Position numbers and translations under genes: made by a program. Under the pieces are notes generated by a model that saw only the letters and a program-made list of their open reading frames with translations, ran no database searches and was not told the origin of the DNA. Below are positions 1 to 64,000 of a stretch of 64,000 nt of DNA, piece after piece. The stretch is taken from the NCBI GenBank assembly GCA_914767715.1, contig OU612070.1, forward strand, positions 7,457,501-7,521,500, read 5' to 3'. Every line of letters begins with the position of its first letter. Position 1 is the first letter of the stretch. The DNA is from Membranipora membranacea. Taxonomy: Eukaryota > Bryozoa > Gymnolaemata > Cheilostomatida > Membraniporidae.

Positions 1-375
1 ATATAAAAAACAATGGGCTGTGTAAATTTGGAGTTATCTGCTCTCAATTTGCTAAAATAATTCATTTGACTTTTTACCTGCAAGCTTTTTTTTGGGACTA
101 TGATCAACAATGGAGATATTCAGAAATGCAGAAATTCTCAACTACATTGGAAAATAATTTTAATCTTGGCATTGCTTAGTTAATTTTGACCATCAATCAT
201 TGTCATCACTCTTATTCAATGCCGAGATTATTCAAGATTGACAAATAATAAATGTTACAAGGGTGAGTAGTACAGATCATGAATAAATTAGAAATTGCCT
301 TCCCCTGGTTAACTCTTGATGGAGTATAGTTGAGTAATATCATAGATAGTTTGGTGGTACTGAGAAGTAATGTAA
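1..375. other. No feature seen
   Basis: AT-rich sequence with no open frame, repeat or RNA signal that I can support. Confidence 0.5.
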
Positions 376-950
376 TTACCATTTCTGATTCTGCTTAAGA
401 TATATTTCTAACCTTCTTTCAGTTTACCATTTAAGTATGCAACATTAAGGTCAACCAATCATTCTTAAGCTGAGTTACTCTTGGACTACATAGAGCTAGT
501 GACTGACCAAGACGTGTTTTGTATACATATATCATTTGACATATCCAATATGTACCACCAAGAGATACTGGGCTGATCATGTCAATTGCATAATTTTGTA
601 TTGTCTTGAATGATGATATTCCAGGAAAAGCAAATACCATCATTCCATCAGACTGACTTTTAGTATCGACTCTGAGTAGTAACCCTGGATAACCGCATGA
701 GATGCCGTTTTAATTGTCGCTGAGCAATTGAACCTGATTGAAGATGAGGCGAAAGGGGATGGGGTTTTTGTTGGCTTAGCAACGCCGGTGAACAGCCAGT
801 AAAGCAGTTTCATAATCATTAAAACCTCAAAACAATCCATTCCTGTTGAAACATAACTAACCAGATACTTTGCAAATATCTCAAGGGATAATGCATTCTT
901 TTTTCTGCACATCGAGAGAACTGTATCATTAATAGCCAAAAGGCAGTCTC
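376..950 (-). pseudogene. Remnant of the small two-exon gene and its promoter (copy A)
   Basis: This stretch aligns by eye with the promoter and first exon of the intact copies at 11.6-11.9 kb and 22.4-22.7 kb. It shares the TTCTGCTTAAGATATATTTC-type block near 390-415, the CCAATATGTACC promoter block near 546-560 and the region further upstream to about 760. The reading frame corresponding to exon 1 is broken by small deletions and a stop, and no second exon is present. I read it as a dead third copy. The short open frames across it are not conserved with the other copies and are not called. Confidence 0.5.
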
Positions 951-1019
951 ATATAGTGATGTTTTATTTGATGTTCAGGCTTTTCATCTATAGAAATTCA
1001 TTGAACTTGAGTAGCGTTG

Positions 1020-1375
1020 TTGGCCTCTTATCATTCATCAGTTATTAACAACTGGAACAGTTAATTACCTGAGTAAAAGTGAGAGGTTGATATAATGGGT
1101 ATATTGCAAGATTGTGAATGATAAGGGGGACACAATATATCAAGCTCAAGTTACAAATAACCTTAGAGGATGTGTGTTTTTGTGGCTATTTAAAATAATT
1201 TCCATATCTAATACAGCACTTTTGGTTTAATTGATATGTCATTGGTAGTGCTAATGAACTAGCAGCCATCCCACAGTCGTCAATAACGTCAATAACGTCA
1301 AATCATATATCACACCTCAGACTATGGACATTACTCTCACTTGCAGGGGACCAAAATATTAGCTCAGTAAACACA
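1020..1375. repeat. Segmental-duplication block, copy A
   Basis: Non-coding block resembling 20.0-20.2 kb and 27.7-27.9 kb. A shared landmark is the run AAATAATTTCCATATCTAAT at about 1192 and its near copies at about 20095 and 27797, followed by a block ending in ATATCACACCTCA. Order and orientation match the other copies, which supports an old segmental duplication. Confidence 0.5.
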
Positions 1376-1439
1376 TTGCAGGATCCCAGCATTCAAGTTC
1401 AGATCAAAAAGTATTCAACGCAAAAAGTAATGAATTCCA

Positions 1440-1564
1440 TTAAACCACTACTGCCACAGCCGGGCTTTGCCCAGGAGAGCCACCAGTCAAAAATTCTCTC
1501 CCTATTTAAATTTTTGACTGGTGGCTCTGCTTGGCTAAACCCAGCTGTGTCAGCAGTGGTTTAA
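1440..1564. mobile_element. Foldback MITE with TTAA flanks
   Basis: A 117-bp near-palindrome (1444-1560) sits between TTAA tetranucleotides at 1440-1443 and 1561-1564. Arms of about 50 bp pair with few mismatches; the outer ends read ACCACTACTG and CAGCAGTGGT, and the inner ends are AGAGCCACCAGTC and its complement. TTAA target duplication is typical of piggyBac-type transposases, so this is probably a non-autonomous element mobilised by one. It has no coding capacity; a 62-codon open frame across it is a by-product of the hairpin. Confidence 0.65.
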
Positions 1565-2446
1565 GTAGAATACTTTGTTTCATCAGACATAAAAGCAAAG
1601 ATTATTTGAAACTGAATTGCATGGTAGTTTGTGATATGTGTGGTCGTATTAACTAGTCTGGAGAGATTTTACCCTCAATTGGTTACAGATCAGCAAGATA
1701 AAGTCAGGAAGAGATAGAATCATGACAAAGTTTCACGATAATGTCAATAATCCTACCCAATACTACCTTATATCTTTAATTCCCTTCACCTGGACACCAA
1801 TTATTATTTAATCTCTGTTTTGCAAATTACCTGTATGAAAGAAAGCATGAAAACTATATTTAAGTAGCACAAAACCCTGGCACCACTAAATACATATCAA
1901 GATGCAATTAACCCTCACCAGTAGGCAACATAATCAACAATGGAAATGCAACATATAAGCTTTTGATATGCACCACAGGGCAGTCAGTAGCCCCTCCACC
2001 CCATCGCTGCAATAAACTGAATTAAGTTGAGAAGCTTTTATAATCTCAAAGAAAATGCTTAATGTTTTTATTGAATGCAATAATATTGTTTTCGTAAATG
2101 ATTTTGTAACTAAGATGACTGTTTTTATATTAAGATTGACACAACAAAAGACAGCGAATCGATTCTAGAAACAAATTCTTTTACACATCAATTACTTCCA
2201 ATAATGCATTTATTTTGAAAGTACAAAGTGCTGGAAGAGAGATTGTAATTGAAATAATTAAAATTTTCAAATTTAACATTTATTTATTACATCAACATTT
2301 AGACAGAGTACATCATTATGTATCAAATATCAAAATATAACTTTTGTGGTTGCCTGCCACCTGAACACACCATTAAGTATTTCGATCTTTTGGGATCTGT
2401 TTCTTTGTGCACTATCTCAATGGATAGTGATGTGTTCATTGTCTGT
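1565..2446. repeat. Segmental-duplication sequence, copy A continued
   Basis: No gene seen. Parts near 1625-1735 and 1860-1930 match 30.72-30.84 kb and other C-copy sequence; landmarks are GTGATATGTGTGGT and CATATCAAGATGCAAT. Confidence 0.4.
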
Positions 2447-2765
2447 ATCATCTACCATGGCCCAGAAAGCCGGATAAAACTAAATTTATTTGCTGTGAAT
2501 TTAATTTAAAAATGCCTGAATTGAATTAAACATTTCATTGAATTTAATCAAACTTCTCTGCATCAAACTTTTCTGCATCAAAATTTTTTGTTCTGCATCA
2601 AACTTTTTTACTCTGAATCAAACTTATCTACTTTGAACCTCACTTTTCCGCTACATTGATGTCAACCGCCCTATATTATATATTACTGTATGTAGGTCCT
2701 CAGTCTACCAATAGTTCATTGTCGATAGGCTTTCATTTCAATTCATCATTGATTGTTTTGTATTA

Positions 2766-3115
2766 CCCTATAGGAGTTTAGTTTTCCGGCATTTAGGATT
2801 CACTTTTCCGTTGTTGCCTAGGTTGCGAAATTTAGTGTATCTTAAATTAAACTCACTCACCATAGTTTCATAAACAACGTACAAGTATACAGGAATACAC
2901 CTTACCTAAGCATGCAAGCTAGCGTAGCGTGGTGTAGTGGTCTAAGTGTCTGCCTTGCAATCAGATGGAGAGTTTTGCCCTGGGTTCGAATCCCAGATTG
3001 AACATTTTCCTTAATTTTCACTAGTAAGCCTACTAGCGAAATTTAGTACTAGTGAAATTTAGTACCAGGTCCAATTAGCGAAATTAAACTCTAGCTAAAT
3101 TAAACTCCTATAGGG
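2766..3115. mobile_element. TA-flanked MITE nested in the foldback element
   Basis: A 350-bp segment begins CCCTATAGGAGTTTA and ends with its inverted complement, flanked on both sides by TA (2764-2765, 3116-3117), as for Tc1/mariner-type insertion. It carries a tRNA-like sequence and several GCGAAATTTAGTA-type subrepeats. Similar ends near 38,406 and 38,586 suggest a second, decayed family member. Confidence 0.6.
2924..3003 (+). repeat. tRNA-derived (SINE-like) sequence
   Basis: An A-box-like TGGTGTAGTGG (2930-2940) and a B box GGTTCGAATCC (2983-2993) are correctly spaced. The anticodon arm would present TGC in a CTTGCAA loop, but the loop-closing pair is mismatched and the 5' and 3' ends do not form an acceptor stem. 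It is therefore a tRNA-derived fragment, not a functional tRNA gene. It lies inside the TA-flanked MITE. Confidence 0.6.
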
Positions 3116-5060
3116 TATCTATAGTCTCTGATAGAGCTGCATGGCAGTCTTTATCAAGGCCACAGTCACACAGCATGGACAATTCGTTCCTCCCAAACAT
3201 TTTGAACAGCTTTATCAGAAAAAGATTTACACATATACTCAGATCATCCAACTTCTGAGAAATTGACATAGAATCTCATTGAGTCACAGCAAAATCAAAC
3301 ACTTGTTCAATTAGATGGGATTATGGGTTTTCAGTTTTCCCTTTTCATCTCACTGTTGAAATGAAAAGGAAGAAATATCTATTTAAACTGGTTTATACGG
3401 AGAGACCCTCTGTTTGCTTTTCTAGACAGATTATTATTTCTTCATGGGTGTTGGATTCTAAACCCGTCCAGCACATAGATGTGAAAAGTTTATCATCATA
3501 GAAATTGTTGATTGCCTCAACAGACAGAAAGCCACATTCTCTTCGGACCCACCCCTTCACAAATTTCGTTAGGCTATACGCTGAAGCTAAGCAATTATCA
3601 TGTATGAATCGGAGTATGTATGAGTCAGATTGCTAACAAAAATTTATAATATTCTGCTGATGCAAAGCAATAAAACCTCATAGAAAACAAAGAGCTGGCA
3701 TCTGACCGGATTCAATTCTATTTCATGACACCTGCTCTTACTAAAATAATTATCATAGTAGAGGCTGGCCCTTGCAAAAACCTCCGCACCACTTGGAATA
3801 TTATTATTACATCTGTATGTATGTATTACCTAGGTAAAAACTCCCAGTAAATTTCCCTAATGTATTGGGATGTTTTCTTGAACTGCAATGTTAGCCTGTC
3901 CATATTATCAATGTACTATTATCTCCTGTGTGGTTGTGCAGCAACCCACTGGTGTGAATTGTCATGTTTGTATCAGTATCAATTAAAAGTTTGACAAATT
4001 GTTTGACATTGTTGTATTAGGTCAGACTCGTGCTAACAGAATGAATAAGGTTTTCCGGTGAGGATTGTGGGCAGCAAAACCATAAGCCCATTTATTTGTA
4101 GTGACCTCACTTAGATTGCTGCAGAATTCATATTGTCAAGCTAGCAGAAAACAATGTCCATACATTGCTTCTTTTTTTTTAAATGTTATATTGGTTATTA
4201 TAGAAATTTAATGGAAATCGATTATTGGTAATGAGTGGAAGAATAAATTTTATGACTTTACCATTAGTAAGATAGCAATGAAAATTCCCTTCTTGTATAG
4301 TATAAGAAAGATTTGTGGCTGAGGCCAGTCAGTCTAGGGCTGGTGATAAGCTGTTGCCCTTAGTATAGTAAAGGTCGCTAACGTTTAACTGGCCCAGCTT
4401 ACAGAACTGGAACTACCGGCACCCTCATTAATTCCTTTGAAATATAAATATAGATTACTATTAAAGTTAGTTCCCAAAAACTAGGATTGCTTGCTGACTA
4501 ACGAAACAAGTATGATAAGAGTAGTGGTTAGGCCCACAAATTAAATTGAAGTTTCATTGTGACAGTATACGACAAAAGATAACAGCCTGTATGGTACCAA
4601 ATCTTGATTAATAGACCTGCATCTATGGTAACAAATATTTGTACTGGGAATGCCCAAAGATAGCTGGTTACTCATCTTTCATCTTCTTTCTAACAAAAAA
4701 TATTCTGTGAGGCAAATTTGTAGACTGAGGACCTGCATCAGTAATACATAGTTTTTAGCGTGGTTGATAGCAATGGAGCGGAAAACTTTGATGCAGCACA
4801 AAAAGTTTGATGCAGAACAAAAAGTTTGATGCATAGTATTAAAGTTTGATGCAGAACAGAAAAGTTTAATTCAGAGTAGAAAAGTTTGATTAAGAGGAGA
4901 AAAGTTTGATGCAGAACTTGAAAGTTTGATGCAGAAAAGTTTAATGCAGAAAAGTTTGATTAAATTCACAGAAATGTTTAATTCAATTCAGGCCTTTTTA
5001 AATTAAATTCACAGCAGATAAGTTTAATTTTATCCGACTTTCTGGGCCACGGTAATCATC

Positions 5061-6135
5061 GAATACGAAACTGCTAATATTTTAAAATCTGAGAGCAGCA
5101 GACAATCCAAAGGGTGTCATTTACTGCTTTAGTTCAATAGGACTGAATTTTGCTCTGACTTATACATTTTCCGGCTCTTTCAGATAATCTAACCCCTCTC
5201 TGAAAAACTTTTTAATAATTTTATTGTGACATTTACCATCCTTTGTTTAAAAATAATGCATACTAAATTTGTAGAACTCTGGTACTATTTTGTGACACTC
5301 AACAATACGGCAACAACCCAAAATTAAAAGGAAATATTTAATGCGATAGATCAGACAATGCAAATCAAGCAAAGGTTTCAAGTAGACCCTGTTTATACAT
5401 CTGTCAGCAAGAATTGTGGATACCTTGCCATCACTGTGATTTAAATTATAGATCTTATCACATCACCGAGGTTAGAAACTTGATAATAAACCTTTATGTG
5501 ATTTTAGACAAGCTCCTAATCATCTCCAATCCCAATGGTCAATCTAGTCTCAGTGCAAATATCTGCGTCTAACCACGGTCCTATACCCTACACAAACATG
5601 AACACCTTGAAGCGGGATCATGTCATTTCACAGGACCATTGTCGGTCTGCACACCGTTAGGACAAAATTCTTCATTGAACATTCATTTTCTGACCCTGTT
5701 AAATAGTCCCCCTCCTTGAAATACTGCTCTGCTTATAGATGATGCATATTCTAGTGAGTTATAAATAATTGTTTATTCATCAGCCAGTTTCAACTATTTC
5801 ATGGTACTGTATAATTACCAGCTATTTCGATTGTTGCCCACATTAATAATATGAATATAAATCAGTAAATTCACACATACACTGACCTTTCTTATTTCTC
5901 ATATCCTTTTCTATCCGAATGATTCAAAGCTTCAAAAGCTTCTACGATCATCACATGGCACCTTTACAAAGTTACACATATTTCTGCAGTGTACCCTCCC
6001 TGACCCTTAGTTCTGCAGTGAATAGCTGGCCTACATCGTCAACTAGTCAAACTAGTTTGGAGAAATAGTTTCTCTTGCATCAATTACGTGCTTGTTCTAG
6101 TACAAAGTTATCTTTTCATTCACAGAGGAAAACAC
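5061..6135. other. No gene seen
   Basis: AT-rich sequence without a supportable open frame, inverted repeat or RNA signal. Confidence 0.4.
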
Positions 6136-6252
6136 CTGTGGTGTTTTTGTGTAGAAAAAAAGGATGGTGTTTTCACGTGTTTTTGTGTAGAAAAAAAGGA
6201 TGGTGTTTTCACGTGTTTCTGTGTAGAAAAGAAGGATGGTGTTTCCACAGAA
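6136..6252. repeat. 39-bp tandem repeat, three units
   Basis: Three near-identical 39-bp units contain GTGTAGAAAAAAAGGATGG followed by TGTTTTCAC. Because 39 is divisible by three, a 70-codon open frame runs through it with a 13-residue periodicity. There is no sign that this frame is a real gene. Confidence 0.8.
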
Positions 6253-8806
6253 TAATAGATGGTGATCTATTTCTCACAGACAAATAATGAGGAAAATGTG
6301 TCAACAGATGATTAACTTATTTCACAGAGGGGTTAAAATTCGAAGAGGAGTTTAATTAATTCCCACAGGAGGTTAATTACACTGAGGCAGTCAATGTATT
6401 AAAGTAGGTGATGTTTTCTCTCACACACAGGGATGATAAATTTAACACAAGACAGGATAAAGCAGGGTGACACAGATAATAGCACACCCAACTAGCCCAT
6501 AGAACAGGGCGTTGAAATGACACACCACACATCTATACAACAGAACATCCACATTGGAAAGTTTATGAACTGAGTTAAATGTGATATCTCACTTTTCTTG
6601 TTGATGTACTCATACAAAATTCTCAGTTAGAATGTTGAAAGCTCTAGGGTGGTTGGTGGTTCTCTTTTGTTTGTGTTGTGAAGATTCAAAATTATCAACT
6701 GGGAATCTTTTCAATTTTTTGTAGTGTTATTTTATGTTCTTTCAGGTAAGTGTTAGGAACACTTTTGCTCCGAATTCCGCTGTAAATGTTATAACCAATC
6801 TAAGCCCTGAGCAATAACCATCGCTCCACTAACTGCAAGGTCAGGATAGGCATAAGATGAGCAAGGCTAGACATGGTGCATTGTATATCAAGACAGAACT
6901 ACATTACAAGATAAACTAGGAAAAGTTTTCTCTTAAAATCCTTTCTATTTCCTATTTTGTTGCACACTGCCATTGATTACATTGATTGATGAAAAATATC
7001 TATCTATTTACTTCATGTAAAATATAGCAGCTGTAGAATATTTATTGCCAAATGTATTGTTCTTTTATCGTGACAGGAACAAATTTCAGTAATATAATAA
7101 CCTAGGATTTCTGAATAACATTCTATCACTATGTCATTAATTTAGCCATCTCACATATCTAAGAGCAATGGGGTGAGATTAAAGTTTGATGCAGACTGTC
7201 CTTCCACAAACATGTAGGTACGTTGTTTGTTTTTACTGGCCAAAAGTAAAATATGTTAGCCAGGAATGATGTTCTTGTTCAGGGTACAGATTTTAAACTC
7301 AGGTCTTATTCGCAGACCCCACCGTCATGAAGAGAACCTCTTTGCTTTTTGAATATCAAAAGTGTTGAATCTGGCCATGATGCTTCTGAATCCGGCTTAT
7401 TCTTGCTGATGTGTTTTTTATTAAGGGTCTAATGCCTCGCCATAACATGTTATACTTATCCGAGAACAACCACACATATATCACACCATTCACATTCAAA
7501 TTCAATTTCTTATAAAAATCATGGATTGGGTTCCTGACGAACAAAACCTCCTAATTTTAATTTACAAACAGGTATGGTTTGTTGCAATGAGATTGGTGCC
7601 CAAACGCCAATCAGACCACGAGCGGTACTCATCACGTCTACCTAACTCACAGATAAGATCTCAAAGGACTGAATTTTTTGAGAAACTCATTGTTTCATAA
7701 GCACGGTGTGTGAATCAGATTTTCACATTATAAATTTTTTATTTCTTTTAACTTGATGATACTTTTAATAGTGAATACTATTCCTTGTAAAGCACGTTCT
7801 TATAAGATTGTCATATTATGGTGATTTTGAACGGATGAAATGAAGTTAGTATCATCATAATCATCATCATAGACTTAGGTGTAATGGCTGAATATTCTGT
7901 AAAAAGCAATCTTATCTGCGTTTTACGTCCAGCTCATAACTATGTTTATATTAAATGACTGAGTAACGAGATACAGCAATAAGCCTTATTGAGTTGTCTC
8001 ACCTGACTTACCAATTTTAACTCATTGCGCAGCTTGTAGTACTTCCGGAGTGTAGTTAGTGAATAGATCAATCACAATTGTATGATGTTTTCATTGCAAA
8101 TTACTGTACCTAGGCTTCATTTATCAAGTTTAGCATTCCATCACATGCTGGTGACCAGTAAACATGCTCAGCACATCAATATGTAAGTAATCTAATGGTT
8201 AATCAATAGTTAGGATGACTAATTCATGCAAAAGTGATAAATAATGTCATGAAAGATGTTAGTAATTTTCTTAACCACGATTTATTTATATGGTTACTAA
8301 TTAATCATAGATAGTTGTCTGTACAGGGAGTTTAGGGCAATATCCCTAGGTCTTTAGTGGTGGCAGTACTGTTTATCACAAATACTAGAGTGTGACAATG
8401 GCAACTTAGAGCTGACTTTACACCATGATCATGTTTAATTATGATGTAAAAGGTCAGAAGCAGCAGAGAGAATTCTCCCTGACCTGGGGTCTCCATGGAA
8501 GGAGTGCCCTTGCTGTCTTGAAGCAGTGCTACACACAAGTTGAATCTTCTATAGGCAAATATATAGTTAGTACAGTAGGCCTATATGTAAAATTGATCAA
8601 CCTGGTCCTACCTTGTATCTCTGTTAACTAACACAATCATGGAAGTTAGGTGCCTGCATTTTTGGTCTGCAACTCTATTAGATATGGAACTCATAGAAAT
8701 TATCAATTAATTTGATAAACAAGCTGATAAATTTCGTTTGATCTGACAGTGCATACTCCCTGTTCTTAGATGACATCAAGATAGGGATAAGCCCAATGTA
8801 TGCTTG
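6253..8806. other. No gene; includes a dispersed repeat at about 6785-6970
   Basis: Near 6480-6580 the sequence resembles the tails of the other duplication copies (21.43-21.52 kb, 32.03-32.12 kb). At about 6795-6970 there is a diverged member of the repeat seen at 9.64-9.86 kb and 63.37-63.58 kb (AACCAATCTAAGCCCTGA, then CTGCAAGGTCAGG, then GATAAACTAG). Nothing else is recognisable. Confidence 0.4.
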
Positions 8807-8814
8807 TGATCAGT

Positions 8815-9219
8815 CAGGGGCGTATATTCTAAAAAAATTCACTCACTGACTTTTTAGAGTTGAGCATAATGATCGGGCACAGCCCGATCCACACGCCGTA
8901 GGCGTGGCGGGGAGGGTGTGGGAGGGGCGCCCTCCCACACGGAAATTTTTGCATATCGGTAGCAAAATAGTGCAAGCAGAGAGGTATTTCAATAGCTCAC
9001 TGAGCTGTTGGGTACTTTCCGAAAACAACTCAATAGCAGTAGAAGATTACGGTAAAAATGCTCGAGTTATAAAGCATTAATTTGAAAAAAACTGACCTCG
9101 ATGGGATTCGAATCCACGACAATCTTATTAACAGTGATTATTAGGCAGACGCTCTACACACTGAGCTATTCAGCCACTCACGGAAATCTGTGGGCCGTGA
9201 GTGCTAATATACGCCACTG
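8815..9219. mobile_element. hAT-type MITE with a tRNA-like core
   Basis: A 405-bp element has inverted ends CAGGGGCGTATATT and AATATACGCCACTG and is flanked by the identical octamer TGATCAGT at 8807-8814 and 9220-9227. An 8-bp duplication and CAG(G/T)GGCGTA ends are characteristic of hAT transposons. Inside are two GC-rich hairpins: CCACACGCC-GTA-GGCGTGG, and an 11-bp-arm palindrome around 8917-8941 (GTGTGGGAGGG, then its complement). A minus-strand tRNA-like sequence is also present. There is no transposase, so it is non-autonomous. Confidence 0.85.
9095..9178 (-). repeat. tRNA-like sequence inside the hAT MITE
   Basis: On the minus strand a canonical A box (TAGCTCAGTGTGTAG, 9154-9168) and a B box (GGATTCGAATCC, 9104-9115) flank a degenerate anticodon region, and the acceptor arms do not pair. 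It is a tRNA-derived module and could still supply an internal RNA polymerase III promoter. Confidence 0.6.
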
Positions 9220-9229
9220 TGATCAGTGA

Positions 9230-9900
9230 TAAACAGTGTGGAAATATCCAGTAAGCTGTCACCCTCACTTAATGAAAACACCTATCATGGGGATAGTCCA
9301 TCTCTGCTAGGGATAGCCCGACTCTGCTTGGGATAGTTTGACTATGTTTTGCAATTGTGAATAACCTAAAGTGTAATGCAAGTACACTAAGTTATCGATA
9401 TAAATTGATCATTGTGATACTCACACCTGATTAAGATCTATGATAATGTGCCCAGCATCTTTTTTATACTAAGAGTTAGATTAAAATATGAACTGGCGAT
9501 GCTGGATGGTGATGATACGACGCTACCATATTATTGTTTGTATCATACAATTTAGATAATTAAAAACACAACGAGATGTGAAATATAATGGAAATGTCCA
9601 AATGCGTCTAAGAGTCACTATTACATCCAATCATCCTAATGTAGAAACAAATCTAAGCTCTGAGAAAATGCCGACCCCTAACACACTGCAAGGTCAGGCA
9701 AGAGATAAACAAGGCCAAACTAGTATGTTGGTCTGAACAAGCTGTTTATATCGGCAAAGCTAGATTATACGAGATAAACTAGAAAAGTGTAAACAGAGTA
9801 GCTAGAAATTCTTTCACTCCCATTTTCTGTGGCACATGGCAATGGGGCACGTGTACACTGAGGATGACTGACACAAAAAATGTATAATGTTCGTGGACCT
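9230..9900. repeat. Dispersed repeat, direct copy at 62.32-63.60 kb
   Basis: Two colinear blocks are shared with the right end of the window. One is around 9250-9360 (CTAGGGATAGCC with a following TGACTATGTTT). The other is around 9640-9870, with landmarks AAGCTAGATTATACG, AGAAAAGTGT and TTTCACTCCCATTTTCTGT. No coding frame is conserved between the copies. Confidence 0.6.
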
Positions 9901-10985
9901 ACCATAGTTATATCAACTCTAAGTTTTGTTGCAAGTAGTAGCAAAAATGAATGATACTATTGTGATGTTTTACACTTTTGATTCCTCCTTTCACTCATTC
10001 ACTCAGATATATCAATTTCTACTGAGGAGACATTCATAAAAAAGTGCAAAGTGCCAGCCCTGATAATCACCCATATAGCTTTCCCGAACCAACTATATGT
10101 GTTTATCAAGTGTCATTTTGTCAGGGCACATAAATAATCATATTAGGTAAAACTGTATGCATGAATAAATTCCATGTTTATTTCCTGCTTGTTTTTTCAT
10201 TTCCTAACAAGAAAATAAAAATCAATCAATCAAGTTTAATGTTTCAGACCTTGCGCAAAGTCTAATTTGTGGTGCAACCTATGAACCGTTATTAAATGCT
10301 TTAGGCAAAGGTGCAACAGGTATCATATTATCAGGAAAGTTATAATTGCCTATTTGAGTACCAGTAGATGTCCGCATTGACCAGCCACAGTGCTACCAGT
10401 TTTTAACCCATTCTAACAACAACAAAAACTGCCACATGACATTATGTGTTTGGAATTGACAATCCATGAGCTACAAATCTCACTGCTCTCAACTGTGTGT
10501 GAAGGAGTTACCATAGTTGAATGTTCGTTCCATCGAATGTTAATGACAACAAGTATTTTACATTTCATGCCCCCTTTGCCAAATATGCACAGGCACTTTT
10601 GTCAATATCTTGTTGATGAGGTGCAAATGGGCTATATAATGTGATATAGATACAGAAAAGCCCTTTGCATTTTGACAGATTTCGAGTTCCCTTGACAGCT
10701 TCTATCTAGTCCTTAATGCAGTTAGAAAATTCCTTATTTGCGCTGAGATGAAAATCGATGACTTAACACTAAATGCTGAAGACAAATATCTGGAGGTTCA
10801 AAGGGTTTTTATGACATGTGATTTAGATTTAGTTTAATCTGGTCTCTAGTCAACCCATGCACACACCATCTTGGGTTTCTGATAGCCAAATATGTTTTCA
10901 AAATTCAGACTTCTTGAATAAAACAATATTTTTAATTCCAGGCATTATCGAGGAATTTTATTTCTTGGCTGAATAAATTAATCAA
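9900..10985. other. No gene seen
   Basis: No conserved frame, repeat boundary or RNA signal. Short open frames here have no supporting context. Confidence 0.4.
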
Positions 10986-11260
10986 TCGTGTAGGGCAAAT
11001 CTTACTCTTGTCAATTATGTATATGTACATGAAAGCTTTAAATATCATCCAGTACGGAGAGTTCTCAAATGATCAAAATATAAAATATAATTAATGCTGT
11101 ACAGATATAAAATCTTCAATCTTGCCTGCAACATTTTGAAGGCGAAATAAAACTGAATTTCAAATCAGAATGAGATTCAGGAATAAGAGTGCAGATGACC
11201 GGAACAATCAAAAAGGAGAATTATCCCCGACATACAAGTTATTTTTTTGCGGCTTTCACA

Positions 11261-11687
11261 TCAATTATCTGCTGCTCCTTGTCTAGTTGATGAAAAGCTG
11301 GACAGTGTTTGATATTTACGTGTTATTCGGCTGTATCTTTCTGCTCTTGCCATTTTCCGTTTACTGTCAAAAGGTTTATTCAGATTGAAGTTTATTCTCC
11401 GCAATTCCCTGCTGCACTTTCTTCTGATTATCTGCACCTCTTCAGCAACCTGAAATATTTAAGAAGTAACATGTGAATAATGGTTTGGATGACAGCCAAA
11501 GAGTTGTATAGAATTCAGGATTTCGTTTCTTCATATTTAGTCATGAATATTGTTGATATTCTACTGGTACTTAGAAATGATGTAGGCTACTTACCATTTC
11601 TGGAATAGAGGGTTCTGCTGAAGATATCTTTCTAACCTTCTTGCATTTTACCATCTTAAGGATGCAACTTAGTACTTTATTAACCAT
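11261..11687 (-). CDS. Small basic protein, two exons (copy B)
   Basis: Exon 1 is 11687-11595 (31 codons from ATG, donor GTAAGT) and exon 2 is 11449-11261 (62 codons and a TGA), separated by a 145-bp phase-0 intron. The 93-residue product is rich in Arg and Lys, with conserved segments KMVKCKKVRKIS and ARAERY; no family is recognised, and no signal peptide or membrane segment is seen. The paralogue at 22.0-22.5 kb has the same exon structure. By hand count the two differ at about 17 of 186 aligned exon-2 bases, roughly half of them silent, so the protein looks constrained. It ends 11 residues earlier than copy C. It could be a host gene or part of an unrecognised mobile element. Confidence 0.6.
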
Positions 11688-11756
11688 TACGAAGCCAAGA
11701 TTCTTTTGAACTATAAGAGCTAGTGACTATAACTGATCGGTTGATCAACTTGTCTC

Positions 11757-11787
11757 ATATATATGGCTATCATTGTTCACACCCAAT
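11757..11787 (-). promoter_or_regulatory. TATA and inverted CCAAT promoter of copy B
   Basis: Reading the minus strand, ATTGG (11783-11787) precedes ATATATATG (11757-11765), about 70 bp upstream of the start codon. The same arrangement and the linking block GTGTGAACAATGATAG are kept in copy C. Confidence 0.5.
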
Positions 11788-13290
11788 ATGTAACGCCGAG
11801 AGCCATTAAGCTGATATCGTCCTCAATGGAAGTTTGTCGTCACTAACCTGGATCGGAAACCAACAGGAAATAATATCAGACGCTCTTTAAGAAGTGACCC
11901 TGAGAAATTGACCTGGAGAACCCTTGGGATTATAACTGGAAAAATTAAATTTGGAACCATTCCAATACGCACGGTACATGAGCATCACACAGGTTCTATT
12001 TACGAGGTCAGGGGAGAGGAATTCCAACAGTGTTTTAAGTTTTCTATTTACCATTTTACTGTAATCCAATTTTGTGCTCGGAAAATATAGATCTTTCAGA
12101 AAATAAAGAAGCTTCTCAAAACAGTATAATCAGCTTACTTAAGCTTACTTCCATAAACAGCTCCTGTGTATTGGCCTCCCAGAGCTTTTATATTAGCCAG
12201 TCACTATAGAACCAAGTGGGATCAGCATTCTCCCAAGCCTAGCTAGAGCCTTTACCCTTGAGATTTATGCATTGATCGAGTTACACCAATTCTAATTATT
12301 AAACAGCCAGTGGTTGTAACCTTGTTGAGGTCATCTGATTGAACTGTATAAACTCAAAACCATAATCAGCCGAATTTCCCGAACATCTAGCATAAAACTT
12401 ACAATTCCCTAGCCGAATACAAAGTGTCGTCGATGAAATTAGTAACTATTAATAGTCAGCTGCCCAACATCTGCTAGGCTGAAAACAAAGTGTCCCTACG
12501 GTATTGTCCTTGATTAGGTCTGTATACAAATCTTCTGTTTCACATACACCAACAGTGCATTGTCACTTGAAAGCAGAACCTGATTCTTGATAACTTGGGG
12601 TCTTGATTGCTTTAAGCCACTGGAAAACAGTCAATAAGGCAGTAAGACCTGTTGGTGCACTGTTATCAAAAAGGTTCCATATATCAGTCTAAACATGTTC
12701 CAAATGGAGTGGCAAATAATACGGGACCTTTTTCGCCATATGGAACATCAGTTTGACCAGTTTCTCCTTTGTACAGTTGTAATTGACAATATTGTTATGA
12801 ATAGGCTTGTCCACACAGAGTGCCCAATTATAGAAGTCAATTTAACACCTAGGTGATACATGTGAGGCTAGTGCGTAATAGGTGCGGAATGCCTGCACCT
12901 AATAATAGCTGTGGTTCCTTATGAAAAAGGTGAACATTTGGAGGGGAGCGTAACAAAATTAATAGAACACAGGCTTTAGTTGGCAGCAATTTTGCTGATT
13001 GTAAACGCGACAATTGAGGGGTGGACAAGACTGTAGCAAAGAGACGATCGTTCTTGAAGTGCTATCGACATAGCGAATAGCTTATTGCATATTTATTCTG
13101 CCACTCCACACATTTTTCCTTTTTGAAAAACATGATGACAATGCCAAAAAAATGTATCAATGATTTGCTGTTCAGGTAAAACAAAGACTTGACCGCTGAT
13201 TTAATTAATTTGCAACAGCCCACTGGGGAAGTAAAAACTGATGAAAGTAAAAATATAATAAAGTTAGTTTTTCCGGTCGTATAACAAAAC

Positions 13291-13625
13291 TTTGAGGTAA
13301 TCAGTTGCAATGAGCATACCAATCAAATCATCTCGAGGTGATTTCAAACATTTACAGTGTTAAAAGACCAAAATATTATCAAAATTTGCGACAAGTACAT
13401 GTAGCGTAAAATATCAGAAAACAAGGTGGTATCGGAATTCACAGTTAGGTATGAACAAAGAACTATGGGGTAATTAGTTGCAATAGGCATACAAATATAT
13501 CTCTTTAGACAAAATTTCATAAATTAACAGCGTGAGTTCAGAAAATTATCGAAATTTTCAGCTACAGTCACGTAGGGTTAAAATTTCAGTAATCAAAATT
13601 GTATTGCAATTCACAGTTATTTATG
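13291..13625. repeat. Tandem duplication of about 165 bp
   Basis: Two diverged head-to-tail copies start near 13291 and 13456. Shared landmarks are GTAATYAGTTGCAAT, then GGCATACAAAT-like sequence, then AATTCACAGTTA at the end of each. Confidence 0.55.
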
Positions 13626-14370
13626 TATGAAGAAATGAGCATGATTAAATTAAATTACCCTGAGCAAATGTCATGCACGCTCAGTAAAGTGCTCGAGTTA
13701 GGAGCTTTCTGGACAGGCCAGCTTGATTGTAAATAATTGTTTGATGAAGAATATTTGAAGTTCATGACTGGGTGAAGTACATTTTGCGCATCGATGGCCT
13801 TCGTAATGCTCCGATACTGTCATAGCTCAGTCTTGTCAGTAAGCATGAACAGGTCTGATACATAGACGATCACATCAGGCATCTTCTCCTGAAAATACAT
13901 AATTGAATATCTGTGTAGGAGCAACTTAAACAATGAGGCTTCAGATCATGAAATTGTTCTCACTATCCAACTGTGAAATACTTCAGATTGGAAACTTGAT
14001 ATTCTTTCAATGATCTTCTCAATATCTTTGTCCACAAAGAAGGCCAAATTGATTGTGGCGCGATAAGAACACACGGTATTCAAACCTATGAGCACACAGT
14101 GATTCTCTCATGTGATCCTGAACCTGTCGTTTTGAATTTGATCGGCCAACCAAAAGTTATCCTGCTCAATGTAACGCAATGTGATTGCCTAGCACTTTTT
14201 AAATAGTCCAACAGAAGAAAAGCGATGGCATGTTATTGAAATCAAACCCGCTACTAGCTTAACATAGAAGAGGAAACTAGAAATGGTAACGAAAGCATAT
14301 TGTGCAAGATATTAAATTTAAAGTAATTTTTGAGTCAGAAATTTTGAAACACTTTGGCTGTGGATCAACT

Positions 14371-14394
14371 GTATATATATATATATATATATAT
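14371..14394. repeat. TA microsatellite
   Basis: An uninterrupted AT-dinucleotide run of about 24 bp. Confidence 0.9.
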
Positions 14395-14710
14395 ACATTT
14401 TTATTGCTACAAAAATCATCCGAAGATGTTCTCCCTGATGTGCAAAGAAACCAAAACAAAAAATAATCGAAATAAAAGTCAAGGGAATAAAATTCAATTC
14501 AACTGTGGTTAAAACCTCTGTTGTTTAGCTTACCTCTGCTACAGAGAGTCTGTATAGCTCATATGGTTGTATTCTAAGGGCTAGTGGAAGGTATAGGAAT
14601 CACTCGAGAACCTCTTCATCTACAAAATAACAGTAAATTAATTGTTATCAGAACCCTGTTGTAAGGAGAATATCAATTTTTTTTTGGATTTGTTTTCTCT
14701 TTCTCAAGAT

Positions 14711-14815
14711 CCGGCGGTTAGCATCGAAGACTCTGACGCGGGAGGCCGGGGTTCAAATCCTGGTGATGGCAGATTTGTTTGATGTTTTTTTTCTCAGCTT
14801 TATCATGGAAATGGC
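14711..14815 (+). repeat. tRNA-derived SINE fragment
   Basis: The B box GGGGTTCAAATCC (14748-14760) is followed by TGGTGATGGCAGATTTG and a T-rich stretch. The same 3' module recurs at 28.4-28.7, 44.9 and 54.7 kb, defining a SINE family. Confidence 0.6.
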
Positions 14816-16829
14816 TGCGTATTTCGAGATCGAGCCAAGAGGTGACAACTCAGCTTGATCTAGTGTGGCGGTCGTGATTAATAAGTTAAAACAGGAAGTG
14901 GAGAGACCAGTAACTGCATACATATTTGCACATTTAATGTTAGCTAGTTGATAAATATCAATATTGCAAACCTACATATCAATATGTGATCCTATTCAAC
15001 CGACAGCAGAGAGTCAAGATATGATATTTTAGAATACATTCCATTCATGATTGAGCTATGACACATAACATTCATCTTATTCATTATAATCCTGTTCATA
15101 GACAATGATGTTTTATCCTAAAAGCGACAGGAGCAACACATTTAGATAAATTAGCCCATAAATTTGAGGCTACATGGCTAAAATTTACAAAAGATTGATG
15201 CTTCAATCCCAGGCACCTTCCGGTCAGCCTCCACAAAAGATATTATCGGAAGCACAATGGACTCAGACATAAATCAAATTGAAATCACCACCTTCCTGTC
15301 CTCAAATTAGTGCGGTGTAATTTGGTGAAGAGTTAATGCAATATGAAGGTAACTTAGTATGATCATTTAAGTCGTCATTAGATTTTTGTTACAATGCATT
15401 TGATTAAAGGATTTTTATCATATCCAATAAATAGGGTAGCCTATGCCTATGCCTATGCAGATGTGGTGACACTCCACAGCATGAAAGTACACAACAACAA
15501 AAAACTTGGTAAAAATAATTCGTTCAATCACTACTGCGCTAGTCAGCCAGCAACAGAGGGTCATGTTCAACAATTCTATTGGTTAGCCCCATAAAGATGC
15601 GGCGACATTCGACAGCATTGGAGAAGCCAATCGGCAAGAACATTGTAAATAATTTAAACAATCAAAACTGAGCTAGTCCGCCGACAACAGAGGGTCATTA
15701 GCAACAATTCTGTTGTTTAGCCCAATACAGATGGGGTGACATGCCACAGCATGAAAGAAAGTGATTAACAAAAAATATTGAAGTTTATCAATCAATCATT
15801 CATTTGCTAGTCTCCCTATATAAATTTTCACTAGCAATGCCTACTAGCAAATCATAATGTTTAATATCATTCAAATTTTGATGACTGATATTCAGGTATC
15901 CTCCAGTCAAGCTCTAATAATCCCTCATACCAACAGCAATGTGGGCTCAGGTTAGATCTCATACTGAAACTTGGAATCACCACCTTCACTGCCAAAGAAT
16001 TCTGATGCTGACATGGTACACCACAATTAGAGCGATTCATTTATGAGTTATATTAGTAGCACAGTTGAATTCAAGAATGAAGACAACTTCGAATCATCAG
16101 CGTAGGTGTCCTTGAACTGCATAATGCCTAAGAAAATTGTGTCATCCACTGTTAACATTTATAGCATGAATATGTGTCATAAATGGTTGTACGTTACCTG
16201 GGTCCAGAACAGGTCTTGGTAGGCTGAATAGAGTCCAGAAGTATAAAATATCTGTTCCGAGAAGAAAAAATATCCATCCAGAGTAAAATTATATACCTAT
16301 TTGGAGAGTCGGCGTAGAATAAAATATCCGTTGAGAGTACAATAAAATAAGTTTAGGTTCTAGGTTTGTTAGTGATGAACCTCTTTACTGCTTGAAAACA
16401 AGCTTTAAAATGATTAAGCTAGGACTGTCTCAACCTGTTGGCTCTATCTATCAATTATATCCCTGCCAGACTTTGCTACCTTTTGTCAAGCATTTTGGTA
16501 CTCAAATACGCACTGAATTTAATCTTTTGTTTGTGGGGATTACAACTTACACATTTATCTGATTAAGAAATTTCATGAATATATCACCCATGTGCTGCTA
16601 TTTTAAGCCCTGATCTCATTGTATGTTGCTGGGATGTTTAATCCTTAGACTTGTTTTCTCACTGTAGTTGGAATTTATGGGACCCAAAAAGTCATTTGGA
16701 ACATTGGATCTACAAATTAATGTTCCAAATGACTCTTTTAGGACCCAAATGACATGTATGATGACCATTTGGAACGTTTGTGTCATTTGGAACGTTAACT
16801 TGGAACCTTTTTGATAACAGTGTGTATAA

Positions 16830-17470
16830 GCTATATGAAATTGTGTGAGGCCAGGTACCCAAAGTGCAAATACACTATCAATACAATATCAATGCACTAT
16901 CAAATTTGGCTTATTTTTTGCCTGCTGGTTATATGCTGTGAGGGTAAATCCTACCAACAGCATCTACAAGTAATGACCAAATGATTTTAATTTGTTCTTT
17001 AATTATTTTGCCAATGAACTCTCACGATCCATTGTTTGGGCCAATTTCCTCCCTATGTGTCCCAGTAAATGAGAAAGAAGCAAACTCATCACGCATGGTT
17101 ATGATACAAGTGAAATTATTCAGTACCCGAATACTGCAGTTTACCATGACTGAAGAACAATAAATGTAGAGCAGAGACAGAGTACACTATCATGGATCTT
17201 CATCAGCTGTGAAAATCACAAACTTCAAGCTTTATGGACAAATAATTGTGAGGATTAAACGCATTCAAGATCCGTTAGATGTTAGGAAAACAACCATAAA
17301 GAATATTAAAACACTAGGAATGGAAACCTTTACGAAAGAACGCTTAAAAGGTGTGTTCATACAAATAATCAGAACTTGGCCCTTATTTCCCAGGAAAATA
17401 CACTGCAAAAAACCTTCCACTAAATCCTGTGCTTGCGGTGTCAAAACTGATCTACATTAACAGCTCCTGC
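16830..17470. repeat. Segmental-duplication block, copy B
   Basis: Matches 23.74-24.40 kb in order and orientation. Landmarks are AAAGTGCAAATACACT, AATCCTACCAACAG and AATACACTGCAAAA. The open frames across it are not conserved between copies. Confidence 0.55.
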
Positions 17471-18780
17471 CGTGAGTTCCTTTTATTGGTTCATTTGTGT
17501 TGCGCAACAATCAATTCTCAATAGTGCACACACTCTGCACACACTGTATTGGTGATCATGTCTAATAGTTATTTTCACAATTGAAACCTACCATATATTT
17601 GACATTGAGTCGCAGTGACCTCTAGAAGTTCATTTTGGGGCAAAAAGTATTATGTTTAAATTTAGCCCTCAGTGCCTTGTTTTTGAGGTATTTGATTAGT
17701 TTATACTTTCACCACATAGAGAAGGCATTGCACTAACTAGAGGGGTGAAATTTTATTGAAACACGACCCCAATAATGCAGAAACTAAAATTTCCGATTTA
17801 TTATACAATTTTTGTCTTGTACTGTCACTTCCATCAAAAATCTTACCAGCTTATAGATCCTGGTTGTCACAACTGTAACAAATAATAACCCAAATTTTAA
17901 CTAATGTAGGTCAAAATTCAGAAATTCAGCAAGATGTCAGTCAAATTTGTTGTCAGTATGATGAACAGCAGGAGATTGTTTAGGTTTTGATGGAAGCGAT
18001 TGTTGATCATGGCTTTACATCTTGAGATATTTGGATTTTTGTGGCTAAACCAGCTTTATTCGGTCCAAAACATGCACTCCTCTCCAGCCAAAAAACTGAA
18101 AATAGGTTAAACGACATGTTATTATACACACTAGCTTTCATTAAACTAGAAAGTATTTCCGAGGATTCGATTGTGGCATTTGATGATAATTTCAATAGTA
18201 GAGAAGTTATGAGCATAAACATTTCTTTTTCAATGCTATACAATCACCCAAAAAAGGTGATCCATTGTTTTACACAATGTGCTTTGCATGAAATACTGCA
18301 TAGATTTTCATCACGCTTTTGCATAACGTAATTTACTGCATCATTTTTCCCTTTGCAGCCTATGTATTCAATGTATTTTGGTTAATGTACAATTAATCAA
18401 GTTAGAAACATGCGTTTTAAAAAAACATAATTCAGACTAATGGCAACGTGTCAGTGAAGGAATTGTTGAGATGGGACAAGAAGTTCCTGAGAAACTGAAA
18501 AGGCAATATATCATGTTAGTATCTTATTATCTTACAATGATCCGGCCAAATTTGCGCATACTTTGAAATTTATGTTTGCTGTGAAAATTGAACCATAGCA
18601 AATGACTGTACAGAATCAGATTAACTAGACTTGTAAAATCTCACTCACTTCAAGATCATTTCTCAATTGGGTAAAAATTAAGCTTTTGGCAATATTTATT
18701 ATTAATTTCAATAATGAGATAGTAGGGGGGGAATTTGAAAAATTATGCGCGTGAAGTTTTGATTCTGAACTGGTAAAAAG
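17471..18780. other. No gene supported
   Basis: Contains a 96-codon open frame at 18041-18331 without splice, homology or conservation support. Parts near 18480-18600 match 24.3-24.4 kb (segmental duplication). Confidence 0.35.
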
Positions 18781-19110
18781 CTGAACATAGTCATACTAGC
18801 CCTAGAAGAGATTGAGTCTCCCTAGAATACGTGTTTTCAATGGCTGAGGAGAACAGCTTAGTGGACTTCCGTTATTTCCACACTGTTAATAACAGATGTT
18901 TACAACCATACACTTCATAGATCACTTTATACTTCAGTATCAAAGAACCTGCATTACCAGACTAGAAACTTCCACTGCTCCTCAATTCGAAAGCACTAAG
19001 CGCTTAACATGTCAATTATTGCAGCAACTACACAATATAACCCTAAACAAAAATACTATGGTGGATAAGATATATTCCACTTTCATCAGATGAGATTTTC
19101 TTAGTAAGAA
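18780..19110. repeat. Segmental-duplication block, copy B (matches 27.30-27.62 kb)
   Basis: Shares TGGACTTCCGTTATTTCCAC, CACTGTTAATAACAGAT and TATATTCCACTTTCATCAGA with the C copy. Confidence 0.6.
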
Positions 19111-19319
19111 AATATTTATTGAGCTTTATCTCTAGAGATTCACATTGGAGTGATCCATCAAATCAGTTTGTAGCTGGATAGATCAGGTAGTAGTAATGAT
19201 TGTTTTGAAGATAGAGCAGCGAAGTCTCTTATTTTATTAATTCATAGAATTTCATTAAACTTTAGAAGCGTACATCGCCCTACTTTATCACCCATTCATT
19301 CATCAACAACGGGAAAAGT

Positions 19320-19950
19320 TGTTAAGGTAATGTCAAAGACCGATCCGAATATCAACATATCATATACCCTTGGGAAGCTGTCAACTACTGAAAATGAATA
19401 CCTGAACAAAAACTTGATTCGATGACGTTGTGTCATTTTAGAGAGGAAATGAGGTAGAAAACGCTGTTTTTGTCAATGCAGATGGAGAAGTCAAATTAAT
19501 TGCACGAAATTTCAAATCAGGTGGAATGTATACTTAAAGATAAAATCTTAAAGATCTTAAAATTGGATTTTCTTTGATATATGACTAGTCTAAATTGACT
19601 TTTTACGTCACGCCATACAATGCATTTTTTTGTGAAGCCGTGAAAATATGTGAAATTTCAATCATTAATCCAGAACAGATCATAGGCTCAAAACAAAATT
19701 GATTATGATTTTCTCTTAGATTAATCTTCAAATGTCATACACATTGACTTTCAACAGATTAGCTTGCATATTGCAATGACAGTAGACTCTCAAATACAGC
19801 TAATATTTTCACCACCTTTGCATATCGTCAAACATGCTGTCCAAATGGCCATTATTTTTGGCCAAACAAAGTTTTTTTGAAAGTTCTCACATACGAAGCC
19901 GCTTTCATTAACCATGGTGCACAGAGTAAATGCGAACAGAATTTTCCATT
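19320..19950 (+). repeat. Dispersed repeat; inverted copy at 59.1-61.1 kb
   Basis: Read in reverse complement this segment matches 59.1-59.6 plus 60.95-61.09 kb. Shared landmarks are GACTTTTTACGTCACGCCATA, TCTACTGTCATTGCAATATG and TAATGTCAAAGAC. The copy on the right is interrupted by a reverse transcriptase fragment. No reading frame is conserved across the pair. Confidence 0.65.
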
Positions 19951-20019
19951 GCATCTTCATTTTCCTTGAATTTAACGCAACAGAATGCCCAAGAACACCC
20001 TAAAAGTCCCTAAAAACAC

Positions 20020-20290
20020 GATAAAAGAACTCATATATATTAGGATCGCATTACAAATGAATGAGCATTATCATTGTTCCTAACGTAAGTTGAAATAATT
20101 TCCATATCTAATATTTATCACTATTGGTAAAGGTGCAATGTCATTCAATTTCCAACGATCCCACAAACCTCAACAAATAGTTTTTAGAATATTGAGATAT
20201 TGCACATCCTACATGGAAAACAAAGTTATATCAGGTCACCCTAAACTAGATATATACATTGCCCAATGTAACATATCAAGATAAGACTAA
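20020..20290. repeat. Segmental-duplication block, copy B (matches 27.75-28.00 kb)
   Basis: Shared landmarks are TAGGATCGC, AAATAATTTCCATA and CATATCAAGAT. The match is interrupted by the MITE that follows. Confidence 0.55.
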
Positions 20291-20294
20291 AATA

Positions 20295-20745
20295 CAGCTG
20301 CTAAAATACACCAATGTCTAGCTGCAGCCTCAAAAACATGCCTCAGTTGATACGGGCTAATGATGATGCGTGTTTTTTTCCTCACGGTTCTATGAACCAT
20401 TCAATACTGAGTTTCGATTGGCTAATAACGAAGCATGAGTCCTGTGACCTTTGGGGTCTAATGGATGGTGAAAATCAGATATGATTTGAGTATTCCATTA
20501 TCAAATATGGTTTGGTGAGTTTGAGATTAAATTGACTAATAGATAAAAAAATCAAATAGGTTAGTTCAGTTTTTAATATGTGTTGATAACCCATAGTGTC
20601 ACATGACCTATGCTAAGTTATTAGCCAATAGGAACTTATTATGAATGGTTCATATAACCATGAGGAAAGAACACACATCATTAGCCTCCATCAACTGAGG
20701 CTGTTTTTGAGGCTGCAGCTAGACGTTGGTTTATTTGAGCAGCTG
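20295..20745. mobile_element. Long-TIR MITE, 451 bp
   Basis: Inverted arms of about 140 bp begin CAGCTGCTAAAATACACC on the left and end with the near complement on the right. They continue through TCTAGCTGCAGCCTC, ATCATTAGCC and the AACCATTC block. It sits inside duplication copy B and is absent from the equivalent place in copy C (about 28.0 kb), which confirms insertion. No clear target duplication or coding capacity. Confidence 0.65.
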
Positions 20746-20869
20746 CCATGGGGCCCCTATTTGTTCAAATGCAATACAAAATTGAACAGGTATGTAAAAG
20801 CCTCTTGTGCTTGACATGGTGTTAATGACTTGTCCTGCATGGTACCCTGCTAGGAAACCTAGTTTTGCA

Positions 20870-21580
20870 AGAGGTTTGATCCTTCTTGGACTGTTGAGAT
20901 TTCTGTGGTTATAATTGGTAACTGGTACAACTGGATGATAGATAAAAAATCGGCCATTTTCCTAGCATTTGATTACAATAAAAAGAGTATGTGTGTGACA
21001 GGTATAATCCATTCAAATTGATATTGTGCCAAGTCCAACAAAAAAGCCTTTATTATTTTATTATTAGCGTAAGACCATATTTGGCAATATCTATCGTTTA
21101 GGAGACATCTTAGTAATAGAAATGGTTAAACAACTCAGATGTATGATGTATTCAGGAGAACACAATGTAGTAACTCAGCCAAAAACTTAATAATGCAGAG
21201 ACTCATTCGGAGGTCACCAGCCTACATTTATACAAATCTGAGTTGCTGGAATAAAATTGAATTTTTATATAAGAATAAATGGAATCACCATATAATATGT
21301 CTATATCTAGCTCATGAGAGGATAACAAAGTGATACAGCAGAGGTAAAACAGTGAGTAATATGACAGAAGGAAACATTATTCATGACATGGAATTACCAG
21401 TTATGTTACTGAGATGCCAATGACAATGGCACATTCTAGCCAGCCCATAGAACAGGATTGAGATAACACATGCCACACCTTCTTACAACTGAACAGCCCC
21501 ATTGGAAGATTAAGTGACCAAGACAATTGTGTGCTCTCAATTCAAATATTGAATGGGAGTGACTAAGCTTTATCAACTAT
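20870..21580. repeat. Segmental-duplication block, copy B (matches 31.43-32.19 kb)
   Basis: Shared landmarks are CTGGACTGTTGAGATTT, CATATTTGGCA, AGGAGAACACAATGTAGTAA and CAGCCCCA.TGGAAGAT. Open frames overlapping the block differ between the copies. Confidence 0.6.
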
Positions 21581-22026
21581 GAACTAATAATCATATCAAA
21601 GATTGTATAAAGGATCGGAAAAGCATGACTATGTTTTGAAGATGGGACCGATGTGATCTCTTATGTCTTATGCGTGTACAATGAATTGTTCATAACACAA
21701 CGAAGATTGAGATGTTCACACCCAAATAATATCTATGAAAATGTGCTCTGCATCTATTCAGATTTTCTAAACGCAAACTATATGTCTTCATAAAGGAAAA
21801 GACTTGTATGTGTAGGGCAAATTTTACTACTGTTTTAGCAATATTGTTAGGTACATGTAAGCTTTAAATGCCATGTAGTATCAGAAAAACTATCAAAAAA
21901 TTGAAGCTGTACAAATATAAAGTCTTTAACCTTGCCTGCAAAATTAGAAGGTGAAATAAATACTGAAAGAAATATAAAATTAAAATGAGATTCAGGAATG
22001 AGAGTGCTGATAACCTGAACAATAAT

Positions 22027-22478
22027 TCAAAGAGTTAATTTCTGCAAGTGGCCTTTAGATGGATTATCAGCTGCTCCTTGTCTAGATGATGAAAAGGCGG
22101 ACTGTGTTTGATATTTGCGAGTTATTCTGTTGTATCTTTCTGCTCTTGCTATTTTCCGTTTATTGTCAAAAGGTTTATTCAGATTGAAATTTATTCTCCG
22201 CAATTCTCTACTGCACTTTCTTTTGATAATCTGCACCTCTTCAGCCACCTGTATTGAAGAAGTAACACGTGAATAATGGGATGGATGACAACCAAGGAGT
22301 TTTATAGAATTGAAGAATTTCTTTTCACATATTTTGTGATTAATACTGCTGATATTCAACTGGTACAGAGAAATAAATTACTAACCATTTCTGGAAGAGA
22401 GGGTTCTGCCAAAGATATCTTTCTAACCTTCTTGCATTTTACCATTTTAAGGATGCAACTTAGAACTTTATTGACCAT
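22027..22478 (-). CDS. Small basic protein, two exons (copy C)
   Basis: Exon 1 is 22478-22386 (31 codons from ATG, donor GTTAGT) and exon 2 is 22248-22027 (73 codons plus stop, acceptor after TTCAATACAG), joined in phase 0. The 104-residue product is basic, with conserved KMVKCKKVRKIS, CSRELRRINFNLNKPFD and ARAERY blocks. Exon 1 differs from copy B by only two amino acids. An 11-residue C-terminal extension replaces the stop of copy B. Both copies keep identical splice positions, frame and promoter, which supports a real gene. No family is recognised; the basic character suggests nucleic-acid binding, which is inference. Confidence 0.6.
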
Positions 22479-22567
22479 TCTGAAGCCAAAATTCTCTAGA
22501 ACTATAAGAGCTAATGACAGGTGTATCGCACTGTGAAATGTAACTGATCGGTTGATTCACCTCTGTC

Positions 22568-22598
22568 TTATATAGGACTATCATTGTTCACACCCAAT
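22568..22598 (-). promoter_or_regulatory. TATA box and inverted CCAAT of copy C
   Basis: On the minus strand, ATTGG (22594-22598) lies about 20 bp upstream of TATATAA (22568-22574), and the start codon follows about 90 bp downstream. Position and surrounding sequence are conserved with copy B. Confidence 0.6.
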
Positions 22599-23739
22599 AT
22601 GTACCCCCGAGAGCCATTAGCTGATATTGCCCTTCACAATGGAATTTTTTTCACTAACCAATATTAATTGATTCCGACAGGAAACAATATCAGATGCTCT
22701 TTAAAAAGTGACGCTGAGAAATAAGCCTGGAACACTTGGGATAAAAACTGGAAAAGTTACAATCAGATCCTTTCCCAAAAGCCTCAACAGTGCATTGTCA
22801 CTGATGGATGGTACATGATTTTGGGTGACTGGGTTCTACGTTTTTCTAAGCCACTGCATAACAGTCCATAAAGCATCTTCATATTCATAAAAATGTCAAA
22901 AACATTACTAAAACATAAACTTCCGTTCATACAGTTTTTTTGTTGTGAAACACAATTTTCAACAAGTAACATTTCATAGTGCTCTGGGTAAAAATCTTGT
23001 TTAATTTTAGAAATCCCCCCCCCCCCCTCTGCTCATCTGCCCTGTGCTCATGCTTCAAGGTTTGGTATGAGCTGTACAAGATCATGAAGTTGCCACTACC
23101 ATATGCATTTTATTACTCTAAATCTTTTAGTGCATGATTGGCTGTACGGTACTAATGAGTCATCCAGGTTCTTTTTACGAGGTCAGGGGTGAGGAATTTC
23201 AACAGTGTGTTCCGATCAAGTATTTACTTTGTTCTTTATAATTGTATCCAACCTTGTATTCAGACGATATAGATCTTTAAAATAAGTAAAGACGCTCCTT
23301 ATTGTGATTTGCAACAATAAGAATTGTTCACTGAGGAAAATTGTTAGATGTTAAACAATCATTTTTGGTTGATAGTGAACGTGAATGGGACCCTAAGTCC
23401 CTTTGTTGGGGAGATAAATAGTGATAAAGTTGCGGCAAGACCTGTTTGTGTATAAATTATTCACCTACATAGTAAGTCTGCAAGTACTTGCGCTACTTCA
23501 GACTTGCTTTATTTTGTATTTAATTCTCCACTCTCATTGACCATGGTTATTACATTACACTATGTTATGCTGTGCTTCAATACGTTGTGTTACATCAGTG
23601 TCTGTTTTTCTGAACACCACATCGTCAAATTAATATTATTATTAGAGAATTAGTGCCTGCCGAATGTAACGTTTATTAGCTTCCTCCCTCAATCATTACC
23701 CAAAATTCTAAAATCCAATATGAAATTTTGCAAGGGCAA

Positions 23740-24400
23740 TTAGTGATAGCTCAAAGTGCAAATACACTGCCTTTTGATTTGCTATCAAATTTGGGCTTAT
23801 TTCATTTGCTGGTTATCTGCTGAGGGGGTGAATCCTACCAACAGGTGATTTACAATGCATTTACAAGTTGTAAATAACCAAGCATTGTAATAGTAAGTTC
23901 CTACCTAAAAGAGCGAAGTTCAACTCATTTCCATAGATTATAATTGAAATATAAAAAATTAAATAAATTAAATTACTCAGCACCTGAATAGGCCTGCAGC
24001 AGTTTGCCACAACTTTCGATCTTGGTATAGTTTGCGACAATAAATGTAGAACAGAGGCAGAGTACTTCATCAGGTGTGAACATCACAACCTTGAAGTATC
24101 AGTAGTTAGATAAACAACAAGAAAGAACATTATAAACACTAAGAATGGAAACCTTCACTGAATAATGTTTAAAAGGTGTGTTCATGCAAATCAGCAGAAC
24201 CTGGCCCTTATATGCCCAGAAAAATACACTGCAAAACCCTTCCACTACAAACCATGCATACGTTGTCAATAATGTATCTACTTTAGCAGGTCTTAAATCA
24301 ATACAAAAAAGAGTGAAATCTCATTATCCTACTATGATCTGGCCAAATTTGCGCATACTTGGAACTTTATATTTGCTATGAAAAGTGGACCATAGCAAAT
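23740..24400. repeat. Segmental-duplication block, copy C
   Basis: Counterpart of 16.83-17.47 kb. Nothing coding is supported. Confidence 0.55.
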
Positions 24401-27290
24401 GACTAATAAGATAAGAATAAGATTAACCTAACTTGTAAAGTCATACCAACTTTGAGATTATGATTCAATTAAGTACAAACTAAGCTTTCAGCAAAGTCTA
24501 TTATTTTTAATAATGAGATTTGAGGTGGAAAATAAGAAAAAGGAAGAATTATCATCTGAGAAAACAAATACAGTGAGGTTTTGATACTGAACTGTCGAAC
24601 AGCTAAACACTCAGCTCATTAAAAGTATTTTCTGAATTTAGTGATTATCTCCTCCTGACCAAACTTTGAAGTTCATTCTAGGGAAGAGTATTTATCATTG
24701 GTAAATTAAACCCACATATAATTATGTATTATACCAATATAAACCCAATGAGCCACAACAATATTTAAAAAAATATCATTTCTCAAGGAAATCTACAAAA
24801 AACAGTTGTTACTAACAAAGTAATGTATCGCACACCTTGTTCCAATAGTCCGATTTCTTCCAAATTTGTTTTGGTTATTAAGAATAGAGCTGTCCAGATA
24901 TTTCCATTTTTGCATCATTGTAAGTTGCATGCAAGCAAAATGTAACATGTATATCTATTTTTTAAAAGTATGCTTGATGTATGCTTCTGATTGCGCAATA
25001 CACCAGAGACCTTAGCCTTTGATATACTATCTTTGTCTAAACAAAGCCCCTTCTATAACATGTTTTCAATTCAATCAATGTATCAGGTACAATAATCCTA
25101 TGTCTCAAATGCATCAAGTACAATTATAATCTGCAACAGGTAGCCTAATACTGTTAATACCAAAGATTATAGATTGTTAATAATACTACATTTTACAAAA
25201 TATTCTGATCAAGAAATAAATTATCGATGGTGCTGATTCGGATTCAGTAATTTAGCAGAAAATCTCATCATTAAACATTATGTTGAAATTAGCTCTTGAT
25301 CGGTTTCCCATCTTATTTCAATGTTTAATATTTGAACAAGATTTTTTTATTCATGTGTAGTTGGGTTGAAATTTCCATGCATATAAAGGTTTTTTCACCT
25401 TTGTCAAACATCCGTAGAGCGACCAGTAGAGCCTCCTGAGCCAAGCTACTCTAAGTGCATGGCAAGCTAGTGTAGCCATGACGTGAATGGTCATTATTAT
25501 TATTATAATCTCATATGACACCTGCCTCCACAATATACTGACTCTGTGGGTTCGGAAAGATCTTACTTGTAAATTTGAGTTGGATTACTTAGACAACACA
25601 AACGGGTATGCATCTTGCAATTTAGAAATTATGGCTAAGATAGATTATATTTTATTTGCTTCGATTATATAATGCAGAAAGCGTGCTAACAAAAATGAGG
25701 TGGATTTAAAAGTTGAAGGGTGAAGGGTCGGTCGCTCAGTGCGCATGCGTTGGAGGTCATGGTTTTGGTTGGCCCCGAGGGCTTTTCAATATGCAGCCAT
25801 GGATTTTCTCTTTTTGATTACAGACTTTGCAAGAAACTGATCTATGAATACTAAATTGCAATCTACCTATTATGATAAAGGGAAGGTTAACAAAATATGT
25901 GCATATCTTGGTACTGAGCATAGGGATTCCCAAGTTAAAATTGAGATGAGGCTGGACAATGTTTAACACAGCGTAATTCATTATGCTAGCGATTTCAATT
26001 GTAAGCAGAGGCTGTACACACCGCATTCATCGTACAGAGTGTTATCATGCGTTGCCTTTCATAATATAATTTGTAATTGTGTGGCTAATTAAAATTGTTT
26101 TTAAAAACAGGCGCATTAGCTATTGTTTGGTGACAAGATTAAGTGAACATAATCTCATAATTGTGTTGGTTTGTGTTGTCGCAATGTCTCTCTGTTTAGT
26201 CATACAATCAAATGATTTACTATGTAGTGATTGCTGGCATTAGGCTTACAAAACGACGGCTAATAATTTAGGCTAGCACAATATAATGAATGTTATCATG
26301 GGCCAAGGCCCCGTAACTCCTTGCTCTCTTTATCATCACAGACGTCAACACAGTGAACAATAACCTCATGACAGTAGATACCATAGAAAATACCTTTCAT
26401 CCTGTGATTTATCTGGATTTATCCCAATTAACCATATTGACTTCAAGCTGTTGATTGCATATGGCCAAGGAGCTATTGGTGACCGTAACTCAAATCAAGC
26501 TGCAAAACAAAATCCCTCATGCCTTCTCTGGTTTTTACCTGATCCTAATCAAATAGTAACTAGAAACTAAAAGTATTATATATCTGATATAGTATGCCTT
26601 CACAATAACAATACTACTACTATTAGGCCAATCTATTCTTTAATATTTTGCTTGAAAGACAGTAATTTATGTTTGAAACGTCCCAAATAAACTTCAATAA
26701 TTTTTAATTGACATTGTTTCTTCGATCAATCCTTGTTTGAAATGCGATAGTCTCAGGCCTTCTTGTGTATTTCTAAGGATTAAAACATTTCATAATTGTT
26801 TGATGGGTATCCTTGACTCAACTTTTATTCATATCACTGGATAAGGTCGGTTGATTCAAGTATCAGTAGATGAATTATGCGACCTCATTTAATCCACCCA
26901 CCCAAAAACTAAAACCAATAGTAATGAATTTGGATTGGAAATAGTAAATCAAATATCTATTGCTATCAATTCTATTGCTATCTTGCAAGTATAAGGGATT
27001 ATGGAGAGTTATTTAACCAGATTGACACGATTGTTTATTCTGCTTGGTGCTAGGCGTTCGAAATAATACCTGTATACAGGAAGAACATGTATGCTGGTAA
27101 AACTTCTGATATTTGGAGACATTCAAGTTTGATCCTAGATTCTTCTTTTAAATAATTCTCTCATTTAAGTTTTTATGTTTAGCCGGATACAAGGACGGGA
27201 TATGATAAATTAGGCAAAGTGGGATAACTTCTAATTTATGATAAGCACGACATTGTATGAAAATGAGAAGCTAACTCTACAGAAACTTGA
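24400..27290. other. No gene seen
   Basis: Long AT-rich stretch. No splice-consistent frame, inverted repeat with flanking duplication, or RNA signal could be supported. Confidence 0.35.
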
Positions 27291-28010
27291 AGCCAAAATA
27301 CTTTTAATGAACTGAGCATAGTCGGACTAGCCCTAGAAGAGGTTAACTCTCCCTAGCACATGTGTTTTATTTGGGTGAGGGTAACAGCTTAGTGGACTTC
27401 CGTTATTTCCACACTGTTAATAACAGATAACAGCTATACATTTCACAGATTACTATCTACATCGGAAACTGCATTATCAGATACAAAATTTCCACTTTTC
27501 CGTAATTCGAAAGCACTTAGTGTTTAACATGTCTATTATTGCGACAACTCCAACTACACTATAAAACACTAAATGAAATACTATCGCTGAATAGATATAT
27601 TCCACTTTCATCAGATTAGACTTAGATTCACTTTAGCAGCGTCCATTGCCCTATATTATCACCCATTCATTCATTATCAACTGGGACAGTTGTTAACCTG
27701 AATTATAGTAAGATAGATCTGGAAGATTGTGTATGATAAAAGGACACATATATACTAGGATCGCGTTACAAATTAATGTTCCAGCTGACGTTAGTTGAAA
27801 TAATTTCCATACCTAATATATCGCTATTGGTTAAAGTGCAGTGTCATTCAATTATCAACCATCCTACAAACCACAATAGATAGATTGTAGAATATTCAAA
27901 TATCACACCTCATTTATGGAATCCAATCTTATTTCACGGGACCATAAACTAAAGTGATACATTGCCCATGTCAACATATCAAGATGCGATCATGAAGTGT
28001 TTGTGGTTAA
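27290..28010. repeat. Segmental-duplication block, copy C
   Basis: Matches 18.78-19.11 and 20.02-20.29 kb. The 19.3-19.95 kb dispersed repeat of copy B is largely missing here, so the copies have diverged by insertion or deletion. Confidence 0.55.
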
Positions 28011-28309
28011 ATTGATAATCCACAAAATTGAAAGTTTTGTGTTTATGATAAACACATGTGTATACAAAAACCCATAACCAGTGCCTCATATCACTTTTTC
28101 AAAAAGTTTTTTTGAAAAAAATAGAAAAAACGGCTGAATCACAGTCCTGTGTCCTACCATGTATGTGTAGTAAAACCAGATGAGGGTGTGCTATTGCTAT
28201 TTTTTGTCTGATTTATGCCATGAAAGCTTGAATTTATTTAAAAATTCAAAAACAGCCTACTTTACCCATATATCTCCATCATACATCAATGGAAATCAGT
28301 AAGCTTCAG

Positions 28310-28382
28310 CGGCTTGGGTGGCGGAGTGGCTAGTGTGCTCGATCACAGTGCAAGTCGCCCAGGTTAATTTCCCGGTTGAGAC
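28310..28382 (+). repeat. tRNA-like sequence (class II-like, degenerate)
   Basis: GGTGGCGGAGTGGCTAGTG resembles the 5' half of Ser/Leu tRNAs. The 3' part AGGTTAATTTCCCGG is a damaged B box. It is best read as the 5' head of the SINE family whose 3' modules follow. Confidence 0.5.
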
Positions 28383-28434
28383 CAAAAAAGAGCAAAGGGG
28401 TGAATTTGGATAATAATATATTTTTACATACATC

Positions 28435-28747
28435 ACAATTATAACAATTATTGCGCGAGAGGCACGAGTTCGAATCCCGATGAAGACAGATTTTCTTTTT
28501 TACATTATCATATCTTTCACTACTTGGTGGCTAATACCACAATAATAAAATAATTGTTGCGCTGGAGGCCCAAGTTCAAGTCAAGATGAAGACATTTTTT
28601 TTACATTTATAATATCTTTCACTACTTGGTAGTTTATACCATAATTATACCGTGTTTGTTGTGCAGGAGGCCCGAGTTCAAATCCCGGTGAAGACAGATT
28701 TTGTTTTTTTTACATATCATCTCTTTCACTACTTGGTGGTTTGTACC
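28435..28747 (+). repeat. Tandem array of SINE 3' modules, period about 104 bp
   Basis: Three units each contain a TTG(C/T)GC-GAGGC start, a B-box-like GAGTTCGAATCCC or derivative, GATGAAGACA, a T-run and CTTTCACTACTTGGT. A fourth unit starts after the inserted 1.6-kb element (about 30377-30395), so the array predates that insertion. Confidence 0.65.
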
Positions 28748-30368
28748 CATAGACTTAATAATAAACCTAGACAGGACACTGTATATAGCTGAGGTGAGGC
28801 ACTTTATTATGGTGACGCGACCTCACTGGAGGGTGTAGAAACAGTGATTTTCACTGATGGCTATCATTGATTTACCTGTCCCAACTCTGGTTTAATGTTG
28901 ATAACTCAATTGGCTTCGATGGGAATTTAAGTTTGAAAATTGCAATAGATTCAACAGCTTCTGATGATCATTTTGATAGTCTGTTTAGCTTCATAGCTCA
29001 AATATTATCAAAAAAGCAACCTATTGACAATGGTCCATAGACTTAAAGCTATAATTTTTTTTGCAGTTTCAGTCCTGAATAAATGCTTATATCTCAAACA
29101 ATTTTGATTGAATTTTGAGTTTAAAAATTGCAATAGATTTGGTAGCTTGTGGAGATCATTTTGATGGTCTGTTCTGCCTTGTAGCTCAAGTATAACCATG
29201 AAGTTCAGGACTTTCTTCCGTGGAATAACTGAGGAAGCAAGCTATTGAATTTACTTGGTGAATACACAATTACCAAAGAAATGACTAATTTCATCCTTGC
29301 TTTTTTTGAATGCTTTTTTGCTCATTTTGAGCCAGGCATACACAATAAGAAATGTCATAACCTTAGACGAAATCCCCACCACCATTATTGAAATGTGACC
29401 AAACGAGATAGTTGGAAGTAAACAAGTCAAGGCCGGACCTCACAAAGCTTCAAATAAAATTGAAGTTCATAGTAGACAATATCCTGTGTAGCTAACATAA
29501 TGGTCAATTCGGTGGGTCAAAAGTAAAGGGAGACCTCCTGCCCCGGCAGCATTCTCCTCGTTCTTACCTTATATTAGCAGCCTGATAAAACAAGCAACAG
29601 CTAAGTCCAGTAATTTAGCAAATCATAATACATCAATTCTGACCACGAAACACTATCTTATGAACTTTTGAAATACTATTATGTTTATTGGGTCTGCTGG
29701 AGTCAGCAATATAGCAACAGATTTCTAGATTTCTGAGTACACAACAGTTGTAACACTCATCAAGCTAAGCACTATTTGTTCACAATGGATAAGCCAGGCC
29801 AGAGCGGATCTTCTGAACCACCAGTATGTAACTGTGATACAATGACTATACTTTTCTTTGCCTGCTAGGTATTGTCCTTGCTTGTTCGGTTATAACAAGG
29901 AGGAAAGTCCTTAACTCCCCGGTTACAACGCTGAACAGACCTTCAAAATGAGCCCCATAAGCTGCTGAGTCTATTGCAATTTCAAACTGGAAATCCCATT
30001 AAAATTGATTAGGCAATAAACTTCAATCAAGGTTGAAACTGCAAAAAAAATTATAGCTTTAAGTCTATGCACCGTTTTCAATAGCTTGCTTTATTGATAA
30101 TATTTAAGCTACGAAGCTAAATAGACTATCAAGATGATCGGCAGAAGCTGCTGAATATATTGCAATTTTCAAATTTAAATTCCAATTAAAGCCAATTGAG
30201 TTATCAACATTTAACCAGAGCTGGGACAGGTAAATCAATGATATCTATGGGTAAAAATCACTGTTTCTACACCCTCCAGTGACGTCACGTCACCATAATA
30301 AAGTGCCTCACTGCCTCAATGCTAATGCTCCATACAGTGTCCTGTCTAGGTTTATTATTAAGTCTATG
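28748..30368. mobile_element. 1.6-kb long-TIR element with 8-bp target duplication
   Basis: The left end CATAGACTTAATAATAAACC is exactly inverted at the right end, and pairing continues with minor gaps for over 300 bp (AGACAGGACACTGTAT, AGTGAGGCACTTTATTATGG, TGGAGGGTGTAGAAACAG). The flanks TTTGTACC at 28740-28747 and 30369-30376 are identical. It interrupts the SINE array. An 8-bp duplication fits hAT, P or Mutator; the ends do not decide. There is no transposase. A fragment of the same end occurs at about 53283-53312. Confidence 0.85.
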
Positions 30369-30376
30369 TTTGTACC

Positions 30377-33330
30377 ACAATTATAACATGTCTGTTGCGC
30401 TATATTCTATGGCTGTACTCGCTGAAAATAATTGAGGGGGGGAGTTCTGCCACCTAATAGGTCAACGATACTCAGGTTGTCTTCCTCATAGGTTGCATGG
30501 AAAGGACAGCCATTTTATTTTGCACTTGTAATGACATCGCCAATTGGCCATCCATCGTAAACTTAATCGACAACCTGAGTGTCCATCATCGACACCCCTG
30601 AAGTTTTGTGGCCTTTATGACCACGGCATTTCTAGTTAATTTTATTACATGGGATAATTATACAATGTTCCATCAGATTATCAAGCTAAGGTTATTATAG
30701 ACTGAAATACAGGGGGATGTGTGATATGTGTGGTTGTTATTTGTAAAGCATTAGGTGGGTGTAACACAATCTGGAGAGTTGTTACACTCAAAAAATCACA
30801 CATAGCAACATGATAAAAATGGAACCATAGTATCTATGATGATCCAGGTTTTTATCAGATCAATTCCTTTTGTTTCATATTTCCTCCATCTGTGCACCAA
30901 CACAAGTCATATAATTTCTATGTTTGGCAACGATCTTTATATTCACTGTATTGAAGAAAGCAACATAACTACCGTTTTAACACGCAATTAGATATTAAAT
31001 ACCGAATTATGCGTTAACATGTCAGGGGCAGCAATATATCAGTTTATGCAACACCCATAGAGAGATTGGTATGGATTTATTTAGGAAATCATGAAGAATA
31101 CTACTACTAACATTTTTAAATTGATGGAGACAATCTTTGTGTTTCATGACTCGAAGATGCTTTGCGATGCTCTTGCAAGAATTCTACATCAAGATCATGA
31201 GAATCGGTGGTTCTTAACTCCATAAGAATCCACTCTAGCAGCCTTGCAGCAATTGTCCAGTAATTTAAAATCCTTTAGACTGTGGTCCACAATTAATTCA
31301 AGAACCACTCTAATTTAATCAAACTCTTTATCTAGTAATGATATATAGTTAAAAACTCAGCAATATATGGCTTGCAATTTTCTCTTGTAAATTTTCTCAT
31401 TGCAACTGTCTGATTTCTTAGAAAAATTTTGGTCCTTCCTGGACTGTTGAGATTTTTGTGGTTCAAAATTGCATAACTGGTACAACTGGCTGAAAGACCA
31501 ATAAATTTTTATTTTTCTGTCTTTGGATTACAGTAATGTGAGCATGTGTGTGACAGTGATAATACATTCAAATCAAGCTTATGCAAGGCAATCAACATCA
31601 GGTTTTATTATTTGCCTTAACTAACTTTATGAAAAGTACTGAGTCAGACCATATTTGGCATTCTCTATCATCTAGGCGACATCTTAGTAACAGAAATAGT
31701 GAATTAACTCAGATGTATGATCTATTGAGGAGAACACAATGTAGTAATTTAGCCAAAAACTGAATAATGCAGAGACTTATGCAGAGGTTCAACAGTCTAC
31801 GTTTATACAAATCTGAGTGCTTAGATTCTCAAATTAACTTTGAACAAGTGGAATTATTAAGTATATATATATATCATAGGAAACATTATATCAATAAGCG
31901 CTGCTAACTCATGGCAGGATAACAATATGACACAGCAGAAGCATAAAAATGAGTAATATGACTGTATTAATCATTATTTGTCACATGAAATTACTAGTTA
32001 TGTTACTGAGATGTCAGTGACAATAGTACATTCTAACCAGTCCATAGAAGAGGATGGAGATAAGACATGCCACACCTCCGCACAAAGGAACAGCCCCAGT
32101 GGAAGATTTAGCGACCAAGACAATGTGTGTTCTCAACTCAATTATTGAATGGGAGTGACTAAACTTTATCAACTATGCACTGATAATCATATCATATTTT
32201 GTATAAAGGATCGAAAATTTTCTTAGGTTTGACTGAGCTTAAGTTGATCTTAATAGAACAGGTAGGGAAAATTTTAGTTATTAGGCCGGGTATTCACCAA
32301 TTTTTGGATTATTTTTGGGAAAGCGGCGATAGGAAAATGTACGCCCCTCTAAGAACAGAATCTTCTCCTGAATGATCATCCCACAACATAATGAGCATTA
32401 AGTGTGTACCCATACAAGACTATCGGTTATGAAAGAACTCTTGGTGATAGGGGTAATAGCTAGAGTTGTGTGCATGAACTTTGGTTTGACTTGGTAATAT
32501 TTGAATTTCAAATTATTATTGATGGTTGATCATAAAATGTAACTCCCACGATGTCATGTTTTATTAAGAGCTTGTTATGGTTACCAAGTTTGTCTACAGT
32601 AACCTTGATCGCATATTCCTAATGCACAGAAATATAATAAGCGATAGTGTCTATTGTAATCTTTTTTTATTTCTTTACTCTAAGTTAGAGTCACTATATC
32701 TCACTATATCGTCACTATATCTCCAAATTATGCTGTGAAGTAGAATCAATGCTGTAACTGCTATAGGTGAGGCTAGACAGAGGCATACAAGGCCCAACTA
32801 GACTGCAAGATTTGACTTGTTTAATGTTGTATATCTAGAAGTCTGAACTCAATATCCAAGGCTCAACTAATAAAGCGTAAAGACTCTTTTTAACGCTTTT
32901 AATTTCCTTTTTCATCGCTCATGGCCATTGAGTACACTGCACAAAGTGAATAATATATCACTATCTATCGAACAGGCTAGGCAAAAGATGTACAAGGCTA
33001 ATGTAGCAATGACAATGTAATGACAAACATATATCTAGGCACAAAATCTGGTTTGTGGGTTTGAATATGGATTGAAATCACAAGCTTGTCTCTGTCTGTA
33101 GACTGAGGAATATTAGGTGAACGAGATACAACATAAACAACGGAAATATTAAAAGAAGGTGTTCTTTTTATCAACCACATCTTTGTTTCTGAAAGCACAG
33201 TCCAACCATCAGATGTATTCACCAAAAAAATTATTCTGTATTCATCTTCATTGAAGTTTAAGACTGCTGATCAAAAAATTGTAACAATATACCAGGCCCC
33301 TGCCACGATGACCCTTGCTACAACATAGAT
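30377..33330. other. No gene; segmental-duplication tail
   Basis: Blocks at 30.7-30.85, 31.43-32.19 and 32.75-32.98 kb match other copies. A short TA run lies at about 31862-31873. A small inverted pair (ACTCAGGTTGTC near 30471 and its complement near 30570) is present. No coding frame is conserved. Confidence 0.4.
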
Positions 33331-33338
33331 TATTATAC

Positions 33339-33622
33339 TTAAGCCTTGTACCCACCAATGTGATTTTTTAATCTCAGGAATTTCTAAGATTTTGCACTGG
33401 CAATCATTAAAGAATTTGTGGGTACCACAAAATGCAGCACAACATATCACACAACATATCGCACGAAAGTAGAATCAATTCTACTTTCGTGAGAAGGTAT
33501 TTGTAAACGCACGATCTCTGTGTATTTTGTACCCATCAATCACAGCAATGCACAAGTGGTCGTGCATGATCGCAGATGAGTTCCTGGGACAGTTATGCAG
33601 TTGATGGGTACCAGGCTTTAAA
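33339..33622. mobile_element. MITE with GTACCC ends and an internal perfect palindrome
   Basis: Left TTAAGCCTTGTACCCACCAA and right TTGATGGGTACCAGGCTTTAA are inverted with two mismatches and an indel. The TTAA at each edge may be the target duplication. In the middle, CACGAAAGTAGAAT (33462-33475) is exactly inverted at 33478-33491 around a CA loop. Confidence 0.55.
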
Positions 33623-34552
33623 GGGCAACCAAGGGTTCAAACAACTTCTCATTGATGGCCATTGATTAATAGCAGATTGCACCTTCTGCATGGGGAAAAA
33701 GACAAAATATAATTCGGATGATTATTCAGCCAGAATTATTGCGAAACATTTCTTCCATCAGGTACTCAAACTCAGCTAAAAGAGAATACCACATAGCAGT
33801 TTCCTGTTCCTGTTATTATTTAGCCTGTGCTCTATAATTATTACAGCAGAGTCTTGGAACCTCCCCTAAACTGAAGTGTTGCCCAGCTTAGAGTCAGCAA
33901 CTACTTTGAGTTTTGCATAGTGTAATGCACAAAGCTGATGCTGCCCAGTACATTATTTGCTACCCATTAATGCATTGCTGTGAAACCTTGGTTGCCCTTT
34001 GACAGGTAATATAGACCACTTACCTTTTATCACACTGAATGATCATAATCTGAAAATACTAAGGCCTTAATATATTTAGTGGGAATACTATTTTCCAACT
34101 TTGTGGAGACAATGAAAATTTTTTGATATAGCGTACAAAACAAATTTTTGAAAAATCAGGGGAACCGTTGCTCAGTAGACTCCCTTTCCTAGATGACCTA
34201 AAAATAGGCAATGAGAGAACAATGACCACAAGGAACCAATGATCAACAATATCTCAGCTGAAGGCTTTTTGGCTGACACTGAGGTAGATACAACATGCAG
34301 TGCAGCGGATACTACTTTGCAGCACGAGGGGCTTCAGCTACACACCATGAGTTAAGACCACTTTTGAAGCTGCTCTCCATCCAACTTCCTCATGACATGA
34401 AGCCATCCCTGTGTGTCATGAAGTAAATGGATTGGAGCAGCAACCTGAGTTTTAACAAGTGGTTATAATATAATATCAAATTATATAAGTACATTCTTGG
34501 CGGAGGTATCTGATTATGCCCAATCAGGAACCGATCCACACAGCCATGAGAA
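33623..34552. other. No gene seen; left flank of the large element
   Basis: Unique-looking sequence up to the insertion site. A 35-codon frame near 34240-34350 has no support. Confidence 0.4.
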
Positions 34553-34560
34553 CTCTGTAA
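34553..34560. repeat. Target-site duplication, left (CTCTGTAA)
   Basis: Identical to 57383-57390. The flanking bases outside (A left, C right) and inside differ, so the duplication is exactly 8 bp. Confidence 0.85.
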
Positions 34561-34568
34561 GGAAAACG

Positions 34569-34650
34569 CCCAAAACGGCCCGCGGCCCAAAACGGCCCGC
34601 GGCCCAAAACGGCCCGAGGCCCAAAACGGCCCGCGGCCCAAAACGGCCCA
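34569..34650. repeat. Terminal 17-bp GC-rich repeats, left
   Basis: Four tandem copies of CCCAAAACGGCCCGCGG (one with GAGG), then a partial copy that fuses to the first 113-bp unit through CCAGCATG. They stand out sharply from the AT-rich surroundings. Frames rich in Pro and Arg across them are artefacts. Confidence 0.9.
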
Positions 34651-36908
34651 GCATGATTTATGAGTTCTCCAAGTCCCAAAACCTCTAAAAAATGAGTTAA
34701 GTCAACGAACTTAAGTTTTTGGGAAAAAACTTAAGTTTTCAAATTTTTCAAAAAAACGGCCCATCTTGGTTTTTGAGTTCTCCAAGTCCCAAAACCTCTA
34801 AAAAATGAGTTAAGTCAACGAACTTAAGTTTTTGGGAAAAAACTTAAGTTTTCAAATTTTTCAAAAAAACGGCCCATCTTGGTTTTTGAGTTCTCCAAGT
34901 CCCAAAACCTCTAAAAAATGAGTTAAGTCAACGAACTTAAGTTTTTGGGAAAAAACTTAAGTTTTCAAATTTTTCAAAAAAACGGCCCATCTTGGTTTTT
35001 GAGTACTCCAAGTCCCAAAAACTCTAAAAAATGAGTTAAGTCAACGAATTTAAGTTTTTGGGAAAAAACTTAAGTTTTCAAATTTTTCAAAAATACGGCC
35101 CATCTTGGTTTTTGAGTTCTCCAAGTCCCAAAACGTCTAAAAAATGAGTTAAGTCAACGAACTTAAGTTTTTGGGAAAAAACTTAAGTTTTCAAATTTTT
35201 CAAAAAAACGGCCCATCTTGGTTTTTGAGTACTCCAAGTCCCAAAAACTCTAAAAAAATGAGTTAAGTCAACGAACTTAAGTTCTTGGGAAAAAACTTAA
35301 GTTTTTGGGAAAAAACTAAAGTTTTCAAATTTTTCAAAAAAACGGCCCATCTTGGTTTTTGAGTTATCCAAGTCCCAAAACCTCTAAAAAATGAGTTAAG
35401 TCAACGAACTTAAGTTCTTGGGAAAAAACTTAAGTTTTTGGGAAAAAACTAAAGTTTTCAAATTTTTCAAAAAAACGGCCCATCTTGGTTTTTGAGTTAT
35501 CCAAGTCCCAAAACCTCTAAAAAATGAGTTAAGTCAACGAACTTAAGTTTTTGGGAAAAAACTTAAGTTTTCAAATTTTTCAAAAAAACGGCCCATCTTG
35601 GTTTTTGAGTTCTCCAAGTCCCAAAACCTCTAAAAAATGAGTTAAGTCAACGAACTTAAGTTCTTGGGAAAAAACTTAAGTTTTTGGGAAAAAACTAAAG
35701 TTTTCAAATTTTTCAAAAAAACGGCCCATCATGGTTTTTGAGTTATCCAAGTCCCAAAACCTCTAAAAAATGAGTTAAGTCAACGAACTTAAGTTTTTGG
35801 GAAAAAACTTAAGTTTTCAAATTTTTCAAAAAAACGGCCCATCTTGGTTTTTGAGTACTCCAAGTCCCAAAAACTCTAAAAAAATGAGTTAAGTCAACGA
35901 ACTTAAGTTCTTGGGAAAAAACTTAAGTTTTTGGGAATAAACTTAAGTTTTCAAATTTTTCAAAAAAACGGCCCATCTTCGTTTTTGAGTTCTCCAAGTC
36001 CCAAAACCTCTAAAAAATGAGTTAAGTCAACGAACTTAAGTTCTTGGGAAAAAACTTAAGTTTTTGGGAATAAACTTAAGTTTTCAAATTTTTCAAAAAA
36101 ACGGCCCATCTTGGTTTTTGAGTTCTCCAAGTCCCAAAACCTCTAAAAAATGAGTTAAGTCAATGATCTTAAGTATTTGGGAAAAAACTTAACTTTTTGG
36201 GAAAAAACTTAAGTTTTCAAATTTTTCAAAAAAACGGCCCATCTTGGTTTTTGAGTTGTCCAAGTCCCAAAAACTCTAAAAAAATGAGTTAAGTCAACGA
36301 ACTTAAGTTCTTGGGAAAACACTTAAGTTTTTGGGAAAAAACTTAAGTTTTCAAATTTTTCAAAAAAAACGGCCCATCTTGGTTTTTGAGTTCTCCAAGT
36401 CCCAAAACGTCTAAAAAATGAGTTAAGTCAACGAACTTAAGTTTTTGGGAAAAAACTTAAGTTTTCAAATTTTTCAAAAAAACGGCCCATCTTGGTTTTT
36501 GAGTACTCCAAGTCCCAAAAACTCTAAAAAAATGAGTTAAGTCAACGAACTTAAGTTTTTGGGAAAAAACTTAAGTTTTTGGGAATAAACTTAAGTTTCA
36601 AATTTTTCAAAAAAACGGCCCATCTTGGTTTTTGAGTTCTCCAAGTCCCAAAACCTCTAAAAAATGAGTTAAGTCAACGAACTTAAGTTTTTGGGAAAAA
36701 ACTTAAGTTTTCAAATTTTTCAAAAAAACGGCCCATCTTGGTTTTTGAGTTCTCCAAGTCCCAAAACCTCTAAAAAATGAGTTAAGTCAACGAACTTAAG
36801 TTCTTGGGAAAAAACTTAAGTTTTCAAATTTTTCAAAAAAACGGCCCATCTTGGTTTTTGAGTTCTCCAAGTCTCAAAACCTCTAAAAAATGAGTTAAGT
36901 CAACGAAC
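34645..36908 (+). repeat. Left arm array of 113/134-bp units
   Basis: About 19-20 head-to-tail units, each with CGGCCCATCTTGGTTTTTGA, CCAAGTCCCAAAACCTCT, TGAGTTAAGTCAACGAACTT and AACTTAAGTTTTCAAATTTT. Spacing between CGGCCC motifs is 113 bp in about half the units and 133-135 bp in the others, which carry a second TTGGGAAAAAACTTAAG segment. The two lengths are interspersed, consistent with unequal exchange. Each unit has two or more palindromic ACTTAAGT sites. Confidence 0.92.
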
Positions 36909-37851
36909 TAGGCCAGCAGCAGCACCTCAATATTGTTTCATTGTGTGTAAGGATGATGAACAGAGAAAATTAATAGCAAATAATCAAATTATATTTATTA
37001 TTGTTTTGATTTTTGAAGTGGTACTATTCCATAAGTGGGGCAATAAATAATGTTTTGCTAAAATTATTTTCTGATGCAGATTCTACAATATTTCTGCAGA
37101 ACTAACTTGCAAAAGTTACTTGGCAACATTTAGCCAATCAAAATGGATTATTTTGACGATTAGCCAATGACAGTGCAGAGCATTTTTGTTTATAAAAGAT
37201 GGCCGCCAACCATGAGGCTTGCTGCATTAATTCCCACAACACAGAGCATATGATAAAATCCACTGATTAAATTGTCACAACAGCAACTGGACAATGCTCT
37301 GAGCAAAGCTGAGGATTGGGTTTTGCTAGACAAACAGCCTGAGCAGCAGGAATGAGGAAGCTACTGAATTACTCTGGATCAGAGAGATTAGCTACCATCA
37401 TAATGCATTATGATCATGGGATATATATTGTTGTGATAGAATGGAGAATGATGACAATAGAAATGAACATTCTTTCTATGCTCACAAAATCTGATATCTG
37501 AGATTTGCATAACAAAACTAGTAGCTGCACAGAAAGCCCACACCAGGAAAAATGTGAGTGTTAAGATGAATGATTGTGATTGTTTACTTCACTTTCAGGT
37601 TTCAATGTTTTTGTTTACTACAAGTACATTTATTTGTTTATTTCATGAACATACTAGTGTTTCTTCTAGTACTAGTAGCCTATCCTCATCCCAGGTGTTT
37701 CAATGTGATGGTAGGTTATCAATATTATTAGAAAATCAATAATTTAAAAAGATCGGGTTTATGTAAAAAAAATAGGTCTATGTAATTGTTGACCTTACTT
37801 TCAGCAAGGAGTAACTTGGCTATTACAGCTTACTCCAGTCCAAATCACAGG

Positions 37852-37967
37852 CCTTCTGTAGTTGGTGCATGTCCAGTGGTCGAGTGCCCCAGTGGTCAAG
37901 GCCTAAGAGAGAAAAGGCCTCGACCACTAGGGCACTCGACCACTGGACTTGCACCAACTACAGAAGG
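37852..37967. repeat. Strong hairpin, 53-bp arms and 10-nt loop
   Basis: Arms 37852-37904 and 37915-37967 pair at 50 of 53 positions, with outer end CCTTCTGTAGTTGGTG and the loop AAGAGAGAAA. The three mismatches are scattered. Transcription from either strand would give a long near-perfect stem. It could be a foldback microelement, a pre-miRNA-like locus or a recent palindromic duplication. Confidence 0.85.
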
Positions 37968-39229
37968 ACTATGGTCCAAATCACTACATTTAAAGCATGC
38001 CAGTTACCCATCAGCCTTTTAATGCTAGCGGGACTGGATTGCTGTTACTACTAGCAAGGCGTAACACTGCTGTTAGCATTATTAGTAGTGTTAATGTGTT
38101 GTGATAGCAGTGTTATCAAACTATCATTTATGTATTTAGAATGAAGATACATCTAGTAGTGATGATGACAACGGAAACAAGGCGACAGCTTGGTTACTCT
38201 TTACTGTTCAGTGTTTATGAATTACAGATGCTCGATTCGTTTTTTTTTTCAGCTGGCTTGTACCAAGCGACTCAAGCTAATGAAATAGAGAGCTTACTAT
38301 GATATATTTGAAAATTCTGATGATGTGGCAAGAGAAGCACACTACCATCAAACACTATTCCAGGAAGACTTATGAAAGGTGAAGGATAGTTCAAAACCTT
38401 GAAAACTCTAGAGGAGTAAATAGTTTGCTGGAGGAGATGTTCACCATTTTACACACTCCTAAGACAGGTGACATTCAAGCCTTATTTCATTTAGACTCTC
38501 ACCTCAGCTTGCCAAAAGTTAGTGCTAGCTAACATTAAGTCACCCATAAACTAGCTAAATCTCGCCAAATATTACTCCTCTAGGGTAACTATAGGTTATT
38601 TCTGTAGTGTTATATCTATTTCAGCATCTATGTTTTATTTAAAGAAGATTATGCTTGTAAAATATGTGTAGGGTGATGTCATAGGTCTAAGCAGTTGACA
38701 TCCATTACAAGAAAGCCATAACCCCCCCTTCCTCCCCCCGTGTTTATATATCTACTCGCTTGTAATACGAATAACATATTCATCCAACAGATTTGTTTTG
38801 CAAGCTTTTTAACTTAGCTGCTAGATGTGATGTGAGATAGAATCATTTTTTGTTCAAAGGTTGTTCTACCTCCTGCTGTTAACTTGAGATCCAGTTATGC
38901 GATTATATTTCCGCTCCTTAATTTTGAGTTTCATCATTCTTTCAGTGATGCAGCGAAGGAGGAAGAACCACGCAAAAAGGCTTAAAATAACTATTCCGAT
39001 CATAGATCATTGCCAAAGTCCAAGACTAAGAAGCACCAAATTTAACAAGATGACCAAGTACAAAAATACTCTGCATGCATTTGTGTCAAAGCATGTTTTT
39101 GCATGAATTTTATATTCTTGATGTCCTTTGTTGCATGCCCACACGTTGACATAGGTCACATTGCAGGTATGTGTTTTACTGCTGTATATATTCATTTGAT
39201 ACAGGCTTGTACCAATATCTACTTTCCAA

Positions 39230-39525
39230 TTAGTCAATGAAGAGGATTTGTACCTTGAATGTATTTATCAATACTGGTTTTCACAGCAGGGAATACTCGT
39301 TTTTTTTGCTTTCCTTCTTGTTTACACAGGTCATATTAATGTTGGTATTCACTTATTGTATTTTTATGTAACAATTTTATATATGTTTGTACATATATCT
39401 CACCTTCTAATTAGTCATTGACTGGATTTTTACCTTGATAAAGAATGTATTATATCAATACAGGTTTTCGATGCATTTGATAAGCACATTAGTTCGTTTG
39501 CTTTCCTTCAGCCTCTGTAGAAAGA
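39230..39525. repeat. Diverged direct duplication, about 185 bp apart
   Basis: Segments near 39235-39325 and 39417-39510 share TACCTTGA, GTATT-ATCAATAC-GGTTTTC and TTTGCTTTCCTTC. Low identity, no coding sense. Confidence 0.45.
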
Positions 39526-39674
39526 ATATGCACTCTGAGAGTTATGAACTTTACATAATTGGATTCGCAGCGAAATTCGGGTCTAGTTTCACTCAATTCT
39601 AGGTAACCCCAGAGAGATAATTATTATTAAATGCTATTTTTTGATCACTCATTGGCAAGAAGTTTCTGGACTCT

Positions 39675-40880
39675 ACCTGTTTTTCGCATCTTAACAGTTT
39701 TCCACATCTTAACTGGATCCACCCTGTCCCCATATATTCCCAATTCATAATTACACTGCTACCAGTTATTTTATATTAGGGTCTTCCTATAAAAAGATAA
39801 TGAAAATCACATATGAAGTTTATTTATCGCTGTTATTCTGGAAAGGTTGCGCAAAACCTATTTTTATGCCACAACTGTGTTTGAGGGGTGTCTACGATCT
39901 GTCTGTAAAACGTCAATAGATGGATTTAGCAGTATGATATTTTCTCAAAAACCACTCAAGATATACATGGAATTGATAAAAAAATTGCACGGACGCCACA
40001 TCCTTCTATGATCTTTGCCGAAAGAAGTTAAATGGTAAAAACGCTCTATATACCCCCTTTTCCACGTTTCTTACTTGGATCCGCCCCCTTTTGACCCATC
40101 TGTAAAATAGTACATATGCGCCATCAGAACGGCCATAAAAAACAGACAAAAGCGGTGGATGCTCATGTTTGAAGGCCGGTTTGCATTGTACGCAATTGTG
40201 TGGATGCCTTCAATGCGACAATGGCAGGGACGACACTCAGCAAGATGAGTATGACCAAATTACCGATGATGAAGACCTTGACCTTTAAACTAGTATGAAT
40301 TTGCATCCTTTCTTTGTTTTGTTTTAGCAGTGATACTTATGTGCTATTTAAAATAGCTATTAAATTCAAAATACATAATCAGATTACACGCTTAACCAGA
40401 ATAAACTTCATAAACGTTTACCTGTTTTTCACATCCCAACTGGATCCACCCCTTTCTCATATATTCTCAATTTATTATTACACTGCTACCAGATACTTTA
40501 TGATGGGGTCTTTTTATAAACAAATCATGAAAAATGACATGAGAAGTACATTTATCACTGTTATTCTTGCACGCTTGCACAAAACCTATTATTATGCCGC
40601 AACTGTGTTCGAGGGGTGACTACAATTTGTCTGTAAAACGTCAACCATTGGGTTTAGCAGTATGATATTTTCCCAAAAACTACTCAAGATATGCATGATA
40701 TTGATAAAAAAAATTCAATGACACTGCTTCATTCTATGAACTTTGCCAAGAGAAGTTAAATTGCAAAAAACGCCCTTTTAACCCCCTTTTTCGTGTTTCT
40801 TATTTGGATTCGCCCCTTTTTGCCCCATTTGTGAAATGGTACATATGCGTCATCAGAACGGGCATAAAAAACTACACCAG
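39675..40880. repeat. Two diverged direct copies of a 470-bp block
   Basis: Copy 1 (about 39675-40145) and copy 2 (about 40418-40875) share in order ACCTGTTTTTC, AACTGGATCCACCC, ATTACACTGCTACCAG, TGTCTGTAAAACGTCAA, TTTAGCAGTATGATATTTTC and CATCAGAACGG-CATAAAAAAC. The match ends exactly where the Cys-rich exon begins after copy 1. A duplication of intron-like sequence therefore surrounds that exon. Confidence 0.7.
40146..40288 (+). CDS. Cys-rich CXC-like C-terminal exon of the nested element (partial)
   Basis: A frame from a plausible acceptor (AAAAAACAG before 40146) to TAA at 40286-40288 encodes about 46 residues. It has a cysteine pattern C-x-C-x6-C-x3-C-x-C-x2-C (around KAGLHCTQLCGC) followed by an acidic tail ending DDEDLDL. 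CXC/tesmin-like clusters of this type are common near the C terminus of proteins encoded by animal transposons. An in-frame stop upstream of the acceptor means it must be reached by splicing; the upstream exons were not found. The parent protein may be incomplete. Confidence 0.4.
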
Positions 40881-40963
40881 ATACAGTCTTCAATTTTCTC
40901 TGTTCAAGACACTTACACAGATGTAATTTTTAGAGCCTTTTATGTATAGCCGCTGCTGGCCTA

Positions 40964-41195
40964 AACTTAAGTTTTTGGGAAAAAACTTAAGTTATCAAAT
41001 TTTTCAAAAAAACGGCCCATCTTGGTTTTTGAGTTCTCCAAGTCCCAAAACCTCTAAAAAATGAGTAAAGTCAACAAACTTAAGATTTTGTGAAAAAAAA
41101 AGTTTTGAAACTTTTCAAGAAATTGGCCAAGCATGATTTTTGAGTTCTTCAAGTCTTGAAACCTCTGTAAAACAACAAGTCAACAAAGTTAAGTA
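40964..41195 (+). repeat. Left arm array resumed: innermost units
   Basis: One well-preserved 113-bp unit (CGGCCCATCTTGGTTTTTGA at about 41015) and one decayed unit (GGCCAAGCATGATTTTTGAG near 41124) mark the inner boundary of the left terminal array beyond the nested insertion. Confidence 0.85.
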
Positions 41196-41344
41196 AATTC
41201 TAACCTGATAGTAATAAATGTAACAGTTGACATGGCTTAGGACAATAAAATACTATGTAAATGCAAGGGTGTCTAACTTACGTGCAGAATGTGTTTGTTT
41301 TCGTAGTACATTTCTCAATGTAGTTTACACCAGTGTATATTTCG

Positions 41345-41350
41345 TTTATT
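41345..41350 (-). terminator. Poly(A) signal AATAAA of the transposase gene
   Basis: AATAAA on the minus strand lies about 105 bp past the stop codon and just inside the left terminal array. Confidence 0.5.
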
Positions 41351-41455
41351 TTTCATCAGAGCACTCACAGAACAATGATTGGATAATAAAATATTGACAA
41401 AGATTGAACTATACTATGACAAACATACAGTGCAGTGATGTTTGACTAATCATAA

Positions 41456-44400
41456 TTATTCCGTTTCTTCCATCGTAATTGCAGATATGCCTAGCTCATC
41501 AGCCTGATATGCACTGAGCCGTAGTAGGTCTTTGAGGTTTTTCGTACGATTAAATTTATCAAAGGCTGAAAAAATTGACCTATTTATTTTAAGAAAGCGT
41601 TTATTTCTGATCCTGGTGGCCTCTCCCACCTTCACCAGCTGCACCTGTCTCAAGGCCTCCTTGGCCTCTAAAGCAAGCCTTGCCATGAGCTTCCACGTGT
41701 TTGATATTGCTTTGGTCAGGTCATTCAGCCGTTTGTGGTAGCCTATGGAAGAATGTTACAACCAAATGACAGTATACAAATTGGCAGTTAATCACAAAAT
41801 TATTAATACCAACACACCGGCAGATCGTCAGGTCCTCAGTTACTTCAGCATTGTTAGAAAAGATGCTAAATATTATTATTGTGTTGATCTGGAAGGTGTT
41901 CAGTAAAAAATAAACAAATCAAATCATTTTTTGGAATGAGAAAAAAGAACTTGTAGATAAATACGCAACAAGCATTGTAAACATGCGTTGCATTCCCTTT
42001 GATGATCCTTGGATTTTCCCTACCTTCCAAGTCATTATTGGTACGTATCTTTCGGCCAAATACTGAAACTTCTGATGGCTTCCATCTCCTTGTCCAAACA
42101 TTTTCATAATACAACAGCAATTCTTTGGCAGGGGCTGACTTTGCCATTTCTCTTAGCCAACCTAGTGCTGGAACCACTCCCTCAGGTGGAAGTAGCGCTA
42201 GTCCCATTACCATCTGGACAAATTGTTTGGTCTCGCTATCCTGGCAATATTTCCTGTACCATCCTGTGTTTCAAAATATAGGGGATGTTTAGTTTTAAGC
42301 GTGACCAGTTATAACATAATCCGGGCTAGGTGTTTGATTGATTTTGTACCTTTTGATAACTGCTTTATAACTGGCACAGGCTTATCTATGACCAGAGCAG
42401 CATAGATTAGGCCCAGCGACTTAACATATAGGTTACAAACCTTTAAGTTTTTGGAAAACTGCATTCTACGATCAGTAATTAGATTTTGGCGTCGTATTTA
42501 AATGGGACTACTGGATTGTAAACCAACACTGAGTACCAACATTTCCAGTCGGTGATGTTGATAGGGTGCTACCATAGATATAAAAACTGTTTTTATGTCT
42601 ATAGGTGCTACATATAATACTTACATTATTTTAATATAATGTTGATTCAAAAAGAGATAAACCTTGCCGTCTATCATAAAAACATACCCTCCTTGTGAAA
42701 GCATTTTTATTTTAAAGTACAGTTATATGTAACAGAAATGATAATTTATGTGAAGTTCATCAGAGACATAGTCGACCAGATGTAATATTTCCTGAAACCT
42801 GAACACCAACCGCCCAGCCCAAACCCAAACCTATAACCTAAACCAATAATTAATTAGATAGAACACATGTATGGTGTGTATACAATAGATGATGGGCTTT
42901 TAGAAAGATACTGAATAGTACAATATGTATATATGCCTAGTTTCACAATAAATGCTTGTGGCCCACTTGGTATAAGTGAGACAGAAATGGAAAGATCCCG
43001 GTCTTCATAGACAGATATATATCACACATTGAATTTCTCAAAGGAATCAAATATGCTTTAAAAAATGCTAAAATATTGAAAACTAATCAAATCAAATATG
43101 TATTTGATGATTGTAGTTGTTGTTAATTTAGGATTTGGCCTCTTATATTGTGAGTCTATTAAGATTACAGGCTAAGAGAGACCAGAGTCCTTAAGTGATT
43201 TATTTTGCCTTACTTTGAACCTGATTACCTAAACAGCAGTGTACACAGTGTGCAAAGGTCATTATCGTTCCTCTCAGAGCTCAGAATTTTGAAGAAAATC
43301 AAAAGCAGTGCAGAAAACAACTCTGAAATTCGCTAGTTATAAAATTATCTATATAGCTGTAGACTGATTTCAAGAGTGGCGCCATCTGACAAAAATTCAA
43401 AGTTTTGTAGACTGGCAAATCTCAATTTTAAGACCGGTTTTCCAACACTCTAGAGATCAACAGATGTGCATGGTGGAACACTCAGGAAAGAATAATCACA
43501 GCTTGAGTGAGAATGCATTCCTAAACCGTCAGCATCTTAAACTTCCCAGTCATTTGCACTTATATGTACCTGACACAATGGTTTGTACATATAAGTATAT
43601 GAATCAACTCACGAGCTTGCAGCCTTTTAATTTGAGTAACAATACATGACATATATGACATGACATATACAACTTGGTTGGACCTTTTGGTGTGGATGAA
43701 AGCCAGATTACAAGGCTTAGCGCTTTACCACATATCTTCATTTCGATTTTAAATATTACCATGTGATAGTACATCTTATATCATGTGCCAACATTTATAT
43801 TATGGACATTGATACGTAATTATCAAAAATAGATGTTCCTTTCTACACCTACCAAAAGCCTATTTGTGCGCATTGTTGCCAGCAAATATCTTTTGCATTT
43901 GCAAATAACTTAGCTTCATCAGAGAGATTAATAATGTGAAGCAATTTGTCATCCAACTATTGTAATTGATTTGGTAGAAGAAAAATGAAGCAGATTTATT
44001 GCAATACCAATTCATCTGTGAGATGAAATAATATAAATAATTTAAGCTCTCATACCAGGAATGGCTTTCACCTTCTTCATAATTCGTTGTCTGTGATGGA
44101 AATGGCATCCGTGAACATTTACGTTCGGCAGCACCTCACGTATAGCAGCCCACATAGCTACAATAATTGATCAACTAAGTGATTATTGATACAAATTATG
44201 CATTCTACTATTTCATTTTATGTTGAAAACAAACACATCTAGCCTTATCCAATTTTTGATCACTCCAAGACATAATGATATAAAAAAATAACCTACCTGC
44301 TTCAAAGTCCAAGTTGCAGACTTGAACTGCTACATCACCAGCAATGTCTAATATCTTTTTGAGTACCTAGTGACAAAGCAGATTCCTGTTATTACATTAA

Positions 44401-46591
44401 AGTCTGATAGACAAGGAATGACTTGACTACCTATGATAGAATTTCTATGGTCCATTACATTTGTCCACCATTTTTCATAACTATTAGTATCATACTCCAA
44501 ATATTGTGTAAGAAAAGTTGGGGTCAGGTGGAACTAGATCCAAAGATCATGACGTTGATAGAGGTTAATAAACATGTGTTATGATGATTGTGTGAGTTTA
44601 TTTCAATAATTTTTTATAGGCTCATTTCAGGGTTTAGAAGCTAAAGGCCTATACCAGGGGCTTATCTATAGGTACTAAAATACTAATTACTCATGCTTTT
44701 CAATGCGGTATGTCCCATGAACTAGATGGAACTCCCTCAATCGATGTCACAGCTTTGAGGATACTCCCATAAAAGGCCCTCAAATTTTGTTTTTTACACC
44801 CATTATTGCTGTCTATTACTGCGTTTTGATGGATAGACCTGAGGCTATTTACAGGGCTCCTCGAGCCATTGAAACACCTGCCAGTTCGCGCTGAGCTGCT
44901 AGGATATTTGATATCTGCAAGAGAGTTCCGATTTCAATCCCTGAAGGCTGCAAATTCTTTTTTATATTTTTTTTCTCAGCTCTTTATTGGGAATTGATGC
45001 ATATTTTGAGGTCAACCTCACCATTCAAATGAAAACATGGTGTATATCTCAACACTGAATGGCAGCAGAGTGATAAAAATTGGTGGCAATATGTAATGGA
45101 GCATGGAAAATTCAGATATGGCATCCATTAGGCTATCAACTCATCTTCTCATTGAGTCACCAATTTCACACCAATGCGATGTTGATGTCATAGATCTTTT
45201 AATTTTGTTAAGTCATACCATGACAAAAATTTTCATGTATAAGCTGAATCATTTTTAGTACCATTTTTTACCCAGAGCAACCCGGGATCAATTTTTATTA
45301 CCACATGGTAATTTCGGATCTGATAACAAAAGCAAACTAAACTAACTCCTTGTATATAATCCTTTAACCTTCCACATGTTTGACACTTGCATTTCAAATA
45401 CAAAAATTTAGTCAACGGTTTTAGAACTTACAGGCAACAATTACAAATGTTGTCCAGATAGATTGGGATAATGATAACACAATGTCAATCATATCTAGCC
45501 TAAATGATTTTGTAAAGCTACATACTGCAACATAGTCCTGCTTTGTACGCCGTGACATCAGAGCAAATACTAGGGGAACCTGCTTCATAATTTCTCCCTG
45601 CTTCACAAATGCATGTAAAGTATACAGCTGTTTGAATGGCTCTCGAACACACTTGAAAGTTCCATCTAAATACCTATGAGTTGAAAGTATGTACATCAAT
45701 AAGAAGCGTGTTTTGTTCAACTTATATCGGCATATACGATGATGATCAATAAGTGTGTAACAGAAATCTTTATTGATCAACAGACTGCAGACTCTCTCAT
45801 AATCTTAATAGTATCAAGGACTGTGATATTGTTCCTAAATCAATGGTATGAGTTGTGATCAGTTACAGGGGCATGTCTTCTGAATAGTCTGAAATTCTGA
45901 GCATTGTGAAGGGCAATATTATTGGCTTTTTTTTCGTATACATCACCATTGCTTGCGTGTTTTTAGCAATTTTAGGAGTGAAGTGTTAGAGTATATTATG
46001 TGCCTCTGATCCTCGACACTGACATCAACTATGGATTCTCTCCAAGATAAGGGAATCTAAACAGGAAACATTGTGGGAAACAATAGGTTGATGATTAGCT
46101 ACAAGAGAAGTTACTGTACACGTTTTGGCACCGCCGCAGGCAACCTTAGAATACTGAGATTATCAAAGTTAATTTTCGCAACAATCTTTGATGAAAACTG
46201 TTGGACCTTGCTTTATCGCAAGGATGTGTTTGTCTAAAACAATTTCAAAGCCATCTTAACAGACTGGGGGCTATTTTTCTGCTAACGCATATTAATCAAT
46301 TTTTTGCGTTGGCAATCCGCCTGGTATGGTTGGAGCACTGTATATTTCAAACTTCAACAATGTAAATTTACATGGTTTTGGTAAGTTGGATATGGTCGGT
46401 CTCACCTCAAAGTCAAGAGACTGCGGGTGACTTGGATGTGTCTTAGATTTGTGATACCGTATTTTCTTTTTGGTTATTCGGCTATTCAGTTGATTAGAAG
46501 ATATCTTCTGATGTACCGCCTCCGCTTCATTCACAGCTTTGTCATAGACTTCAGCAGGTTCAAGGAAGATGTCACTGGCTTTTTCCTTTAT
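41456..46591 (-). other. MULE transposase domain, exons 14-20 (residues about 542-921)
   Basis: Conserved MULE landmarks appear in order. The W-x2-DGTFK block gives Asp643 (exon 16), followed by QLYTLHAF and VPLVFALM. Next is the second acidic motif NLDFEAA, Asp709 (exon 17). Then comes the C-x2-H motif GCHFH, Cys730/His733 (exon 18), and the late block KIRTNNDLEGYH (exons 19-20). Known Mutator transposases carry a DDE triad with a CxxH between the second Asp and the Glu. Two Asp and CxxH are clear; the catalytic Glu cannot be assigned by eye (Glu800 in the YYE motif or Glu826 in DLEG are candidates). The basic C-terminal tail ends in METTE-like acidic residues. Confidence 0.9.
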
Positions 46592-49500
46592 CTGTGCAAA
46601 AATAGACCATGTGGACACAGTCGACATTTACTCAGCGCAAACATATAAAAATAACTAGAACATCTAACAATATATGTATAACTGCCAATTAGCAACATGT
46701 AAAACAACCAATGTATGCTTTGTTAGGAACTGGTCAGTAACATATTTTTTTAACAGCCACTCTAATTTCATTTTACTTGCTTAAAACTCATACATCATAA
46801 CTCACTGATCTGCAAAACTCAGTGTCTGCGAGTATGTTGTGGTTGGGAGGGTGATTGTGCACTTTTTTCTGTTGGAATTCAGATTCAAGAGACATACGAA
46901 TCATCACTGGACAGCTCGGCCTTTTTGAGCATCGCCAATCTACATAGGGCTGAAAGTTATTTCATAAAAATAAAAAAAATTAAACCCGAATGTGAACCTG
47001 AACCAGTACCTTGGATATTCATCATCAGTTGGTTTACCTGGAAATTCAATAATTGTGACACCCTATAAAGAGCAGGATTTCAGAGTGTGATGAAATATAG
47101 TGTGAGAGTAGCTCCTGTTGTGTACAAGACTCAGCAAAGCTAGTGACTCTACACTGAGATTTTAATTTCACCCTTTTGTACCACCAGAAGCTGTGTTATA
47201 TGACATCAAAGTTGTCCCTATCAAATTTCATCACATGAGAACTTATAGGCCATGTGTGAGGTCACATCAGGGTTTCCGATGAAAATTCAGTATTAGGAAC
47301 CAAATTGCTTCCACCGTAGAAAATGACTCATATTGTTATGTGAGATCTAGATAAAGTGAAGAAAGCAATGAGATGATTTTCAACAGCAATGGTCAGTACT
47401 GATGACCTTAAAATATTCTTACATTATCACGACCATAGTTTTTCTCAGTGAACCTGTAACCACTGGTATGAACTAAAGCACGTGATTTTTTTTGTGTCCC
47501 GGAGTCTACAATGATGAATCTGCCGGCTTCCTCCTCCTCATCCTGATCTGTAGTTATCTCCTCATTGAAAGGGTCCGGTTCTTCATCTCTGTGTTAAAAG
47601 AATGTTGTAGTCAAGTCAGCAGTGCTGTACAATGTGCTTCCTTCTTACGTATATGCTGCTTATTCCAAGTTGGTGAGCAATTATAACATTGCATGCACAG
47701 CAGCAAAGCCCAAACTTATCGCTGTGATATGTATGTAATGACCAAAAGAAAATGTCTGAATAGCTTGGTTTTCAAAATGAAAGGATTTCCACCAACTTTA
47801 CCTTTCCTCGGGATCAAATGGAGTCGTGTACACTAGGAGCAGCGAACCCTCCTCCTCTACCCTTTCATCTTCCTGTGGGAAATGGTTTCAGTTGTTTTCC
47901 TGAATCGTAGCTACATACAAACTCAGTTACCAAAAGGTCATTTATTGCTTACAGATTGCTGTAATCATAATGCGAATAACGGAGACTCAGCTTTTTTATA
48001 ATGATTATCAAATATTGTGTCTAAAAAATATTAATAGTTAAAAAAACTGTGAAAATAACTTCCCAAAATTTCCTCTTAACACGGTTTAATATAAATTATT
48101 AGCTAATTTCCCCAACAAATTTGATTTTTTGAATAAATGGCATAACCAGTTATATGAACAGAAGCATTAATTTGAAAATTTGAAGCAGTTGTGACTTTTA
48201 GTTCGTTAGACATATAGACACATTTGTTATGATGAGAACATGTGCCTGCTTTAAAACAGAAAAGTTCACCATATCTAATAATGTTGAAAGAATTGTAAGT
48301 GGTACCTGAAAATTGTTGTCAGCTCCATCATTGCTTAGCCCAGCGAGAGAATCACCCAAAATTGAATCCATTACTTTCTCAACCTGTATGATAAATGATT
48401 TTCATGCGTAGTTAGACAACATGTAAGCCTAGAGTCAACGTTACTATATTTTTAAATCTGTTACATCCTCATACCTAATCCAAAGATGTTTCAAACAAGG
48501 TCATAATCCGTAAGATTCTGAATTGATACCTCTTCCCAACTAATTCAACTTAACATTCACTGTAGCATTCCCACCAGTCAAATAAATAAAGGCGATACCA
48601 ACATGGATTTGTCCTTCACCACATTCGGCTGTATGTAATATTAATTGATCCGTAAGCTAACACAAGTGGACATGTAAAATCATTGTAACCCCTTGAAAAC
48701 ATTTATCAACAAGTAATATCTATGCTTCAGACTTTTTCAGTAAAGTCATCTTGACGCCTCTTTGCACATTAAAACTTATCACAAGATTTTTATTTTAGTT
48801 ATCAAATCAATTGCAGATAAATATTGCATTATTAAAAACGCTCTAAGTGAAAGAAGTGAAGTTCAAGTGACATAATAAGCTTTAAATAAATTTACAGCTC
48901 GATTGTAAAGGAACAAAATAAAGACGGTACAGGTAAATTGTGCTGCTTACATCTGCAATCGGGGAAGAAGAGACTCGAGCCACTGGCGTCCTCAAAATCT
49001 GTCCAAAAGCAAAAGGAATCTTATTGCTATATTTTTAACTGAACATTGTGATTGCAGCTGCATATTACGTATGCTGACATGTCTTAATATGATTCAAATG
49101 TCCATATCTATTTTTGTATTTATCAATAACCAAGTTTTGTAAGCTATTGAGGTTAAAACTTTACAGAACTGGAGTATCATTTCAGAAATGTGACAATACC
49201 TTTGTATATTTCTGCTTGATTATAGGCTTTGGGGAACGTCTCCTTTTATTCTGATGAGCTGGCATTGGCTTTTTAGTAGATATCTGCCAAAGATGTTTAA
49301 CAGAGGGTTAAAATAAAATCTTATCTTTTACATTACAAATGTAATATTGCCCGGATTCTTAATCGATTACTTACCCTCGTCCACAAATATACAACCAGAT
49401 TTTGGTGTGGTGTTGTCCACTGGCAAGTGCCCTTACTAACCAAAATTTCACTGTCCCCTTCCCAGTCACATACTTGGATTAATGAAAACATATATTGATA

Positions 49501-51224
49501 TACTTAGATTTATTGAACATTGATGCCCTTTTCAAGCTGGTTTTTATCGACAATCAAGTGTTATGAGCTGTTCATTCAGTTCAAGAATAACTAGCACTGT
49601 AGAGTAATTCGATTTATGACAATACCTCAGCAGACTTCTGCTTGTTGATAGGTATTAGTGAGCGTACTCTTTCCTGAGCAAGACCTGGCCCTGGGTGTGT
49701 GGTAGGTACCTGTCGAAGGGGTTCAAATATAATTTCATCTTTCTATGACATATATTGTATAGTTGGAAATATCAAGCAATTACTTATCAGATTCCAAAGC
49801 CAGGGTTTGCTGTAGTGTTTTCCACTGGCGAGTGCCCTTTCGGACTAAAATTTTATGTAACCGTCCGAGCCACATACTATGTTTAATGAAAACATATATG
49901 ATATGCTTAGATTTATGTAGCCCTAATGCCTTAATTCAAGTAGGTGTTTATTGATAATCAAATGTGGTGAGCTGTTCATTCAGTTCAAGATGATATTGCA
50001 CTGTACATTAATTCAATTTATGACGATACCTCAGTATAATTCTGCTTGTTTATAGCCATCAGTGAACGTATTCTTTCCTGCCCAAGAACTTGTCCTGGAT
50101 GGGTGGCATGTACCTGGCAAAGATGTTAATCAAATGGTAAAAAAAAATTGTTTATCTTATCCATTACAAATATGATATTGCAGGTAATTTGAAGCAATTA
50201 CTTATCAAATTCCAAAGTTCTGACATAATTTGCAGCCAGATTATTGTGTGGGGATATCCACTGACAGGTGGCATTTTCAACCAAGGAAAAACAGGTGGTC
50301 TCATATGTGTACTGAGTATGTGGTATTTTTGCTTCTGTGCCACCTAACTACTCTATTCATGTGCTCTCACTATTATTACAGTAACCAAGGCATAAGAGCC
50401 ATAGATGTACATATTAGCTTGAATACATCACAATACTGTAAACCCACCAATGATACCTCTTCATCGACCACCCCATCGTTATGGTATCTATCGAGATCTA
50501 TCACCTCCTGGTAAAGAATGAATGTAGTTTAAAACATGGAATATTGATTACCACAGCCGTGATAAAATGACTTAGAGTCATGTCAAGTCATGAATCTTGC
50601 TAAATCAAGGAACAATCTGAAATGTGATACTAGCATCTGATGCATTCTTAGTTATCATACTGTCTCTCAACGACGTGGGAGTTTTAAGTGGTATTTATTA
50701 ATGTAGCGATAATAGTCTCAATGTATCACAATTCAAGTTTTACTATCCACCTTGTTTGTGCCTTTGATCTGAATAGAACTTATAAGATCACAAAACATCG
50801 CCACTGTTTTCTTAACATTGAAAAAACGTCAGGTTTGACCTAGGCAGTAGGAAAAAGGAAGTGTCAAGTTTTGATATTTGAGTTGTCCACACTTGTCAAG
50901 AGAGACCACAACTCCCAAATACGAAATTGGTACCTTTCACAAACTCACAATTCATTGCCCCAAATATGACATATTATTATTATGAAGTTATCATGGTCAT
51001 CAGATTCTGTACGACAAATCGAGTCAAATATTCAATTAAGTCAATTCACAATTTCACTAAGACAAGTCAGGTAAATTGCAATTTTACAATTTAACCCTGA
51101 CTTAACTTTACCATGACTAATATTGATACGATTTTTTTCAATCTATCCTATCCCTCGTATGATTTTACAACCTAAGCTGATATGTATAAATATATATATC
51201 AGCTTAAGTTGTAAAGCAATACAA

Positions 51225-51262
<38 letters not shown>

Positions 51263-54200
51263 TGATGCCAAAAGCTTACCACATCTTACATTTTTTCTGT
51301 AATATACTTTCGTCATGTAAAGCCAGCAAGCAACAAATAAATGTGAATATAACGATAACAACTGAAGCTCTGCGTTCAACTTAAATATAACATGCAATGT
51401 ATGCTTGTTAACATGATTGAACCACCTCTGTCAGGTAAAGGCTAGAATTTTAAAATATTATTGTAAACCCACCTCAGTCGACTGGACTAGTGGGACCCAG
51501 TGGTTAAAATTAAATGACTGGCCATCGAACCGGCAAGATGTAAACATAAGGGTTGCTGCTGGATTTCCATTGTTTGGAACATCCCTTCCAAAGACTCGAC
51601 CCGAATTCTCCGGCATATCAAGGTATTCTACTTGAGGCCATAGTAGACGTAGTGGTCTCTCCAGTATTGCAGAGAGAGCGTATACAGATGTTTTACTCTG
51701 CGCAGTTCCATTTTTCGATGAAACTTCTAAATATGCATCCCATTCGTACCTGTCCAGCTGATCAATTTCTCTAACAATGCAAACAATACAACTTGTTCTG
51801 CTGATTTTCATAGCATTTACATACAGTGGTAAAGAGTTGCTATGAACTTTTGTTAATTTGCAGGAAGGAAGTAAATGTCTCAAAATTAATCATTAAATTA
51901 AGTAGCCTACACAGTTTCCTTTTATCAGCATATCACTGGAAATGTTCATTTTCCATTGAATGGTGGCAACTGGATTTTTTTTAATTAGAAATAGAGCAAT
52001 GAGGTACAAATATGATATTCACACTATTGTTGAGATGATTACCTACATCATGGTATTATCAGTTTGGTACATTCGTTCACTTAGTTTAGAGTCCTGCACT
52101 GATAAGTTGCTTCTCTATGTTAGGAACTTGTTTCAGAACTCAAAAGAAAGTATGAAAGATGTTGTCCTGTCATAAACAAATATCAAACAGGATACCTTAG
52201 GTCAACGACTAAATCAAACTCATTTGATGATTTTTATTACTGATCACCACTGCCATTTCATACATTTGGGAGGTAGAACATTTTTCAGGTCAGGTTCAAT
52301 TGTTATCCAACCCATGCGAAAACAATAAAATGAAAGATGAGTGAAACATACCCACTATTTTCATAGTATTCTCGATAGAGAATCATCTCTATAACGGTAA
52401 GCAACCTTAGCTGGCTCTGGCTACCTTCATCTCCAAATAAAACCAGTGATACTGCATTGTAGAGGCAGTTGCCATCCATGGAGCTATATAAGGCAGCTGT
52501 TTTACAGGCCAATTGTGGAAGGTAGTGACCCAATATCTTCTGAGATGTTGGGCAAATCCTGGCTCCTTTGAAAATCAATTTTGTAACTTTGTTATAGCCC
52601 TACTGAATATTAGCCAATTTCTAATGGCCATCATGTATTACTTTGGATTTGCCCCACCTTGCATGCAGTAAAAGCAACTCCCGTTTTATATGCGGTAGGA
52701 GTAAAAAGGTATAAAAAAACATGTCACAACCAGAAACTCGTCACATAGCGGCAAACAGATGGTTCAAACTACATTGGGCATGAAACTTTGGCTAGCTTGA
52801 GTTGCGTCCTATAAAAAATTGTTAAGTTTATATTAGCTAGACTTAAATTTTGCTATTTGAGGCATGTGCGAAAGTAGAAATTTTTCTGCTGCAAATACTT
52901 TCCTCTTCTAGGATAATTGCCATCCATTAACACTAACAATTATTTTCCACCAAATAATGAAAGACAAGGCGGTGATTATTCTGTATTTCCTCTTGATATT
53001 TGGAAAAAGTTCCCTCCAGTAGTTTACAATTCATTTTAGGTTTAGCAGAAACATACCTGTTTCGGGGAAATAATCTCTGTTAGTGTTTATTTCGGGTAAA
53101 TGTACACCATACAAGTTGAGAAGAGCAAGCTCATTCTGTGCTGAAAGGGCAGTACGTCCAGCCTGATAAATCCTAGAAGTGACCAGAGGAATGAATAAGA
53201 ATGGTAGCTGCACACTGTTATGGTATGTTTGGATTATAAACTTAATTACTCATAGCTGTCAATATTCATGTGTGATGGTGTACTGTCTAGATTTATTATT
53301 AAGTTTATGGTCTAGACCCTAGACCATGAATTTTTGGATAGAGCACTATACATTTTTGCATGATGTGTGACATATTTTCAAAACCCTGGTCTACAATGCA
53401 GAAGAATCAATGTCACAATATTCATGCTAAAACTGTTGACTCTTTTTGAAGGTATTTAGGTATGCTGGCATTCAAGTTGTACTAATGGAAGCATTTAATT
53501 CATTAGACCCATACTTGCCAAGTCTCCAGATTTAGGACTGACCCTCCAGATTTTAACCCTATCTCCAATTATTGTAATTCTTGCTATTTCCTCCAGATTT
53601 TAGAGAAAACACCCCCTATTGCAATTTGTTGGTAGCTATCCAAGCACTTGTTGATAAGTTACTGGTAAGATCTTTGCACACATTAAAAGGAATCCTACTA
53701 TTCAACCACTGACTGTCATTTTTTACAATATAATGTAGCTAGTAAAGTGCATACAAATAGAAAGATAACAATGCCCAAGGTCCACTACCATTCTAAATTC
53801 AACAAATTTTGAATCAAAGAAAAGGCCGACTAGGGCCCCAGGGACCAACATGCCTTTACTCTGCAATGGAGTGGTTGATACCGGAAATTATTTCTTATTC
53901 ATTCCTTGCATATCAGTTTTGTTTGATTAACACTTATTGCAAAACAAGAGGATATGACATGAAATCAGCCTTAATATCATCGACAATGCCGCATACACTA
54001 CGGCATATAAGAAATTTACACGGACGGTCTTCAGAAATACCCACAAACAGCACATAGACCATTTGGTAAATACATGGCAATATAACAATGACTCTGCCTC
54101 TGTCAAACCAGTCAATCGATCACACAATAGTTCTTAGTTTAATGATATCAGAAGGATTCACAAAATCTTTAATTTGCTGCACCATTATCAAAACACAGAT

Positions 54201-54452
54201 GTGTGGATTGTCTATGCAGCAAAGACACTTATTTTCCACCACTCACCTTCTCAGAGCAGAAATAGAGTCATAAGTATCTCGTGTAAACACGCATGACTTA
54301 CAAAGAAAAGTGATATCAGCTCCGCTAAAATAGTCGTGCTGAGCATTTGACATGTTACATGTGACATGCAACCAATAACGGCAATTATCACACTGTATTT
54401 GTCTGCTGACATGGTTACAGTTGCACTGACGGATTTGAGGAGGGTCAGACAT
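41456..54452 (-). CDS. PHD-OTU-FLYWCH-MULE transposase, 20 exons, 921 residues
   Basis: The ATG at 54452-54450 (A at -3) opens the PHD exon and TAA at 41458-41456 closes the MULE exon. Minus-strand exons: 54452-54247, 53172-53057, 52565-52352, 51749-51473, 50507-50457, 50113-50030, 49709-49626, 49283-49200, 48998-48951, 48383-48306, 47872-47802, 47588-47423, 46949-46806, 46591-46406, 46056-45947, 45673-45526, 44366-44297, 44157-44056, 42263-42024, 41742-41456. These total 2766 nt. All 19 introns are GT-AG, every phase matches and no internal stop occurs. The product should act in the nucleus: FLYWCH binds element DNA, the MULE domain cuts and joins, PHD may read chromatin and OTU may remove ubiquitin (last two inferred). 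The only uncertainty is whether all exons belong to one transcript. Confidence 0.88.
44875..44980 (+). repeat. SINE 3'-module fragment in an intron
   Basis: A degenerate B box (GAGTTCCGATTTCAATCC) is followed by a T-rich stretch and TCTCAGCTCTTTAT, matching the copy at 14.75-14.80 kb. It lies in the intron between exons 16 and 17... more exactly in sequence separating 45526 and 44366, and does not touch coding sequence. Confidence 0.45.
46806..47588 (-). other. FLYWCH zinc finger, exons 12-13 (residues about 478-530)
   Basis: GYRFTEKNYGRDN at the end of exon 12 joins in phase 0 to YVDWRC in exon 13. This gives the FLYWCH pattern Tyr/Phe-rich strand, W498-x-C500, C506, then H524-x-H526. FLYWCH modules have the WRKY-GCM1 fold used by Mutator transposases to bind terminal repeats, so this is the likely DNA-binding part. 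The preceding half of exon 12 is acidic (several D/E runs). Confidence 0.88.
47802..50507 (-). other. Linker exons 5-11, including a triplicated 84-bp exon
   Basis: Short phase-0 exons encode a low-complexity, partly acidic linker between OTU and FLYWCH. Exons 6, 7 and 8 (50113-50030, 49709-49626, 49283-49200) are each 84 bp. Two share the pattern THPG...QER(I/V)RSL...INKQ, and the third is more diverged (KRRRSPKP...IKQK). The surrounding introns are also repeated, so the unit duplicated was genomic, about 400-425 bp. Exon 9 (16 codons), exon 10 (26 codons) and exon 11 (phase 2 at its end) follow. Confidence 0.8.
49197..50300. repeat. Threefold tandem repeat of exon plus intron, period about 404-426 bp
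   Basis: Each unit contains an 84-bp exon, then TCTGCTTG..TATAG on the plus strand, an AATTACTTA(T/C)C motif, a CCACTGGC(G/A)AGTGCCC-like block, an ATGAAAACATAT block and a GAGCTGTTCATTCAGTTCAAG block. Exonic and intronic parts are both conserved, which marks recent segmental expansion inside the gene. Confidence 0.8.
51165..51257. repeat. Intronic hairpin and TA microsatellite
   Basis: TTACAACCTAAGCTGATAT (51165-51183) is inverted, with one mismatch, at about 51196-51214, followed by a TA run at about 51228-51257. Both lie in the intron between exons 4 and 5. Confidence 0.7.
51473..53172 (-). other. OTU-type cysteine protease region, exons 2-4 (residues about 69-271)
   Basis: Exon 3 contains the OTU nucleophile block SMDGNCLYNAVSLVLFGDE with Cys141. 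Exon 4 ends with the histidine block FNFNHWVPLV, His262. D-G-N-C and N-H-W/F in this order and spacing are hallmarks of OTU deubiquitinase-fold proteases. Exon 2 supplies a helical lead-in (QAGRTALSAQNELALLNLYG). Phases are 2/1 (exon 1 to 2), 1/2 (2 to 3) and 2/0 (3 to 4), all consistent. Vertnin-like host proteins have a related Cys-His domain, so it could be a divergent OTU relative rather than an active protease. Confidence 0.75.
53281..53315. repeat. Solo end fragment of the 28.7-30.4 kb TIR family
   Basis: ACTGTCTAGATTTATTATTA followed by AGTTTATG matches the terminal repeat of the 1.6-kb element with two substitutions. It lies upstream of exon 2 in the first intron. Only one end is present. 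Confidence 0.5.
54247..54452 (-). other. PHD finger, exon 1 (residues about 10-54)
   Basis: A complete C4HC3 PHD signature is visible: C10-x-C12, C21-x2-C24, H29-x2-C32 and C51-x2-C54, with the family Trp at W27 (RYWLH). PHD fingers usually bind histone H3 tails. The start is set at 54452 because the frame upstream has no ATG, only a TTG at 54491, and because the next ATG lies beyond the first zinc ligands. Confidence 0.88.
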
Positions 54453-54545
54453 TTTGTGAAAAGATGAGGACACTGATAGGAAACTTTTCAAGATAACTGA
54501 ACTTTAGATCATGAATGCACAACAGGAAATGATAGTCAAGCTCTT

Positions 54546-54613
54546 CCTTTATTAATCTGTTAATCACTATGGTTCGTTGCATCAACGTCACGTCAATTCT
54601 AGTATCTATTGGA
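54546..54613 (-). promoter_or_regulatory. Possible promoter of the transposase gene
   Basis: On the minus strand, in order, are CCAAT (54608-54612), a CRE-like TGACGTGACG (54586-54595) and AATAAAGG (54546-54553), about 95-160 bp upstream of the start codon. These are short motifs and the call is tentative. Confidence 0.3.
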
Positions 54614-54679
54614 TTAAAAGGATAGCATTAAGTCAAATTGAGCTCATGTAGATACCCATATAACTCAATCTGTGACCAT

Positions 54680-54790
54680 GGCTGTGTGGATGAATGGATA
54701 GCTTTGCATACTGTGATACTGTGATACTGTGATGCGGGAGGCCCATGTTCAAATCCCACCAATGGCAGACCTTTTTTACGTTTTATCATC
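54680..54790 (+). repeat. tRNA-derived SINE fragment
   Basis: GATGCGGGAGGCCCATGTTCAAATCCCACCAATGGCAG is the B-box module of the family (shown in pieces: GTTCAAATCCC at about 54750, then AATGGCAG). A GATACTGT triplet repeat lies just upstream, and a T-run and TATCATCATGGTAAT follow. Confidence 0.6.
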
Positions 54791-54839
54791 ATGGTAATCG
54801 TTAGCATCATTGAATCGTGAGTTGTCAACACATTCAATG

Positions 54840-55960
54840 CCCCCCCCCGCCCCTTCTACGCATAGAACCATAACGAATATTTTATATATTAGCAAACGAA
54901 GAAAAAAAGTTTAGAGCTCTCCAAGCTGACTCTATTCAACTAAAGAGTTGACCTCATGACAATGGATTTCTTTGTCCCTCGAGGGGTGGTAACAGCATAG
55001 TTATGTAATACAATACAAACTTTATTCATCCAACCAGTATATCATGTGATACCAATGAGGTTGTGATTTACATAAGATATGCATGAATAGTTGTTTGTGT
55101 CAGTCAGGTAAAAAGATGACAATAATACGTTATCACTTTAAAAAAATTAGATTAGCCAATCGTGTTGGACAGCGAGCTGTTCATCAGTCCAGTTCTATGC
55201 TTGAAAGTTATTTTGTCCACTAGTATCAACTAGATGCGGTATGCCAGCTCTGTTTAGCCTCTCAGTGTAGGACGTGATTGTTGGATAGATAATCGGAAGA
55301 CAGAGGCTTTGTTGGTGTCCTAGTCGATCCTTGGCAATCTGGCAGGTGTATGTAAACCATGATGGGCATACATATGTTAAAATAGGTAAAATTCTTGCCA
55401 GAAAAAATTTTACAAGTAAATCTGATCTTATGCCATGTCGCTTTAATATTAATAACCCATAAACTGCTACTCAATACTGTAATCCACATTTCCAGTGCAG
55501 TGTAGGTGGTTATTTATTGGAACACCCAGTAATTGAGCCGATGGTGATTGCTCGATTACCCCGTTAGTTGCAAATAAGTGATGCATTTTATCATGGAAAA
55601 TTTGTATGGAAACTGGATATTACATGAAAATCACCATTATACAGAGTTGTCCTAACTCACAAAATGTGAAGACAACTTCTTCATCGCAATAAATTGGATG
55701 AGAAGTTAATTACTAGGAAACATCAAACATAAACTTCATAGTAAACCATACATGACTCTAGGCAAATTTACTGTCTTGCTAACGATGGGGTAATCTTCGA
55801 TTTCTATACACAATCCAGTTTCCGAAATTCAATGTCAATTGTTACGGTAGTTTTTATCAGATTATACTTTGACTAGGGGAACTCAAAGTTCATACTTGGT
55901 CGTTTTTTGCAAAAACATTTAAAATAAAATCTTTCCTCAAAACACTTTATTTGTTGACTT
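54840..55960. other. No gene seen; upstream interior of the large element
   Basis: Holds a poly-C run at 54841-54856 and an AATACAAACTTTATTCATCC block at about 55010 that looks like a retroelement 3' end on the minus strand. A 75-codon minus frame (55489-55262) is unsupported. Confidence 0.4.
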
Positions 55961-55964
55961 CACT

Positions 55965-57293
55965 CGTTTTTTAGAGGTTTTGGGACTTGAAGAACTCAAA
56001 AACCAAGATGGGCCGTTTTTTTGAAAAATTTGAAAACTTAAGTGTTTTCCCAAAAACTTAAGTTCGTTGACTTAACGCATTTTTTAGAGGTTTTGGGACT
56101 TGGAGAACTTAAAAACCAAGATGGGCCGTTTTTTTGAAAAATTTGAAAACTTAAGTTTTTTCCCAAAAACTTAAGTTCGTTGACTTAACTCCTTTTTTAG
56201 AGGTTTTGAGACTTGGAGAACTCAAAAACCAAGATGGGCCGTTTTTTTGAAAAATTTGAAAACTTAAGTTTTTTCCCAAAAACTTAAGTTCGTTGACTTA
56301 ACTCCTTTTTTAGAGGTTTTGGGACTTGGAGAACTCAAAAACCAAGATGGGCCGTTTTTTTGAAAAAATTGAAAACTTAAGTTTTTTCCCAAAAACTTAA
56401 GTTCGTTGACTTAACTCCTTTTTTAGAGGTTTTGAGACTTGGAGAACTCAAAAACCAAGATGGGCCGTTTTTTTGAAAAATTTGAAAACTTAAGTTTTTT
56501 CCCAAAAACTTAAGTTCGTTGACTTAACTCATTTTTTAGAGGTTTTGGGACTTGGATAACTCAAAAACCAAGATGGGCCGTTTTTTTGAAAAATTTGAAA
56601 ACTTATGTTTTTTCCCAAAAAGTTAAGTTTTTTCCCAAATACTTAAGTTCGTTGACTTAACTCATTTTTTAGAGGTTTTGGGACTTGGAGAACTCAAAAA
56701 CCAAGATGGGCCGTTTTTTTGAAAAAATTGAAAACTTAAGTTTTTTCCCAAAAACTTAAGTTCGTTGACTTAACTCCTTTTTTAGAGGTTTTGAGACTTG
56801 GAGAACTCAAAAACCAAGATGGGCCGTTTTTTTGAAAAATTTGAAAACTTAAGTTTTTTCCCAAAAACTTAAGTTCGTTGACTTTACTCCTTTTTTAGAG
56901 GTTTTGGGACTTGGAGAACTCAAAAACCAAGATGGGCCGTTTTTTTGAAAAATTTGAAAACTTAAGTTTTTTCCAAAAATACTTAAGTTCGTTGACTTTC
57001 CTCGTTTTTTGGAGGTTTTGGGACTTGGAGAACTCAAAAACCAAGATGGGCCGTTTTTTTGAAAAGTTTGAAAACTTAAGTTTTTTCCCAAAAACTTAAG
57101 TTCGTTGACTTAACTCATTTTTTAGAGGTTTTGGGACTTGGAGAACTGAAAAATCAAGATGGGCCGTTTTTTTGAAAAATTTGAAAACTTATGTTTTTTC
57201 CCAAAAAGTTAAGTTTTTTCCCAAATACTTAAGTTCGTTGACTTAACTCCTTTTTTAGAGGTTTTGGGACTTGGATAACTCATAAATCATGCT
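55965..57293 (-). repeat. Right arm array of 113/134-bp units, inverted
   Basis: About 12 units carry the same motifs as the left arm in reverse complement (TCAAAAACCAAGATGGGCCG and AGAGGTTTTGGGACTTGG), mostly in the 113-bp form. Two units near 56610 and 57200 have the longer TTTTTTCCCAAATACTTAAG insert. The array is shorter than the left arm by roughly 1 kb. Confidence 0.92.
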
Positions 57294-57382
57294 GGGCCGT
57301 TTTGGGCCGCGGGCCGTTTTGGGCTTCGGGCCGTTTTGGGCCTCGGGCCGTTTTGGGCCGCGGGCCGTTTTGGGACCGAACC
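57294..57382. repeat. Terminal 17-bp GC-rich repeats, right
   Basis: Four to five copies of GGGCCGTTTTGGGCCGC or variants, ending GGGACCGAACC at the target duplication. They mirror the left terminus, apart from the final 8 bp, which have diverged. Confidence 0.9.
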
Positions 57383-57390
57383 CTCTGTAA
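57383..57390. repeat. Target-site duplication, right (CTCTGTAA)
   Basis: Exact copy of 34553-34560. Removing the element plus one copy would restore a continuous GAACTCTGTAACAATAAC target. Confidence 0.85.
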
Positions 57391-57849
57391 CAATAACAAA
57401 TAGTAACAGTGACCAAACACATCCCTACCTAACTAGTTGTCCTTGAAATTCATTGAAAGATTGATAAAACATTCCTCTACCCACAGCTCTTCAACTGATT
57501 TTAGTCAACTAGGGAGATCTTTTTAGTAACATAATTCTCAAATGACGCCCATTAATACATGCTGTCTTTTCAGAATGTGCACCCTGGACCAGCTCTTGGA
57601 GTTCATCTTCCAGATCTACAACAAAATCACACCCCATTAGATAATACATTTACAGACAATTATATTTTCCATAAATACAGTTGACTGTTTTGTCTTAATT
57701 TCTTTATTTGTACATGCTATTTTTGTCCTTGACTTTGCTCGGCAGTAATAAAGTATATATATACATACATGGCTGTTTAATCATTCATTTGACCCCCCTC
57801 CCCAACTTTCGTTTGATGGCCGACTAATGCAGCATTATTCCGTTTTAGC

Positions 57850-58060
57850 TTACTCCCACTGGATAATGATGTTGTTATGTGGTTCAAGGTTCGGAAGGAA
57901 CATAAGAGGAGCCTTGTTCATGGCAAGAAATTTATCTGTCATTCCTTTGGAAAGTAAATCAAAACTGACATTGTGAACTCCACTGATGTGTCTGGCAACA
58001 AAGAGAAATTTGCAAGCTATACATAGCGTTGTTATCACGCTCATGATTCTCCTTCGCGCA
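57850..58060 (-). pseudogene. RNase H-like fragment of a DIRS/Ty3-type retroelement
   Basis: A 64-codon frame contains ARHISGVHNVSFDLLSKG followed by a Pro-containing tail. It resembles the H-[I/V]-x-G-x-x-N-x-x-A-D-x-L-S-[R/K] block at the end of retroelement RNase H domains, with the Asp shifted or damaged. The preceding residues (MSVITTLCIACKFLFVA) also fit. It is an isolated piece with no reverse transcriptase or LTR next to it. The call rests on one motif. Confidence 0.45.
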
Positions 58061-58960
58061 CTGTCACTACAATACAGGGGATTGAGGAATGTGTATCTGT
58101 GTAAATGTTAACTGCCGTGTCAGAAATGCCCGGATCAAACAGATAAAATAAAAAAAAAATGTATGTATACTATATACTTTGTACTAATGGCAATTTTTAT
58201 CCGCCTTCTAAATAGTTAAAATATCGTTTTACAGGTCTTGAAATATTATTTGAAATTACAAACTTCACACAGAAAACTTTCCTAGCCATATCCTCATGAA
58301 ACACCCCAACTATAATCCTGGCGTCTTGTCTCTTGAGACTCTTGACAGTCAGTCAACCTGGGTCAGTCTGGAAGCTTTGTCTGACAGCTATCTCAATTGG
58401 CTGGTCTGGCTCTGCTGAGCACTGCTTTATCCTCTCTTCAAGGTATTTTATGGTCTGCAAAAAGAGAGGCATCCAACCATATCATGCATATATATATCTA
58501 TATATATAATATAAAAAATATATTTGTAAATAGAGTAGAGTTCCAATACAGCAACGTTACGCTTTCTGCCCGTGGGCCATATTCCTATACACCAAATACC
58601 AGTACCAAATGTACAGCCATACACAACTGAGGTAGAAGCATCAGTGTAGATACCGTAAATACCGTACAAAAAACGTAAATCCGGCTAAAAATACCTTTTC
58701 ACTGTGGGCTTGCATACTACTCCACATACCATTGGACAAACTACCCCTACATATGGGAGATAAAGAGTAGCTACGTTTCTCGTCCGGAATTTCTTATGCT
58801 TTTTAGATGTGAGAATAGTTTATAAGAACTTAAGTATTATCAATTTATAGATGATGAAGTTTAATTTCATCATAATATTCACAGCCCATTGCAGAAAGAA
58901 TCATGGGTTTGAGTTACGCTGGGGGAGCTCTAAAGGTTAGGCCACGCACTTGTGATTCTT
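58061..58960. other. No gene seen
   Basis: Contains a short TA/ATAT-rich stretch at 58486-58525. Open frames on both strands overlap each other and have no other support. Confidence 0.4.
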
Positions 58961-59099
58961 GCAAATTAAATTTTGTTTGAATATCAACCTGCCACATAGG
59001 GGTGTCATCTCCAACATCGTAGTAATGATTTTTGGTTGTACTCCCTCTCAGCCAACTAACCAACAAGTCAACCATGACAGTGAAACAATATCAAAAGAC

Positions 59100-61090
59100 T
59101 GGAATAACAGAATGTATACCAAGATGAAGCTGTTACTCCTTGTTTATACCAATCAGTCCAGTGAGTCAGTGTCTGGATATGCTCAGGCCCAAACTTCTCA
59201 TTATTTCGTTATTGGCATTTCCTGTGTGCACCATGCTTCGTATGTGAAAAAAACTTCGTTTGACCACAATAATGGTCAATTGGACAGCATGTTTGACGTT
59301 ATGCAAAGGTGGCGAAAATAGCAGCTCTATTCGAGAGTCTACTGTCATTGCAATATGCAAGCTAATTTGTTGAAAGTCAATGTGATTGTCATTTGAAGAG
59401 TACTCTAAGAAAAAATCATAGTTAATTTTGTTTTGGCTACATGAAAAAAATCCTTTGTATGGCGTGACGTAAAAAGTCAATTTAAACTAGTCATAAATAT
59501 CAAAGAAAATCAAACTTTACGATGAACGCAATCTCTAAGTATACATTCCGCCTGTTTTGAAATTTCTTGTAATTAATTTGACTCCTACATCAGTCTTGCC
59601 TTTTTTATCAAAAATAAGCATCTTAACAATCATATAGAACAATTTCTCACTCAAAACAAATTAATATCACCAATTCAATCTGGATTCAGACCTGGCATTT
59701 CCTGAAACGATGCAGTGCATAAAATAACAGCTGACTGCCTAATTGAAAAGAAAAAAACAAAACAAAGTAGTGTTGATGTTTATTGTTTTTGTAAAGCATT
59801 TGATCGTGTCAATCATCAAATCTTATTAAATAAACTTAGGAAATTTAACTTCACCGACTCAGCATTGTCTTTGCTTTCCTCGTTCTTACAGGATCGCAGG
59901 AAATATGCGAAAGTAAACAATGACATATCCTCGATTCTTGATATAAAGATAGGAGTACCACAAGGATCAATTCTAGCACCAATTTTATTTCAAATTTACA
60001 TTAATGACTTGCTCCAGACTTAGTTATTTTCTAATTTGTACGCATATGCGGATGACACTGTGTTAACAATGAGCCATCCTGATCCTTGTGATCTCTCAGC
60101 AATCTGCAACAAAGACCTGATCTCCATCAGCAACTGGTGCATTTCAAACCATATGACCATAAACATAAACAAATCTCATTTTTTATTCACTGGGGACAAA
60201 AAATATTCACTCAAAGTAAAAGTAGGCAACAAGAACCTCACACAAAACTTTTAGGATTCAATGTAACAGACAGTTTTTCCTGGAACATACACTGTGATAA
60301 TGTTTTTGAGAAAGTTTCAAAAAACACTAATCTTTTACAGTTATGCAGACCCTATCTGCCCACCTACTCAGCCAAATAATTACATTACCAGTTTATACAT
60401 TGCTACTTAATATATGGAATACAGATTTATTACAATCTTTCACCCTCAACATACACAGACCGGATTTTTTTGCAACAAAAAATAGCATTGCGTATTATTG
60501 CCAATGTTCACCATATACCATATCATTTAATATCAACAAATGAAGTGTGTTCGCAACTAAAAATATTACTTTTACCACTTCTAAATAATTACTTTACCTA
60601 CCTATACGGATTCAAAGTTATGTATAATTTGTCACCTCAACACATTTCTGATTTCTTCGTAAATGTAGAGAATAGATTTCCTAAACGGGATGATAAACTT
60701 ATAAAAGTACCTTTTGACAACCTAAATCATGTAGTTGCAAGCAAGTTCAATGGCTTACCTTACCATATCAGATCAGTTGGCAAGTTTAAACACTTTAAAA
60801 CAATGCTCATCAAACATATATACCAATCTATATAATTTTTAATACACTTATTTTTCCCTTCTTTTTTTTTATGTCACATCATGTAAAACATCTTTTCAAG
60901 ATGAGGTTGATGACAATAAAGTGATAAAAAAAAACATATTCTGCCTCATTTCCTCCCTATAATGGCACAACATCATTGAATCAAATTTTTGTCCTGGTAT
61001 TCATTTTCAGTAGCTCAGCAGCTTCCCAACGGTATATGATATGTTGAAATTCGGATCAGTCTTTGACATTACCTTAAGGTCCGAATCAAT
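59100..61090 (-). repeat. Dispersed repeat, inverted copy of 19.3-19.95 kb, split by a retrotransposon
   Basis: The outer parts (59.1-59.594 and 60.935-61.09 kb) match the copy at 19.3-19.95 kb in opposite orientation. The match breaks after TTTGACTCCTACATCAGT and resumes at TTCTGCCTCATTTCCTCCCT, with the reverse transcriptase fragment in between. A 120-codon plus frame across the left part is not conserved. Confidence 0.65.
59595..60934 (+). pseudogene. 5'-truncated non-LTR retrotransposon (CR1/L2-like), decayed
   Basis: Reverse transcriptase motifs occur in order: QSGFRPG near 59680, KAFDRVNHQILL near 59800, GVPQGSILAPILF at 59952, and the catalytic YADD at 60045-60056. A C-terminal tail with QKIALRIIANVHH and a final KFKHFKTMLIKH segment follows, ending at 60835. 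The frame is broken by TGA at 59703, TAG near 60021, a frameshift near 60240 and TAA near 60377. The 3' end is ACAATAAAGTGAT plus an A9 tract. It lacks ORF1 and the endonuclease, as expected for a 5'-truncated insertion. Confidence 0.85.
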
Positions 61091-61105
61091 GAGAAACTCT
61101 ACATA

Positions 61106-61333
61106 TTGATCATCCACTCGATATTTTTAACCAAAGTTTTTTACATAGATATGGCCTTGACATTTCAATTTAATCAGTCAGCCAATCAGATAGCATTTCA
61201 TGAACATTTAGACTATACAGTCCGGGGTGTATTTGTCATGTCTGAAGAATTGATCACAATCATGAAAGACATGACAACAAAGGAAACAGACATGTACAAA
61301 ATGAAAATTGTTACTGATGCCCAAGTCAACTAA
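61106..61333 (+). CDS. Possible terminal exon of unknown protein
   Basis: A frame from a plausible acceptor (TTTTTTACATAG before about 61149) to TAA at 61333 encodes about 61 residues with an unremarkable protein-like composition (MALTFQFNQSANQIAFHE at its start, then a MKDMTTKETDMYKMK helix-like stretch). No family is recognised and no partner exon was found. It may be chance. Confidence 0.2.
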   Translation: MIIHSIFLTKVFYIDMALTFQFNQSANQIAFHEHLDYTVRGVFVMSEELITIMKDMTTKETDMYKMKIVTDAQVN

Positions 61334-61339
61334 AATAAA

Positions 61340-62310
61340 GACAGTCATAGACACCAATATTATATTTTTTTAGTTACTATTTTACTTTGATTCTCAAGTT
61401 TTGGTTTTTAAATACAGAAATTGATCTCTGCCAGCTAAATCCAAACAGTCACATAGATGATATTTCCAAGGTGAGTAACCATGTAAAATGCGGTCATTTA
61501 CTCAAATGACCAAAGTTTCATACTGAAAAACCAAAGAAGTTTTGAATTCGCAAAAGCGAGCGGAAATCTTTAGCGCACCGATATATTATATTATATGAAT
61601 GAGGTGAACACATCTGACCCTGATCAAGTGTATGGCTATGTAAGTGATTCCTGGACCACATTAATCTTATTTGATTGGTCAACAAGGTCAGAATCTAATA
61701 GAGATACCCATGTAAACTGTTTCAATCACCTTGCCTGAGTGTTTGAAAGTTACTGGGAAGTCAATCACATGCATAACGTAAAGGCTTCCAGATTTCTAGC
61801 TTTAGTTAAATCCTGACACAATGTTTTTTCCTGAAAGCATATCTTCACCAATATATGTATTTATATGTCATTTATACTTCTTCGCAATAAGCATTATGAG
61901 ACTCTCTTGAGTTTAGCATAAACAAAACATTTATCCTTGTGGTGCATTGACATAAAGAATGGAAACTCAATGCCAGTTTCTTGTATGATACTCACTAAAA
62001 GTAAATCAAGAACAGTAGGAAGATGAAGAGAAGAAATGTAAACAATGTTTACAGTGGTTTGTAGGGATTGTTACAAAAAAACTGCCCCATTAGTTATGAT
62101 ATCAATGCTGCATGTATGGGTCCACCATCACCCCATAATTCAATTTTCCAGACCAATAGAGTTTACATTCAAGCAAAACTATTTTCCTTGACATAGTATT
62201 TTGCGATAAGGATTGCCACAATATCATGGTAGTGTTTTATAAGCACGTAAAGAGCCTAGCGCTTTCAAATCATGCATTAAACTCAAATGTCAGTGATTAA
62301 CATCGTGGAA
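61340..62310. other. No gene seen
   Basis: AT-rich sequence with no supportable feature. Confidence 0.4.
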
Positions 62311-62319
62311 ATAGTTAAT

Positions 62320-62860
62320 TCCAGTTAGCTGGTACCCTCACACAATGAAAACACCTCTGCTAGGGACAGTCACCCTCTTCTAGGGATAGCCTGACTATGT
62401 TTCGAAATTTGGACCATTCGATGTGATCTCTAATGTGTTTTGCGTGTACAACAAGTTGTTCACACCTGATAAATATCTATGAACATTTGCTCTGCATCTG
62501 ATATTCAATATATCAATATTTCTAAACGCAAACTATATAAAGATTTATATAGCTGTCTGTGGTTTGCCTTGTGCAATACCATTTCAAATTTTATTGGTGG
62601 TGAAAATATATCCAGGTAGACTATGGCATTTTCATTTATCATAATGGTAGCAATAAAATGCCAATGTTATACAGTGTTATGCTGTGTAGACATAGTCATA
62701 CAAGTGACTTGGATTAAATTATAAACTAGGGATGTTGGATGATAATGGAATGGTGCTACCATATTGTTGAATAATAAATTTATATCATAATCTAGAAATC
62801 CAGTAAGATGTGAAATGTAATGGAAATGTAGCCGTTACCTTGTCCGAATCATCTACTTAA
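62320..62860. repeat. Dispersed repeat, copy of 9.25-9.62 kb
   Basis: Shares AATGAAAACACCT, CTAGGGATAGCC, GACTATGTTT, GATGATAATGGAATGG-like sequence and GATGTGAAATGTAATGGAAATGT with the left copy, same orientation. Confidence 0.6.
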
Positions 62861-62934
62861 TAATAATATGAACTTTATTTCCTATTCAGTGCCCCTTTCG
62901 AGGTAAATGAGAATATTGTTACATAAGATTGATG

Positions 62935-63175
62935 CTACATGATACACGATACATAAAATTGATGATACATGGTACATGATACATATATTGATGATACATG
63001 ATACATGATACATGATACATGATACATGATACATGATACATGATACATGATACATGATACATGATACATGATACATGATACATGATACATGATACATAAG
63101 ATTGATGATAAATGATACATGACACATAATATTGATGATACATGATACATGATGCATGTTACATAATACATGATG
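62935..63175. repeat. 7-bp minisatellite (CATGATA)n
   Basis: A near-perfect run of CATGATA units at about 62985-63093, with imperfect units and TAAGATTGATGATA interruptions on both sides. It is open in several minus frames, which are artefacts. Confidence 0.9.
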
Positions 63176-63189
63176 TGACTCATCTAATT

Positions 63190-63340
63190 AGCGCACCCTT
63201 GTACAATGTAAGGGTGGGCAGGCTAGGCCATTGATCAGGGAGCTCATCTCCTTCCGCAGAATGGGTAGCGATCAGGATTCGAACCTGCAACTCTCAGATT
63301 GAGCAGCTCGAATCCTAACCACTATGCCACCCTGCCTGCC
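63190..63340 (-). repeat. tRNA-derived SINE
   Basis: Minus strand: head GGCAGGGTGGCATAGTGGTT with the A box TGGCATAGTGG (63319-63329) and B box GGTTCGAATCC (63275-63285), about 33 bp apart. The acceptor ends do not pair, so it is not a tRNA gene. A 9-bp-arm palindrome (CACCCTTGTACAATGTAAGGGTG, 63196-63218) lies at its 3' side. Confidence 0.7.
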
Positions 63341-63364
63341 TATCATATATCATATCCTGCTGAT

Positions 63365-63600
63365 GTACAAACCAATCTAAGCCCTGACCAAAAACCAACG
63401 CATTACACATTGCAAGGTCAAGTTAGTCAAGGGATAAACAAGGCTGGCTGAACAAGTTGTATATCTAGGCGAAGCTAGATTATACGGGATAAAATAGAAA
63501 AGTGTGAGAGTAACAAGAAATGCTTTCACTCCCATTTTCTGTAGCACATGGACATGGATCATGTGCACATTGAGGGCAGTGGTGATAACAGCTAGCCATG
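63365..63600. repeat. Dispersed repeat, copy of 9.64-9.87 kb
   Basis: Matches the left copy through AATCTAAGC, TTGCAAGGTCA, GCTAGATTATACG and CTCCCATTTTCTGT. The SINE and minisatellite separate it from its partner block at 62.3-62.86 kb. Confidence 0.6.
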
Positions 63601-64000
63601 CATGTACAGCAGCAGAGTAATCCTAGGTGCAAAGTGATTAACTTTTATTGCGATAAGAACAGCGGACATAGCAAAGAAGACAAATTGTAGCTCATTTGCA
63701 AATGCGTTCCCTTACTTTTCAAGTTGTTTTTCCTGTCCCTGCATGCGAAAATGTAAACAAAATGATCGTAGATTGACACTTTAAGTATATATTATACATA
63801 TGTGTTGGGATAGCATCAAGCCTAACACTGTCTCCTCTGTTTTTGAACGTAGCATATGCGCTTACCTGAAAACCAAAGGAGCATGCTAAAGCCTGGGCCA
63901 TTTATTTAGTCAAGTGAGGATTTTGTCAAGTAAACACATTCTTATCAAGTTTTGCTTTTTCTAGTGAGAATGATATTTTGATGAATTTATAATGATCATT
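63601..64000. other. No feature seen
   Basis: No supportable gene, repeat boundary or RNA. Confidence 0.4.

Follow-up and report, generated by a model that had tools for sequence, protein, structure and literature searches.

A Phantom-like Mutator transposon with a spliced multi-domain gene in the bryozoan Membranipora membranacea

Positions 34561-57382 of a 64,000-nucleotide stretch of DNA from Membranipora membranacea (Bryozoa), hereafter the window, span 22.8 kb with a nested insert counted in, and raise the question of whether so long a piece can be a single transposon that carries one gene and has moved recently. Our analysis points to a Phantom-like member of the Mutator (MULE) superfamily, an autonomous DNA transposon of the cut-and-paste type whose spliced gene most likely encodes one transposase, a reading to which we give a probability of nearly nine in ten.

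The exact 8-bp target duplication of the original prediction was borne out, with CTCTGTAA at 34553-34560 on the left and at 57383-57390 on the right. Among 3,000 random position pairs in the window, an 8-bp direct match occurred by chance in 0.13% at equal offsets (0-30), and in 2.6% at free offsets. The tips carry asymmetric motifs, GGAAAACG (type A1, plus strand, 34561-34568), which lies beyond the inverted repeat, and, on the minus strand at 57375-57382, GGTTCGGT (type A2). Both ends have 17-bp tandem repeats, at 34568-34649 (plus strand) and 57294-57374 (minus strand), with five CCCAAAACGGCCC cores each at a period of 17 bp, and 113/133-bp tandem arrays. The left array consists of an outer part (34640-36910) and an inner remnant past the nested insert (40962-41166), both on the plus strand, and the right array is inverted (55871-57303, minus strand); the inverted arms of these arrays share 96% identity over 618 nt, so that the predicted complex inverted ends are indeed present. 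The element thus has the long terminal inverted repeats of Mutator/MULE transposons, in the form of tandem-repeat TIRs with asymmetric tip motifs, as in the foldback-like ends of the Tm1 type. The target duplications, 8 bp here and 9 bp in a second copy (C3), fall within the 8-11 bp of Mutator/MULE elements. An internal CTCTGTAA at 41163 was considered as a second insertion boundary and rejected, since it sits in a diverged array copy and has identical letters in the two other full-length copies, on C7 and C3.

These ends belong to a complete Mutator-type element, but its size had been overstated. The left array contains an unrelated DNA transposon of 4,051 bp (36911-40961), which has the ends GGCCAGCAGC(A/G)GC, collinear inverted blocks up to 145 bp from these ends, and a flanking TA at 36909-36910 and 40962-40963. 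Because this foreign sequence is nested in the left array of the window copy, only about 18.8 kb of the span belongs to the element itself. The array is unbroken at the corresponding site in the C7 and C3 copies, from which the nested insert is absent, and this unrelated 4.05-kb transposon entered the window copy afterwards. A retrotransposon fragment guessed by eye at 55198-55619 found no support from Pfam, from PDB or from comparison with a nearby reverse-transcriptase region.

The gene lies on the minus strand at 41456-54452, and our 16-exon model of it predicts a protein of 808 aa; all 15 introns are GT-AG, the phases agree, and the frame is free of stops until its end. The original prediction had called for 20 exons with matching phases and no stops, and the open frame and phases stood, but 16 exons are what the evidence supports. 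At one setting the exon finder gave 20, one with zero length, and up to four extra in-frame exon candidates at 48951-50113 make 16-20 exons possible. A gene finder without training on the element scored the minus strand at 72.5, as against 0.8-9.2 in five control stretches.

All exons are read on the minus strand. Exon 1 (54247-54452) encodes a PHD-like zinc finger, which scores 18.3 bits, under the Pfam cut-off of 24, and has BLASTP matches to the fingers of relatives. Exon 2 (53057-53172) precedes two exons of an OTU protease domain, exon 3 (52352-52496) with a DGNC motif and exon 4 (51473-51770) with a C-terminal NHWVPLV. Linkers follow in exon 5 (50448-50507, without homology support), exon 6 (48306-48383) and the acidic exon 7 (47802-47872). 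A FLYWCH-like finger is divided between exon 8 (47423-47588), which holds an acidic stretch and the first half, and exon 9 (46806-46949). Exon 10 (46406-46591) and exon 11 (45947-46056, located via homology to P0001) lead to the MULE/DDE transposase domain, with the first catalytic D in exon 12 (45526-45673, YLDGTFK), the second D in exon 13 (44297-44366, NLDFEA), a GCHFHH motif in exon 14 (44056-44157), and the catalytic E in exon 15 (42024-42263, RTNNDLEG); exon 16 and the stop lie at 41456-41742.

The domain scores support the splicing, and with it the prediction of an intact multi-domain gene. The MULE and OTU domains span exon joins, and they score 40.9 and 28.0 bits in the spliced protein versus 18.6 and 19.2 in the best single frame, above Pfam cut-offs of 27.6 and 23.3, respectively. 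For FLYWCH, Pfam gave 14.0 bits on a single exon, under the cut-off of 23.6, and did not list the family for the spliced protein, whereas the W, C, C and H positions line up with the FLYWCH of P0001/P0002. D206, D272 and E389 (numbered in the transposase half), the catalytic DDE residues, are invariant in all three aligned rows; in a 25-row alignment, both D residues are invariant and E is absent from the invariant list. No integrase-core family (Gypsy type, as in Ginger1) is among the Pfam families listed up to E=1 for the spliced protein, and a search of PDB with the transposase profile gave no match.

Could the PHD-OTU exons and the MULE exons belong to two genes, one ending just past exon 4 at a stop at 51458, and the other a FLYWCH-MULE transposase starting at exon 6 or later? 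Read-through past exon 4 does meet a stop after few codons, separate genes score 15.7 and 36.1, and OTU is found in none of the 60 relatives in the precomputed Pfam column. However, a single gene scores 60.5 versus 51.8 for the two summed, a gap that is not large, and relatives argue for fusion: P0013 unites an OTU-like region with FLYWCH-MULE in one continuous protein, and oyster, mussel and lancelet proteins join PHD-like fingers with MULE, in the layout PHD-FLYWCH-MULE. One metagenome protein has the layout OTU-FLYWCH-MULE. We consider two genes unlikely, and favor one transposase. The N-terminal PHD-OTU half as the sole query found no relatives in 1,130 candidates, an early incomplete protein used as a single-sequence query found only two, and scans of viral contigs and genome contigs found none. 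In a tree that joined the window protein with the 36 relatives, out of 60, whose length reached 430 aa, its provisional place was with P0028/P0035, at a support of 85/84, under the tool's mark of 95/80.

Other copies in the genome had been proposed as a refuting test if absent, and two further full-length copies were found, of 23,541 bp (C7) and 17,276 bp (C3). Their interiors are nearly identical to that of the window copy (0.6-0.7% apart), with differences at 100 of 14,560 aligned bases for C7 and 92 of 14,559 for C3. A 63-bp intron insertion (48400-48462) is present only in the window copy among the three, and array copy number accounts for much of the size difference between copies. The gene is open in C7, with the stop two codons further on, broken by a 30-bp deletion in C3, and also broken in the C4 and C5 copies. 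Internally deleted and array-only derivatives share the ends of the full-length element; in L044, for example, 41163-43257 is joined to 55808 onward. Copies of 5.4-6.8 kb that seemed to have foreign interiors were rejected as such, and their interiors represent internal deletions of the same element.

We compared the tips of 13 copies, and in all 11 with both tips readable there was one A1 and one A2 tip. Five of the 11 have an 8-9-bp target duplication (the duplicated bases include CTCTGTAA in the window copy and also CTCGTTCAC), and six have none, among them C7 with its open gene; cross-matching the flanks of these duplication-less copies by eye gave no match. The missing duplications would fit an origin in which chromosome segments bearing the long copies were duplicated or exchanged, without transposition, as would the common flanks within L052/L053 and within L050/L051, because of which these pairs look like duplications. 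Yet the window and C3 copies bear different duplications right at their tips, and the three full-length copies differ in their 9-bp flanks, and we regard this origin as very improbable for the long copies.

The near-identical full-length copies elsewhere in the genome show that the element moved recently, and we regard it as a young, recently mobile, Phantom-like MULE. The claim of a recently active giant element held for recent mobility but not for size: a passage of PMC6431247 sets the criterion for giant transposons at an internal region of >20 kb, and the interior here (41200-55800) is about 14.6 kb. Between the window and C7 copies, 11 of 2,421 exon positions and 70 of 10,452 intron positions are substituted, with no significant difference (p=0.26), and the codon changes comprise 3 silent and 7 amino-acid-changing ones. 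Given these similar rates and this ratio, selection on the gene is not demonstrated. It is quite plausible, if short of even odds, that the family jumped recently and is now immobile, with open genes that are simply too young to have decayed. The lack of clear purifying selection, the broken C3, C4 and C5 copies, and the nested and private 63-bp inserts of the window copy are in line with this idea, whereas the persistence of two open copies and the difference of only 0.19% between the C7 and C3 interiors (28 of 14,757 aligned bases) speak against it.

For the one-transposase reading, we suggest that the spliced gene most likely gives rise to a single protein whose MULE/DDE core would cut the element ends. 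The FLYWCH-like finger probably recognizes the arrays of 17-bp and 113-bp repeats. At the donor or target site, the OTU domain and the PHD-like finger probably work on ubiquitin marks and chromatin, which could help transposition. A bolder proposal, which we hold only tentatively, is that this is an animal MULE of 17-23 kb, rich in introns and mobile to this day, in which the PHD chromatin reader and OTU deubiquitinase of a single polypeptide steer target choice or transposase survival via ubiquitin and histone marks. The original prediction took most animal Mutator-like copies to be short or decayed. Because one genome here holds open full-length, broken full-length, internally deleted and array-only copies with the same ends, array growth can be tested. 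The same copies, which illustrate how large elements expand and contract and how they give rise to small dependants, allow one to test how such elements shed dependants, and to ask why transposases of several superfamilies carry OTU, Ulp1 or PHD parts, as passages of PMC2836005 and PMC6446971 describe for Ginger, Helitron and some MULEs.

Searches of the openly licensed literature found no paper that combines FLYWCH, OTU and transposase, nothing useful on OTU with MULE, and, for bryozoan Mutator transposable elements, a sole match that by its title concerns apoptosis domains. We call the element Phantom-like for three features, namely a FLYWCH-like finger ahead of MULE, duplications of 8-9 bp, and foldback-like ends. 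As described in parts of PMC6446971 (group 20) and PMC3169594, Phantom MULEs and the nematode Tm1 family have a comparable layout of FLYWCH with MULE; they likewise duplicate 8-10 bp (in most Tm1, 9 bp), end in foldback-like tandem repeats, and have short non-inverted tip motifs, in Tm1 generally one type per end (PMC3169594). The bryozoan element differs in its PHD-like finger and OTU domain N-terminal of FLYWCH-MULE, and in its approximately 16 exons and length of 17-23 kb; the passages of PMC3169594 on Tm1-A give 496 aa, with FLYWCH and MULE the sole domains named. Two further MULE-like elements can be compared by description only (PMC6446971). MuDR-6_HM of Hydra (group 14) is listed with an ovarian-tumour (OTU) gene, but without a TIR or zinc finger, and Rehavkus has a PHD finger, a minisatellite and a 9-bp duplication, but no OTU or FLYWCH listed. 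Ginger1, in the relevant passages of PMC2836005, offers a parallel in an animal transposase fused to OTU, Ulp1 or PHD, although its core is of the Gypsy-integrase type, while that of the bryozoan element is MULE.

The Phantom-like Mutator (MULE) element at window positions 34561-57382, whose gene lies on the minus strand, is flanked on either side by an exact 8-bp target duplication, CTCTGTAA, as the original prediction had stated. Its outer 8 bp differ between the ends (GGAAAACG versus GGTTCGGT). Inward of these tips, both ends have a common inverted structure, with five CCCAAAACGGCCC cores at a 17-bp period followed by 113/133-bp tandem arrays, confirming the inverted complex ends that had been proposed. 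Among 3,000 random pairs of places, an 8-bp match arose by chance in 0.13% at equal offsets and in 2.6% at free offsets, and thus the target duplication by itself is modest evidence. Taken together with the end structure and the other copies, it constitutes strong evidence.

The interval was originally read as a single 22.8-kb element. A complete element does occupy it, but 4,051 bp belong to a nested DNA transposon (36911-40961) that interrupts the left array, which ends at 36910 and restarts at 40962. This insert has the ends GGCCAGCAGC(A/G)GC, TA on each side, and three collinear inverted blocks within 145 bp of its ends. In the copies on contigs C7 and C3 of the same genome, the array is continuous at this site and the insert is absent; the exact pre-insertion letters are uncertain, since array units vary there. 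Subtracting the insert plus one TA leaves an element of 18,769 bp. Three open frames of the insert gave no Pfam domain. The insert also holds a diverged internal duplication (39691-40061 versus 40418-40789, ~81%). Non-LTR-like retrotransposon remains lie a short way outside the element on the plus strand (59706-60832, the latter limit set by eye), with a reverse transcriptase domain at 59706-60020 (Pfam 5.4e-13), and a 7-bp minisatellite of ~34 copies lies at 62932-63174.

The gene was modeled by a minus-strand spliced-frame search and then homology refinement. The best model has 16 exons encoding 808 aa, with 15 GT-AG introns and matching phases; exon 45947-46056 was detected solely via a related protein, P0001. 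Splicing raised the Pfam scores for MULE from 18.6 to 40.9 bits and for OTU from 19.2 to 28.0 bits, both above cut-off, and both domains cross exon joins. Among solved structures, the OTU part weakly matched OTUD1 (E=0.0076). As a coding control, the same finder run with generic parameters and without anchors scored 72.5 on the gene strand of the element. The other strand of the element reached 1.8, and the two flanks, read on both strands, gave 9.2, 5.6, 0.8 and 3.5. The generic run recovered 1,824 of the 2,427 coding bases of the 16-exon model, which scores 60.5 on the same scale. A spliced, phase-matched gene is supported for 16 exons; with up to four further in-frame candidate exons at 48951-50113, the 20 exons first proposed are possible. 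A ~404-bp tandem duplication within a long intron (49443-49799 and 49847-50217) may include duplicated exons. PHD (18.3 bits, curated cut-off 24) and FLYWCH (14.0 bits, curated cut-off 23.6) are sub-threshold in Pfam; both putative assignments are based on residue conservation and on how the fingers align with those of related proteins.

The assembly tzMemMemb1.1 of the bryozoan (sea mat) Membranipora membranacea is described as 339,374,674 bp in 21 scaffolds (PMC10290214); the genome analyzed here comprises 18 contigs totaling 339,339,785 bases, and the window occupies 7457501-7521500 of contig C6. With a 208-base query from the element end, at least 468 pieces matched when 40 out of 153 first-look candidates were scored; this is a minimum number of pieces and does not equal copy number. 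Copies were inspected in 18 and four further genome stretches. A search with terminal sequence, the kind of check suggested with the original prediction, revealed other copies, including two full-length relatives and shorter derivatives. On C3 the copy spans 17,276 bp with a 9-bp target duplication, CTCGTTCAC; the 23,541-bp copy on C7 lacks a target duplication. In the interior between the arrays (~41200-55800), the window copy differs from C7 at 100 of 14,560 aligned bases (K80 0.0069) and from C3 at 92 of 14,559 (K80 0.0064), and C7 differs from C3 at 28 of 14,757 (K80 0.0019). Most of the variation in length comes from the arrays, which have 19+11 repeat units in the window copy, 22+48 in C7 and 12+7 in C3.

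The gene is open in two of the five long copies examined, those in the window and on C7. The C7 gene has 16 open exons and intact splice sites throughout, with a 3-bp in-frame change in exon 8 and a stop two codons further on relative to the window. The other three are damaged: in C3, exon 11 has lost its end and its donor site to a 30-bp deletion; the C4 copy (20 kb examined) lacks the core past 50179 and part of exon 12; and in the C5 copy two large internal segments are deleted and exon 10 is gapped. Substitution rates in exons and introns did not differ significantly in any of the three pairs (p=0.26, 0.76 and 0.07), and the window and C7 genes differ by 3 silent and 7 non-silent codon changes, so selection on the gene is not demonstrated.

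Among the shortened derivatives, L044, L045, L046 and L048 retain core sequence within 41200-43257, partly as inverted duplicates in L045 and L046, and lack almost everything else. L047, L050, L051 and L052 are essentially array-only (0.65-1.1 kb), and the 3.0-kb L053 has a ~2-kb interior that matched neither array nor core. Tips and duplications were surveyed in 13 copies, excluding L049 and the single-ended L054-L056. Both tips were readable (at most 2 mismatches) in all except C5 and L050, and each of these 11 copies carries one tip of each of two types, A1 and A2. An exact target duplication of 8-9 bp flanks five of the 11, with L052 and L053 among them representing a single duplicated insertion; the duplication is absent in the other six. 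These six, listed as L039-L041, L044, L045, L046, L048 and L051, include several young copies, and one possible cause is exchange between copies. The C5 copy (L060/L059) still carries an 8-bp duplication, GTTAGCCC, identified by eye, although the extreme end of its left tip is missing. Flanks match and lengths differ both for L052/L053 (C2, ~20 kb apart) and for L050/L051 (C5); these are probably duplicated host segments whose elements were later resized.

Within the same genome, the MULE family model matched at least 32 places, a lower bound because split genes escape it. Three of eight compared loci match the transposase of the element (E<=0.01) at 24-28% identity. Three strong matches (L001-L003, 60-63 bits) cluster at G000:C10:14068994-14130001; they gave no tblastn match to this transposase at E<=0.01 and thus represent a different MULE family. 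A profile search returned 60 related proteins, from sources including Saccostrea, Mercenaria, Dreissena, Pecten, Mytilus, Branchiostoma, Anneissia, Pectinophora and Rotaria. The window protein is not firmly placed in the tree; the protein most similar to it, at 35% identity, is from a lancelet. An N-terminal PHD-like finger was found by pattern in six of the 60 (oyster, mussels and lancelets). In a Pfam scan of the window protein and 24 of the relatives, PHD was detected in nine of the 25 (E up to 0.1), the window protein among them, and OTU in the window protein alone. PHD and OTU were detected together in none of the 60, many of which are partial sequences. One relative, P0013, is a fusion of an OTU-like region with FLYWCH-MULE (27.8% over 151 residues, E=2.8e-4 among the 60).

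The anatomy of the element fits the general mode of MULE transposition, in which binding of a DDE transposase to the terminal repeats is followed by cutting and by insertion with a staggered duplication of ~8-11 bp (see also PMC6446971 and PMC3169594). The OTU domain might stabilize the transposase, or it might instead target ubiquitinated chromatin or repair factors. The PHD-like finger could read histone tails at targets. A role in repair has been proposed for OTU/Ulp1 domains in Ginger and other elements (PMC2836005).
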